In this document: one piece after another, positions 1-64,000 of the stretch | Layout: every line of letters begins with the position of its first letter | How positions within the stretch are numbered: the first letter of the stretch is position 1 | Source: Ptychodera flava | Lineage: Eukaryota > Hemichordata > Enteropneusta > Ptychoderidae | Reading direction: 5' to 3' | DNA length: 64,000 nucleotides | Assembly (NCBI RefSeq): GCF_041260155.1 | Contig: NC_091930.1 | Coordinates: 35,386,070 to 35,450,069, forward strand | The notes under the pieces: model-generated | What the model was told of the DNA's origin: nothing | Seen by the model: the letters and a program-made list of their open reading frames with translations, nothing else | Databases searched by the model: none | Translations under genes and position numbers: made by a program

Positions 1-1229
1 AGAAAAACCCGCCTGACGAAAGTAGTTGACTTGAGTGAAGCCATGTTACACCTCGCCGCCGTTCAAACTAAAATGACGGGGAAAAGGAGCATATCTACAG
101 ACAGTAAATTATTGCAAAAGTGGCACTTCGAGGATTTTCGACCAGCCCCAATACAGCAATTTACATTTGAAGGCATTTACTATAGTTCCGACCTACTCAC
201 CTTTTTAACGATCTGGTAATTTGTTGGTTCGTGAATTATCTGTTGTTACCGTGCCATACCTTCCTTTCTTGTAGCACCACCAAGGCTTGATCTTCGGCCT
301 AGTCTCAGTAACGGGCTTCTTCCCAACCACTTATCCAAGTAATGTTACAAACGCCCGTAGCTACAGCGAACTTGCATATGAAAAAAATAATTACTGCTCA
401 TATCGCCAAGAAAAATGTTAACCCACATGATGAGTTACATGTTTGCTATGATAAAATTTTGCTCCTTGCCGAAATCATATACCGACAAAGTCACGTGTCT
501 TGACTTTCACGTGTATTCATCGACTGAGACTTTAGAAATGTGCATAAAGTGCACAACCCCTTGGAGACGATGGCAGTGCAGTACTTTCCATGCTTTAGCT
601 CTACTGTCTCTGTGAGTAAGTGGGTGATCGCCTAGTCGGTCTGTGTGAGTGAATAAGTGCATGTATGTCCATACGTGCGTATGGCCATCGAAGAATAGCA
701 ACAACTTAGCTCCACTGCTGAACTACCTTTTCGGAGGCGAATATGTATCCATGAGGTTTCGACCACCGACTTCGTCGCTAGGTGACATTGCATCTTCAAG
801 TCGTTCTGCAAGTTTGAATCTTAGGGCAACCAATTGAATATCGTTACTGAATTACGTGTTAATATACTGACTCACGATAAAATTATTTTTTTGGACTTCC
901 AGAGAGAATTTACACGTGTCGTTATGAAGTAAGTTGCCAATGTCTCTGTTTCTGATTTAATCCCTATTTAGCCTTTCAAAGCAGTCCGCAAACAGTCTAC
1001 AAATCAAACATTTGATGTCACTTATATTCAACATCAAACTGCCTTCACCCTTCGTTTACAATCTTGTCAACCTCCGAAATTAAACTGGAGGGTAAAATAC
1101 AAACAAACAGCAATCAGACAAGAAACAAACACACTAGGTCGTGCCCTTTGCCACATCAATTATCCTGATAAATGATTGACGGACTAATGCTTTACAGTCA
1201 TTATAGGAATTAAAAATATATGAAGCAAG
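1..1229. other. No recognisable gene
   Basis: Short open frames occur on both strands, but none shows a known domain, splice pattern or codon conservation. The longest plus-strand frame near position 31 begins only at TTG. I see no RNA gene or clear repeat here. Confidence 0.6.
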
Positions 1230-1466
1230 TTAACGCAAGTTTAAGACTTTGCTAAGTTTTCTCAGGTAACTTTGAACTCTCACCTTTGACAATCAAGAAT
1301 ACAAATCACTAGGGGTTTAGATTAAAGAAACAAAATTTAAATCTACCGACGTTTAAATTCAAAATATTTTGCAGGCTTCAAAGTGACTCCTAGCAGATGG
1401 CAGACCAGAATTGTATTGTCAATATTTGAGTGTCAATAAATGTCTCTGAAGCGCATTCTACCTTGG
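1230..1466 (-). repeat. Degraded copy of the TTAA-ended MITE family
   Basis: The right edge reads GCGCATTCTACCTT, the reverse complement of the AAGGTAGAATGCGC terminus seen at 5563 and 29984. The interior keeps AAGTTTAAGACTTT-like and AATCAAGAATA-like stretches known from the other copies. The copy is very eroded, so the left boundary is approximate. Confidence 0.35.
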
Positions 1467-1706
1467 AATGAAGAGGGGAACCGCCACCATGAATTGATTC
1501 GAACATGGACGTACATGAAGAAAGGGGGTGTACTAAACTGCACAGCCACATTACAGCACATGACATCGCAAATACGGAAAAGTCAACCTAGGGGTGGCTT
1601 AAGTTTGACTGGAACCTAAAACATACTGTTGCTTTTTATTTTTCTAAATATCAACTTAAAGAATTCTTCCGCCACGCGTTATTCTGAGAAGAAACTTCAC
1701 AGTGCT

Positions 1707-1712
1707 TTTATT
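1707..1712 (-). promoter_or_regulatory. Poly(A) signal for the first B4GALNT-like gene
   Basis: AATAAA reads on the minus strand about 75 bases beyond the stop codon at 1787, a normal distance for a short 3' UTR. Confidence 0.5.
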
Positions 1713-1786
1713 AAAAAAACGAACAACAATTTTGATAACTCTATGCTACAAGCTTTGTGTACACAGATAGTCCTTTAAATATTAAA

Positions 1787-3441
1787 TCATATACATTTGA
1801 GGTTATTGTTAAAAAGAAGGTGGTTAGAGTGTCTCTTGGGGTCAGTCTTATCGACTAGCCTCGCTCTGTATTGTAAATACTTGGCGTTTCTGACAGGGGC
1901 ATGGTCTACGTCCACGTCTTTACACATGGCGACTCTCATTTTACCGAGTCCATCAACAAAGAATGCCGTGTGACCAATCCTGCGATATTCTGGATCAAAG
2001 CCCACCTGTCTGACGACCGACGTTTTGGCCATGAAAAAATCGACCACCACGTCAACGACATCGCACTCAGGAAATTTATCCAGTTTGTGATAACGACCGT
2101 GTATCGAGCGAAGGCAGTCGCCATTTTGTCCGCCATGTTGAAAATGAAACATTTGTTATAACTCTTCCCATTAACAGTTCCGCCGACCAGATCTAGTTTT
2201 GAAAATGGGTCCTCGAGTTTCTCGAGCATGTACTCAAGTTTTGTCTGCTCAGTGAAGACAAAATCGTCGTCGACCCAGAGGAAGTATTTAGTTGTGACCT
2301 GGCTGAGTGCGACGCCCCGACCTGCAAACAATCCTTCGGCAAACGGCATGATAGTCTGCTTGACATTTCTACCGACAATCCTTTGCGGCACCTCGGAGTC
2401 GTCTGCCACGACAATCCTAACGTCCGGGTAAAACTTATTGATGCTGTCAACGAGTCTATTGATGGCTTCGTAGCGTTCGAAAGTCTTGGTGACCACGGTG
2501 ACCTTGTCCGCAAGCGTTGCTAACGGTCCAAAATCGTACAGATCCGGAAGCGTCTGTCTGCGCACATGCACATGGACTTGCACGACGAAACCCATGAAAT
2601 TGACATCGACGATGTCCCGGATGCTGATGTCATAGATTATACTTTTGTAGATCAGATTGTCGAGAAGAATGTTTAGCGTTTCCACGCTATTGCTTTTTAT
2701 TGTAATTTCCCTTGTGTTGTTACCAAGGATGAGAAAATCGTGTGAGGGGATGTTAGTTCTTCCAATGACTAGTTTTGCAATTGTCTTCCTTGTGATAATT
2801 TTCACCGTCAGTTCTCGAGAATATACACTGACTGGAAATAAGGTCTGAAAAAGCGGGTCGACTCGAAGCCCTACTAACCTCGATGGCAGAAGAGGTTCCA
2901 CGACTATGCCATTGCCGACATAACTGATCGGCGACATGGACTTGCAAACACCCAGCGGCTCTCTTTTCTCAGCCTGTTCCCTTTGCCATAGCAACGCCTG
3001 TTCCAACCTCCTCGCGTTTGTCGCCTCATCTAATGGGAAAGTTTGGTTTTTATGACACCTGCAAGGTTTTTCCTGCATTTGCATCCTGTGTCGCAAAACT
3101 TCCTCCGTGTCAGAAAGTTTGTTGAACTCATGTCTCCACACGTTTGCGACAGCAGTCAACATATCGAGCTTGTCATCACCGACCGTGTCACCATCGTCGT
3201 CACCAAACTGTTTTGGAAGACGGCCTTTCATGATTTGTTTGAGTTGCTCTCCGCCTAGTGTTCCGACGCCCTCACTTGTGACGTCAAGGCCTTCGCGAAA
3301 TAAAACCAGGGTGGCCGAATTCAGGAACAGGAACGTCGTCATGACAACACCGAGCGTGAAGTACAGAACGGCGCTGAGTAAACTTTTAAATTTCATCTTC
3401 CTATATTTCCGATTCAACCTGTTATGGAGAATGAATGACAT
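1787..3441 (-). CDS. Beta-1,4-N-acetylgalactosaminyltransferase-like, copy 1
   Basis: Type II Golgi glycosyltransferase of family GT12 (B4GALNT1/2-like), expected to move GalNAc from UDP-GalNAc onto glycolipid or glycoprotein acceptors. The protein starts at ATG 3441 with a short cytoplasmic tail (a second Met lies 15 residues in). A membrane segment follows at about residues 20-48, then a stem, and the catalytic domain starts near residue 313 (DKVTVVTKTFERY). The metal-binding motif LWVDDDFVF lies near 389-397. The last ~115 residues (GFDPEYRRIG, FFVDGLGKMRVA) match the family end. They lie in another frame: one base seems to be missing near 2137-2141, where FIFN should continue into HGGQNGDCLRS. 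There are no introns, and the length of about 550 aa fits the family. The downstream neighbour at 6028-7795 is a paralogue on the same strand. Sequencing indel or recent pseudogene cannot be told apart here. The family call is firm; the acceptor is unknown. Confidence 0.87.
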
Positions 3442-3560
3442 AAATCGACGAATATTTTTAAATTCTTATCACAACCAAAAATCGCCATTGGTAGTCATAC
3501 AACCCCATTCTCAACTCTGCTATACGAGTACTTTGAACCAAATTCACAGAAGCAGGTAGA

Positions 3561-3776
3561 CACAAATGTACCGTGGACGAAAACGACAATTCTCCGCGCT
3601 GTGTTAAATTTATCTCCGCGCTGTGTTAAAAGCTCCGCGCTTTGTTAAATTTGTTTCCACGCTGTGTACAAAATAGCCGCGCTGTGCTAAAAAAATCGCC
3701 GCGCTGTGTAACACAGGGCGGAGAATTGTCGTTTTTGTCGACGGTATTTTCGTAATTCGTCCACTGTACAAATGTG
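3561..3776. mobile_element. Small inverted-repeat element with internal 20-bp repeats
   Basis: Ends are inverted copies: CACAAATGTACCGTGGACGA on the left and TCGTCCACTGTACAAATGTG on the right. A second inverted pair lies inside (ACGACAATTCTCC and GGAGAATTGTCGT). The centre is six degenerate copies of a roughly 20-bp unit with core CCGCGCTGTGTTAAA. The size and absence of coding capacity fit a non-autonomous DNA transposon (MITE). It lies about 120 bases upstream of the B4GALNT copy 1 start codon, so it may overlap that promoter. Confidence 0.75.
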
Positions 3777-4802
3777 GCACACATAGGTTGTCTGACACAG
3801 ACAGAGAAAAGGGTCAGGGTGTCAGGCTCATAAAGTAACAGCAAATTTACAACTCAAAGCGCTGTATGTCAAAGGCCATCTTGCTCATACAATCATGGAA
3901 GTTTCTATACTGAAACGATATTTACAGCACTCAGTGAGATACGAAACTGTGAGCTGCTGTGACAGACATGTGTTGATAATGGCGCCTGAGGTGTTTATCG
4001 TCATGACCTCAATACATGTGGTAATCGTTTAATAATGCTGTCACTTTAACCGGTAACACAGAAATAAAATTGAGCGTTCCGACCATAAAAGCGGACGTGC
4101 TCTGATTGATGAAACCAAATACGCTGGCGTGACCCGTCACGCTTCATGTCAAATCAAGCCAGAAAATTTTGCTGGAATTTTAAAAATGCCGATATTGAAA
4201 AAAGACAAAAGCCGGTCGTCATTAAACTTACCTTGTATCTGTGAGTAAGAGAATAATCTACGACATGATTCATTTAGTGAATTTCCTCGATGACAACGTA
4301 AAACGCTGTGCATTCATTGTCTCTGTCACCATTGCCACGAAGGCTTCCATGACAATAAAGGTTTTCAATCATGCAGATTAACACTGGCGGCGCTGTTGTG
4401 CAACAGGTGGCACCAACTGCGTTTATCCTGAACGCCTTTTCCACACTTCTCGTGTTGATGTACATTTTGAATAAACCGTTCCATATTCATGTCATCACTG
4501 TATTCGTATGAACTGGGGAATTTAGTCGGCATCTCTTTTCTTAACTCTACCAGCAAATTAAATGTCAATTACGACAAAGACTAACTCATTTCCACGACTA
4601 CAATTGTATGGCACTGGGCACCCTATAGCGTTTTAGGGCCACAAATTCAATATGGTAACAGCTTGGGATACTATACAATCATTTCAGAATGTCATGAAGT
4701 GTACCACCCCGCGACAATGATTATCCTGAGCTATAGAAAAATGAAGGGTTGATTTTGTTACAACAATTCAACGCAAAATATCGCGGATGTCAAGTACCCT
4801 GT

Positions 4803-4803
<1 letters not shown>
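3777..4803. other. No recognisable gene
   Basis: Minus-strand frames between 4274 and 4568 give two overlapping short peptides without a known domain. I could not support them as exons. No repeat structure is evident. Confidence 0.5.
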
Positions 4804-4893
<90 letters not shown>

Positions 4894-5007
4894 CATACAT
4901 ACATATATAAATATAAATATGTATATATTATACGTACATACATTTATAAATATAAATAACTATATAACTATATATAACTATATATAACTATATATAACTA
5001 TATATAT
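4804..5007. repeat. (TA)n microsatellite with ATATATAACT tail
   Basis: About 43 uninterrupted TA dinucleotides run to 4889, followed by AT-rich sequence and four copies of a CTATATATAA-type decamer near 4963-5000. Translated frames here are low-complexity artefacts. Confidence 0.95.
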
Positions 5008-5562
5008 TTTCCCCCCAAACGTTCTGCTTATATGGAATGGAACCAACGTTGTCCCTTTTATCGCTGTTGCCCTTAATGGCTTAGATGTTACAGTAAGTGT
5101 TTTTTTTGGGAGGGAATGTTGTGTACGTACGTGACTGGCGTAAAGCATTGATTGTCCTGCATGTCGCGGCAAACTCCCGACAGACATCGGAGATGCTGCA
5201 TCATATACAGTAGAAGAAAACAACAATCTGTGTTGCATGATCTTCCGACGTTCATCAGACCAGACTGGTATAAAGAAAAGGCGAATGATATTGAAAACTT
5301 AAGGAAACAATGCTAAAAATGTGTCTTTATTGCTAGGTGTTATTCAAGTTTCAGAAAGCCACTTTGCAAAAAAACCAACACATTTGGCATCATCGCTTCA
5401 GAAAAAATTGTTTAGGGTCAAAACATACGTTGGATCTTGATTTCCGTGTGCATTTATTGAAATGGTACATTTTTACTAGTAACATTACCAGTGTGTTTGT
5501 GAAACACGTATTTCATCGCTTCGACAAGTGATCAAAGAAAAAACGAACAAAATCCACAGCAC
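5008..5562. other. No recognisable gene
   Basis: Non-repetitive spacer with short frames only. I see no domain, RNA gene or inverted repeat that I can support. Confidence 0.5.
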
Positions 5563-5912
5563 AAGGTAGAATGCGCCTCGGGACCAGATATACGAACTCT
5601 TAAACCTTTACACAGTCATGTTTAATCTGCCACTTGTTAGGGTTTATCTTGAAGCCCATGGGGTAAACTTAAGTTTTCACCGGCTTATTCATGTGAAATT
5701 ACAAAATTTAATTTGTCAATAGTGTTAACACTGGAATGACGGCCATTTTGAATTTCAAGTGCCCATAAATGCCGGGTAATTTGTTTCTGTAGTACCAAAT
5801 TGTGCACGATGACCCTTCAGTTTTACTCTTGATTTCGAAAGGGAATGGCTTTCTTACGAAAAATTTGAGCAAAAGTTTAAGTCTTTCAATTTCGAAGCGT
5901 GTACTACCTTAA
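5563..5912 (+). mobile_element. TTAA-ended MITE family, near full-length copy
   Basis: It starts AAGGTAGAATGCGCCTCG and ends in GCGTGTACTACCTTAA, so the termini are roughly inverted copies ending in or next to TTAA. The interior landmarks recur in other copies: CCACTTGTTAGGGTT, GTTAACACTGG, GGCCATTTTGAATTTCAA, CTCTTGATTTCGAAAG, AAGTTTAAGTCTTTC. Related copies lie near 21310, 23205, 29984, 35560(-), 36290(-), 41470 and 60478. TTAA next to the ends is reminiscent of piggyBac-type targets, but no transposase is present. Confidence 0.7.
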
Positions 5913-6027
5913 CATTAAATGTTTCCGACAGAAGGGTGTGCATGCTGAGTAGCTACTGTTACATACGTCAATCAAACTCTCTCTAAACTTGAAGATAAAA
6001 TATATAAAATAAATGCATGAAAAATTC

Positions 6028-7795
6028 TCAAGTACATTTTAAGTTGTTACTGAAAAATAGATGATTCGTGTGTCTTTTCGGATACGTTGCGTCATCCTTT
6101 CTGGTTCTGTAAAGTGCATACTTGGTATTTGTCATTTGAAAGTGGGCGATATCAACGTCCTTACAAGCCGCTACTCTCATTTTACCCAGTCCGTCGATGA
6201 AAAACTCAGAGTGGCCGATCCGACGGTATTCTGGGTCGAACCCGACCTGTCTGACGACGGAGGTTCTCGCCATGAAGAAATCGATGACGACATCAGCTAC
6301 GTCGCATTCTTGAAATCGTTCGTGAGGTCGGTAGCTCCGTAAATTGTTTTCAGACAGTCGCCGGTGGCACCGCCATATTTGAATATGAAACATTTATTGT
6401 AGGCTCTGCCGTTCACAGTCCCGCCGATGACATCCAGACGACCAAGCGGGTCCTCTAACTTTTTCAGCATGAGTTCTAACTTTGTTTTCTCGGTGAATAC
6501 AAAGTCATCGTCAACCCAAACAAAGTACTTGGTAGTAACTTGACTCAAAGCTACCCCCTTCCTGCAAAGAGCCCCTCAGCAAACGGCATGAGGGTTTGCT
6601 TTACATTCCTTCCCATAATCCTTTGTGCGTTTTCTGTGTCGTCTGCTACTATGATCATCATATTTGGGTAAAATTTGTTTATGCTTTCGACTAATCTGTT
6701 CACAGCATCGTAACGCTCGAAAGTTTTCGTTATGACAGTAACTTTGTCTGAGATCAGCCCGTCAGGACCGGAATCGTAGAGATCAGGTAAAATTTGGCGC
6801 CTAATATGAATGTTAACGTTCACCTTAAAGCTCATGAAAGTGATTTCTAGAATATCCCGGATGTTGACGTCATAGTAAGTACTTTTATATAGGACGTGAT
6901 TCAACAGTCGGTTCAGTTTGCTTACATTACGACTGAGTAATGTCAATTGCGATGTGTCATTCCCAAAAATTTCTAATCCGCCATGTTTGACCAGTCGTTT
7001 AAATTTTGCGAGACCCCGAAGGTGTAGTTTACCCAGGCCTTTTGTCGATTTAATATTTAATGTTAATCGTTGCGTTTTGTTTGAAATAGTGATAACGTCA
7101 GCTGCCAGCGGATCAACCGAAATCCCGACCAATTGAACAGATTGCAGGGGTTCGACAACAATGCCACTTCCGATATAGTCCAGTGGAGACATTGCCCTAC
7201 AAAACGAGAATGATTCTCTCTTCTCAGCCTCGTGCTGTAACCATACAAGCGCTTCCTTCCGGCGTCGTTCGTCCATTTTGTCATCCAGCGGATGCTTCAG
7301 GGTTCTATGGCAGTTGCACGATTCTCGTGGCGCCATTTTGTTTCTAAATTTTGTTTCCCTCTGCGGAGATACTTCCTCTCTTTCCTCGGTCCACGAATTA
7401 AATAGGGATCTTACCCTTAATTCCTGCTGGGCCAATGTATGCATATCATTGATGTTATTTGCTACTGCCTGGTCTTCCCTTTCTTCGCGGATAACGGTGC
7501 TATCTTGTATAAATACGTTCTCCGCAGTTGTGCTCGTAACCGAGTCGCTCATGCTTTTGTTTTCAATGACGTCATCATAGATGTTCCTCTCCAACAACTC
7601 GTCGACAACTCCGCTCACCGGCGTGTTCATATTTGTGTAAAATGCATCTTCGTGGAATATACTCGCCACGTCTCTAGTTTCCTCCAACGCTAGGCTCGTA
7701 TCGTTTGTCTGATGCAGGGAAATAATATTGGACAGCAACATACCGGCCGAGAAGCAAATAATCCCGCCTAAAAATTGGCCGAGCTTTAGCCGCAT
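6028..7795 (-). CDS. Beta-1,4-N-acetylgalactosaminyltransferase-like, copy 2
   Basis: Paralogue of the gene at 1787-3441, with the same GT12 family layout and no introns. The start is ATG 7795 (MRLKLGQF), with a membrane segment at about residues 5-27 and a longer acidic stem than copy 1. A shared block PLDYIGSGIVVEPL follows. The catalytic domain includes DKVTVITKTFERY, VWVDDDFVF (the metal-binding DDD) and GFDPEYRRIG near the end. The frame is broken twice, each consistent with one missing base: in a run of five C on the plus strand (6554-6558), where copy 1 implies one more base, and near 6333-6338, where TIYG should run on into SYRPHERF. Apart from these, conservation with copy 1 is continuous to the stop. 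It probably arose by tandem duplication. It may be an active gene with assembly indels or a young pseudogene. The acceptor sugar is unknown. Confidence 0.85.
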
Positions 7796-9762
<1,967 letters not shown>

Positions 9763-10720
9763 ATCCTTTGCTGTATTGTCGAGATTAAAGTCTATATAAA
9801 GTCTATCTTTTATCGGTACACATTTTTTCCATGTCGAAGATAATAGCCATATCAATTCCATGTTTAAACTTTTGAACTAATTTAGGAATAATGCCCGTGC
9901 GCCGTGGGCGAGCTGTCAATCATTTCTTGTCGTCGGTCGCACTAGCGAGGATCATGGCGTTCAAGTTTGTGTAAAAAGTAATGCAAGATTACCTCTTTGT
10001 CCACACATACGTTCCGTTAAGTTATACACGATTACAAAGGTACCATATACGCCTAGAAATTTATTTCATACAAAATTATGCCATTTGTCGAGAACAATAA
10101 TCGACTAAATCACAACGGCAATGAACAGCTCCGAAAATTAAATAACACTCATATTTATCATTTTGATAATTAGTGTTGCAGTCTATGAAACATTGAATTT
10201 ATTACACGACTTTTGAGGCTCCGCGGGACCTTTAAGCAGTACTTCCACCCTCCTTGTTACAATGGAAACCATATAGTACGGCATGGGAGTACTTTGTTAG
10301 TTGACAGTTCAGGCGACGTTAGGGTGTTTACGAATAAGAAACTAAAACACAATGACTCAAAACTTTTCTATTCAAGGATATATGTCTGAATTGACTTGAT
10401 CAAAGCTGACAAAACTTACTATGTACATTAAAGATGCCATTATAGAACGTTATTGAAAGACACTAAGCATCTTTAATTTGACTAATTACAAATTTGCATA
10501 TTCAATAAACTTACCTATTTTGGAATGTATCAACCTGATCAGAGTTTATGAAATTTGTTATTTACATTGCACATAGTATGATATAACAATATTGGAAGTT
10601 ATTTAGCAGTATTACTAATTCTCAAATTTAAAGAACGTTCCTAATGAAGCTTTTGTATCCGGATCGACGTCGTCTTGGTCAAAATATCAAAATTGACGAA
10701 AATTGCCGTATCCTTTAAAG

Positions 10721-10723
<3 letters not shown>
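9763..10723. other. No recognisable gene
   Basis: A GC-richer patch near 9890-9970 resembles a promoter and contains a seven-codon frame only. The rest is AT-rich spacer without an identified feature. Confidence 0.5.

Positions 10724-10782
<59 letters not shown>
10724..10782. repeat. (TA)n microsatellite
   Basis: About 29 TA dinucleotides lying about 90 bases beyond the stop of the acyltransferase-like gene. Confidence 0.95.
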
Positions 10783-10786
<4 letters not shown>

Positions 10787-10874
10787 CTGTAATTTGCCAT
10801 GGTGAATATTGTTGATGATGTTGATCATAAAAATTGCAATGAAATTGCAAAGTTGTGGCAAAGATCAAACCTTT

Positions 10875-11743
10875 TTATGTTCTCTTACGAAACATCAGAC
10901 AAGAAAATTTTTCATCTGTCTGTTTTGAGAAACCATATGATTCGGCAATTTGCTCTATTCCAGGGGCATTAATGAAATATGGCTCATGTAATTCACCGAA
11001 TGTCCTTACTTCACAAGTGAGCTGTTCATATGCTAACATCATCAGCCTCTTATGTCTGTACTCAGAGGCAGTATATGTATAACCCATATCCCCGAGTTCC
11101 TTGAAAATCACCCAACATATAGGTTTTTTGTTGTAAATGACTACATTAGGGCAGTGCTGTAAAGTCTTTGTGAATATTGGCGACGGCGTCGAGGAAGCAG
11201 TACGCCAGATGTCTCTTAGCGTGGGGACAAATTTAGGAGTCAGTTTGGGTCCAAACTTCAGCTCGTCTGGTAGGCCGGGAATACTCTGAAGTATGGACTT
11301 GTTGGAATGGTGATAAAAGTAGCAAAAGTCTTTTAAATGCAACAGATACCCTTTACGAAAACAAATATCCTCAATGGTTGAGACTACGTTTTCTGGGACT
11401 GCTTCAAACATTAAGGCTTTTCTTGTCCAGTCCATTGCCCTGCTAGAAGGCAAGACTGATTTCAAGTAAACAGTATCGTTCGATAGACGAAATACGTTCT
11501 GTCATAGGGAGGCTCATAGTATTGTTTGTTTACACACACTACCGTATTAAGATTTTCATAATCATCGGTGTTTGTGTACAGCTCAATGCATGGCCAGACA
11601 TTGCGTGTCTTGAAACTGTTCCTCATCAAATGGTACGCTGGATTACATCTTGGCAGCCAGGTCTTAAGATATGTCAGCAATGTTGGTAACCTGTCGGTTC
11701 TTGCAAGTTTAAACTCCGATGCTACCAATTTTGACATCGACAT
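10875..11743 (-). CDS. Glycine N-acyltransferase-like protein
   Basis: GNAT-fold enzyme of the GLYAT/GLYATL type, which transfers an acyl group from acyl-CoA to glycine or another amino acid in conjugation (detoxification) reactions. The start is ATG 11743 (MSMSKLVASEF) and the stop is TAA at 10875. The N-terminal part carries the family pattern of a short helix, YHLMRNSF and a VVCVNKQ strand. The C-terminal acetyltransferase part has ICWVIFKELGDMGYTYTASE, then the EYRHKRL segment at the CoA-binding position and a closing PYFIN...AESYGF block. The usual R-G-K/L-G in the CoA loop is degenerate (YRHKRLMM). No introns; about 289 aa, the family size. The reading frame shifts once near 11488-11491, consistent with a single missing base, after which SNDTVYLKSVL resumes. 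It has no paralogue in the window. The family is likely; the substrate is unknown. Confidence 0.75.
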
Positions 11744-11828
11744 GGCTCTTCACTTCTTAGAAGGCGATTTCTGGAGCAGGAAAGAACCGTTCAGCAGTTA
11801 TTCGGTTATCTTTTTAGCTATCTTTCTC

Positions 11829-11930
<102 letters not shown>

Positions 11931-12017
11931 ATATATTAATTAATTAATTAATTAATTAATAAATAAATAAATAATTAATTAATAATAAATAAAAATAATT
12001 AATTAATTAATTAATTT
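11931..12017. repeat. (TTAA)n/(AATA)n microsatellite
   Basis: Runs of TAAT and AATA tetramers directly joined to the CTGT and TATG repeats on either side, forming one compound microsatellite. Confidence 0.9.
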
Positions 12018-12048
12018 ATGTGTGTTAATTTTTGTTTGTGCGCGCGTG

Positions 12049-12084
12049 TATGTATGTATGTATGTATGTATGTATGTATGTATG

Positions 12085-12115
<31 letters not shown>

Positions 12116-12212
12116 TGTATGTATGTATGTATGTATGTATGTATGTATGTATGTATGTATGTATGTATGTATGTATGTATGTATGTATGTATGCATGTAT
12201 GTATTGTATGTA
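12049..12212. repeat. (TATG)n microsatellite
   Basis: About 40 TATG tetramers with one phase slip near 12114. Frames read through it as YVCM or THIY repeats are artefacts. Confidence 0.95.
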
Positions 12213-13641
12213 TGAGTGAGTGAGTGTGGGCATGTATATTTTTATGAATCACGAAGCTTTGGGTGCCCAAAAATTTACTTAGCTGCCAACGAATGCCTTT
12301 AAATGAGTTTACTGTGACATCTTCCAGAATTTTGTGACACGAGGTGTTCTCATTCTAAAACGTTTCTTATTTGGTGTACATTGATAGAGTGCATGTGCGG
12401 GTCTGCGTTTATACAACAGAAAATGTCACGCATGCAGTATCAGACTGAACACCTTACATTAGAACCGCATAGTTTTCGTGTGTATTATTTTAGAGTATGG
12501 TAAAACTGTATTATGAGTACATTAGAAGTAGGAATCTTGATAGTTGCAAATTGTATTGAGGGAGCCTTAGATGCATTTCTGTACCTGAATAGAGGGAACG
12601 CTTTCTTTTTCCTAGCCGGCCAAAGTGTTCTTTTGAATATTGATAGCTACATGTACAGAGTGAAACGTGTACACAGAGTACACAATTTCGACGGGCGTAA
12701 GTACACACGAATAGCTTTTTTTCTGAAATCGACAGGTAACGATGTACCGCAAAAGTGTAAATATAATTTGCTACTCATGAAAGAAACATGTATTCGATGT
12801 CCGTCTGTTTGTTTGATAACCGTATTCAACGATTTCTGCACAGGCAAGTGACAGTCGATTATATGGGATGTCGTGTATTTAAGAGGCACTAATGTTGAAG
12901 TGCTAAAGATGTTTTAAGCCCCCAGTATCTATATCTCTGCCCGCTCCCAAGTCCACAAACATGATCAAGTTTCCACTGCCCTCTCCCACCTCTGAAATTT
13001 CCACCTGCTTTTATTATCTAGATACATTATATTTTTCCAAAAGTAACAAAAGACAGCTAGTGTTAATTTTGCACTGAAACTTTCTTTCCGGTACCAAGTG
13101 CCAGCACATTTTCTCCCCGCCCCTTTCAAAATAAATAGACGAGAAGGTGAAAATGAAATATCTCTTCCACCCACGTAATATTGGCATTTTCTCCCCGCCC
13201 GCTGATTAGGTTTTAAGTTTGTCAGCTAAAAAAACTGAGCACGGGTAGCTTTTTGCTCCAACAGCTTTGCCTTTTCTGTAGTACGAAGGCTTTTCAATTT
13301 TCAAATTTTACCTCATGTACACAAAGGCGATGTGCAAAGGATTCAAGAAAACTGCCTACGGAGACCTTAAAGTTTGTAGATCGGGATATAGTAATGATGA
13401 CTAAAAGACCAGAAGACAGTCGCAACTTTTTTCATATTCCTAGCTACCGGGAGTGTGGGGCCGACGGTGTGGGAAAAATCGACCCAACACTCTCAGAAAT
13501 CGTCTCACACTGTGTATAACCCGCATAAAAGAAGCGGTATATTATTACACGAGCTCTGAATGATAATTAACGGCCTTTCGCTCCGTGTACAAAATAGTAT
13601 CCAATGACGCGATGAGCAGCACACGGTCCGGAACTACAAAG
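12213..13641. other. No recognisable gene
   Basis: A 112-codon plus-strand frame (12513-12851) and an 88-codon frame (13253-13519) have no domain I recognise and no clear exon borders. Both may be chance. No RNA gene seen. Confidence 0.5.
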
Positions 13642-14054
13642 TACAGCGCTTGTCTTTTTAGTGTGGAGTTTCAGGGTTTGGCACGCACGGATTTTTGTTT
13701 GGCACAGCCAAGATTTACAGTTCGACACAAAGAAATACCAGACGGAAATGCAACATTTTATCCAAGACAGACGACACGTTTTCATTTCTGTCTTCGTCTG
13801 AGAATGCCGCACAGTGCAGTGTTGTTGCATGCAAATTTAAGCGAGTTGTTTTAACGGTCACAACTGTCGGTCTGAACAGAAAAGGACCCACGTTTGATCG
13901 TCGTATCTTCGTATAGCTATCGCCTTGGAGTAATCTATCGAAATAATGCAAAATACACGGGGAAGAACCTACACCCGTGGAAAGGCAACCAGCAGTGGTC
14001 TCCGGCAATAAGTAGTTCACGAAATAGAGGAGATAGGTGGTGATCAGGCGACTG

Positions 14055-14572
14055 GTTTTGTGCCGGGGGGGGGGGTAACTCCATGGCTAATGGTACGGGG
14101 GGGCTCCGCACGAACATGGAAACCCAAACTGTTGTGATACCAGTTTTGAGCAAAAAAACCTACCCTTTCTGATACCTAGTTGTCGAAACGCAGCTATCTC
14201 TTGGCGGGGTAGCGTGGGGTTGACCTTTGACCCCGCATAGCAACTCACGCTACCCCGCCAACATACAATACCATACGTATACAGATACGACTCACTCGCC
14301 TTGCGTACCAGGGGTACCAACAGTCAAACCGACAGATCGGAAATATTGATGGTAGATCTGGGATGTAGATACATGGGTTTCCAGTGTTGACGGCATGATT
14401 TTTTAACAAATGTCAGTTTGTGTTTAAAACCGGACCCTTTCTCATACCAACACCTCGTGAAAAGTATACCCTTTCTGATACCAAACAGTGCAAAAAAAAA
14501 AACGACCCCTTTCGCGCGGACCCTCCCCGTATAGCCATCTAGGGAGTTACCCCCCCGGGGGTTTTGTACCTC
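14055..14572. mobile_element. Nested inverted-repeat MITE with G/C-run ends
   Basis: The left end contains GGGGGGGTAACTCCATGGCT and the right end its inverted counterpart AGCCATCTAGGGAGTTACCC. The outer G and C runs and the inner CTCCGCACG/CGCGCGGACCC segments also pair. A second symmetric motif, TACCCTTTCTGATACC, occurs near each end in the same orientation. No coding capacity. It lies wholly within the larger inverted-repeat pair, so it probably inserted later. Confidence 0.65.
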
Positions 14573-14936
14573 GTGGATCATATGTACAAACAGCGAAGAA
14601 ATTGCGATTGGCAGCAACGACCGTATTAAAAGAAGATTTGGGTACATTTTTGCAAGACCGGTTCAGTAAATCCCCTAGAAACTATCGCCGTAGTCGACAA
14701 AGAGTGTTACTGGACGTTGAAGTTGAGTTCATAGAAGCCATCAAATCTGAGAAGCCCTCCGTTAGGGACCGTTCAGTTTTTACGGCCTTGGGGGCCGGCA
14801 AAATCTTGTCGCCGGTGTCCAAAAAAATATAGACCCCCTGCATTTTTCGTGAAAAAAGATGACCCGCCCCCCTTTGTCAGACGAAAAAATTTGATGACCC
14901 CCCCCCCCATGAAAATAACCAAAACACATATGTCAA

Positions 14937-15031
14937 ATTTACCCGCACGGTTTGGATTTGAACTCCGGTACGCGGCGCACTTTATTCGTGTAGCAGAGAT
15001 GCCAGTGCACAAACTTCTTAGCCACATCCAT
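14937..15031 (-). repeat. tRNA-derived SINE-like stretch
   Basis: On the minus strand a box A-like TGGCTAAGAAG (15014-15024) is followed about 50 bases later by a box B-like AGTTCAAATCC (14954-14964), the spacing of a pol III tRNA promoter. The arms do not fold as a clean tRNA, so a SINE head or tRNA relic is more likely than a functional tRNA. The G-run-containing tail (to about 14820) may belong to it. Confidence 0.4.
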
Positions 15032-15691
15032 GCAAACGTCTGTTAATTAGGACTCGTGGTACGAGTCCAAAGGGTTGTGTAAAATTGTCTGCGTTTTCCC
15101 CTGTATTGGACTTGGACTTGGTACTAGACTCATGCTTGTTTATTGCAATGAGTTCAATCTGTGCCTGCCTATCTGCGCCGCTGCTCTCAGAGAGCAAAGT
15201 TGGCGGAAACAAGTTTTCATGTGCAAGTTTTGATGAACACTGAATACACAGGTGGTTTCCGTTATGGAAGTCAAACCTGGCTACATGAGTGAGTGTTACC
15301 CTTCAGGGTACAATACAAATAAATGTTTAGTCATTTCATTACAAATAGTTTCAATTTTTGCATTTATTTTAATATTCCCGGTAAAAATCACGCCCTTTAG
15401 TGCAAATCACATCCCTTGATGTTAAATGGAATAGTCTTCCGGTGTGTTTGACCGAGACTGCGAAGGTTTGAACCAATCATACGCCTGTATCGGGAAAGAT
15501 TACTGTCACTCTTAGGTAAAAGTTCTGCTACAGTGTTATAGCTCCGTAACATTCTGCATGATAAGAGAACGTGGCGGCAATCGACGCATCCTTTGATGTT
15601 ATGTGTCGGAGTACAACAACTTGTACGTTACAGTCAAGAAACCCGTGTGTGCCAAACCCTGAAACTCCACACTAAAAAGACAAGCGCTGTA

Positions 15692-16522
15692 AATAGGTCA
15701 ACACTGCAGTGGCAGACGACAGCGTTGCTGCGATTTTGGATGATGGTATTGCGTCGTGTGGTGACACTCCCATTCACAAAAGACGGTCAAATTTTCCAAA
15801 TAACAAGTGAACATAGGTCACTTGGAATATATCGCCGATTTTTCCTGATCGATCATCTCCCGAGCAACCTTTGATTTTCCTGGGATAACAGAAGACAACA
15901 ACAACAATACCGCTGCGAAAAACATGATTTATGCCGCTAAATCAGCAAATTTTGCTGACCCAAGTAATGATGGTCAATTTTTCTGGCTACTACAAAAGTT
16001 ATCTCTGCGAGATTCCGCGGAGGATGATTTGGTGATTGGTGTGCAGCTCGAGGTCATGTAGGTAGCCGCCGCTGATTCCCTTTAGTAAGGAGGATTTCTG
16101 AGTGACCAGTGACAAAGGTCGGCAACAAGCCTTTTGCATGGCAAATATAATTAGTTCCCTCAACTTATGACAGTTCTCTCTTTGTAATCTAACAATTTAA
16201 AGTTGAGGCAGTTCAAATGTAATACGTGAAATTCTGTCGCTTTTTCAAAAGAAAAATGCCTATGTGGCATGTTTTGAATATATCATAGTTGAGAGAGGGG
16301 CCTGCTCGACCGTCCATGAATATATTAAAAGTACAACAGCCATATTGGAAATTAGAAAATACTAAATTATACGTATATATACAATTGGTGGTACCAGCCA
16401 TGCGGGGTTATTGCCATTCATGATGTTGTCTAAATGTTTTTTGTTTTAGTCATATAAAATGTTTCATGTTTTCCTCCAAGAGGCACCTTGCTAAGTTGTA
16501 GCCAGTGTGCGAAGAAAATGAC
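15692..16522. other. No recognisable gene
   Basis: Spacer without coding or repeat signal that I can support. Confidence 0.5.
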
Positions 16523-16528
16523 AAAAAA
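16523..16528 (-). terminator. Pol III terminator of the tRNA gene
   Basis: A run of six T on the minus strand lies 11 bases beyond the tRNA 3' end, the usual RNA polymerase III stop signal. Confidence 0.7.
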
Positions 16529-16539
16529 TTCACAATCGA

Positions 16540-16611
16540 TAGCAGAGCATGGTTTCGATCCATGGACCTCTGGGTTATGGGCCCAGCACGCTTCCGCTGC
16601 GCCACTCTGCT
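16540..16611 (-). tRNA. Initiator tRNA-Met (CAU)
   Basis: A 72-base cloverleaf reading AGCAGAGTGGCGCAGCGGAA at its 5' end, with the anticodon loop CCCATAA, hence anticodon CAU. Diagnostic initiator features are present: the A1-U72 pair, three G-C pairs at the base of the anticodon stem (GGG/CCC) and ATCGAAA in the T loop, which lacks T54. Relative to the vertebrate initiator, the outermost pair of the T stem is C-G instead of G-C, a two-sided change that keeps pairing. No intron. Internal A and B boxes are intact, so it should be transcribed by pol III. Confidence 0.95.
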
Positions 16612-18830
16612 CGCTTTTTCCCTAGGCCTACTACCCATACTGTCTTTATTTCATAGTGTGCGTTATTCTAAATATCATTATATTTGATAATTAGAATGAA
16701 AAGCTCTCTCAATTGATGTATGTGCCTTTTTGACGCTGGGCACTAGGCGGTAGTAGTCAAGGTAGTCTTTGGCAGCGATGTTGATCGGTAACTGACAGGA
16801 ACCAACTAACTATTCCTTCAGGATTCTTCTCCAACGTCATCTTCTGAAATGGACATTTCCGTCGCAGAGTGAGAATGAGGTGAATTCTACATATATAATA
16901 TCATATACTATCATTATCGAATATATATTATCTAATATATATTATAGAGTTTATATGTTGAGTCTCATAGCAGGAATAACAGTCGCATTACTCATTACTG
17001 TCAGAAGTATCAACAAAGTAGCATTACAGTATGATAAATGTACATTGCAGGTTTAACATGAAGAGCTTAACGTGAAGTTGCTATGGTTGTTCACCAATGC
17101 GAACTAGAATGAGAGCTCATGAAGAATGTACACAGTCGCTAGTGGTTTTGAAATTATTGCGTGTTACCGCTAGTCTTTTCGAAATGAGTGATTCGGTTTT
17201 TTGTAAAAGAGATACATGTAAAATGAGATTAATTCAACATATTAAAGCAAAACTACTGAATTACCAATGATTCCTGTTTCTACCGACATTTTTTCGGTGA
17301 AAATACCTTAAATATGCATAGGCATGTCACAGGGCTAATGAAGTTTCTGATTTATTATCAGCACGTCACTTAAAATTTATACAATACATTTTCATGATCT
17401 GTTCAACTCGTGGGCATTTCTTTTACTACGGGATGCAAGCTTGTGCTGTGACGCCATCGCTTGCTGTTAGTTTGTGTGACAGTTTTCCACAAAAGAAGTT
17501 TAAGAATATGCAAGAAACTTCAAGTGTAAACAATAACATTATTTGATACACACAGGCAGGCTGTATTCACAAGCTAAATGTCATGCGTATCATTTTAGTA
17601 GGAGAAAAAAAAAAAAAACAAACAAACAAAAAAACCCAAAAAAAACCAAAACGACTGCATTACACGGATAGTGTAAACAAGTGGAATATAATTTAATAAA
17701 TAGGGCACAATAAGTTTTGGTGCAAGAGTGACACTTACTTATGCTTTACCAATGAAAATAGATGACAATTCATGCAAGGGAGGCACCGTGGGACCGTGGT
17801 TAGGGGACCGGAGTCACTATCAGAAGATGGTGAACTCGAGACCCGGTAGGCGGAGAATGACGGAATTTGTCAGGTGACGGTGATTTCGAGACTCCAGGAC
17901 GGTGTTTTGCCCCTAAGAATGTCATTTTACTCCTCATAATTCCATTGGGTAGTGGGTTATGGATACCTAATCCTGTCATTGGGTTCGCCTGTTGGATAAA
18001 TAATACATGATAAAAAGTGGAACTACCAGCGAATCACAGTGAACTAGCTAAAATATTAAATATTTATACCAAACTTTCTTGTTTAACTTTCTCTAAGGAA
18101 TGGTAACTAAATGATAGTGATCAAAAACGGAAACAATAACATAAAATACATTATACTACATTGAAAAAAAATTAAAATAAACATACTACATCCCATATTC
18201 AGAAAATTCATACGGTGAAAATGTTAATGACAGGAGCAATCGTTTATGATATTGATGAATACCTGCAAAGTTTGTTGACCATGGACGGCAGGTATTGTTT
18301 AGTTCTAATAATTTAGAATAGTGATAACTATCAGTTGGACTGAAAGTTCTTCTCTGATTGGAAGGCAATGATACGACATCTATAAGGCGATAATGCAAAG
18401 CAACACAACATGATAAAATGATGAATGATTCTGGGCAGAACGAATAATAATTATTTGAGTTGCTTTGCAATTTGTTCACCAATTTTGCAACGTCAAAACA
18501 ACTCAATAAAAATGAACACATAAATTGTTCACGAAAACGTAAACACCGTTTGTCTCCTGCGTTTATAGCGTACATCACGGCTTTTAATCACTTCGACCCC
18601 TGATGTTTCTACCCCGTCAGCCCTGGTCCACTTCGACTCCCCCACCTCAGTCACCTCGACCTCCTCATACTAATTTCCTTGCGTGTTAACCAATATGAAC
18701 TTAAAATGCTCACGTGTTTTATTATATATTGCAGTTATGTGTAATTTAAACCTTTGCCACACGTTTGCAACTTCATTGAAAGTGTTATGATCAACATAAT
18801 GAACAATATTTACCACAGATCAATTTCTAA
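16612..18830. other. No recognisable gene
   Basis: AT-rich spacer with short (AT)n at about 16890-16945 and an A-rich run at 17606-17650. A 129-codon minus-strand frame starting at ATG 18575 has no domain match and reads like chance. Patches with CGAGAC/CTTCGAC motifs near 17815-17905 and 18583-18672 resemble the segment at 20633-20715, partly inverted. I could not define an element from them. Confidence 0.45.
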
Positions 18831-20450
18831 AGGTCATTAAGTATTCAAATATGTACTTAGCTGAGATAGAAATAATTTCTTTGACTGCTGTCATTCTATC
18901 ACCACTTTATATAGTAAGTGTAATTGCCGTCGGTCAAATCCTTCAAGCTATATATGCCGAACTGTGACAGCTCATTAAATATGTAAATTATAAATTAGCT
19001 GACATGAAAATGCGAAATGACTTTCAATATTGGTATAACCCGGTATAATCATCAATGTACACAGCATATTTTGCCAATTTTGATCAAATGAATCCAAGTA
19101 TATATCCCAAATTAGGAAAGGTCATTTAATATGCAAATGACGAATTGACTGAAATACTCTCATTAATATGCAATTAGGAATTGGCCAAAGTAAAATGTTA
19201 AATGGCTTTCAATAATGTTGTACCATAGCTTTTCAATATATGCAGCAAGATTCATCACTTTGGTGGAGTCAATTCAGAGATATATATCCCTAATTAGGAA
19301 AGTTCATGATATATGCATATAAAGGAATTGGTTGAAGTTAAACTGCTTAATGATTTTGAACAACGTTATATCATAGTATCTTCAATGTACATAGCAAATT
19401 TCATCAACTTTGGTCAAGTCATCCATGTATATATAATATTTAATATATATCTATATATATATATTATATATATATATAGATATATATTATATATAATATA
19501 TAATCTTTGGTCAACAGTACATAATTATATATATATATATATTATATATATATATATCATATATATATATATATAAAATTAGGAAACTTTATTAAATTGC
19601 AGATAAGGAATTGGCTGAAGTAGAACTGCTTAATGATTTTGAATAACGTTATATCATAGTATCTTCAATGTATATAGCAAGTTTCATCAATTTGATCAAG
19701 TCAATTCAGATATATATCTAATTAGGAAAGTTTATTAAATAGGCAAATAAGGAATTGGCTGAAGTAAAAATGCTTAATGACTTTCAATAATGTTATATCA
19801 TAGAATCTTTAATGTACATAGCAAGTTTCATAAATTTTGATCAAGTCAATTCAAATATATATCCCCGATTTCAAAGTTCATTAAATATGCGAATTAGGAG
19901 TTGGATGAAGTACAAATGCTTAATGATTTTCAATAACGTTAAACCATAGTATCTTCATATACATGCCAAGTTTCGTCAATTTTGAGCATGTCAATTCAGA
20001 TATATACCTTATTAGGAAAGTTAATTAAGTATGCAAATTAGCAATTATCTTTCGTGTCAACCCTTAATATCTTTCACAGCTGATATATCTTGGTGTGATC
20101 AACAGTTATAGCAAATCTCATCAAGTTGTGTGCAGTCGTTCTCAATGTATATCCGTTTTTTCTAAAACCATTAATTATGCAAATGACTTGAAACTAAGCA
20201 AGCCACACCCACCAAAAACTAATCAGTTCTTGCCATTTGCAAACTAAATTTATGTACCAGATTTGATTCCGATCTAATGTGCCGTTTTTGAGATATCGAA
20301 CACACAGACAAACAGACAGATATACAAACAGACAGACAGATAGACAGGACAGACAGACAGACGGACAGAATCCACAGACAGACAGACAGACAGACATCGC
20401 TGCGATGTAAGCTCACGTGTGTGAACACGTGAGCTAAAAACCTCCATAGC
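18831..20450. repeat. Degenerate ~145-bp tandem array with terminal hairpin
   Basis: About ten units repeat with the landmarks TTAGGAAAGTTCATTAAATA, GAATTGGCTGAAGTA, CTTAATGACTTTCAATAA and GCAAGTTTCATCAATTTTG. One unit is interrupted by palindromic (AT)n at about 19430-19580. The array ends in a (GACA)n run and then a perfect hairpin GCTCACGTG/CACGTGAGC at 20411-20434, followed by TAAAAA. A hairpin next to CTAA resembles a Helitron 3' end, but the 5' TC end and a replicase are not seen, so this is only suggestive. Confidence 0.75.
20300..20396. repeat. (GACA)n microsatellite
   Basis: Imperfect CAGA/GACA tetramers at the right flank of the 145-bp array. Confidence 0.9.
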
Positions 20451-21309
20451 CATGAGGCAGGCAAATGTATTGTATAGGTGTCCAAGGCTAACTGTCATTA
20501 CCTACTCTAAGGCGCTGGCTATGATGCTTGCATTTTGCGTTTCAAAATTGCCAAATATATTGTTTCGAACCAGCAGATATATTTAGAACCGTGTCATATA
20601 ACATAAAAAAAAAGTGTGACGAGGTTGAGTGACTGGCGTTTGGGGTCGAGGTGACTGCAACCCCAATTAGAGGGTGTGAACTACTTGGGTCGAAACGCAC
20701 AGGGGTGACCTGCTCTCCGGTCTAATGACGTCCAATCTGCTTGTTAAAAAGCATGACAAAAGTAAACTAAACACACTCCCCAAACAGCTGTTGTTCTACA
20801 GTCGGTAATGCGATGTGGATAATCAAATCCAATCCCGTCCCATCTTTGAGAAAATGTTAACAATGTGGACACACTCTACAAATATACCAAACGATGTGTA
20901 TGTGTACGTTTGTGATATGTTTCTACTCATAATCCAGAAAACACAAAAGACCAAATGCCACCTACAACAGTGACCTTAGTGAGCCTGACTCCGATACTAT
21001 GACCTTTTGTATTCATCTTACCTGCAAAAGGCCCTCGCAACGCGACCCCCCGGTGTTCAGATTGGCAGCGTAACCTTCCGCATAATTTTCGTAATTCTAG
21101 GTTTTGATGATTGATCTGAACATTTACTGCAAAGGGAATCGGCCTGATTGAATCTGAATGCTGCAGTAGATGATTTTCGAGCCCTTCATGTCGTCATGTA
21201 AATAGGTGGAAGTAGTGGCCTTGTTTAATAAATCAAACAAACATCCCTTTGCGCGTACGCAAGGTTAACGATCTTTTATTAGACATGTACAGCCAATGCT
21301 CTTAGTACA
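20451..21309. other. No recognisable gene
   Basis: Unique-looking spacer between the tandem array and the sulfotransferase duplication. No coding signal found. Confidence 0.5.
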
Positions 21310-21475
21310 TAACACAGGAGTGAGTTAACATTTTGAATTTCAAATATCGCAAAATGTCGGGAAATTTATTTTGCTAGTTCCAAACTTTGCACGGTGACCA
21401 AAGATTTTTATTGTTGATAAAGTTTGAGCAAAACTTTAAGTCTTTCACTTTCGAGGCGCATACCACCTTAATTTG
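21310..21475 (+). repeat. Right half of a TTAA-ended MITE
   Basis: It begins within the family at GTTAACATTTTGAATTTCAA and runs to the intact right end GAGGCGCATACCACCTTAA. The left half is missing. Confidence 0.6.
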
Positions 21476-22988
21476 CAGTCAAAAGTCTGACTGGAACATT
21501 AGCCCATACCTGACCCTATTTTCGTTAGCAAGGCAGTCAGCGGTGGAAATGGTGCAGGGTACCAGCTACCCGTGCAGGTCGTGCATGTCCAACTCACCGA
21601 CATCATGGTCGCAAACTTGACGCTGATTGTGCCGGCTGACAAGCAACAGGCGCTGCTCCATGCCAGAGTTCATCCATCCGACGCAAAGTTTTCAAAGAAG
21701 GTGCGATAAGTTGAATAAACCAGTGAACTAGTGTTACAAGCCACATGTCACTCCTGAAAGTCATGATTAAAAACAGAAAAATGGGTCAAAATTAACGAAA
21801 TAGAGGGAGAAAAGCCGATTAAACATAAGGAAGGTCATGTGTTAACCTCTGGAGTAGCAGCGTGTTTTAGTCGAATGCACAACCATTGTATGTCATGGCA
21901 ATCTACACTTTCGAATACAATAGCGTTGATAACCTCTCATTATTTTCAATGGTGAATTTAAAGCGCTGATGGCACACAATAAACCCTACAAAATTCCTCG
22001 AGGTCAACGTGTACACGCCTCTGGTCCCATCTGCTCCCGTTGCTCTGCCGATAGCGCGCGTCAGCCATGGCCTCCGCGCAAAACTGCCGTGGGACAAGTC
22101 ACACTTTTTGCGTAGTTACTTCTAACCAAACGTTCAAGGATGGTAGAGGGGTGGCACTTAAAGAGATAAGGATATACGCGATGACGATATTATCGTCTTA
22201 GCAACTTTATGTTTCTAACCCAAACAACGTTGCGTTGGCGCGTATCCACATGATGTTGTAAATTGTCCAAATTCGTTAAGGTGAGGTATTTCTGGTGACA
22301 GTACAGATTGTTGAATGGCAATCTGCAGCGATTTGATAATCGAACACAAAAATTTCTTTCTAAAATCTACCGTTGGTTCTTGACATCGAATCTTTAGACG
22401 ACTAAAAACTCAATTCGACTCCTTCATTTGCTAAGTCATTACTACCCCTGGCCATGTCCTTCACCCGAAATTCTTGATCATTTGACCCTAAATTTATCGA
22501 AAATCAAACCTGGACGTTAGAAAGTTGTTGTTGTTGTTTAAGTTGCTGTTGTTGTTTAAGATTTCTTGCTTTAACTTTGATACAAGCGTGTTGTTTCGAT
22601 ATTCAGCCAGATAATATGATTTCTTTAGAAATGATTCGTAGCTACATTAATACCTTGTCTATGCCACACCAGAGTTTCCCATTCATTTCTCATGACACAT
22701 GTGCATGGTCAACGTCCGATCAAAACTGAAGAGCACTTTCCCTCTCTAAAGATACCTTTTGAATGACTCTGAAAGATTCAAGGACCCGATCCCACGACTT
22801 GTTGTGAAAAAATGGCACGCATGCGTGCTCCCACGACTTCACGGCCCTTGTACTGCAGTGGACACCTTGACCTAATGTACGCTCATGCGCTTGGTCATTA
22901 AACACACCCAGTCAGTGAGTAAGTGCATAGCAGTCGTTCTTCTCACTGGGTGTAGTGTCTCTTCTAACACACACTCTCTGTCTCAGCA

Positions 22989-23148
22989 ATGTCGGACATT
23001 GACGTTAAACCTCCATGGGAGAAGTCACACTACTTTAGACCCGGTTATCTGCTGCCGACATTAATGAACAAAGACACGATCGAGACTCATGTGAGAGATT
23101 TTGCAGTACGAGATGACGATGTGTTTCTTCTTAGCTACGCCAGGTCAG
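22989..23148 (+). CDS. Sulfotransferase exon 1, copy A
   Basis: Encodes [12 protein letters not shown] through LSYARSG, the N-terminus of a cytosolic sulfotransferase, ending in the 5' PAPS-binding motif (family consensus YPKSGTTW). The donor G|GTACGTG follows in phase 1, matching the phase of the exon 2 acceptor. It differs from copy B (41256-41415) at 8 of 160 bases, giving H/Y, F/L and L/I changes. A pyrimidine-rich CTCTCTGTCTCAG lies just before the ATG in both copies and could be a splice acceptor for an upstream untranslated exon. The exon is intact. It may join exon 2 at 32354 and then exon 3 of the complete gene, or be a remnant of a truncated duplicate. Confidence 0.85.
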
Positions 23149-23204
23149 GTACGTGATGCTTTCTATACAAATTCCCTTTTCACAACAAAATGTCGGTTTC
23201 GTTC

Positions 23205-23522
23205 AAGGTAGAATGCTCCTCAGGGACAAATATTCGGACTGTCAAACATTTGCCATTCTTTTCTGATCTACCACTTGTTATGGTTCATTTTAAAACTCTT
23301 GTCCTTCCTATTTTTTCGAAAATCGAAAACTGTATTTTTAATCATAGAGTTAACACCGGGATGGTGGCATCGGCAAATCTTTGGTAATTTGTTTTTCTTG
23401 TACAAAAATTGCACGGTGACCCCCGATTTTTATTCTTGATTTTTAAAGTGGGTGAAAGGTTCCTTGAAGAAAGTTTAAGAAAGAATTCAGGTCTCTCGCT
23501 TTCGGGGCGCATACCACCCTAA
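23205..23522 (+). repeat. TTAA-family MITE in intron 1 of copy A
   Basis: Starts AAGGTAGAATGCTCCTC and ends GGGGCGCATACCACCCTAA, with the same interior landmarks as other copies. A shortened version lies at the same place in copy B (about 41470-41622), so the insertion predates the duplication. Confidence 0.7.
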
Positions 23523-24538
23523 ACATGGATTTATAGTCCAACCAAACAATATAAACATAAGCAGATATTGAACACCTCACTTTTAAATTGTGCCGTTTTT
23601 CTATCAATCATGGAAATATTGACCGACAAAGTTCGACAAACGACACCGTTTGCAAAAACAATCCCCCAAGTGGAAGGGTGTTCGAAGTTATGAAAAGTTC
23701 GAACACGATTGGAACTAAATTGGGATAATTGGATGGTGAAGTAACGTCTGTTTGATCTGCAAATGTAACCTCATCTGCTTTTCTTTTTAAGTTACACACT
23801 AGCTTTTATGAGTAATTTGTAATATTGCATTATTCAGCCATAGGGCACCTAACACTTTTGGGAAATTTTTAAAATATGAAATTCCAATCATCCCAAATTA
23901 GTTCAAATCGTGTTTTCGACACTTTCATCTAAAGCGTCGTGTAGAGAGTAGCCTGTAGTTTCAAAGCCAGGTCAACCTGGATGCATAGTTGTCGACACAT
24001 ACATGGATAGTGGAGCTCTTTTGATTTCTGTTCTATCCTACAATCTATTTGTACACGTAGAGTTCTACACCAACAGTGCTTTTTTTGTCAACCGAGTCCT
24101 TTAAGTAACGCTGGCAGCTTTTAAAATACCCCTTTCAAGCTATTCAAATATTTTCTATCCATTGTCTGTGTACTCTAGTAACTCACTGCCAGTAGCAATA
24201 GCTGGGAGTCTAAGTACACTAGTAACGCACGTGTTCAGAATTTCCAAATAGCGGTGATCGCAAATGATAACATTTTTCTTTCATTCATGTGCAAAAATTA
24301 TATTTGTCCGCATTTACCGCAAGAACGACGAAATAAAACCTGCTAGTGTTACAATGGATACTAAAAGTCACATTAATTTATGGCTCGGACTACAAGGTAA
24401 AACAACAGCCACACATGCAACTACAAAATTTGTCCCATAACCGCCATTTACTCTCATCTCAATGTTGTGATTTTCTCTTTAACGGATTAGCTGGGATTAC
24501 ACGTCTGCGCCAATCGTAATGTAAATATCTAATGATTA

Positions 24539-27500
24539 AGCAATAAAGCACACCAAGCGGCGGTATACCGCGAGATTTTGACCAGTGTCACAACATATTT
24601 GTCCAGTCAATCTACGAGATTTTGGCACCTAACCCACACAAATTGCAACAGAATTTTTTTCTTCAGAATGCATTTTAATGAGGTACCCATAGCAACATAT
24701 TAAAAGTTTAATCGAATCAACCTTGGGGAAATATGTCTAATTTGCATAAATCAAATATGGCTGCCAACCATCCTACAAAATAACATAATTGGCCATATAT
24801 CACATGTTAAACAAGCTATTTCAGTGATTTCAAAGTCTGACACTAGTAATTTGCCTCAGGGAATTAATTTTGAGGTATATGTTTCATATACGCACCTCGT
24901 TAATTTGCATAATTCCAATATGGCGGCCAACATTCCTACAAAAGACATTTTCGGTCATATACCACGTATTAAACAAGCTATTTCAGTGATTTTAAAGTTA
25001 AAAGTATATTTCTTTGGCATGGACAAACGATTTCCAAGATGCAATGATTTGTATAGGTAATTTGTTAATTTGCATAAATCCAATATGGTGGCCAACATAC
25101 CTACAAAATACATTTTCTGTCATATACCATGTATTAACCCTTTGGGCGGCAAAGTCTAATTTTGTGAACTTTATAAAATGTACAACAGTCAATTTTTCTG
25201 CTTTTTGCCAAACATTGATTAAAACATGTAGCTCAAGAGAAATGAGTATCCATTTGGTCCAAAATTATGAAAAAACCGCACAAAATAGTTCACAGACATT
25301 GGTAAAATTTTGCATTAAAATTGTGCTGTAAAAAAACTACAGCAGTCAAACGGTAAACAAGCCATTTCTGTGATTTCAAAGTTAAAAGTCATATATCTTT
25401 GGCATTGACAAACAATTTTCGAGATGCAATGATTTGCATAGGTACTTCGTTAATTTGCATAAATCCAATAGGTTTGCCAACATACCTACAAAAGACATTT
25501 TCTGTCATATACCACGTATTAACACCTTTGGGCGCCAAAGCCTATTTTTGTCAACTTTATAATAAAATGTACAACAGTCAATTTTTCTGCTTTTTGCCAA
25601 AAGTTTGATTAAAAACTGTAGCTGCTGAAAAATGATATCCATTTGGTCCAAAATAATGAAAAAAAGTTACAGAAATGTTCAAAATATTGCAGTAAAATTT
25701 TGGTGTAAAAATTACAGCAGTCAAAGGGTTAGCTATTTCTGTGATTTCAAAGTTAAAAGTATATTTCTTTGGCATGGAAAAATGATTTTGAGGTGCAATG
25801 ATTTGCGTTGGCACTTTGTTAATTTGCATAAATCCCATAGGGCGGCCAATATACCTACAAAAGACATTTTCTGACGTCATATATCATGTATTGAACAATC
25901 TATTTCAGCCATTTTGAAGTTTAATTATATTTCTTGAGCATGAAGAAACACCCTTTTGCGGTTCATTGTTTTTTAAAGACACTTTGATAATTTTCAGAAA
26001 TTAAATATGGCTGCCAAATTAATGCCCAATAGCTTCTAATATAAATAAGGTTATGGTAGAGTTTTTAGGAATAGGAATATCAAGAAAAAGCTGTTTAGAG
26101 GGCACTGCACCCAACTAGTGTATTTTTGCTTAAAATATGTTTTTGCAAATATTCGTCCAATTTTGATGAATTTGTTAACCCAAGATTAAATTTTTTTTAG
26201 GTTCACCTTTAGCATGGCAAGCAGTCGTAAGTTGCGTGATATAGAAGGGTTAATGTATGCAAATGTACGCAAATCACCCGATTTCCTGCTTCCCTTTTAT
26301 CCGAATTTCAAGATTTCCAAAGAATATAACTCTGGTCTGGCTGGGTCAAATTTTCTGAAATTTTCACATTATGTTTTTAAATGCTACATAACAAAACAAC
26401 TATTTTGTTTTGCAAAAAATTCTTACATTTTAAATTAGAGGCATTTTTATTTTGTTAACCATGATTTTAAGCACTTTTTTAGTGTCAGTCGTGCAGCCCA
26501 TACCATTTTAGAATGGAGATATACTCTTGTTTCAAGTGAAATATTACATTTTACAAAATAGTTTCTATGGGTTTCCTTGTCATCTTAGATGAGAAATACT
26601 CCCTTGAAAAAAATGTGTTGGCAACGTGCAGCTCCACCTTAAGTCCTTGAACATTTATTTTTATATAAAAAATAATAAAATAATAAAATGTGGGAAAATA
26701 TACTATAAATTAACTTACAATAACGATCCATTTACGAATAAAAGTTTATTTTAATAGGTGTCTGTGATACCTGAATTCGTTAAAATACTCCATGACTATA
26801 TTGTATTTTGAAAAGAATGTTAAAGCAAATTTGGTAGACTTACATATATGACTTCCGAACGGATTAAAATACGTATATGTTGATGTGCGTTTACTATTGA
26901 GATGTAAGAAAGTCATGCAATTTTAATTATTTGTGATTTTTCTAAATATGACAACCGTTAATGATTGTTAGTCATCTTATAATGATCTCTTTCTGAATAT
27001 AACTTTCGATTCATCTGTGTACGGCATTATTTGTGATTTTATAGGTGCTTCATACTCTACAGTATAAAACAGGTAATCTTTAATGTTTACTGTTTTAAAA
27101 AAGTCGTGGACAAAATCTTTAGTTTCTAATTTACACTGAACCCCTCCTTATGGACGAGTTCATCTTTGGTACATCCCCCTAGACGATAGGCAAGAAGTCA
27201 TCACATATAACAGCAAAAATACAATAAACACAACAAAGATAATAAAAACGCAGAAAATAAAATAATGTGACCAAAAATAACACATGCCACAATACAGACA
27301 AAATAAAACTTAGCGCTGATGCAAACAATGTCAGACTCTTAAAACTTGATCAACACACAAACTCGCAAAAATTGAAAATTGCATGCTTAGCAAAGGCTTA
27401 AAATAACAGCCCAACAAAATCCAAACTGTTACACGATACAAAATGTACATCTGGATAAATTACACTCGGAAAAATGACTCAAGATGTACTTGTTTGTATT

Positions 27501-28846
27501 GTGTAATAGTTGGAACTCTGTGTTTGGATTAATTGTAAGTCTTTGCTAAAGCGTGCAGTTTTCAGATTTTTTTGAGTTTGTGTGTCCATACATTTTTTTT
27601 TAGGATCTGACATTGTTTGCAATAGTGCTAAGTTTCAATTTGTGTATTATGGCATTTTTTATTTTGGTCATATCATTTTTTCTGTTTTTTAGCTTTGTTG
27701 TGTTTATTGTATTTTTGCTGTTATGTGTGATGACTTCTTGCCTATCATCTAGGGGATCTTATAAAGATGCACCCATCCATAAGAAAGGGGTTCAGTTTAA
27801 ATTAAAACCTAAAGATTTGAACACGTCTTTTTTAACATTAAACATTACAGATTACATGATTTGGCACTGTAGAGTGTTAAAACCCTTACAAATTACGAAA
27901 ATGCCGCACATAGATGAATTCAATGTTATATTCAAAAAGAGAATATATCATTCAGAAGACTAACAATCATTAACAGTCGTCATATACAGAAGTATCAGAA
28001 TTTCAAAAATGAATGTCAAAGAACTTAACAGTTTCTTCTTGATAGTTTCCTAGTGCTAAAAACTATACCGAACCCTTATTTATATTACAAGCAATTAAGC
28101 CATAGGGCATTAATATGTCAGCCATATTTAATTTATGCAAATTATCAAACGGCCTTTGTAAAAATTGAGCCACTAAAAGTGTTTCTTCATACCCGATAAA
28201 AATATTAAAATTTTACAATCACAGAAATAGCTTGTTTAATGCGTGGTATATGACCGACAATGTCTTTGTAGGAAAGTTGGCCACCATATTGGATTTATGC
28301 AAATTAACAAACCTATGCAAATTATTGCATCTCGAAAATCATTTGTCCATGCCAAAGAAATATACTTTTAACTTTAAAAATCACTGAAATAACTTGTTTA
28401 ACACGTGGTATATGACAAAAATGTCTTTTGTAGTAATGTTGGCCGCCATATTGGAATTATGCAAATTAATAAAGTACCTATATGAAACATTATACCTTCA
28501 AAATGAATCTCCGAGCCAAATTACTAGTGTCAGACTTTGAAATCACTGAAATAGCTTGTTTAACATGTGATATATAGCCAATTATGTTATTTTGTTGGAT
28601 GGTTGGCCGCCTTATTTGATTTATGCAAATTAGACATATTTCCCCAAGATGGATTCGAGTAAACTTTTAATATGTTGTTCTGGGTACCTCTCTGAAAATG
28701 CATTCTGAAGAAAAAAATTCTGTTGCAATTTGTGGTGGGTCTAACCCTATTTGACTGGACTATTTGCCACGAGCAATAGCAAGTGCATATTGAAGTGGAC
28801 TGGTCAAATCGAGTGGTATACCATCGCTGGGTGTGATTTATTGCTA
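24539..28846. mobile_element. Foldback-type element with tandem subrepeats in its arms
   Basis: The two ends are inverted copies (left AGCAATAAAGCACACC, right GGTGTGATTTATTGCT) and the inverted homology continues inward on both sides. Each arm carries tandem subrepeats with CAATATGGCGGCCAAC, CATATACCACGTATTAA and TTTCTTTGGCATGGACAAA motifs, about five cores on the left and three on the right. An inner inverted pair (about 26760-27450 and 27490-28020) meets near 27470. The copy B intron lacks the whole segment (near 42185), giving an empty site. No transposase is seen. A 116-codon frame at 27613 lies in the inner arm and is probably non-coding. The structure resembles foldback elements such as TU elements of sea urchins. 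Confidence 0.75.
26105..26645. repeat. Interspersed repeat, copy 1 (also at 53483)
   Basis: Shares AAGCAGTCGTAAGTTGCGTG-like, TTCGTTAACCCAAGATTAAA-like and GATGAGAAATACTC...CGTGCAGCTCCA segments with 53483-53897. It sits inside the left arm of the foldback element, where the right arm has no counterpart, so it inserted after the arms formed. The class is unknown. Confidence 0.6.
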
Positions 28847-29024
28847 TTATATCATAACAGTATATTGAGATTATGGCGCACAACGTCATAAACGGAATTT
28901 TGCTCAAGCTTAGGGCTCGCGCGTATGCCAGCCGTGGTATATCGCCAATATACCACGGTTCTTTTTGCCTCTCGACCAATCAGATCATTGTATTAGTGCC
29001 ATCAATATACTGGTATGATATAAT
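28846..29024. mobile_element. Small palindromic MITE beside the foldback element
   Basis: Inverted ends TTATATCATAACAGTATATT and AATATACTGGTATGATATAA surround a second, inner hairpin GCCGTGGTATATCG / CAATATACCACGG. It is absent from copy B together with the foldback element, so the two may have arrived as one unit or in sequence. Confidence 0.6.
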
Positions 29025-29983
29025 TTATTAATATCACACTTTATGAATGTAGACGCATTTTCTTGTTTTTTTTGCATTTCTGCTTTGTATCCGCTCCATT
29101 TTTATTTACTGTTCGTTTTGTTTTCTGTTATGAGTTTTTATTAGACGACAAATTAATACTGTATTACAAATCGGCTAATTTTCAATGATTTGTTTTGAGT
29201 TGACTGCCGCAAAACAGTGAGAGCTATAGTGACTTGCTCAAAGAATTCACTGAAACATGCCTCTGAAACTATAAAACAAGTGCGTCAACTAAACGACGTT
29301 CAAGACGCGTCTTCGTACGGTGATTCTTCTTTAATCATCTAATTCTAGCTCTCATTTTTATAGGTCGATAACGATGGGAGTTTATCCACTTTGTTGAATT
29401 CCAGTGTCTGACTATACCTGTCTGTCTGTCAGAAAATGAGGAACGACTTGCACCTTGAGTCGGTAGTTTCTAAAGATAAGCTGGCCTTGATATTTGATAT
29501 TTAGCTCATCAGCATGCCACTAGGAAAGATTCCTAGCTATGTCATACTGAATTGAATCGTGGCATGTTGAAATTTTGAGGAGAGTTGACTATGTTGTCAA
29601 GAATAGGCCATTATAACTCTTATCGTGGATAATACACGGTGATTGTTTCAAGTGCCTACCTTGACACACCGTTATAGAACCTGGTAGCCAAAGATGGCCC
29701 TTGAAATTTATAGTATGGAAAGATCACAGTTCACTTTCTGGCACCGTACTCGTATATATCTAGCTCAACTCAACACTGAGAGACCAAGCTGATACTATTA
29801 AGTGCCTTGAAATTGAGATGGTCAGAACATAATGTATCCGAGGTTTCCTCAAGAAAAGATTTGACCATTTTATTTAACCTGAACAGTATTAATCAGGGAT
29901 AACCTTGAACGCTTTCGCATCGCTGTAACACCTAACTAAAATTTGCCTAAACTGGAAGCTGTGTTTGGCCGCTACAACCCATA

Positions 29984-30295
29984 TTAAGGTAGAATGCGCC
30001 TCGATGACGGGTGTATTCGGACACTAAAGTTTTTCAAACTTCTTTTCTGATCTACTGTATCTCTTGTAGATCTTCTGTAGTTCTTGCAGAACAAAAATAT
30101 ATCGTCTTAGTTTTTTCGAAAATGGAACATTCTATTGTTATCATAGGGTTACATATGGATAGCGGCCATATTGAATTTAAAACACCAGTTAGTTTTTTTT
30201 TCTAGTGCCAAAATTTCCACGATGACAAATGATTTTTTATTCTGGATTCGGTATAAGTATGATTGAAAGTTTCACTGAGAAAAGTTTTGACTTGT
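29984..30295 (+). repeat. TTAA-family MITE, right end lost (copy A)
   Basis: Begins TTAAGGTAGAATGCGCCTCG and keeps the interior to the AAGTTTTGAC region, but lacks the right terminal repeat. The copy B counterpart starts at 43252 and loses homology after about 50 bases. Confidence 0.6.
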
Positions 30296-30359
30296 GACTC
30301 TTCTGGAATGCCGGCAAGTATTACCAAGTTATTGTTACATTGGGGAGATAATACTTAGA

Positions 30360-30507
30360 GGTTATTACCCAATATCGCCTGTTCCTATGTTGTATCAGCA
30401 TGAGTGTCATTTGTCGTCAGACACGAGACGAAGTCGAGTGTCTGACGCAGCACAAATGACATTAATGCTGATACGACACAAGGAACAGGCGATATTGGGT
30501 AATAACC
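30360..30507. repeat. Hairpin of hairpin-bearing unit 1
   Basis: Arms start GGTTATTACCCAATATCGCC and end in the exact reverse complement. The centre is slightly eroded compared with the second copy. Confidence 0.85.
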
Positions 30508-31328
30508 GATTTATCATATACCCATGCCCACAATTTTAGGGAATTTTTACTAATAGAACGAAAAACACCATAATTTTGAGGCTTTACTTTATTACGACTT
30601 GCGCATAAATATCAGAATGTTTATGTAAACAGGCTTCATTCATAAAAGTATACGACGAAGATGTCAACATCACGCGCGACATCGCTGCAAGTCGTCCATA
30701 TCTCAATGAAACACAAGAGAAAGACACAGGGATACAAAAATTTCATACAGAAGAACATTTTAAGGTGCAATATGCTATTACAACTGTAACCGATCAAAAA
30801 CTGCTCAGCTTTAAATCTATCCTGATTTCGATCGTCGTACGGCACGGAGCTCGCGCGGAGAGGACGCCATTTTGTTAGTTTACCCTTAGAGTTGCCATGT
30901 CAACAGTCGTCGCGCGCGCGACATCGCTGTCACGCCACGCGCTCACTACCTGTTCGGTGGAGACCGTGCACAGTGCCGGCGCCGTGCGAACGGCAGAATG
31001 TTTGCTAGAATTTGACCAAAAAAAATACCATGGGAAAACATTTCAAGACTCAACGTGATATTTCCGTATTTTGCAACCAGAAATACCTGTGTTCCTCGAA
31101 GCCCTTCAAGTTTTTACGTCGGCAACATCGCTTCGCAGGCGGGGAGTGGCAGCCATTTTGTTGTTTACGTTGTTTACCAACAAACTGCTAATGTAGTTCG
31201 GGAAAACTCTAAAACTGATGACGTTCATCGTGCATATCTCGACGTTTACCGTGAAATACCACGGCTGATATTTTACGTTGAACGTCACTAGGATGTAGCA
31301 ATATGGGCATGGGTATATGATAATTAGA

Positions 31329-31480
31329 GGTTATTACCCAATATCGCCTGTTCCTGTGTCGTATCAGCATGAGTGTCATTTGTGCTGCGTCAGACACGAG
31401 ACGAAGTCGAGTGTCTGACGCAGCACAAATGACACGAATGCTGATACGACACAAGGAACAGGCGATATTGGGTAATAACC
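31329..31480. repeat. Hairpin of hairpin-bearing unit 2
   Basis: Arms of about 70 bases pair almost perfectly around GTCAGACAC/GTGTCTGAC, with a short central loop GAGACGAAGTCGA. Confidence 0.9.
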
Positions 31481-32353
31481 GATTTATCATATACCCATGC
31501 CCATAATTTTAGGGAATTTTTACTAATAGAACGAAAAACCTTAAATTTTGAGGCTTTACTTTATTACGCCTTGCGCATAAATATCAGAATGTTTATGTGA
31601 ACAGGCTTCATTCATAAAGTATACGACGAAGATGTCAACATCACGCGCGACATCGCTGCAAGTCGTCCATATCTCAATGAAACCCAAGAAGAAAGACACC
31701 GGGATACAAAACTCGTCATACAGAAGGAACATTTTAAGGTCCAATATGCTTTTACAACTGTAACCGATCAAAAACTGCTCAGCTTTAAATCTATCCTGAT
31801 TTCGATCGTCGTACGGCACGGAGCTCGCGCGGAGAGGACGCCATTTTGTTAGTTTACCCTTAGAGTTGCCATGTCAACAGTCGTCGCGCGCGCGACATCG
31901 CTGTCACGCCACGCGCTCACTACCTGTTCGGTGGAGACCGTGCACAGTGCCGGCGCCGTGCGAACGGCAGAATGTTTGCTAGAACTTGACCAAAAAAAAT
32001 ACCATGGGAAAAAATTTCAAGACTCAGCGTGATATTTCCGTATTTTGCAACCAGAAATACCCGTGTTCCTCGAAGCCCTTAAAGTTTTTACGTCGGCGAC
32101 ATCGCTTCGCAGGCGGGAAGTGGCAGCTATTTTGTTGTTTACGTTGTTTACCAACAAACTGCTAATGTAGTTCGGGAAAACTCTAAAACTGATGACGTTC
32201 ATCGTGCATATTTTGACGTTTACCGTGAAATATCACGGCATTTTACGGTGAACGTCACTAGGATGTAGCAATATGGGCATGGGTATATGAATAAGATCTG
32301 TTCAAAGTGTTATTCTGACAATACCATATTTGATTGTTTCCTATAAACGCTAG

Positions 32354-32610
32354 GAACGGCCTGGACTAATACCATACTGAACGCCATCATATATGTGGAC
32401 AACTTGACTTACCTAGACTCAATCGACATCCATACGAAGTTAGCATGTCTTGAGGTCGGTCCAACAGGCGACGACCTGGCAGCCGAAGGCATGGTTTTTC
32501 CCAAGTCCTTTATCGAAATGTTCATCAATGACTGTCCCTCGCCGCGTGTCATTCACTCCCACCTGTACGTCGACTTTTTGCCAAAGCAGTACTTCGTCAA
32601 GAAACCCAAG
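32354..32610 (+). CDS. Sulfotransferase exon 2, copy A
   Basis: Follows an acceptor ACGCTAG and opens with GTAWTNTIL, completing the 5' PAPS loop from exon 1. It contains [12 protein letters not shown], which holds the catalytic-base histidine of the family (THLP-like position), and ends ...KKPK at a phase 0 donor GTCGGT. Compared with copy B (43659-43915) only 3 of 257 bases differ, all synonymous, while the bases just outside the exon differ far more. The exon is intact, which points to continued selection or gene conversion. No exon 3 follows before 45211. Confidence 0.85.
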
Positions 32611-32759
32611 GTCGGTCAAGTGTATAGCTAGATATCCTGCGCCATTCCAATTTTGCTGTCGGCTGCTCTGTGTTAACGCATCGGGTGACCAACTGATCTA
32701 TAATGGCGGTACATGATCATGGGGTAAAAACATAGTTCTTTATTGTGAAACTAGAAGTT

Positions 32760-32815
<56 letters not shown>

Positions 32816-32831
32816 AGGAGAGAGAGAGAGA

Positions 32832-32867
<36 letters not shown>
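32760..32867. repeat. (GA)n microsatellite in intron 2, copy A
   Basis: Long interrupted GA run at the same offset from exon 2 as the (GA)n at 44020 in copy B, hence older than the duplication. Confidence 0.95.
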
Positions 32868-32868
<1 letters not shown>

Positions 32869-33242
32869 ACTGTTGTTTAGTGTGTCTGAGAGTGTTTGGT
32901 ATGAAGACTTCAAAGGCGGTACGTGATGTATTGTATCCCAAAAGAAGGGCTATGTGCTAATTGTCCCTTTTGTCGGCTATAATGTTTTTATTACATGCCT
33001 ATCCAAGAATATTCTGACTTTTTTGGGGTTGGACGTGCAACTGATAGTCACATGTTTGATTCAGAAACAGGACAAAGCTTCATTAAACGTAAGACGATTC
33101 TCGTCATTTACGGCAAAGGAGTACATTTGAATAGCTGTTATGCGGTTTACCGATTTTGCCGTTGCTGTTTTGTTGACTGCATCCTTTCTCTCCCAAATTT
33201 ATCTTGTCTCATATGGTCGCCGAGTGTTGCCTCACAAGACGG

Positions 33243-33660
33243 GTTTCGATGGACTGAAATATTCAGTTGTGTGCCGGCGCTCCGGCGCAATGCGACCTAC
33301 AACCCTTAACTACGACCTAGGCACACTGTACTTGGCCGCGGCAAACTCAAAAGAAAAAAAGTACCCGCACAACTGACATTACAGACTTCTAAAATATGTA
33401 ATCAATTTAGTGTAATTTGAATATTCATAACTTGGGCTATTTACGTAGTATGACCATAATGACATAATGAGTGAGCGATGTGGGCGGTCTTGTAACCTTA
33501 CACACTGTCAATTAACTCGTTCCTGTATTATATGATTGGTTCCAACAAAATTTTGTTGGAGAACAGGATTTCAACAGCGTGCCTTCACTGAGTAAAGGGT
33601 CGTAGGTCGCAGTGCGTCGGAGCGCCCGCACACGACTGAATCTCTAGTCAAGGGTTTCTA
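33243..33660. mobile_element. Inverted-repeat MITE
   Basis: Arms of about 65 bases at 33243-33310 and 33590-33659 are inverted copies. Examples are TGCGACCTACAACCCTTAAC on the left and AAAGGGTCGTAGGTCGCA on the right, plus the GGCGCTCCGGCGCA / TGCGTCGGAGCGCC pair. The arms are moderately diverged, so it is not recent. A plus-strand frame overlapping it (33140-33376) is not a supported gene. Confidence 0.6.
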
Positions 33661-35559
33661 GAGCCACCGGCGGAGGATAATGCTTCACCACGTGATCACG
33701 GACGAGTAGCGTAAGGGCAGTGGAAGTAAACTCTAGGATAACCTGAACTATATTAATACACTTGCATACAAGTGAAAAATAATAAAATAGCTATAACAAA
33801 ATTCATCGTACGGGTTGCGTTATATTATAGCAGAACAGTAAAATTGTAAACGCCTTACTATAGTCAGTTTCGAAATGGTTAATACACTGTACCTGTAAGT
33901 CTTATCAGGCGTGCAAACCTTTGATAGTTACCGCCATGGTATGGCTACTAACGAATTCAGATTTAATATTTTTGGTTTGCCGACTCGATATTTTCATCTA
34001 TGAAATATAGATAGCGATCGGCCTATAAATTAAAGGAAATATAGTAAGCGAAAATACGGTTGAACTTTGCTCGTCTTTTCATAGTTTTGTGAGTCGCATC
34101 GCTACACAATTTTTTCACTTGTTACAAATCTCCTTTCAAAATACCCAATGTGGGAAAGTGTAGAACCTTTACGCCCAGTAGGGAATTGCAGGTTACCAAG
34201 CGCTAGAGGGCGTCATATGATCTCTACTGTGATACACCGTCCTCGTTCGGAAGGAAAATGTTTACAGTGCGTCACTTGACAGGGATAAACCTGGCCTTTG
34301 AAATAAAGATGATTTTTGACATAAAAGTGAAGACATGAAAGTCAAGGAGTGCATTATTCATAAACATCAGCATCGTGGAACACGGTAATAGACCATGTTC
34401 CGAACCGCGCGTGACATTCCGAGATATCGCGAGAATATGTGGTTCGCAGTGGACGCGTTCTCGCAACACAGGACGAACTGCGTAAAACAGGACAAGTCGC
34501 TAATTACGTTAAACACTGCATAAAATATATGAAGTTGCAACATTTGCTCAGTTCTGCACTTTTTCTAGTTCCATACTAAGTTTGACTTATTACTAAGCTG
34601 GAAACCTGTTTCTACGAGCATGTAATAAAGTCTCGCGAGATCTCGCAATCAGCGGAAAATCGTCTATTGGGTCGTGGCTCTTGTGAGACACGTGGATAAG
34701 GTGTATCAAAGGTTTGCTTGGTGCAAACCCTGCCATCTGAATTATGACAAGGTCCCCTTCTGTTTGACCGCTCGAAATGCTTGCATGCTATTAAAGGAAA
34801 TTATTCGGATCACTGTGGCTCGTGTTAGGCCCGTAAATGATAGCTTTCAATATGGCGGTTTGCTTTAAATGAGAGACATTATGGAGAGTTTAAAAACAAT
34901 AAACTTTGTTTTAATTCCTCTCGCAGTTCTCTGGTAAATAATATTTTGTTTTTGATGAGAGGACAAATTGAAATGATTATATCGTTATTTGGATATTTTA
35001 GCAGGGGGCTTGAACAATCCACGCTAGCCATTTTCAACACAGAGACGTGCAAGGGAGATAGATCCAGTAAACTTTATTGGTTGAGTTCTTGTTATGCTAA
35101 CAGTTCACAACGTAATACATCAGGGAAAGTGACATTATTTACCAGAACTATTGTCAACAAACACCAACCAGACACTTATAAGTGACCTGGGATTCCGTTA
35201 GAAAGTTTTCTACCAACATCATGCGTTGTTTCTCATCTTTCGTATATGAATGTGTGCGTACATGACAAACGGTGCTAATACCAATAAGCTAGATAATATA
35301 AAAATTGATTGAATTCAACAAGAACGTCGAGAAATGAATAATAGCCAGGCGATCAGTGGCCCAGTCTATCAAAATATTCTGTAATCGGAAGATTTCAAAA
35401 CATTCCTTCGTTCCCATGTTTCAGTAATTTCATCGATAAAACAAGGACAGTAACGCAACCTTCGTATCTCAGTAAATGGTTTGTGATTGATGATTGATGA
35501 TTTGTAAGTTCAAACCTTCAGGTATCTTTCCAATTTTACCACGTCAGCTTAGCCTTAGG
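33661..35559. other. No recognisable gene
   Basis: Spacer between the two 5' sulfotransferase copies. Frames of 60-80 codons show no domain. No RNA gene or repeat identified. Confidence 0.5.
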
Positions 35560-35885
35560 TCTTACGCGACTCGAAGGTGAAAGGATAAATCATTCACTTT
35601 CAAAATCAAGAATAGGAATTGAGAATCACCGTTCAAATTATAATACGAGGGAATAAATGACTTTTAACTCACCGATATTTGAAATTCAACATGGCTGCCA
35701 TCCCTGTGTTAACTCTGTGGGGAAAAGCTCATTTCGATTTTTCAAAAAAAAAAAGAAAAAAAAGAAAAGAGAAAATTAAAAAAAAATTGCTTCAAAGTTA
35801 GTCCACACAAGTGGTATATAGAAACGAATTGAAAAGGTTTAAGACTTTTAATATCTGTCCCCGAGACGTAGTGTAACTCTAGGAT
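35560..35885 (-). repeat. Degraded TTAA-family MITE
   Basis: Minus orientation copy recognised by CAAAATCAAGAATAGGAATT, AATTCAACATGGCTGCCAT and GTGTTAACTCTGTGGG. The A-rich tract at 35745-35790 interrupts it. Ends are eroded. Confidence 0.5.
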
Positions 35886-36289
35886 GGTTTGCCAGTTAGG
35901 CAGAACATGATTTCGGAACTGTAGGTATTTTTAAGATGCTGCATGGTCGTTTTTTAAGGGAATGTAAAATGCATCAAATGCCCCAACCAGAAGTTCATTG
36001 AATGTGCTTTTACGACGACAAAGTTTGTATTGAAAGAATAGCCAACATTTGCAAACATTGAACGGGAAATAACCGTTGATAATCAACACCAAGCATTGGA
36101 AAACCATCATGTCTTCCATTGTAGGAGAACGTGTAAGTCCACTCCCCTTAGCTCGCCGGATAAATTGTGACTTTGATAGACAGACTGATTTTAAAAAATC
36201 TTAAAAAAATTACCATACCGTACCGCAGTTCATTGCCTTGCAGGAAGCACGTGTTATGATTGAATTGGGGACCGAAGAATGGAAAGTTG

Positions 36290-36666
36290 ACAGAATGTAG
36301 ACTCGAAGGAGAGTGACTTTAAATTTTGCTCAAACCTTTTATAAATGAAACATGCAACCATTGTCTCACCAAATAAAGTATAAAATTTATGGTCGCCATG
36401 CAAAGTTTGTTACAGCGGAGAAACCTATCGTTTACCAATATTAGAAATTAAAATAAAAGAAGAAAAGAAAAAAAACGAATTTTCTGTCTTTTACCGATGT
36501 TGAAATTCACCATATCCGTGCTAACTCTATGGGAGATGATCAAATTTTCGATTTTCGAAAAACTAAGATTTTTAAAATGAGCCCCCACAAGAGGTAGGCC
36601 AGAAAAGTGTTGCAAAACTTTGAGATTCCAAGTATCCAAGTCTGCCGGAGGAGCATTCTACCTTAA
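36290..36666 (-). repeat. TTAA-family MITE, minus orientation
   Basis: The right edge GGAGCATTCTACCTTAAG is the reverse complement of the family start. The interior CCCACAAGAGGTAG and GAAATTCACCATATCCG match other copies inverted. The far end is near GACTCGAAGGAG at about 36300. Confidence 0.6.
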
Positions 36667-36900
36667 GACAAACTCTTTGGCGGTAGCCCCCACTAACTTT
36701 ATAAGTTGACATGACGCAACAGCTGATGAACTCAGCACTTGTCCAGTTGTCATGTACTGTCGACTCCGTCCACACTTGCTCGGGACATTGAGATTGTAAA
36801 ACACCTCATCCGCAGTCTGTATTCTAATTCGCCAATTGATAGTCACGTGGGATGCGTTCTTTTTGTGCTGATCCACGTAAACAACTTCATCAGGCATCAT
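36658..36900 (-). CDS. Unrecognised candidate first exon
   Basis: An open frame from ATG 36900 (MMPDEVVYVDQHKK) reads on for 80 codons with a protein-like composition. It is preceded upstream on its strand by a CpG-rich stretch with a palindromic TGACGTCA. No domain is recognised and no strong splice donor is seen. Its last few codons overlap the edge of the adjacent MITE, so the true end, if real, is earlier. Could be chance. Confidence 0.22.
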   Translation of the reverse strand: MMPDEVVYVDQHKKNASHVTINWRIRIQTADEVFYNLNVPSKCGRSRQYMTTGQVLSSSAVASCQLIKLVGATAKEFVLR

Positions 36901-36949
36901 TTGTTTGAACTGTTGCCTGCCAGGTATCAGTTCCGAAAATGATGCCCGC

Positions 36950-36957
36950 TGACGTCA
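36950..36957. promoter_or_regulatory. CRE-like palindrome TGACGTCA
   Basis: Perfect cAMP-response-element octamer in a locally CpG-rich segment, 50 bases upstream of the candidate exon on the minus strand. Function is inferred from the motif alone. Confidence 0.3.
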
Positions 36958-37264
36958 AAAACGACATTGACGCGAACACGGACCGGAATGTAAACAAAGA
37001 TGTCTGCGGCCGATCGAAACGATAGTCGAAAAATGTCTTGGTTTATCCTACTTTCTGAAGAAAAATTGAATGCTTTTGTTTCCAACAAGGACTCGATACG
37101 GTCAAAAACTATAATCAACGGTGTATTGAACGTTTTGCAGATCATTTTGGGAAAAACTTTTTCTTACTGAACCACTCCAACATATTACATCGTAGGCCTA
37201 CATGCGACAAGTTTTGTGTACAGTACGTTCTTATGCATGGCTACGGAAAAGGTGTGTTACAAAA

Positions 37265-37454
37265 CACATATTGACTGGCCATGAGGACAACAGCATACGT
37301 CTTTTATAACCCCTCGGCCTGTGAGTCACCCCAAAAACAGACTGTTTCCCTCGGCCTACGGCCTCGGGAAACAGTCTGTTTTTGGGGGTGGCTCACAGTC
37401 CCTCGGGGTACAGACGTACAGTATGCTGTTGCCCTCATGGCCAGTCAATATGTG
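37265..37454. mobile_element. Palindromic foldback MITE
   Basis: Arms of about 90 bases pair from CACATATTGACTGGCCATGA / TCATGGCCAGTCAATATGTG at the outside to ACAGACTGTTTCCCTCGG / CCTCGGGAAACAGTCTGT around the centre GCCTACGGC. Inner arms are nearly perfect, so the insertion looks fairly young. No coding capacity. Confidence 0.8.
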
Positions 37455-37561
37455 TATACTGTGCAACAGCCGTGTAAGGCAACAGTTCTGGGTAATAACA
37501 CCGACAGATGCATACAGTAGCAGCTAGACTTGGTTCAAGTCTGTGATTTGTGAATGTTTGA

Positions 37562-37664
37562 GTGGAGTGAACGCAATGATTTGTATTTTGCTTTCATGTG
37601 AAACGCGCGCGTGAGTGGACGCGATGAGTAGGGTGAACGCGATGAGTGGAGTGAACGCTATACA
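37562..37664. repeat. Short minisatellite
   Basis: About four imperfect copies of a roughly 20-base unit with core GTGAACGCGATGAGT. Inverted segments (GACTTGGTTCAAGTCTGTGA and TCACAGACTTGG) flank it at about 37527 and 37680. Confidence 0.6.
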
Positions 37665-37856
37665 GCGGAGTTTCACCCGGAATCACAGACTTGGCTTTCT
37701 TGCAGGGTTTGCGTTGCTATAAATTATTCATGAGATGACGTTTTCTTTACTCATATATTATTCATAAGATGACATCACTAAATTTTACACATTGGGAGGA
37801 GTTACCAATTGACCCAAACGAGACGTGCATAAAACTCACATGGCGTTGTTGACAAA

Positions 37857-38171
37857 ATGTCGAGTGCGATCACTCCCACAAAAGTCAGCACGACCTCTGT
37901 TCTATCACCGAAAACGCGTGAAAATATCTGTGTTGTTTGTGGGGCCCATGTTACAAAATGCGAAAATCGTGGCCGGTTATTCAAGGATGGAAAAAGACAC
38001 CGTCCTTACAAAATCTTACGAAATCTCTTACGTGCCCAAAGCGATGGAAATCAAAACAATGTGGGGCGACTTCGTATGTCAGTGATTTTCCGCTGCCGGT
38101 TGGTGCGCAGACGAACACATCTTTTCCCTCAATGTAACTCTCAACAAGCTTTCTTTGGTAATCTCGCATGA
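37857..38171 (+). CDS. Candidate zinc-binding N-terminal exon
   Basis: Open frame from ATG 37857 (MSSAITPTKVSTTSVL) leading to ENICVVCGAHVTKCENRGRL, a CxxC...C pattern like a small zinc-binding head, and then a basic stretch (FKDGKRHRPYKIL). The second half is antisense to the helicase exon at 38032-38229, so only the first ~58 codons may be genuine. No firm splice donor on the plus strand. Family not identified. Confidence 0.35.
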   Translation: MSSAITPTKVSTTSVLSPKTRENICVVCGAHVTKCENRGRLFKDGKRHRPYKILRNLLRAQSDGNQNNVGRLRMSVIFRCRLVRRRTHLFPQCNSQQAFFGNLA

Positions 38172-38229
38172 TTAGCGGTGTTCGACCGATCAGTTGTAAA
38201 ACGCGGTTGACGTACGAACTTGATGCCAT
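38032..38229 (-). CDS. RecQ-like DNA helicase, first exon only
   Basis: Starts at ATG 38229 (MASSSYVNRVLQ). It encodes the region before and including motif I of a superfamily 2 helicase: RDYQRKLVESYIEGKDVFV, a Q-motif-like and pre-Walker segment, and then the ATP-binding Walker A loop APTGSGKS followed by LTYEVAPHCFDF. It ends at a good donor, GGGCAC|GTAAGAG. Motifs Ia-VI of the helicase should be in later exons towards lower coordinates, but none is visible. It is therefore an isolated exon, from a truncated copy or a gene broken by rearrangement. Multi-copy RecQ-like genes of this type are common in invertebrate genomes. Class is fairly sure, activity is not. Confidence 0.55.
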
Positions 38230-38306
38230 TATTCGCCCGATATAAAACGTACTCGATGTCTAGCTTTGCACGGAGATGACAACAAACTTTTTAATGCATG
38301 CAGAGG

Positions 38307-38312
38307 TTTATT
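38307..38312 (-). promoter_or_regulatory. AATAAA downstream of candidate terminal exon
   Basis: Canonical poly(A) hexamer on the minus strand 15 bases beyond the stop codon of the frame ending at 38327. Confidence 0.35.
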
Positions 38313-38326
38313 AGCAAGCGTTCTTC

Positions 38327-38518
38327 TTATTGGCCAGAATAACGGCGGGGGCTGTCAATCATTTGTATTTGCTCTACGTCACTGTGTACACTGTCCGTCT
38401 CATCGCCTGTACTTTGCAAGAAGTCTAAGTCGGTGAATCCGGCAGAAACTAACTCACTACTGCGCAGACTCAAACGTGACGCATTCAATCGCTGGGAAAA
38501 CCTGGCGTGAGCTGCCAA
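38327..38518 (-). CDS. Unrecognised candidate last exon
   Basis: Minus-strand open frame without an ATG, possibly entered by the acceptor TTTTCCCAG at about 38496. It encodes RLNASRLSLRSSELVSAGF and then an acidic Asp/Ser-rich tail (DFLQSTGDETDSVHSDVEQI) and a stop, with AATAAA close by. The composition looks like a protein C-terminus, but no family is recognised and no upstream exon was found. Confidence 0.28.
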   Translation of the reverse strand: MAAHARFSQRLNASRLSLRSSELVSAGFTDLDFLQSTGDETDSVHSDVEQIQMIDSPRRYSGQ

Positions 38519-40460
38519 ATTCCGGATAGGTTTGTACGAAATAGGAGAGACACAAGAGAAACTATTATAAATGATTTTATTTTTTTAAAATTCACCGACT
38601 TGAACCAGGTCTAAGTAGCAGCACTAACGCCCACACTAACGGACGAGAGCAGTGACACTGTAGTATTTGAACAGGGACGGTAGAGCAAGTGTCTGTCAAA
38701 AAAGCCTTTATATTACTGGTACCTCGCTGTGGACATACTGTCTGTGCTGTAAACAGGTCGTTCGCTTCCAACTCAATGACGTCATAGTGCAAACTTGATG
38801 CTGATTGGTGCCGCGCTGACAAGCAACAGGCGCTGCTAAATACCAAAGTTCATTCACCCAACACAAAAGTTTTAACACAAGGTGCAATAAGTAATGAACT
38901 TGTGTTTCGAGCCAAACGTCATCCCTGAAAGTCATGATTAAAACAGCAAATGCGTCAAAAAGTAACGAAATAAAAAATGACGATTTGGTTGTTATAATCC
39001 CTACCAACTAAGCCAAGAAACAGAAATACACAAAACTGAAAAACAAAAAACCCCGATAATCAATGGAGGTCCATCAGGGGTACAATTACATCGGTCGACT
39101 GGCCTTCACCAAGGTCAACATGACCGAAACGAGTCGATCCTACTCCTGAAAGTTTTCAGTTTTGAAACAAAATAGCATATAGCACGAAAATGGTGTCTTC
39201 TACTAACAGAAGTTTTTACGCATTTTTTAAGACACAAAATGCACGTCCGATCAAACATAAAGGAACATCACGTGTTCACTTCGACCTCTGGAGTAGCAGC
39301 GTAGCGATATGTCATGTTTTAGTCAAATGCACAACCATTGTATGTCTTGGCAATCTATCTTTTCGGATGCATAACGTTGATAAACCCTTACATTTCAATA
39401 GCGACTTAAAATCGTTGATTCGATTGTACACCTACCCCATTCCTTGGGGTCAACATGTACAAACAGGTCGCATCTGCTCCCGTTTCTCTGCGGATAGCCC
39501 GCGTCAGCGTCGTGGCCGCCGCGCAAAACTGCCATGGAACAAGTTATACTTCTTGCGTTGTTACTTCTAACCAAAAGTTCAAGGATGTTGTTAAGAGGAG
39601 GGGAAGGGCATTTAAAAGTATACGAATACACACGAAGACGATAAACACGATTGGAACTAATTTGGGATAATTGGATTTTCACATTTTTCAAAGTTCTCAA
39701 AAGTGTTAGGTGCCGTACAGCTGAATGTTGCAAAATCGCAAAAATTAGTTCATTAAAACAAGTGTGTAATATAAAAAGGAAAAGCAGATGAGATTACATT
39801 TGTAGATTAAATCGACATTACTTCACCATTCAATTATCCCAAATTAGTTCCAATCGTGTTCTTATTATTTAATCAACTAATGTTGCGCGGGGCGCGTATC
39901 CTCACGATGTTGTAAATTGTCCCAACTGGTTGAGGATGTCATATAGTAAGGTTTGTCTGATGACAGTACAGGTCGTTGAATAGAAATCTGCCGCTATCTG
40001 ATGATCTCACACAAAAGTGTCATTCCAAAATTACCATTGGTTGTCGAAATCGCATCTGTAGACGACTAAAAACTCAATTTATCTCTTTCTTTTTTTCTAA
40101 ATCATCACTACTCCAGCCATTTCCTGCTGCAGTCTTGTTTATTTGACCCTAATTTTATCGGATGTTTGGAGCTTGACGTAAAAAAGTAACCTTTGTCTTT
40201 GATTACGATTTCTTGCTGTATATATTTGATACAGCCGTTTTGCTTCAATACCACAACAGAGTCTACCATTCTTTTCTCCTGACTCTTGTGCATGAAGAGC
40301 ACTTCCCCTCTCAAAAGATACCTTTGGAATGACTCTGAAAGATAATTCCGTGACCAGATCCCATGACTTGTTGTGAATAAAATGGCACGCACGCGTACCC
40401 CCATGACTTAACGGCCCCTGCACTAGAGTGGACGCTATGATATAAATGTACTTTATATAA

Positions 40461-40725
40461 GGCCAAAGTAATTAAATTCTTTGTTTTGCGTCCACTCTAA
40501 ATGGGAAAAGGTACGCGTCTAAGCGGCTGAAAAACACACACAAGAAAATTAACACAATGTAATTTGATTGCAGCAAATAAAAACTGTAACAAAAGTTTAG
40601 TTCAGAAAAGCTAAGCGGTCATGTCCTAAAATTTCCTATTCAAATACACTGTGTGTGTTTTTCATGAAGACCTTAAAAACCTAGGCGGGTGGGGACGCAA
40701 AACAAAGAATTTAATTACTTTGGCC
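40461..40725. mobile_element. MITE with 33-bp terminal inverted repeats
   Basis: Left end GGCCAAAGTAATTAAATTCT, right end AGAATTTAATTACTTTGGCC, pairing on inward through TTGTTTTGCGTCC. No coding capacity. Copy A has no counterpart here. Confidence 0.8.
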
Positions 40726-40727
40726 TA

Positions 40728-40838
40728 ATTGCCTGATACACGGGTTTATGTGCCTTAGAGCAGGTGACAATTTCCCCGGCGCTAGGGGGCACATTGTTTC
40801 CTGCTGCGAGGGCACATAAACCTATATATTCAGGCAAT
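40728..40838. mobile_element. Short palindromic MITE
   Basis: Ends ATTGCCTGATACACGGGTTT and the inverted AAACCTATATATTCAGGCAAT pair, as do the inner GTGCC/GGCAC segments around a GGCGCTAGGGGG centre. It lies two bases from the previous MITE. Confidence 0.65.
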
Positions 40839-41255
40839 ATTATTTTATCACATGCCTCGTCACAGTTAATGCTACATGACATTTAATAACATACAGGGCA
40901 TTTTCGACCAATTTTACCATTATCGACCAGCATCATAAAATTTTAACGAAAGTCAAATAGTAGAGCGCGCCTGGATATTTTACATCTAGCGTTAAGCGTC
41001 TACTTTGACCTCGAAACACGAAGGGCTTCGCTGGACCGGGTAATTATGGAAACATGTCAGTACATCGTTCACTTGCCCACAAACTCCCAATAAGATCCTA
41101 TTCACATCAATACACTGATTTGTACTCAGATCGGGGCATGTAATAAACCATACACTATAGGTCATTAAACACACCGCATCAGTGAGTGAGTGCATAGTAG
41201 TCATTAGTCTCACAGGGTTTTAGGTCTGTTCCAACACACACTCTCTGTCTCAGCA

Positions 41256-44013
41256 ATGTCGGACATTGACGTCAAACCTCCATGGGAGAAGTCATACTAC
41301 CTCAGACCCGGTTATCTGCTGCCGACATTAATGAACAAAGACACGATCGAGACTCATGTGAGAGATTTTGCAGTGCGCGATGACGATGTGTTTCTTATTA
41401 GCTATGCCAGGTCAGGTACGTGATGCTTTCTAAACAAATTCCTCTTTCACAAGAAAATGTCGGTCTCGCTCAAGTCAGAGTGCTCCTCGAGGACAGATAT
41501 TCGGACACTCAATCATTTACAATTCTTACTAGTGGGTGTTCATTTTAAAGCTCTTTGTGTAAGAAAAATCTTGACCGTCCTAGTTTTTCGAAAATCGAAA
41601 ATTGTATTTTTCTGCATAGAGAGTGGTTGTAGTTTCAACGCGAGGTCAACCTGGATGGATATCAGCAGGTCGATATTTGTCGACACATACATGGATAGTG
41701 GAATTCTTTTGACTTCTATTCCATCCTACAATCTATTTGTGCACGTACTACACAAACAGTGTTTTTTTTGTCGATGAGTCCTTGAAGTAACGCTTGAAAG
41801 ATGGCAGCTTTTGAAATACCCCTTTCAAGCTATTCAAATACTTTCCGTCCATTATCTGTGTACCCCGGTATATTTAAAACGTACGTGTTCAGAATTTCTA
41901 AATAGCGGTGATCGCAAATGATGTCATTTTTCTTTCATAAATATGCACAAATAAATAGTTGTCCGCATATTCCGCAAGAACGACGAAAATATAAACTGCT
42001 AGTGTAACAATTGATACTATAAGTGCCTAATTTATGGGTCGGACTACAAGTTGAAACAACAGCCACGCATGCAATAACAAAATTTGTCCGATCAGCGCTA
42101 TTTACTCTCATGTCAATATTGTGATTTTCTCAGAAAAGAATTAGCTGGGATTAAAAATCTGTGACAATCATAATGTAAATATCGATTGATTTATTAATCT
42201 TTCAATTTATGAATGAAAATATTTGTAGACGTTTTTCCTTGTTTTCTGCACTTTTCTGCTTTGTATTCGCTCCATTTTTAGTTACTGTTCGTTTGTTTGT
42301 CAGCAGTGAGTTTTATTGGACGATAAATTAATATTACAAATCTGCTATTTTGCAATGATTTTTTTTAGTTGACTGCCGCAAAACAGTGAGAGATAAAGTG
42401 ACTAGCTCAAAAATGCACTGCGACATGCCTCTGAGACCCCACTTTTAAAATAAGTGTGTCAAAACAAACGACTTTTGAGCGCGTTTTCTAACTGGGATTC
42501 TTTTTAATCATTTTAGTTTAACTCTCATTGTTACATGACAATTGGAGCTTGTCTACTTTGTTTATTTTCAGTGTCTGCCTGTGTGTCTGTTTGTCAGAAA
42601 ATTAGCAAAGACAGACAACTTAAGTCGTCAGTTTTTTAAACAGAAGGTTGCCCTAGATATTTGATGTTAGGGTACCAAATGTAGATATAATGAAGATTTT
42701 TTAGCATTAACTCAATCATTGTGTAATTTTCTTCTTGAAGTAAAGTTAGCTCATCAGCATGCCACTGAATTGGAAAGATTCCCAGCTTTTTTCTACATTC
42801 TGTATAAAGTGTATCAAGTTCTGTTGAAATTTTGAGAATAGTAGAGTATGTTGTTAATAATAGGGCATTATAACTTTTATCGTAGAGAATACCCAGTGAT
42901 TATGCCCAGTTCCTACCTTGAAATGGACACAATGTCCACGTCATAGAACCTGGGTGGCCAAAGATAGCCCTCGAAATTTACATTCTGTGATCGATACAGA
43001 TCACTTTCAAGCATCAAACTCTAATTCGTCTAGCTCAACTCAACAGTGAGAGATGAAGCTGATACTTATACGTGCCTTAAAATGGAAATGGTCAGAATCT
43101 ACTACCCGAGGTTTCCTCAAGGAAAGATTTGACCGTTCTATTTTAACCTAAACTATATAAATCAGGGTTAACCTTGAACGCTTTCGCATTGCTGTAACAA
43201 ATTAACTAAAGTTTACCAGAACTTGAAGCTCAAATTGGCCGCCACAACCTATGTTAAGGTAGAATGCGTCTCGATGACGGATATTCAGACGGGGTTTTCA
43301 AGAAGTAGTAATGCTACAACCAGGTGACCTTGCAGTGGTTTAATTTAGAAGGGACATCTTTTAGTGATGATCGTGAACGTTTTAATTTCATCATCATGCC
43401 TCTAGTGATGAAAATTGAATTTTCCATTACGACCCTTTGCATGTTAGAAAGACTTATCTATAGGCAAACATAATGTTCTAACGGAAAATGCGATGGCGTC
43501 CCTCATGGATTTCAATAGAAATCCAAGGTAAACCGTATGACTCTTCTGGAATACATGCAAGTATTAGCAAGTTATTGTTAAATTAGAGAGATAACACGAT
43601 CTGTTAAAAGTGTTATTCTGTACAATATCATATGGTTTGTTTCCTTTTTTAACGCTAGGAACGGCCTGGACTAATACCATACTGAACGCCATCATATATG
43701 TGGACAACTTGACTTACCTAGACTCAATCGACATCCATACGAAGTTAGCATGTCTTGAGGTCGGTCCAACAGGTGACGACCTTGCAGCCGAAGGCATGGT
43801 TTTTCCCAAGTCCTTTATCGAAATGTTCATCAATGACTGTCCCTCGCCGCGTGTCATTCACTCCCACCTGTACGTCGACTTTTTGCCAAAGCAGTATTTC
43901 GTCAAGAAACCCAAGGTCGGTCAAGTGTATAGTTCGATATCGTGCACCATTTTTATGTTGCCGTTGGCTTGTTTCTGTTGACGAACTTGGTGACCAACGA
44001 CTGGTCTATCCAT

Positions 44014-44074
<61 letters not shown>

Positions 44075-47000
44075 AGAGAGAAGAGAGAGGAGAGAGATGA
44101 TAGTATGTCTAACAGTGTTTGTGTGAAAACAGCAAAGGTGGTACGTGAAATATTATATTCCAAAAGAGGGGCTACGTGCCAAAGTACACATGCACATATT
44201 ACAGCGAAGGGCGTTATGTGGTAGATCAAATGTACTTTTGAGAAAATTCAGCAACTGTAGCTTCCGTGTTAAAACTCGGCTTTTTAATGCATTTTGTAAT
44301 AATTTCTATTGTATACAATTGTGGTGTGATTACAAGGCGTCATCAATCCGTAGTTTGCACGTGTGTCACAATAATGCTTTACGTAGGTTGTTGGATTTAC
44401 CACGAAATGCTAGTATTTCATCTGCATTTGTAGTAAACCAAACTGACAATTTTCCTATCTTGAGGAGGAAAGCTGTGTACAGTTTTGTTCGTAGACTTCT
44501 ATATAGTGAAAACGAACTGCTTAAGAGTCTATTACACTCTGACGCCGCTTATTTTGGCCTGCACGACAAATGGCAAAAGCTTCTCTATAGCAGATTTTAA
44601 AGTGATCGTGGATTGATTGATTGATGGTTCTGTTAATTTTCTCTTTATTTCCTCTCAGTATTTAATTGTATAGTTTTTATAGTGTCCTTTTACTTTCTTT
44701 GTGCTATGGACAGTTATTTTTAACTTGTCTGAAATAAAGTTGAAATAATAATAATAATAATTACGTCAAGTGAAAATACGTTGGTCAATTCACAATCCCT
44801 GCGTGGCCGCCCGTTGCCGGTTATTTTGTTTTCTTGTTTAATTTATTATATCCATGCAGACAGCAGGTATATATTTAGCTCTTGATTACGTGACAGAAGC
44901 AAACCGGATCAGTTGGGCCGCCATGTTTCAAGTGAACATTGACAATGAAGCAAAGCCTGAAGATTTGTGATCACAGTAGACAATAGTACAAATATTACTC
45001 CTAACCTAGGGTGCTTACTCACACTCATACGACAGTTTTGAATGATTTATTGAAGTATACCATTTTACCCAGCTGTTTTAAATGATAATATGATAATATG
45101 TAAACTTGCACATACAGCGCGTAAAATTGATTAAGCTACTTTACAATCCTTTGCCGAAATGTATCATTTCATCAAATCGTGTCACACTGTGCATTTGCTT
45201 TCCTAAAAAGACTGTCTATATAAGAAGAGACCCAAAAGATGTACTTGTGTCGATAGCGGAGCACCACAACAGCGCAAAATACCACGGATGTGTGCCTTGG
45301 GAGAAATACTTTGAGGAATTCTTGAAGGAGAATGGTAAGTAGGAATATATTCGATCTATGCCAGGTCGACGAAGAGAACATGTATTTTGCGAGATATTTT
45401 ATATCAGTATTCAAGGCAGGGTTTTCAAATCAAAAACTGAAAAATCCTATGTTTGTTCTTGAGGCATAGATGTGCCCCACAGCACTGGGACACTTGCTCG
45501 ACTACAGAAGGACATTTGCAAATTCACCTGACGTTTTTTTCAAGCATCATTACTTTCTGCAATACCAGAGAACGACAAAAGTACATGACTAAAACAGCCG
45601 TATCGGTCCAAGAGATTAGTTATTTACACACAGCACGCAATCTGTCTCCGACGAGTCAGAAACAAAAAACCAAAAAAAAACCAAACAAAACAAAACAAAA
45701 CAAAAATGGACACGGCGAAACCAAAGGACCAATCTTAGACATAACAAGACCCTCGTATTAACGGGGCGGTTATAGATAATACCTGCGTAACTTTCCAAAT
45801 ATGTGACGATTTCTCTCATGCTTTGAAAGCTACGATACTTGACAATAATTTGACACAGAGCAGTGCTGTCGTCAAAAAAGGAATAAAGAGGAAGAATTCG
45901 TTTTTAGCTTCATTGATACCTTCATGCCGTGGTAAAATAAAATTTGCCTAAAGTCTTTGGTAAAGACTTTGGTTCAAACCTCATTGAGGTGGTCCACACG
46001 GCATGAATTTAGCGTTCCGTAAGGTGATTTTCATTCAATTAAACCATTTCAATTATTTCTGAAAGGATAATATCTTAACGCAAATTTGTGAAACGGTTTC
46101 GATACAGCGTATCAAGTTCGGATTCAGGAGACAGGCACTGGACCATGAAAAATTTCTTATTGCCGCACACTAACTCTCTCTGTCTCGCTTATTGAGTAGC
46201 ATTTATTTGTTTTGCTCTCTTTCCCTCCACATCGAATACGATTACTATCAGACATGCAGACGATACTGTATACAGTAAATTATTTATTTTTATTCTATGA
46301 TTTTCACACTCTCCCCTTTGAACCCTAGGTGATTATGGTTCTCCATTTACTCACACCAAGAAATGTGCAGAATTCATGAATGAACCGCGGTGGTTATGCT
46401 TTACATATGAAGAACTACGGAAGGTAAAATAATATTATCATACATTACAGTTGTAAAATGGCGAGTTCACTATTTCTGATGGGAATGATAAATTATGACG
46501 TCATTCAAAGACATTCAACTGGAAAAATCAAATGTACATAAGTTACCATTATTTAGAGTTTCAGTTTGCAAATTTTGTGAACTTTCAAGTCAACTAATAA
46601 AAATTACTTCAAGTACAAAGTAATAATATCTGTAACTTAAGTTTCATGCTTCCTGCAATCATCAGACAGATGAAATATAAGGATCCTTAGCCCCAGACAC
46701 TCTTTTGCGTCTTTGGGACGTACCATTCTATTTGTGGGTGGTGTTAAAATTTGATAAATATTATTTATTTTGGTGGCGACATTTTGAAACCAACTCAGGG
46801 CGTTTGTTTAATAGCGTAGAATTCTCAGCATTGATAATGTGAAGTTTTACTGATATACAGAGACTGCATCGCTTGCTTATATTAGAGTAGCTCAATGCTT
46901 TGTCAATATTGCTGTCGCTATATTGACTTGTCTAGGATATTAGATCTGCTATCAAGAAGATGTCAGACTTTATCGGCAAAACATTGAATGAAGAAGAAAT

Positions 47001-48455
47001 CGACAAGGTAATTAATTATACCAGCTTCAACCAGATGAAGGAGAGATATGAGAACTCTCCGACACCATTCTACCAGGAAAAGAATGCCGGAAAATGGATA
47101 AGGAAAGGTAATGTTTGTTCTTTAACATCCGGTCATTCTTTTGTGTGCATAATATAAACCATGGCGCTTGCTGTTGCTGTTCTTTGATGTTAAACAGGTA
47201 TCACATGACAGATGGACATCTATCAATTCAGGACTTAAACAAAAAATAATGCATAATGAAGTTTTTTTTGCATTTTTATTGAATATTTTATCATAAGGAG
47301 GCTATGACCTCTGCTAGGCTGTTGCTAAGCGACAATCACTAATCAATATGGCGGCGCGTCAAACAGCCGCCCGATCGACTATACCGAGAGTTTCAGTTGA
47401 TTTCTAATCCGACATTGATTCAATTGATTGTTTATACCTACAGGTAGGATTATTCGTGCTCTGAACTTTACAGAAGTGGGTGTTTTATGATATAAAGCAT
47501 TTTTAACGTATATAGACAACAAAACTGAGCCTTTAGTCCTACTAGCCTACGTTGTGCACCCTCGTTTTTTCGTTCTATGTGTGTCTAATATTTCCGAGTG
47601 GTTTCATTCTATGAGCACGGTAACTTTATACACCGTCCCCCAGTAAACTAATACAGGTAGATTGCAACAAAGGGAAAAGTTGTGTAAAATGAAGTTTTTG
47701 TTCAAGAAGATAAGACAAAGCACGATCCCTTGAGTGGAGGGCCTGTCGACAAAATTTATAACAGTGACATGGCAGAATGTTTATACTTTTATTTGTCAAA
47801 ACACACTTTGCTAAATTCGATTCTACGTTAGCGACCAACGAAATGCATATGATAATTTGCCTTCCATTGGCAAAAAACATGCGTCTTTCAGAAGAAGTCT
47901 GTGACACTATGTCGTGTAAATTTAACTGTTCCTGGGAGATTAATGGTCATTTTAAAGGTATTTGAGTTGAAATATCTTCCATCACATTTTAAAACCTAAT
48001 GTAACTATAAATTATGTTTAATATATTTCGAACTGTGAAGTAAAGGTGCATTTCCAAGTTTAATGGTGGCAAAGCTTTACTTTTATTTGATGGAGCAAAC
48101 TGTAAGTTTCCATTAACGAAATACAAGTGTTGGACGAAGCTGCTAACTTGACATCCACCATATTGTTTTCAATCTTGTGCAAATCATGGGCGTTCTCGCT
48201 CAAGGGTCAATACTGGGAGTCATCTTCAGGACCAGTCACAAAACCTGATGTTTGTTCATAGGCAATGATAAGTTGTGATTGCACAGACCCCTTTGATCTT
48301 CATCAATTATTGACATGACTGTTTGTCGTCTCTGGCATCTTTCAGGTGTGGTCGGAGACTGGAAACATCACTTCACCGTGACTCAGAACGAGACCTTCGA
48401 TAGAGTGTACGCAGAGAAGATGAAGGGATATGAGCATCTGATGTACAAATACTGA
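41256..48455 (+). CDS. Cytosolic sulfotransferase, complete six-exon gene
   Basis: Transfers sulfonate from PAPS to hydroxyl or amine groups of small molecules in the cytosol. Exons: 41256-41415, 43659-43915, 45211-45334, 46329-46423, 46936-47107, 48346-48455. All introns are GT-AG and phases match, giving 918 bases and 305 aa, the family size. Visible motifs: 5' PAPS loop YARSGTAWTNT (consensus YPKSGTTW, here Pro-Lys replaced by Ala-Arg), catalytic histidine in [12 protein letters not shown], 3'-phosphate site [10 protein letters not shown], and the C-terminal [13 protein letters not shown] (RKGxxGDWKxxFT signature). No signal peptide. Exons 1-2 exist again upstream at 22989 and 32354, and a dead exon 6 lies at 52591. 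A LINE tail lies in intron 2. The Lys to Arg change at the PAPS loop may lower or alter activity. Subfamily and substrate cannot be named. Confidence 0.93.
41470..41622 (+). repeat. Shortened TTAA-family MITE, copy B intron 1
   Basis: Left portion only (CAGAGTGCTCCTCGAGGACA to AAAATCGAAAATTGTATTTT). The right part, present at 23340-23522 in copy A, is deleted together with some flank. Confidence 0.55.
44020..44098. repeat. (GA)n microsatellite in intron 2, copy B
   Basis: Counterpart of the tract at 32760. Confidence 0.95.
44181..44762 (+). mobile_element. 5'-truncated non-LTR retrotransposon (LINE) tail
   Basis: Encodes the C-terminal end of a non-LTR reverse transcriptase: [54 protein letters not shown] and the closing [13 protein letters not shown]. 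The stop codon is at 44598-44600, then about 160 bases of 3' UTR with AATAAAG and an (AAT)n tail. This fits CR1/L2-like or Jockey-superfamily elements, in which short 3' repeats replace poly(A). The homology between the duplicated introns ends exactly where it starts, so it inserted in copy B or the copy A match ends here. The remaining frame is open, so it may be fairly young. Confidence 0.8.
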
Positions 48456-51316
48456 ATATGTCTTCTTGCTTCGAGATAAATAACGTTTATTCATAACTGA
48501 TTCCTAATCCAAATTTGATTATATTAAAGTAACAAATGATGACTTACTACTTACTTATTTTGCATAGAAAGTCAGCTTTCATGAAGGCTAACTTAGATAT
48601 CCCATGTCTTGTATTGTCTAATTATTGTTTTCAAGCGTAATGTGAACTGTCTTACACTCTTGACACGAAGAGGAGAATACCTCTATGTTGTTCAGTAAAT
48701 TTTCGATTGGATTCGAACTCACAAAGTACAGCACCAAGTCACCTAGTGAAGACATCACAGTCAAAACCGCTACGTCTCATGACACATACGAATCTGAAAA
48801 AAAGAAGACCACTTTGGTCGCAATGGTAGCAATTGGTAATAATTCTATTAGGACTTTTCAATATTGCTTTAAAACATCCTCAATAAGAGATAATGAATCT
48901 TCCTACCGATATTTTTATTGTGTCTCATTAAATGTGTGAGAAAAAATATTCGCTTACCTTTATTGTCAACAAATATGCCACTTTCCTCTGCATGTGTTCC
49001 GTGCAGTCACAGCTCCCAGTGTACCCTACACACTGCATTGTCAGGAAATATTCTTGTATCAGTTGTCACTATTTACACATTTTCTTAAAAGAGATTTTGA
49101 CAACATTCTTCCTACGATTTAAGCGTCAAGGCAACGCTTCCTGTAATAGCAAACCGGAGATACTAAAGGCTAACGTAAAGAAAATAATCTTTTCAATCCG
49201 TCATGTGTCTTTCTCATTTATTAAAGGGGAACTTCGACAGTAACACAAAGCCTATTTAGTACTAAAGCCAGTGAGACATAGGTTCTATGTTAGACAGCTG
49301 GTAAGATACTACTTCACAGCCAACCCTATCATTGCCAATTCTGCTGCAACCGACCAGAAATAAGCCAGCCAAGCCCAGCCTGGCAGAACACTATCTCTGC
49401 CAACTGCTCACTTAGCCTATTAACCAACTCGGCTGAGAGAAATGTGGCGGGAAAAGAACAAACTCGGCCTGAAAAGCAACTCGACCAAACATCTTTCTCA
49501 GACCAAAATCAGCTTTGACACCAGTCAACATGGTCTGTATCAATTTTCCATGCATTCGAAAACCAATTTAGACTGTCCCGATCGCTTTAGGAATGATTCA
49601 TCCCTGAATGAGATACAGCTCCAAGGAGAGGGAATATTGTCTTCTGTTGTCTCAGTTATCATTATCACTTGCCACTACTTAAGATCAATATGGCTGCATT
49701 TTTTTCTGAGAAGGGTGTTTTCCTGGGACCCGTAAAGAGGATCGGTAATTGGTTGATTTTCTCTTCGGCAATGGTCGGATAAACTACATACTCTCTTTTA
49801 ATTGAAAAAGGTTCAGCAATTTAGTAGTTGTACTACAATTCAGTATATCTCAATACACGATGAATAATATAATGTGATATCGGCACAACTTTCGTCTTGT
49901 TGCAATACGAACCACATAGTTGATACAGACTTAATTTTTGAGAGTGATTAACCTCTTAGAGTACAATTAAAGAAGGCAAACGTACAGCCCCATGATATTG
50001 CATATCACGATCTCATCTTTTATTTTCTCCTTATTTTCCCCTGTATTTCCATTCCATCGTCACGGTAACTGTATTTAAGCATGACTACAAGGCTGTCAAA
50101 GTGATTTCAAACTAACAAGTTGTCAGTGTATGGGATTTCCTCTCGTAGAGGTAATGGATTACTAAATTTTGAATCGAGATATTTATTTGTCGAAGCATGA
50201 ATCACTGATTCTAAATTACCATCAGCTGGTCGTTGAAACATATGATATTAATGCGCTGTGTTAAGCGGAAGAATAGTAAAAAACATGGTCCTATGAAATA
50301 TTAGGCAACTCAATCTCTTAGTCTTGATAAGTCACTAAAATACAGCATATGATAACAAGATTATCGCCGCAGCCGCTGGTTGGGTCGTATTGCCACTGGT
50401 TAAAAAGGTGCGGACGCATCACACTCTTCATTAACTCTACTGACGCGGTCTGCATCCTCATCGTCGCAATGTGATCAGCACAAAGCTGTGATAATCAGGG
50501 ATCACATCATAAAGTTAACGACCAGGTTGATTTTTGTTGTTGTTGGCCTTTAATCAACTAATGTGACAAATATTTCTCCGTAACCATGGCATGGCTACAT
50601 AATAATGAGATGTAGATCACACGAGTCCAATGCTCTATTTTCTCTCTTTCAAAAGTTTTCCCCAATGATATTCAAGAGGGTGTCATCTCCGTCGATGTTT
50701 TATTGTGAAAAGAAGCATCTCGTTATCTGATTAATCATATTGCTTTTTTATTGTCCGAAGGGAAGAATACACCCATCATATTAATGATATTTAGTATGTA
50801 TTTATCAATATAACACTACAAGTATTATTATAGTATTATTATAGTGGGCGTGCTTCTGGTTTTTTTATTACACAGACAGAAGCACTCAATATTTTTTTAA
50901 TCTTATACATTTTTCAAGTTAACATTCCTTTGGACTGTTTGGAAGCTGTTAACATCATCGACTAGTGAATGATCTAAAAATAAACGACTTGTCAGGGTAA
51001 ATCCAACTACGAGTATTGCCTGCAATGAGTGCCAGGCTCCTGTGTCCCTCACAACAACGCCAATTATCCTCACATTTCCGACCGAGCAAAGTTATGGAAA
51101 GGTTCATCAAACACCAATACCTTACATACACTACTCCAAAGCAGCTTAAAACGACTGATATCAATAAAGGTACCAACGACAGGGCTAGAACCTCAACAAA
51201 CATCAAACCTTTATTGTAGACGCGTTGCGGGTTGCCTGGGCGTGCGGGTCAAAGGCATAGTCTGTCTTGTGCTACAAGGTAAAAAGGTCGAGAACACTTA
51301 CCATAGTCGTCGTCGC

Positions 51317-51360
<44 letters not shown>

Positions 51361-51845
51361 ATGATCCATCATAGACTTCTGCATGTAAACAATGTTTTGC
51401 ACCCAGGCATGCATAATAAAGGACTTAGTGATGCCCCAAGGAAGACTGGGGGACGTAATTTGTAAGATTTAGTAACCCGGAATTACAGTCTGGTCGCTAA
51501 TTTTGGCATCGTCTTTAAACCTGGTCTCTCACTCTTGCACTAGTTTTTGCTAAAGTCCAACTAGTGCAACACCATATTCGTTACACTTGAAGAAGGGCAA
51601 AATTGTCATTCTCTTCGTGTGGTTGGTACCTTTGGCAGCAGAGGTTGTACAAGATTCGCAATCTTCAACACAAACATGTGAAAATGTTCTCACAAATTGT
51701 ACAATTTGACGGCTAGGAAATTCTCTGGGGTGCTGTATTTTTTCATCGAGTGGGTTTTTACTGTCAGCGCTAAAGCATTTACATACACATTGCATATTTA
51801 TATCTCTGAAACGTCGAGCTTGAAGCAAGTCTGAGCATTTCAGAA
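48040..51845 (+). repeat. 3' tandem duplication, unit 1
   Basis: Contains the live exon 6 of the sulfotransferase and about 3.4 kb downstream, with no second gene recognised. It is followed almost directly by a diverged direct copy (51880-56540). Shared landmarks include GCCACTTTCCTCTGCAT, GTCAACATGG/CG blocks near 49530 and 54245, CTCCGTAACCATGGCATG near 50577 and 55239, and CTTCAACACAAACATGT near 51666 and 56389. Confidence 0.8.
51314..51362. repeat. (ATC)n microsatellite
   Basis: Some 15 ATC triplets. The copy in unit 2 (near 56060) has only ACATCATC, so it expanded after the duplication. Confidence 0.9.
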
Positions 51846-51969
51846 GCCCATGTAAGAATAAATTAAATTTGGTATACAGATTGGATTTCAAGGTTGAATT
51901 ATGGCAAAGTTTCACTTTCATGTGATGGTGCAAAGTGTATGTTTACCATTTATTAAATACTACCCTTTT

Positions 51970-52350
51970 CAGTAATAGAGCGCGAAGCCACTGCAGTGAA
52001 CTGCAATACAACTGCTCACACTAATTAGTTTCAGCTGTAGCCAGCTTGCAAAGTCGACAAAATTGTATGTCCCATGCAGACAGTTTGTCTGGGGAAGTTG
52101 AAAGATTTGTACATGGACAAGTGCATGGTAATGTTACATTGTATCAATCTTGAACACAGGGTGCCAATCGTAAACTCTCATTTACAACTCGAGCCTCAGA
52201 CAGAGCTAGTTTTGCCTTTGTACAAGCAGACTTTTTGGTCTTTATCAAGTAGCCTTGTTCAACACCAAAGTGTCCACGACTACAGCTGAAACTAATTAGT
52301 GTAAGCAGTTTTATTGCAGTTCACTGCAGTGGCTTCGCGCTCTATTACTG
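51970..52350. mobile_element. MITE with ~70-bp terminal inverted repeats
   Basis: Ends CAGTAATAGAGCGCGAAGCC and GGCTTCGCGCTCTATTACTG are exact inverted copies. Pairing continues over about 70 bases (CACTGCAGTGAACTGCAATA, CTAATTAGTTTCAGCTGTAG) with few differences. CAG/CTG ends resemble hAT-type termini, but the class is not proven. Unit 1 lacks it, so it inserted after the 3' duplication. Confidence 0.85.
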
Positions 52351-52590
52351 CAAATGGTTGTAAAAGTTTTGGACGAAGATGCCCTCGTGATATCCCCCAT
52401 ATTGTTCACAATCTTGCTGTGTGCAAAATCTTGGTGTTATTGCTCCCGGGTCAGTATTTGGAGTCACTTTCAGGCCCTGTCACAAAACCTGATGATTTTC
52501 ATTGACGATAATACGTTTTTACTGCACATAACCCCCCTGATCTTCGCCAATTGTTGACAATGACTTTTTATCGTCTCAGGCATCTTGCAG

Positions 52591-52700
52591 GTGTGATCGG
52601 AAACTGAAAACAGCACTTCACCGTGGCTCAGAACGTTTTATTGGATAGGGTTTACGCTTAGAGGATGGAAGTATATAAGCATCTGACGTACAAATATTGA
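52591..52700 (+). pseudogene. Dead copy of sulfotransferase exon 6
   Basis: Same length (110 bases) as the live exon at 48346-48455, with an acceptor CTTGCAG and the same final MYKY-like end (TYKY) and stop. In the exon frame GVIGN is followed by TGA at what was the Trp codon of GDWK, and a second stop interrupts the later part, so it cannot supply a functional C-terminus. The KxxFT region (QHFTVAQN) is still recognisable. Confidence 0.85.
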
Positions 52701-53482
52701 TATTTACGTCTTCTTGCTTGATTTATATCCCCATTGTTCAGAGTAGTTTTCTAATCCAAATTTACTTTTGAAAAACACCATTGGTGACGTATTACTGACC
52801 TATTTAGCAAATAAAATCACATTTCTAGAAGGCTTACTTATATATCCCCTGTGTTGTGTTGTCTTATTACTGTGTTTAAGCATAGGGTAAACTATCCTAC
52901 GGTCTTGACACAAAGGGAAGAATATTTCTATGTAATTCAGTAAATTTTCGATCGAATTCGAACTCACAGCGTACGGCGACACCTAGTTACCAAATAAAGA
53001 CATCAAAGTGAAGACTTCTTTGATTCGAATTTGAGAAAAAAGACCACTTTGTTGGCAATAAGGCTTTTCCGACTTGTTAATATTGATTTAAAATTTCCTC
53101 AATAAGAAACACCCATTAAATCTTCGTAGCGACTGTTTTATTGCTTCTTATTTAAGTTCTTAGAAACACTGGGAGCTCAGCTTCATATCTTGATATCTTT
53201 TGCAGTAATTTGACAAATGATTCCAATTTTCAAGTCATTCACTTACCCTAATTATCGACAAATATGCCACTTTCCTCTGCATATGTTCCGCGCAGTCACA
53301 GCTCCCAGGGTACCCTACACACTGTATTGTCAGGAAATATTCTTGTAATACTTGTATCAGCCGTCACTATTTACCCATTTTCTTACAAGATACTTTAATA
53401 ACATTTTTCTCAAGATTTTAGTTTTAAGACACCACTTCCTGTCGTTGTTTTTCGCAAACCAGATGTACCAAATGCTACCTGA

Positions 53483-53897
53483 AGGGCCAAAGCACCAACA
53501 CAGCGTGTTCTGCTCAAAAATACTTTTTTGCAAATATTCGTTTAATTTTAATAAATTCGTTAACCCAAGATTAAAATATTGGTTTGGTTTTCCGTTTAGC
53601 TTGTCAAGCAGTCGTAAGTTGCGTGATAAAGAAGTCTTAATTTATGGAAATGTATGACAATCACCTGACTTCCTGGCTTCGCTTTTCTCAAAATTCCAAG
53701 ATTTCCAAAGAATAATTAATGTTGTTTTTTTACCCCGAATATACACCCTCTTCATCCTTCGAGTAAACTGTTGATACCATACTAAATATAAGATTCTCTG
53801 CCTTTTGAAAATGTACAGTATGAAGGGGTGTCTTTGTTATCCCAGATGAGAAATATTCCTGTGAAAAAAATGTGTTGTAAACGTGCAGCTCCAACTG
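53483..53897. repeat. Interspersed repeat, copy 2 (also at 26105)
   Basis: Shares several blocks with 26105-26645, including GTCGTAAGTTGCGTGATA and AAAAAAATGTGTTG. Unit 1 of the 3' duplication has no such sequence between its flanking blocks (about 49165-49180), which fixes the insertion size at about 415 bases. The termini show no clear inverted repeats. Confidence 0.65.
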
Positions 53898-56540
53898 AAA
53901 GAAAACAATCCGTTTAATATGCATGTGTCTTTATTATGAGTCATAGAATTTTCCCGCCCAAAACTGCTTTATTACAAGGGGAACTTTGACCTTAAGACAA
54001 AGCTTATTCAGTAGTAAAGACAGTGCGACAGAGGTTCTATGAAAGACAACTGGTATGATGGTTCACTGTCAACCCTAAGTGACCCATTCAGCCCAGCCAT
54101 TCCAGGCCGAACAGTATCTCTGCGTACAGCCCTCTAACCCTTTTACCAACTCGGCTGAGATAAATATGGCTAGACAAGAACAATCTCAGTCTGAAAACAA
54201 CTCGACCATATGTCTCTCACGGTCCCAAATCAGCTTTTGCACAAGTCAACATCGTTGGTACAATTTTTCAATGCATTCAAAAACCAATTAAGATTGTCCC
54301 AATTGCTCTAGGAATAGATCATTCTTGATAAAGGTAGTTTAGCGCCCAAGAAGAAGGCCAATTCTCGTCTGTTGTTGTCAGATATAATCGTGGCATACCA
54401 CTACTTTCAGATCAATGTGGCAGCGTTTTTGTCTGAAAGGGCTTTGAATGGTCAAAGTTCAGTATTTTTGTTGATGTACCAAAATTCATCATATCTCAAT
54501 ACACGATGGATAATACGTTAAGTCGACACTTTCGTCTTATTGCAATACTAACCACATAGGCGATAACGACTTGACTGTAGAGAGTTATTAACCTTTTTAG
54601 TATAATTTTAGAAAGTGACAGCACGGGCCAATGATATTGCTGATCGCGATCTGATCTTTTTATGCGCTGTATTTTCCCCTCATCGTCACATAAGCTGTAT
54701 TTAAGCATGGGTTCAACGTTGCCAAAGTGATATTAAACTTACAATTATATCAGTGTATGCGTTCTCCTCTAGAATGATAAATGGAATCCATATGACGACT
54801 GAACTTCAGTAAATATTGATATATTTATTTGTCGCAGCATGGACGTGACTTCGTCACATTGACTCTAAATTACCTCGATCACAGCTGTTATGGAAACAGA
54901 TGATATTAATGCGCCAAGTTTAGCGGAAGAAAAGGAAAAATCATAGTCCCATTAAATATTGGGTAAATCAATCTTTTAATTTTGAGAAGTCATAAAAATA
55001 CAGCATGTAGTAAATAAGTCATCCCATGTTATCGCTGCCGCCTGGTTGAGTCGTATTGCTAATGGTGAAGATGCAGGCCGCATCACACTAGTCTTATTAA
55101 AACTCTACACGCTTCGCAATGCGATCCAACAAAGCGGAGATCACCTGGGATCACATCGTAAAGTTAATGATCGGCAGCACTTTAAAATTGTTTGCTTGTG
55201 TTGTTGGCCTTTGATCAACTAATGCGACAAATATTTCTCCGTAACCATGGCATGACTACGTAAAAAGGAGATGTAGATCAATGCTCTATTTTCTCGCTTC
55301 AAAGTGTTTCCCCAATGATATTGATATTTAAGAGGTCGTCACCTCCGTCGATGTTTTTCTTTGAAAAGAAGCATCTAATTATCTGATTAATCATAATGTC
55401 TTTTGTACAGTAAGAAGAGAAAAATACACCCACCATATTAATAACATTAACGATGTACTTTTCCAATTTACATTGCAAGCATTACTATAAGTGGGTGTGC
55501 TTAGTATCTTTACTTTCATTACACAGAGAAGCACGCCATTTTGTGATCAATCATAAATATTTCGAGCCAACGCTTCTTTAGACTGTGTCGAAACTGTTTG
55601 CATCATCGACCACTGGTGTGTAAAGAATGATGGAAAATAAACTACTTGTCTTGGTTAATGCAAATACGAGTATTGCAAATTTGCCTCCGTTGCAGCAATC
55701 ATGACCTGCTAGTTCCACAATGAGAACTCAGCTTTGTGTTACTCTGCGTTACTCACAACAACACCAATCATCCTCACATGTCCGATCGAGCAAAGTTATG
55801 GAAAAGTTGTATCATACACCCTGTCTTGGTTACACTACTCAGGAGCATCTTAGAGAACCATTAATATCAATGACTACAACTTTACAGATCCTTTGGCTGA
55901 ACTCGTCATTTAAGGTAGCTACGGCAGGGCTAAAATTTTCACCGAACGGCAAACTTTTATTATAAATGCGTTGTGGGTTTCTGTGGCATGCGCGTCAAAC
56001 GCATTGTCTGTTTTGTGCTCACAAGGGTAAAAAAGTTGAGAATCCTTACCAGCGTCTTCAACATCATCAATAATCCATCATAGACCTCTGCATGCAAACA
56101 GTGTCTTTCACCAAGACATGCATACCACAGGACTTGGAGATACCCCAAGGAAAAGTGGGTGGACGGAATTTGCATGATGTTGGTAGGTTCGAAATCATAA
56201 TCTGGTCGCTTATTTTGGCGTCATCTTCAACCCCGGCCTCTCTTTATCTTGAACGACTGTCTTTAAAATCCATCTAATAAAACACAAAATTCTTTACATT
56301 AAGTCTTGAAAAATGTGCAAACATTACCATTCTCTTCGCATGGTTGGTACCTTTGGCCGCAGAGGCTGTACATGCATTCGCAAACTTCAACACAAACATG
56401 TAAAAATGCTCTAACAAATGGTACAACTTGACGGATAGAAAATTATTTTGGGTGCTGTATTTTTTACCTCGAGCGATTTTCCTTATCAGCGCTATGACAT
56501 TTACATACACATGCGTACTTGTATCTATGAAGCGTCGAGT

Positions 56541-58241
56541 TTAGAGAACCGTCAAATCTCACCATGACTCAGGGGCCATCGTCTGAGAGAATCATGAAAC
56601 GAGCCTGTGGCAATGTAACCAAGATAATGGTCACTGTTTCTGAGATATATTTCATTTTTTGACAGCTCAGTCCATTGAATATTTCCTATATAGAGTAGCC
56701 CAAATATTCTCAAACAGCAGTCCCTTTGAAAAAGTAGTCAAACTATTGACCTTCAGCAGTATGTATGTCAACCCATTTATCTATTTAATAGAATTTCGGC
56801 CATTTAGAGGATAGATTATATGTCAATCAGAAACGAATAGACCTACATCAGCAAAAGCGTGAAACATGATTTTTACATTTAACGATCGTTTACCAATCGT
56901 TATTTTATGGCACTTGTATTGTCGAATACCTTTGCCATGGACCACAGGTAACACTTAATAATTGGACTCTTCCAAATCAATAGATTATATTTATAGTCTG
57001 TTGTTGTTGTATGGATTCTTGTTGCTTTGAATGCGTAAGGAGGAACCACCTGAAACAGTGACCAGTAGCTGTAACAATCACTTTTATACAAACCCCTCTC
57101 ATCTAACTCGTTTTGTTCCTTGTAACACAGCTTTATCGTCCCATGATGTGATTTCAGTTTTTGTTCAAACGGTTATTCCTAATATGCACGCGATCTGATT
57201 CGACATCAATACAATTAGCATTCACTTTGTCTGTGGCTATCTATCCTTCGGGATTTCTTATTAAACGCAAAAGAATAAAAAGAGTGGGCTTGTTAAAAGG
57301 TGGCACGAATGCTAATATTTAGGGAGATTGGAAGATAAATTCTAAATAATTAAGGGGTGTGCAAATTATCTGTACATTGAAAGTAGTAATCCGCTCACTA
57401 GATTGCATGCAGTAACGTAGTGTCCCCCGGGACAAGGCCATCGTGTTGTAGTCGCTTTTCTTTTACTTCAACTGCTGGTAAATAAAAAGGGGCGGGCTCA
57501 AAGGGGTGCGATATCAAAGCTGTCATGCTCATTGAAATCCAGGTGAATATGCGCACTGAACTAGATTTCATGATGTGAGGTGATTCCCAAAACAACTGTA
57601 TTGGTATGATCACATATTTCTCTCATATAACTTTTCAGGATTAAAGTTTGTGAGACAGTCAGTGTGAAAGTCAATGAGTAAGCCTTAGGTCAGATATGAA
57701 GATGTGTATATGTAACAGATCCGCTACACAAGTTTGTTGGGACACCTATTGGTGATTCTCATAGCTAGCTGAAAGGCAAATTGTATAGCTATAGCTGTAT
57801 GGGTCATCCCCGCATCACACTCTGGTTCGCGAAAGCATGAGAAATGATTTTGTCATACATTTTGTTTTACTGATTGTACAGGAGACAAGGGTGAGCAAGA
57901 AATTCAACGTTTGGCATACAGTGTCGAATAGCTGTCACTCTCAGTATTCGTCCTTTCGATAAAAGTACATCCGAGCTCTTATATCAAATTTTACGTAATA
58001 TACTTCTGAAATTTGTCTGTAAATGTTTTTTTTCATCGTGAACACCATCACTTAAAGTTATTGCATCTATAAAGAGTTATATTCATCACGACTCGAAATT
58101 GAAAGTGTGTAGGCGTGTACGAGAATGTCGTGACAGGGAACAAGAAAACTTCTGAGTCACAAGCACCTTGTCTCACAACTGCCTAGATGACACCTAGGAG
58201 TGTTCGCTTCTGTAACGTTGTGCGATTACAAGGTACAAAAC
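56541..58241. other. No recognisable gene; upstream region of the pentraxin-domain gene
   Basis: Nothing coding can be supported between the end of the sulfotransferase duplication and the signal peptide exon at 58242. The final few hundred bases should hold the promoter, but I cannot point to a clear TATA box. Confidence 0.45.
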
Positions 58242-59707
58242 ATGATATATCCCGCCTTGATTATGCTCTCCCTGCTTCTGTCTACCTGTGGAGTCCATGC
58301 AAGTAAGTACATATTTTCGTACAGTACATACGCGAGCAACATTCTGTTTTTAAATATTTAATTAAGGATGCACGGGGCTCTAGATGACAAGATATAATTT
58401 GATTTGCGATTGAATTCTGCAGAAAACCAACGTTTAGTATTGTCATATTAGAGTGATAATTTTAGGCATGTGTGAGAACCAAATACAACTATCTGATTCT
58501 CAGGTAGGACTAAACAGCATCGTGAACGGCTGTTACCAGTCCCGCGCTTGTGTTCAACTTCAACCGTGAAGACTGCCTTTTCGATCGAAAATGCCCGTTC
58601 TTAATCAAAATTTCGACAGCTGCACACATAAGTGGCATTCACGTCTCGTCTCAGTTTCTCGTAGGGACTTGACGAAAAGTTCGTTGAAAACTGTCAACGT
58701 TGCTCAATCTGTCCATCACCGTCAGAACACGACGACATCACAACAGAAGTCGGGAGTATCGATTAGCACACAAAAATAAAAGCAGACCGTTCAGATATCT
58801 TGACGGAATTTTAAAAACATACGCATTTGTTTGCAAAAGGGTGCGGTCACGTACCGAACACACGTTCCAGAAGCCAAACTCTGGTGAAGAAAGTTGAACG
58901 CTCCGTGGTGTTATCCAGGAAGATGCGTGCGTCCTTGATTTTGATGTACACCCGTACTGTGACAAGCAATGCGTGCGATTGGAAACGGAAAGTACATTCG
59001 CAGTTGCCTGAAAACCAGGGAAATATTAAAATAAAATAAAATAAAATAAAATAAAATAAAATAAAATAAAATAAAATAAAATAAAGTATTGACATTTATC
59101 TCAAACCTTGTTTTAACAGATTATTGCGTTGTAGCTGAATTCGACGGTACAGACGGTGAACTTAGCCCTTACGTGACTGGACCTTTTCTGAGCAACCTGA
59201 GATCCATGACTGCAAGCATGTGGATGAAAACATGTGATTTCGCCAGCAGGGCAACGTTATTATCTTACGCTGTAACTAATCAAAGTGAAGAATTGGTCAT
59301 AAATTACAATGCAACTTCAATCCGTACGGTGATCAAAGGACACAGCAAGTCAATAGCACTGAGTATTGCTGATTGCTCATGGCACCACATTTGCTTGACA
59401 TGGACCTCCCAAAACGGTGACTGGAAGTTCTATCATGACGGTGTCCGTTTCACGGAGAGTACGGATGTAGCGAAAGGTGAGAACGTGACAGGTGGAGGCA
59501 AGCTAGTGTTGGGTCAGCGATTACGCAGCTTTGGTGGTGAATTTATGCCAGAGGAAGCATTCTGCGGGAGTTTAGCAGAATTCAACATTTGGTCAATTAA
59601 TAAAGATGATGACGAACTAGATGCAATTTACCATGATCGAAGAATAGGCGCAGACCAGTTTACTTGGAGTTTTGCGAGTTATCTGCTCATAAAAGGACAA
59701 GTATATC
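58242..59707 (+). CDS. Secreted pentraxin-domain (LamG-like) protein, first two exons
   Basis: Exon 1 (58242-58302) encodes a signal peptide, MIYPALIMLSLLLSTCGVHA, ending at donor A|GTAAGT in phase 1. Exon 2 (59120-59707) follows acceptor TTTTAACAG and encodes a jelly-roll lectin-like domain: NYCVVAEFDGTDGEL, SMTASMWMKTCD, the pentraxin signature HHICLTWTS (H-x-C-x-S/T-W-x-S), KLVLGQRLRSFGGEF and AFCGSLAEFNIWS. The two cysteines around the signature (TCDFAS and HICLTW) match the conserved pentraxin disulfide. Members bind ligands through calcium and act in innate recognition or as extracellular domains of larger proteins. Exon 2 ends at C|GTAAGT in phase 1, so the protein continues. No later exon was recognised before 63.6 kb. 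It may be a pentraxin or the ectodomain of a multi-domain receptor. Confidence 0.82.
59027..59084. repeat. (AAAAT)n microsatellite
   Basis: Twelve or so AAAAT pentamers, ending 35 bases before the exon 2 acceptor of the pentraxin-domain gene. Confidence 0.95.
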
Positions 59708-60477
59708 GTAAGTATATACATATTAGAGAGGTTTAGTTGCACCCGTATCCGTAGCGAGAGCGCAACTCAGCAGGCGTACGTTTTGCACCGTTTCGGATCA
59801 GGACAAACGCACCCGACTCACAGAGTCCCGTTTACAAGAGAATAACATTGTTGCTTTGATATCTGGTTTATGGAACATGGTGACAAAAACTTTAAATACT
59901 GATATTTTAATTTGTGTTTGAACAACCTTACTAAGGTTTTCGATTTCCTCTGTCGGGGCACTTTGGCTTAGTTCAGCGCAGCTTTACATGTATATCCTTT
60001 GTGTAACGTAAAATTGGTTTGTCAAGAATACGTTGCTTCAAAATATCTGTCGTGACATAAAAAGAAGCTGGAACTGACGACGAGCGATGGTGTAGAACAT
60101 GAACTTTTTTTATTGAATACGTAACCATGGCTAAGCCTCACGGTCCAGCCACTGATACATCAGTCTGTGAGTCTACCTGTGAGTGTGGTTACGTGAGTCA
60201 TTATATCTGCCTGAGGTAGTCCTGTCTCTCCCTCTGCCGTTTTTGAATGTCCATTTACACAGTTTCGTGGTTGTCGGATACCGATGCCATAAAGAACAAT
60301 AAGATCATATACAATATTTTGATTTCAACTGACATTAGAAAAGATACAAATTATCACTGGCCAGTGCGTGGCAAATCTTTGCTTTCGTCCACTTTACATC
60401 GTACATTTATTATAGGCCGTAAACAAGCAGAACGGAGATCAACTGTTGAAACATAGTGACAACTCTTTATAGTATCA
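59708..60477. other. Intron or 3' flank of the pentraxin-domain gene; no exon recognised
   Basis: Starts with a good splice donor. I found no acceptor followed by a plausible in-phase coding segment. Confidence 0.45.
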
Positions 60478-60845
60478 GGCTAAGCATGCGCCTTGGGGAA
60501 ATATATTTGGTCTCTCAATTTGTCTATAAACATTTGATCTACCACTTGGGGGAGGGGGGGGGCTCATTTTAAAGCTTTTTGAGTGAGACATTTTTTCACT
60601 GTCTAATTTTTTCGAAAAACGGAAATATATTTTCCCGAAAAAAGTTAACACGGGGATGGCAGCCCTTTTGAATTTCAAATATCTATAAATGCTAGGTATT
60701 TTGTCTCTCTAGTACCAAATTCGCACAGTGGTTCTTCGTTTGCATTCTTGATTTTAAAATTAAATGGTTAACAGTTTCATTGAGGAAAGATTGAGTGAAT
60801 AGTTTAGGTCTTCCATTTTCATTTTTCATTGCCCTACAACCTTAA
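60478..60845 (+). repeat. TTAA-family MITE
   Basis: Recognised by CCACTTGGGGGAG, TTTTTCGAAAAACGG, GTTAACACGGGGATGGCAG, TTTTGAATTTCAAATATC and the end CCTACAACCTTAA. The termini are eroded compared with 5563-5912. Confidence 0.6.
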
Positions 60846-61189
60846 AGTCAAAATAAAACTGGAAGATTCAAAAGTCACATTCGTTTATGTACTTGATATT
60901 GTGACGTATATCTTTATAACCTGATCCCAATGATGTCTAAGTCACGTATAAGCTATTGATCTTTGATCTTAATGCCAATCGATTCCGCCATCACGATGCG
61001 AGTGTTGACGCCAATATTGACGGGGATTTGTGTTCCTTGAAGGCCCACTGGGTCTGCAACAAAAACGTGACTCGATCCATATCCGAAATTGGATCGACTA
61101 TTGTACATATAATAATAATAATTAATATAAGTATTATATAGAAATAATAACGCGAATAATAATAGGTTCAATTTCCGTGAAATTTTCAC

Positions 61190-61905
61190 CATAAGGGTAT
61201 TTTGGGTCGAAAAGACCAAATATGATATCGATTTCACTGCCCCATGTTTCCATGGTAACCATTTCAGGGGTTGAAAATTTCAGTTTTTCTAATATTCCAT
61301 GAAAAGTTACTTTGATTGATATGAAAATTATCTAGTGGGGGAGTTCGGGTCAGAGAACACAAAAACCAGACTTATTTTAATGTTTCGAGTTGCCATGGTA
61401 ACTATTTTGGGATTGAAAATGTTACTTTTTCCCTAATTCCTATTAAAGAACGATTGATTGATGTAAAAATTTGATCATAAGGGTTTGTCTGGTTAGCACA
61501 CCAAAAAATATCACACTCATTGTAATGTGAGATGTTTCCATGGCAACCATTCAGGAGTAAAAATTACCATTTTTTTAATGATTCCATCTAAAAGCCAGGA
61601 ATCAATAGAATGTGTAATATCAAAGGGATATTTTGGGTTAGAAAGACCAAATATCCAGTGTAAAAATCCAGTAATCAACAGAAATATTATACCAAAGGGT
61701 TATTTTGGGTTAGAAAGACAAAATATGATATCCATTTTTACTGCCCTGTTTCCAAAGTAACCTATTTGCATTTTAAAATTTCAATTTTTTTCCAAATTCC
61801 ATTAAAAGTAATCCCAGTTACTATGCAAATGCTCTCCTAAGTGTATTTATCACAGCATGAACTCCATGTTAATTTTTGTTTTATGTTGCCTTGGTAAAAC
61901 ATTTT
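61190..61905. repeat. Degenerate ~155-bp tandem repeats
   Basis: Four to five units with the landmarks TTTCCATGGTAACCATTT, GGGGTTGAAAATTTCA, CTAATTCCTATTAAA and GGGTATTTTGGGT(T/C)AGAAA. Spacing is irregular at 130-180 bases. No coding content. Confidence 0.65.
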
Positions 61906-63616
61906 GGTAACCACAGTTTTTTTTATTTCAAACCATAGACCCTCGAGAGGGTCTATGCTAAAACATAATTCACTGTTTTTTATTTATTTTATGGATCTAA
62001 GTAACAACTTAGAAATTTGTTCTATAATAAAAATAATTGTAATTTCTTTGCCTTCATTCTAGGATGAATAGTAAACATAATATATATTGGGGCCATTCTG
62101 GTCAAAATTATGTTTTCCGTTAATTTTAGTGTGTTAGAATTAATATTATATAGACCAGAAATAATTTTTGAAGTATTTTTAATTTTGTTTCATGCAGTCA
62201 TCCCAAATAAGTGTTATATAGTACAGTACTAACTCATTATGCATCGAATTATGTTTATGCCTTCAAATTAATTTTATGTGCTAAAATTAATTCTACTAGT
62301 ATCTCAAATTAATTAATTTTAATTTATAATATTAATAATTAATTAATAATTATTTTTTTTCGTTAACCAGAGAAGAAAAGGCTATTTTACAAGATTCTGC
62401 CTATGAAGTGAATTTTCTAGTCTTTTGATGTGTATACTTGCACACCTTTAATACCCAAGGAAACAGGTATAATGGACGACAGTGGGACTCAAAAGTTTGT
62501 GACCTATTAACAACCCGTTTAACCCTCAGAGTTGTATGCAAATTTTAAAAGTCGCCATGACAACCTGACAACAACATGGCCTTTTCAGCACTAAGACATA
62601 ATGTAGCAGGGCTAAAAATAGGCCATGTCCCTTCTGTCGGGAGGAGGCATAATTTCTGTGTCATTGTGATTGATACATTATTATAAAATGCGACGAGAAT
62701 ACGTTTTTATTGGCCATCGTTTCCTGTTTCAAGTATGCCAGTTCAGATATTGAAACTTTGTTGCAAAGTTCCACCGCACAGCCGTTTGTCTTCGTAATTT
62801 CCAGAACAAAGTCATATTATGGCAAATTTCTGTGCCCAGCTGGGTTTGACTGCATGCATTTATCTAGCTCGTCCCAAAGTGACGGACGCATCTTTCAACC
62901 TTTCAGCTTGGTGAAAAACGCATTTATTGATTCGCCAAAGGCCTGTGGATTCGCATATTTTTGCACAAGTGCTACATGGACATAGGAAAAAGTTCGACTC
63001 ACCCTAGCCCTCTCGATTGTTGAATACAACCACGGTCCATGATGAGAGTTCTCGAATCAAAAACTGTAGTGTAGCCGTGCTCGAATACAAATATCTTCTT
63101 ATTAAATTACGTCATTGTTATACAGAGTTAGCATTCCAAAGTCTGTCACCCTGTTTAGGGCGGCATTTCCATCTGAATGATTGAACGACGTGAAACGCAA
63201 AATTCTATAGCATATGTTCCGGCATGTGTACAGTGTCAGTAGAAATACTGTATACGCTGCTGAGTTACGTAAGCTTATAAGCTTATACGCCACAAAATGG
63301 CCACAGGCGGCGTGAACTTCTGAAAGGATTTCCTAAACGTCCTACTTGGTACCTTAGACACTCACATGTGATATCCTGAAAAGTATTCTCTGCAGTAATT
63401 CCAGTTTCTGTCAAATTCCATCATTTTTAAAGCTCACAACAACACGATAGCGCGAGATCGGAGACGTTCTACTGTCACGCCACGCACTCTTCAATAAGTG
63501 ATTCCGGGTTGTGCGGGCGCGTTCGAATTTTTACTATTTTCAACTCATGGGGGCGCACTTTTTGGGGTAAAAATTTGTGGTCGGTCACTGTGCGCATAGC
63601 GAAGTTCATCGTCAAG
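61906..63616. other. AT-rich spacer, then upstream region of the SAP-domain gene
   Basis: The part to 62360 is highly AT-rich with AATTAATT runs. A 91-codon plus-strand frame at 62710 has no known domain. From about 63480 the sequence is GC-richer and probably contains the promoter of the gene at 63617. Confidence 0.45.
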
Positions 63617-64000
63617 ATGGCGTCAATCACTACAGACGACGTCAAGAAAATGAAAGTACCTGAGCTCAGAAAATTTCTCAAAAGTAGGAATGTAACTTGT
63701 GGTGAGGCGACGAAGGCACAACTTGTGGAACTTTCGGTGTTAACGCTTGAGTTGGATGTTAGGGCGATAGCCGATGATGACTATGAAAAATCACTCGGCG
63801 AACGCAGAACAGTGATTGATGGCGGTAGACAAGTTGTATTGCCTGACCCAAATGTGATCACACAATGGGAAAGCAGTCTTAAAATGATGCCAAAAATCGA
63901 TATTGCCGATGTTTTTGTTTATTTGATATCCCACTGTTGTTGGAGTACATCTCGCATGAAAAAATACAGATACGATCGGGGATATCGTCTTTATAAAGAT
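63617..64000 (+). CDS. SAP-domain protein, N-terminal part (runs off the window)
   Basis: Open for 128 codons from an ATG in good context (TCAAGATGG) to the end of the window. The start MASITTDDVKKMKVPELRKF then LKSRNVTCGEATKAQLVELS is a SAP motif, a two-helix DNA-binding module (residues about 6-42). A middle part, RQVVLPDPNVITQWESSL, and then the IDIADVFVYLISH block and a basic YRYDRGYRLYKD follow. This order resembles N-termini of invertebrate proteins that carry SAP, then SWIM zinc finger and YqaJ-type nuclease domains, but those later domains are outside the window. So SAP is seen in the sequence; the rest is inference. Confidence 0.7.
   Translation, partial: MASITTDDVKKMKVPELRKFLKSRNVTCGEATKAQLVELSVLTLELDVRAIADDDYEKSLGERRTVIDGGRQVVLPDPNVITQWESSLKMMPKIDIADVFVYLISHCCWSTSRMKKYRYDRGYRLYKD

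Follow-up and report, generated by a model that had tools for sequence, protein, structure and literature searches.

Organisation of the sulfotransferase locus

The window, the whole 64,000-base stretch of DNA that was analysed, is 38.6% GC with zero N and contains a six-exon cytosolic sulfotransferase gene of the animal type. Exons 1 and 2 of this gene are present twice on the plus strand, with copy A at 22989..23148 and 32354..32610 and copy B at 41256..41415 and 43659..43915. In both copies exon 1 is 160 bp and exon 2 is 257 bp. B exon 1 runs from the ATG to a GT donor and B exon 2 is bounded by AG and GT. Copy A keeps the GT donor of exon 1, the AG and GT of exon 2, and an acceptor-like tract before its ATG. 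As the sequence-only reading had it, both copies are intact and have matching splice phases, and copy B alone is followed directly by the remaining exons. These, also on the plus strand, are exon 3 (45211..45334), which is in frame with AG and GT at its ends, exon 4 (46329..46423), exon 5 (46936..47107), and exon 6 with the stop codon (48346..48455), the last three completing the joined frame of copy B. No trace of exons 3 to 6 above shuffled sequence was found after copy A by local alignment to both strands of 32611-38753.

The joined frame of copy B is 918 nt and encodes 305 amino acids. It contains the Pfam domain Sulfotransfer_1 (PF00685, E=9.7e-60) at residues 42-298, thus extending across the whole protein. 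The protein matches 44 distinct sequences of solved structures at E values up to 0.001, the best being 5.6e-44, and these matches make its fold evident. At the sequence level, the sulfotransferase motifs are recognisable and presumably have their usual roles: SYARSGTAW aligns with TYPKSGTTW of 1cjm in the PAPS loop region, with A and R where that structure has P and K; H123, the putative catalytic histidine, aligns with the histidine in KSHLP of the same structure; and the C-terminal RKGxxGDWK is present as RKGVVGDWK.

A single set of exons 3 to 6 had been proposed, which holds for intact exons, since a tblastn search of the window in all frames with the whole copy B protein (E up to 10) identified no further intact exon. 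It does not hold for exon 6 as such, which has a second, dead copy at 52590..52700 on the plus strand (tblastn E=2.8e-9), carrying two in-frame stops. Plus strand searches for exons 3 to 6 in 8000-22900 and 48456-64000 found nothing above shuffles except this exon 6 sequence near 52590.

The duplicated blocks

The copy A block (21575..32960, plus strand) consists of approximately 1.4 kb of upstream sequence, exons 1 and 2, and the start of intron 2. It is colinear with the homologous part of the copy B block (38754..44182, plus strand), and the homology stops inside intron 2, at 32960 and 44182. The presence of introns in copy A shows that the copying was DNA-mediated. Between the blocks is an interval of 5.8 kb (32961..38753). 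Its matches are all short, of low identity, or to simple repeats, and most lie on the opposite strand; no counterpart of it was found in B intron 2 past 44182 or in the 3' flank of B. Copy A may have landed 5.8 kb upstream of copy B, or 5.8 kb may have been inserted later at a tandem junction.

The introns and flanks are more diverged than the exons, as had been claimed, differing at 430 of 2342 aligned bases when six segments are counted and at 787 of 3655 when a seventh, gappy segment (28992-30354) is added. There are 45 indels in the six segments and 70 with the gappy one. The different insertions reported for the two copies are also present. Found only in A are 24545-28991 (4.4 kb) and approximately 30355-32289 (about 1.9 kb), the latter located before A exon 2, while B has, for example, an insertion at approximately 40452-41157. 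Upstream of A exon 1, the 1.4-kb stretch has diverged at the flank rate, and no conserved promoter can be seen in it. In a search for conserved elements upstream of 22966 and 41233, the longest identical run was 23 bases, which is about what is expected, by estimate, at 20% divergence.

Some of the inserted sequences have a recognisable structure. In A intron 1, a large palindromic insertion is found at 24632-28740, with outer arms that are 91% identical and an inner part, 26946-28000, that is self-inverted (79%). A 0.98-kb element with inverted ends is present as two head-to-tail copies (95%) at 30341-32294, stopping some 60 bases short of A exon 2. In B intron 2, near the end of the A/B homology, an open frame at 44127-44600 resembles by eye the tail of a LINE reverse transcriptase; in Pfam it has only a sub-threshold match to TM250.

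Similarity of the exon copies

The exon counts of the sequence-only reading were reproduced. Exon 1 differs between A and B at 8 of 160 bases, with 5 synonymous differences and 3 amino acid changes, and exon 2 at 3 of 257 bases, all synonymous, leaving the exon 2 proteins identical. Across both exons there are 11 differences in 417 bases, no stop, and no indel. The N-terminal H/Y, F/L, and L/I differences are H14Y, F16L, and L48I; across the 305 residues, the possible A and B isoforms would show no other difference.

Among non-exon windows of the alignment, with gaps counted, the minimum is 36 differing columns for windows of 257 columns (n=2287), against 3 in exon 2, and 22 for windows of 160 columns (n=2892), against 8 in exon 1. 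The similarity of both exons thus goes beyond chance. Identity between the exon 2 copies stops 8 bases upstream and 17 bases downstream of the exon; 17 identical intron bases likewise follow exon 1.

Decayed copies in the same locus

A tandem duplication of approximately 4.2 kb, at 48122-56548, spans exon 6 and its 3' flank. The first unit (48122..51827, plus strand) takes in the last part of intron 5 and continues through exon 6 into the 3' flank, and two pieces of it match the second unit (52361..56548, plus strand) at 70% and 68%, gaps included. The second unit begins about 0.5 kb past the last matched base of the first. The dead exon 6 differs from exon 6 at 22 of 110 positions and the flank, measured in the initial 1.1 kb of the duplication, at 199 of 916. 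The dead copy has therefore decayed at the flank rate and is an internal control for neutrality.

There is also a decayed, older copy of exon 1 upstream of A exon 1 (22060..22210, plus strand). Its local alignment score of 168 was not equalled in any of 500 shuffles or 621 other windows. The score at the homologous place near 39526, upstream of B exon 1, was matched by 278 of 500 shuffles and is not significant alone. Exon 1 was probably duplicated earlier than the event that generated A and B. Together, these two relics demonstrate that exon copies out of use do decay at this locus.

Constraint on copy A

By Nei-Gojobori counting, the A and B exons differ at 8 of 91.5 synonymous sites and 3 of 325.5 nonsynonymous sites, a dN/dS of about 0.10. 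For exon 1 the values are 5 of 34.3 synonymous (14.6%) and 3 of 124.7 nonsynonymous sites. A comparison of synonymous with intron divergence had been suggested from the sequence, and the two exons differ in it. The synonymous divergence of exon 1 is no different from that of the flanks (Fisher P 0.41-0.82 with three reference sets), so there is no sign of recent homogenisation, yet this exon is constrained. That of exon 2, 3 of 56.2 sites, is below the flanks (P 0.0015, 0.008 or 0.09, depending upon the reference set), and for both exons taken together the values are 0.0025, 0.018 or 0.24.

Neutral decay fits these exons poorly. Given the flank indel rate, the absence of any indel on the A branch across both exons has P=0.018. 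If there had been no conversion and the A branch were free of constraint, about 41 changes would be expected, and the probability of 11 or fewer is 9e-9. Simulations were started from the B cassette with the dN/dS of B set at 0.1 and flank rates of K=0.15, 0.21, and 0.253, with 2000 runs each. Without conversion, a copy A that is free for 25% of its branch has P values of 0.006, 0.0015, and 0/2000 at these three rates, and one that is free for 10% has values of 0.109, 0.015, and 0.0045. Constraint throughout without conversion also accounts poorly for the synonymous sites, with probabilities of 8 or fewer synonymous changes of 0.049, 0.001, and 0.001. For exon 2, 3 or fewer synonymous changes were seen in 2.05%, 0.2%, and 0% (0/2000) of runs.

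Because the model without conversion fits poorly, weight is placed on a conditioned test, in which the simulations hold 8 synonymous changes and conversion that resets the clock is thus allowed. Under this condition a wholly neutral copy A has P=0.008 (483 runs), a copy that is neutral for half of its time is marginally disfavoured (P=0.047, 495 runs), and a fully constrained copy has P=0.66 (439 runs). A simpler binomial for a wholly neutral copy gives P 0.015-0.03. A wholly unconstrained copy A is unlikely.

The earlier suggestion that copy A is under selection is therefore supported, by the near-neutral synonymous divergence and few amino acid changes of exon 1, by the lack of any stop or indel in 417 bp, and by the contrast with the locus's own dead exon 6. 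The alternative offered with it, gene conversion, is not needed for exon 1 and is possible for exon 2, and both selection and conversion may have acted on copy A. The low synonymous count could reflect a neutral rate in the exons that is below that of the flanks, or else conversion or synonymous constraint acting mainly in exon 2. As there are too few synonymous changes for the flank rate, conversion or extra constraint has probably also acted, again mainly upon exon 2. Copy A does not have the neutral-rate decay of a pseudogene, although it could still be a very young one. The two copies are more diverged than expected of an allelic difference, and A has been constrained for much of its history.

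Reading frames and splicing

Joining A exons 1 and 2 to exons 3 to 6 gives a full-length frame of 306 codons, and A exon 1 joined to B exon 2 and exons 3 to 6 is full-length as well. When A exon 2 and B exon 2 are both included the frame breaks, at codon 148 if they are joined directly and at codon 165 if B exon 1 is between them, which makes these two exons mutually exclusive. A exon 1 followed by B exons 1 and 2 and the rest is open but longer, at 359 residues.

The acceptor-like tract CTCTCTGTCTCAG, followed by CA, directly precedes both exon 1 ATGs and is identical in A and B. This suggests an untranslated exon further upstream of exon 1. With the same tract at both ATGs, one upstream promoter with a splicing choice is possible instead of two promoters.

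Interpretation and alternative explanations

The locus could have arisen in the following way. A partial duplication at the DNA level would have copied the 5' part of the gene (upstream region, exons 1 and 2, and part of intron 2) beside it. The upstream copy appears, on the statistical evidence from this window, to have been preserved by purifying selection at the protein level during much of its history. A exons 1 and 2 would then be spliced in place of B exons 1 and 2 across 12.6 kb to the shared exons 3 to 6. Nearly the same enzyme could then be made from a further 5' cassette, which would either be driven by a promoter of its own or be selected by splicing from a shared untranslated exon that lies upstream. 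Its benefit would be regulatory. With only 3 of 305 residues different, identical exon 2 proteins, and position 48 varying among the four solved relatives with inspected alignments (V, V, N, and L), any benefit of an A isoform is more likely to be regulatory than to concern catalysis or substrate choice. Partial duplication, selection on A, and use of A as an alternative 5' cassette are the best, if tentative, explanation. The intact exons, donors, and acceptors of copy A are in its favour. Against it, A exon 2 meets the acceptor of B exon 2, and probably that of B exon 1, before exon 3, so that skipping is an assumption, and the synonymous sites are poorly explained by selection if there was no conversion.

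It is also conceivable, though rather unlikely, that A remained a full tandem gene through most of its history, that its exons 3 to 6 were lost recently, and that it is now a young pseudogene carrying the constraint of the former gene. The selection signal could indeed predate a later loss of these exons: according to the simulations, A could have been unconstrained for roughly the last 10% of its branch if there was no conversion and for up to about half of its time if there was, and the locus has other decayed duplicates. However, loss of exons 3 to 6 alone should have left the 3' flank of A before 38754, and between 32611-38760 and 48456-64000 there are only opposite-strand, low-identity matches, with no exon 3 to 6 trace on either strand. 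The homology of A instead stops within intron 2, as for a partial duplication. A whole-gene duplication with its 3' flank kept is likewise unsupported, as 32611-38760 has no same-strand match to the 3' flank of B. Repeated gene conversion from B could have kept the exons of an unused copy A similar, and would account for the few synonymous differences in exon 2 and for a synonymous total smaller than the flank rate would predict, even under selection. This is somewhat less probable again, since exon 1 has the synonymous divergence of the flanks, A is short of the nonsynonymous changes expected from its own synonymous dating (the conditioned P=0.008), and exon 6 and its dead relic were not homogenised. 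In addition, identity ends close to the edges of exon 2, which random tracts rarely would do and which constraint on the exon fits better.

The flank divergence of 18-21% is far above the heterozygosity known from animals. This makes it improbable that A is the 5' part of the other haplotype joined in series with B by the assembly. Serial haplotypes should also share flanking sequence, but the matches between 8000-21700 and 32611-38760 are all short, of low identity, or simple repeats, and the window contains no N. The comparison that speaks for this reading is Acropora, where expanded sulfotransferase genes are described, in the available text, from a region that is non-syntenic between haplotypes (PMC12314368). 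Least probable by some way is a short product of A, possibly regulatory, in which exons 1 and 2 are read into intron 2. The frame is open up to the stop in intron 2 and would give 145 amino acids, but such a product lacks exons 3 to 6 and the RKGxxGDWK motif, so that no enzyme is expected if that motif has its presumed role, and the donor site of A exon 2 has been kept.

Comparison with known systems

In UGT1, tandem 5' exons lie upstream of one constant 3' set and each variable first exon has its own promoter, as far as the available text describes (PMC3325998). On that description, UGT1 (UGT1A) is similar to the locus with the cassettes in being a phase II conjugating enzyme with variable 5' exons and constant 3' exons. 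Like a variable-first-exon gene, the sulfotransferase has two intact 5' cassettes upstream of one constant set, each in frame with it. UGT1 cassettes are single first exons that encode different substrate parts, whereas the sulfotransferase cassette consists of two exons, the second with a 3' splice site, and its copies are nearly identical. Variable exons of the UGT1 and protocadherin type generally have no 3' splice site and downstream ones are therefore skipped. Here B exon 2 has its AG acceptor and the acceptor-like tract precedes both exon 1 copies, so a splice from A exon 2 to exon 3, unlike one from a UGT1 first exon, must pass the B exon 2 acceptor.

The sulfotransferases SULT2B1a and SULT2B1b arise from alternative first exons, with unlike N-termini and no known recent exon duplication. 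That system also has one sulfotransferase gene with two isoforms, and differs in that copies A and B are nearly identical. Solved structures of both isoforms, 1q1q and 1q1z, are among the matches to the copy B protein. The available part of one report describes them as two isoforms of one cytosolic sulfotransferase gene and assigns them different steroid substrates (PMC4591525). The structure of SULT1C3 variant d, 2h8k, is also among the matches. SULT1C3 splice variants come from duplicated 3' exons; variation there is at the 3' end, where this locus has a dead copy, its intact copy being the 5' one.

In Drosophila yakuba, tandem duplications that form chimeric structures or shuffle regulatory elements alter expression, according to the accessible portion of that study (PMC5460883). 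As described there, these are polymorphic duplications in a population sample, while the sulfotransferase copy is old, with about 20% flank divergence. Tandem expansion of sulfotransferases is reported in Acropora, and the word 'exon' is absent from the available text (PMC12314368). Among the listed papers, judged by title and opening of the abstract, no comparable sulfotransferase locus was found, which does not prove absence. Searches for relatives by sequence pattern gave 0 matches in viral contigs and 42 in genome contigs, none a relative.

Partial gene duplicates are often taken as dead. In this locus 5' and 3' partial duplicates of one gene adjoin, with similar flank divergences of 18-21% and 22%, respectively, and the 5' duplicate has been kept while the 3' duplicate has decayed. 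With such a pair, the idea that partial duplicates of the 5' end persist as alternative cassettes can be tested cleanly. More tentatively still than the cassette explanation itself, the gene may have two 5' cassettes of two exons each, which exclude one another and share a single constant 3' part. It would then parallel UGT1 independently in a different class of phase II enzyme, with a long-range splice that skips acceptor-bearing exons, and the dead 3' duplicate would indicate that retention was worthwhile for the 5' copy alone. If confirmed, this would be a conjugating enzyme besides UGT1 with the same layout.

Other features of the window

Two diverged copies of a glycosyltransferase-like gene are found on the minus strand at 1787-3465 and 6028-7813. 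The frame at 1936-3465 has a Glycos_transf_2 match (E=7.5e-10), and the frames of the second copy are without a Pfam match, but the copies have approximately 70% DNA identity over 584 bases. Also on the minus strand, a frame at 10875-11501 has a sub-threshold match to Gly_acyl_tr_C (19.7 bits, cut-off 27). A frame at 59080-59736 contains a Pentaxin domain (E=2.8e-22).
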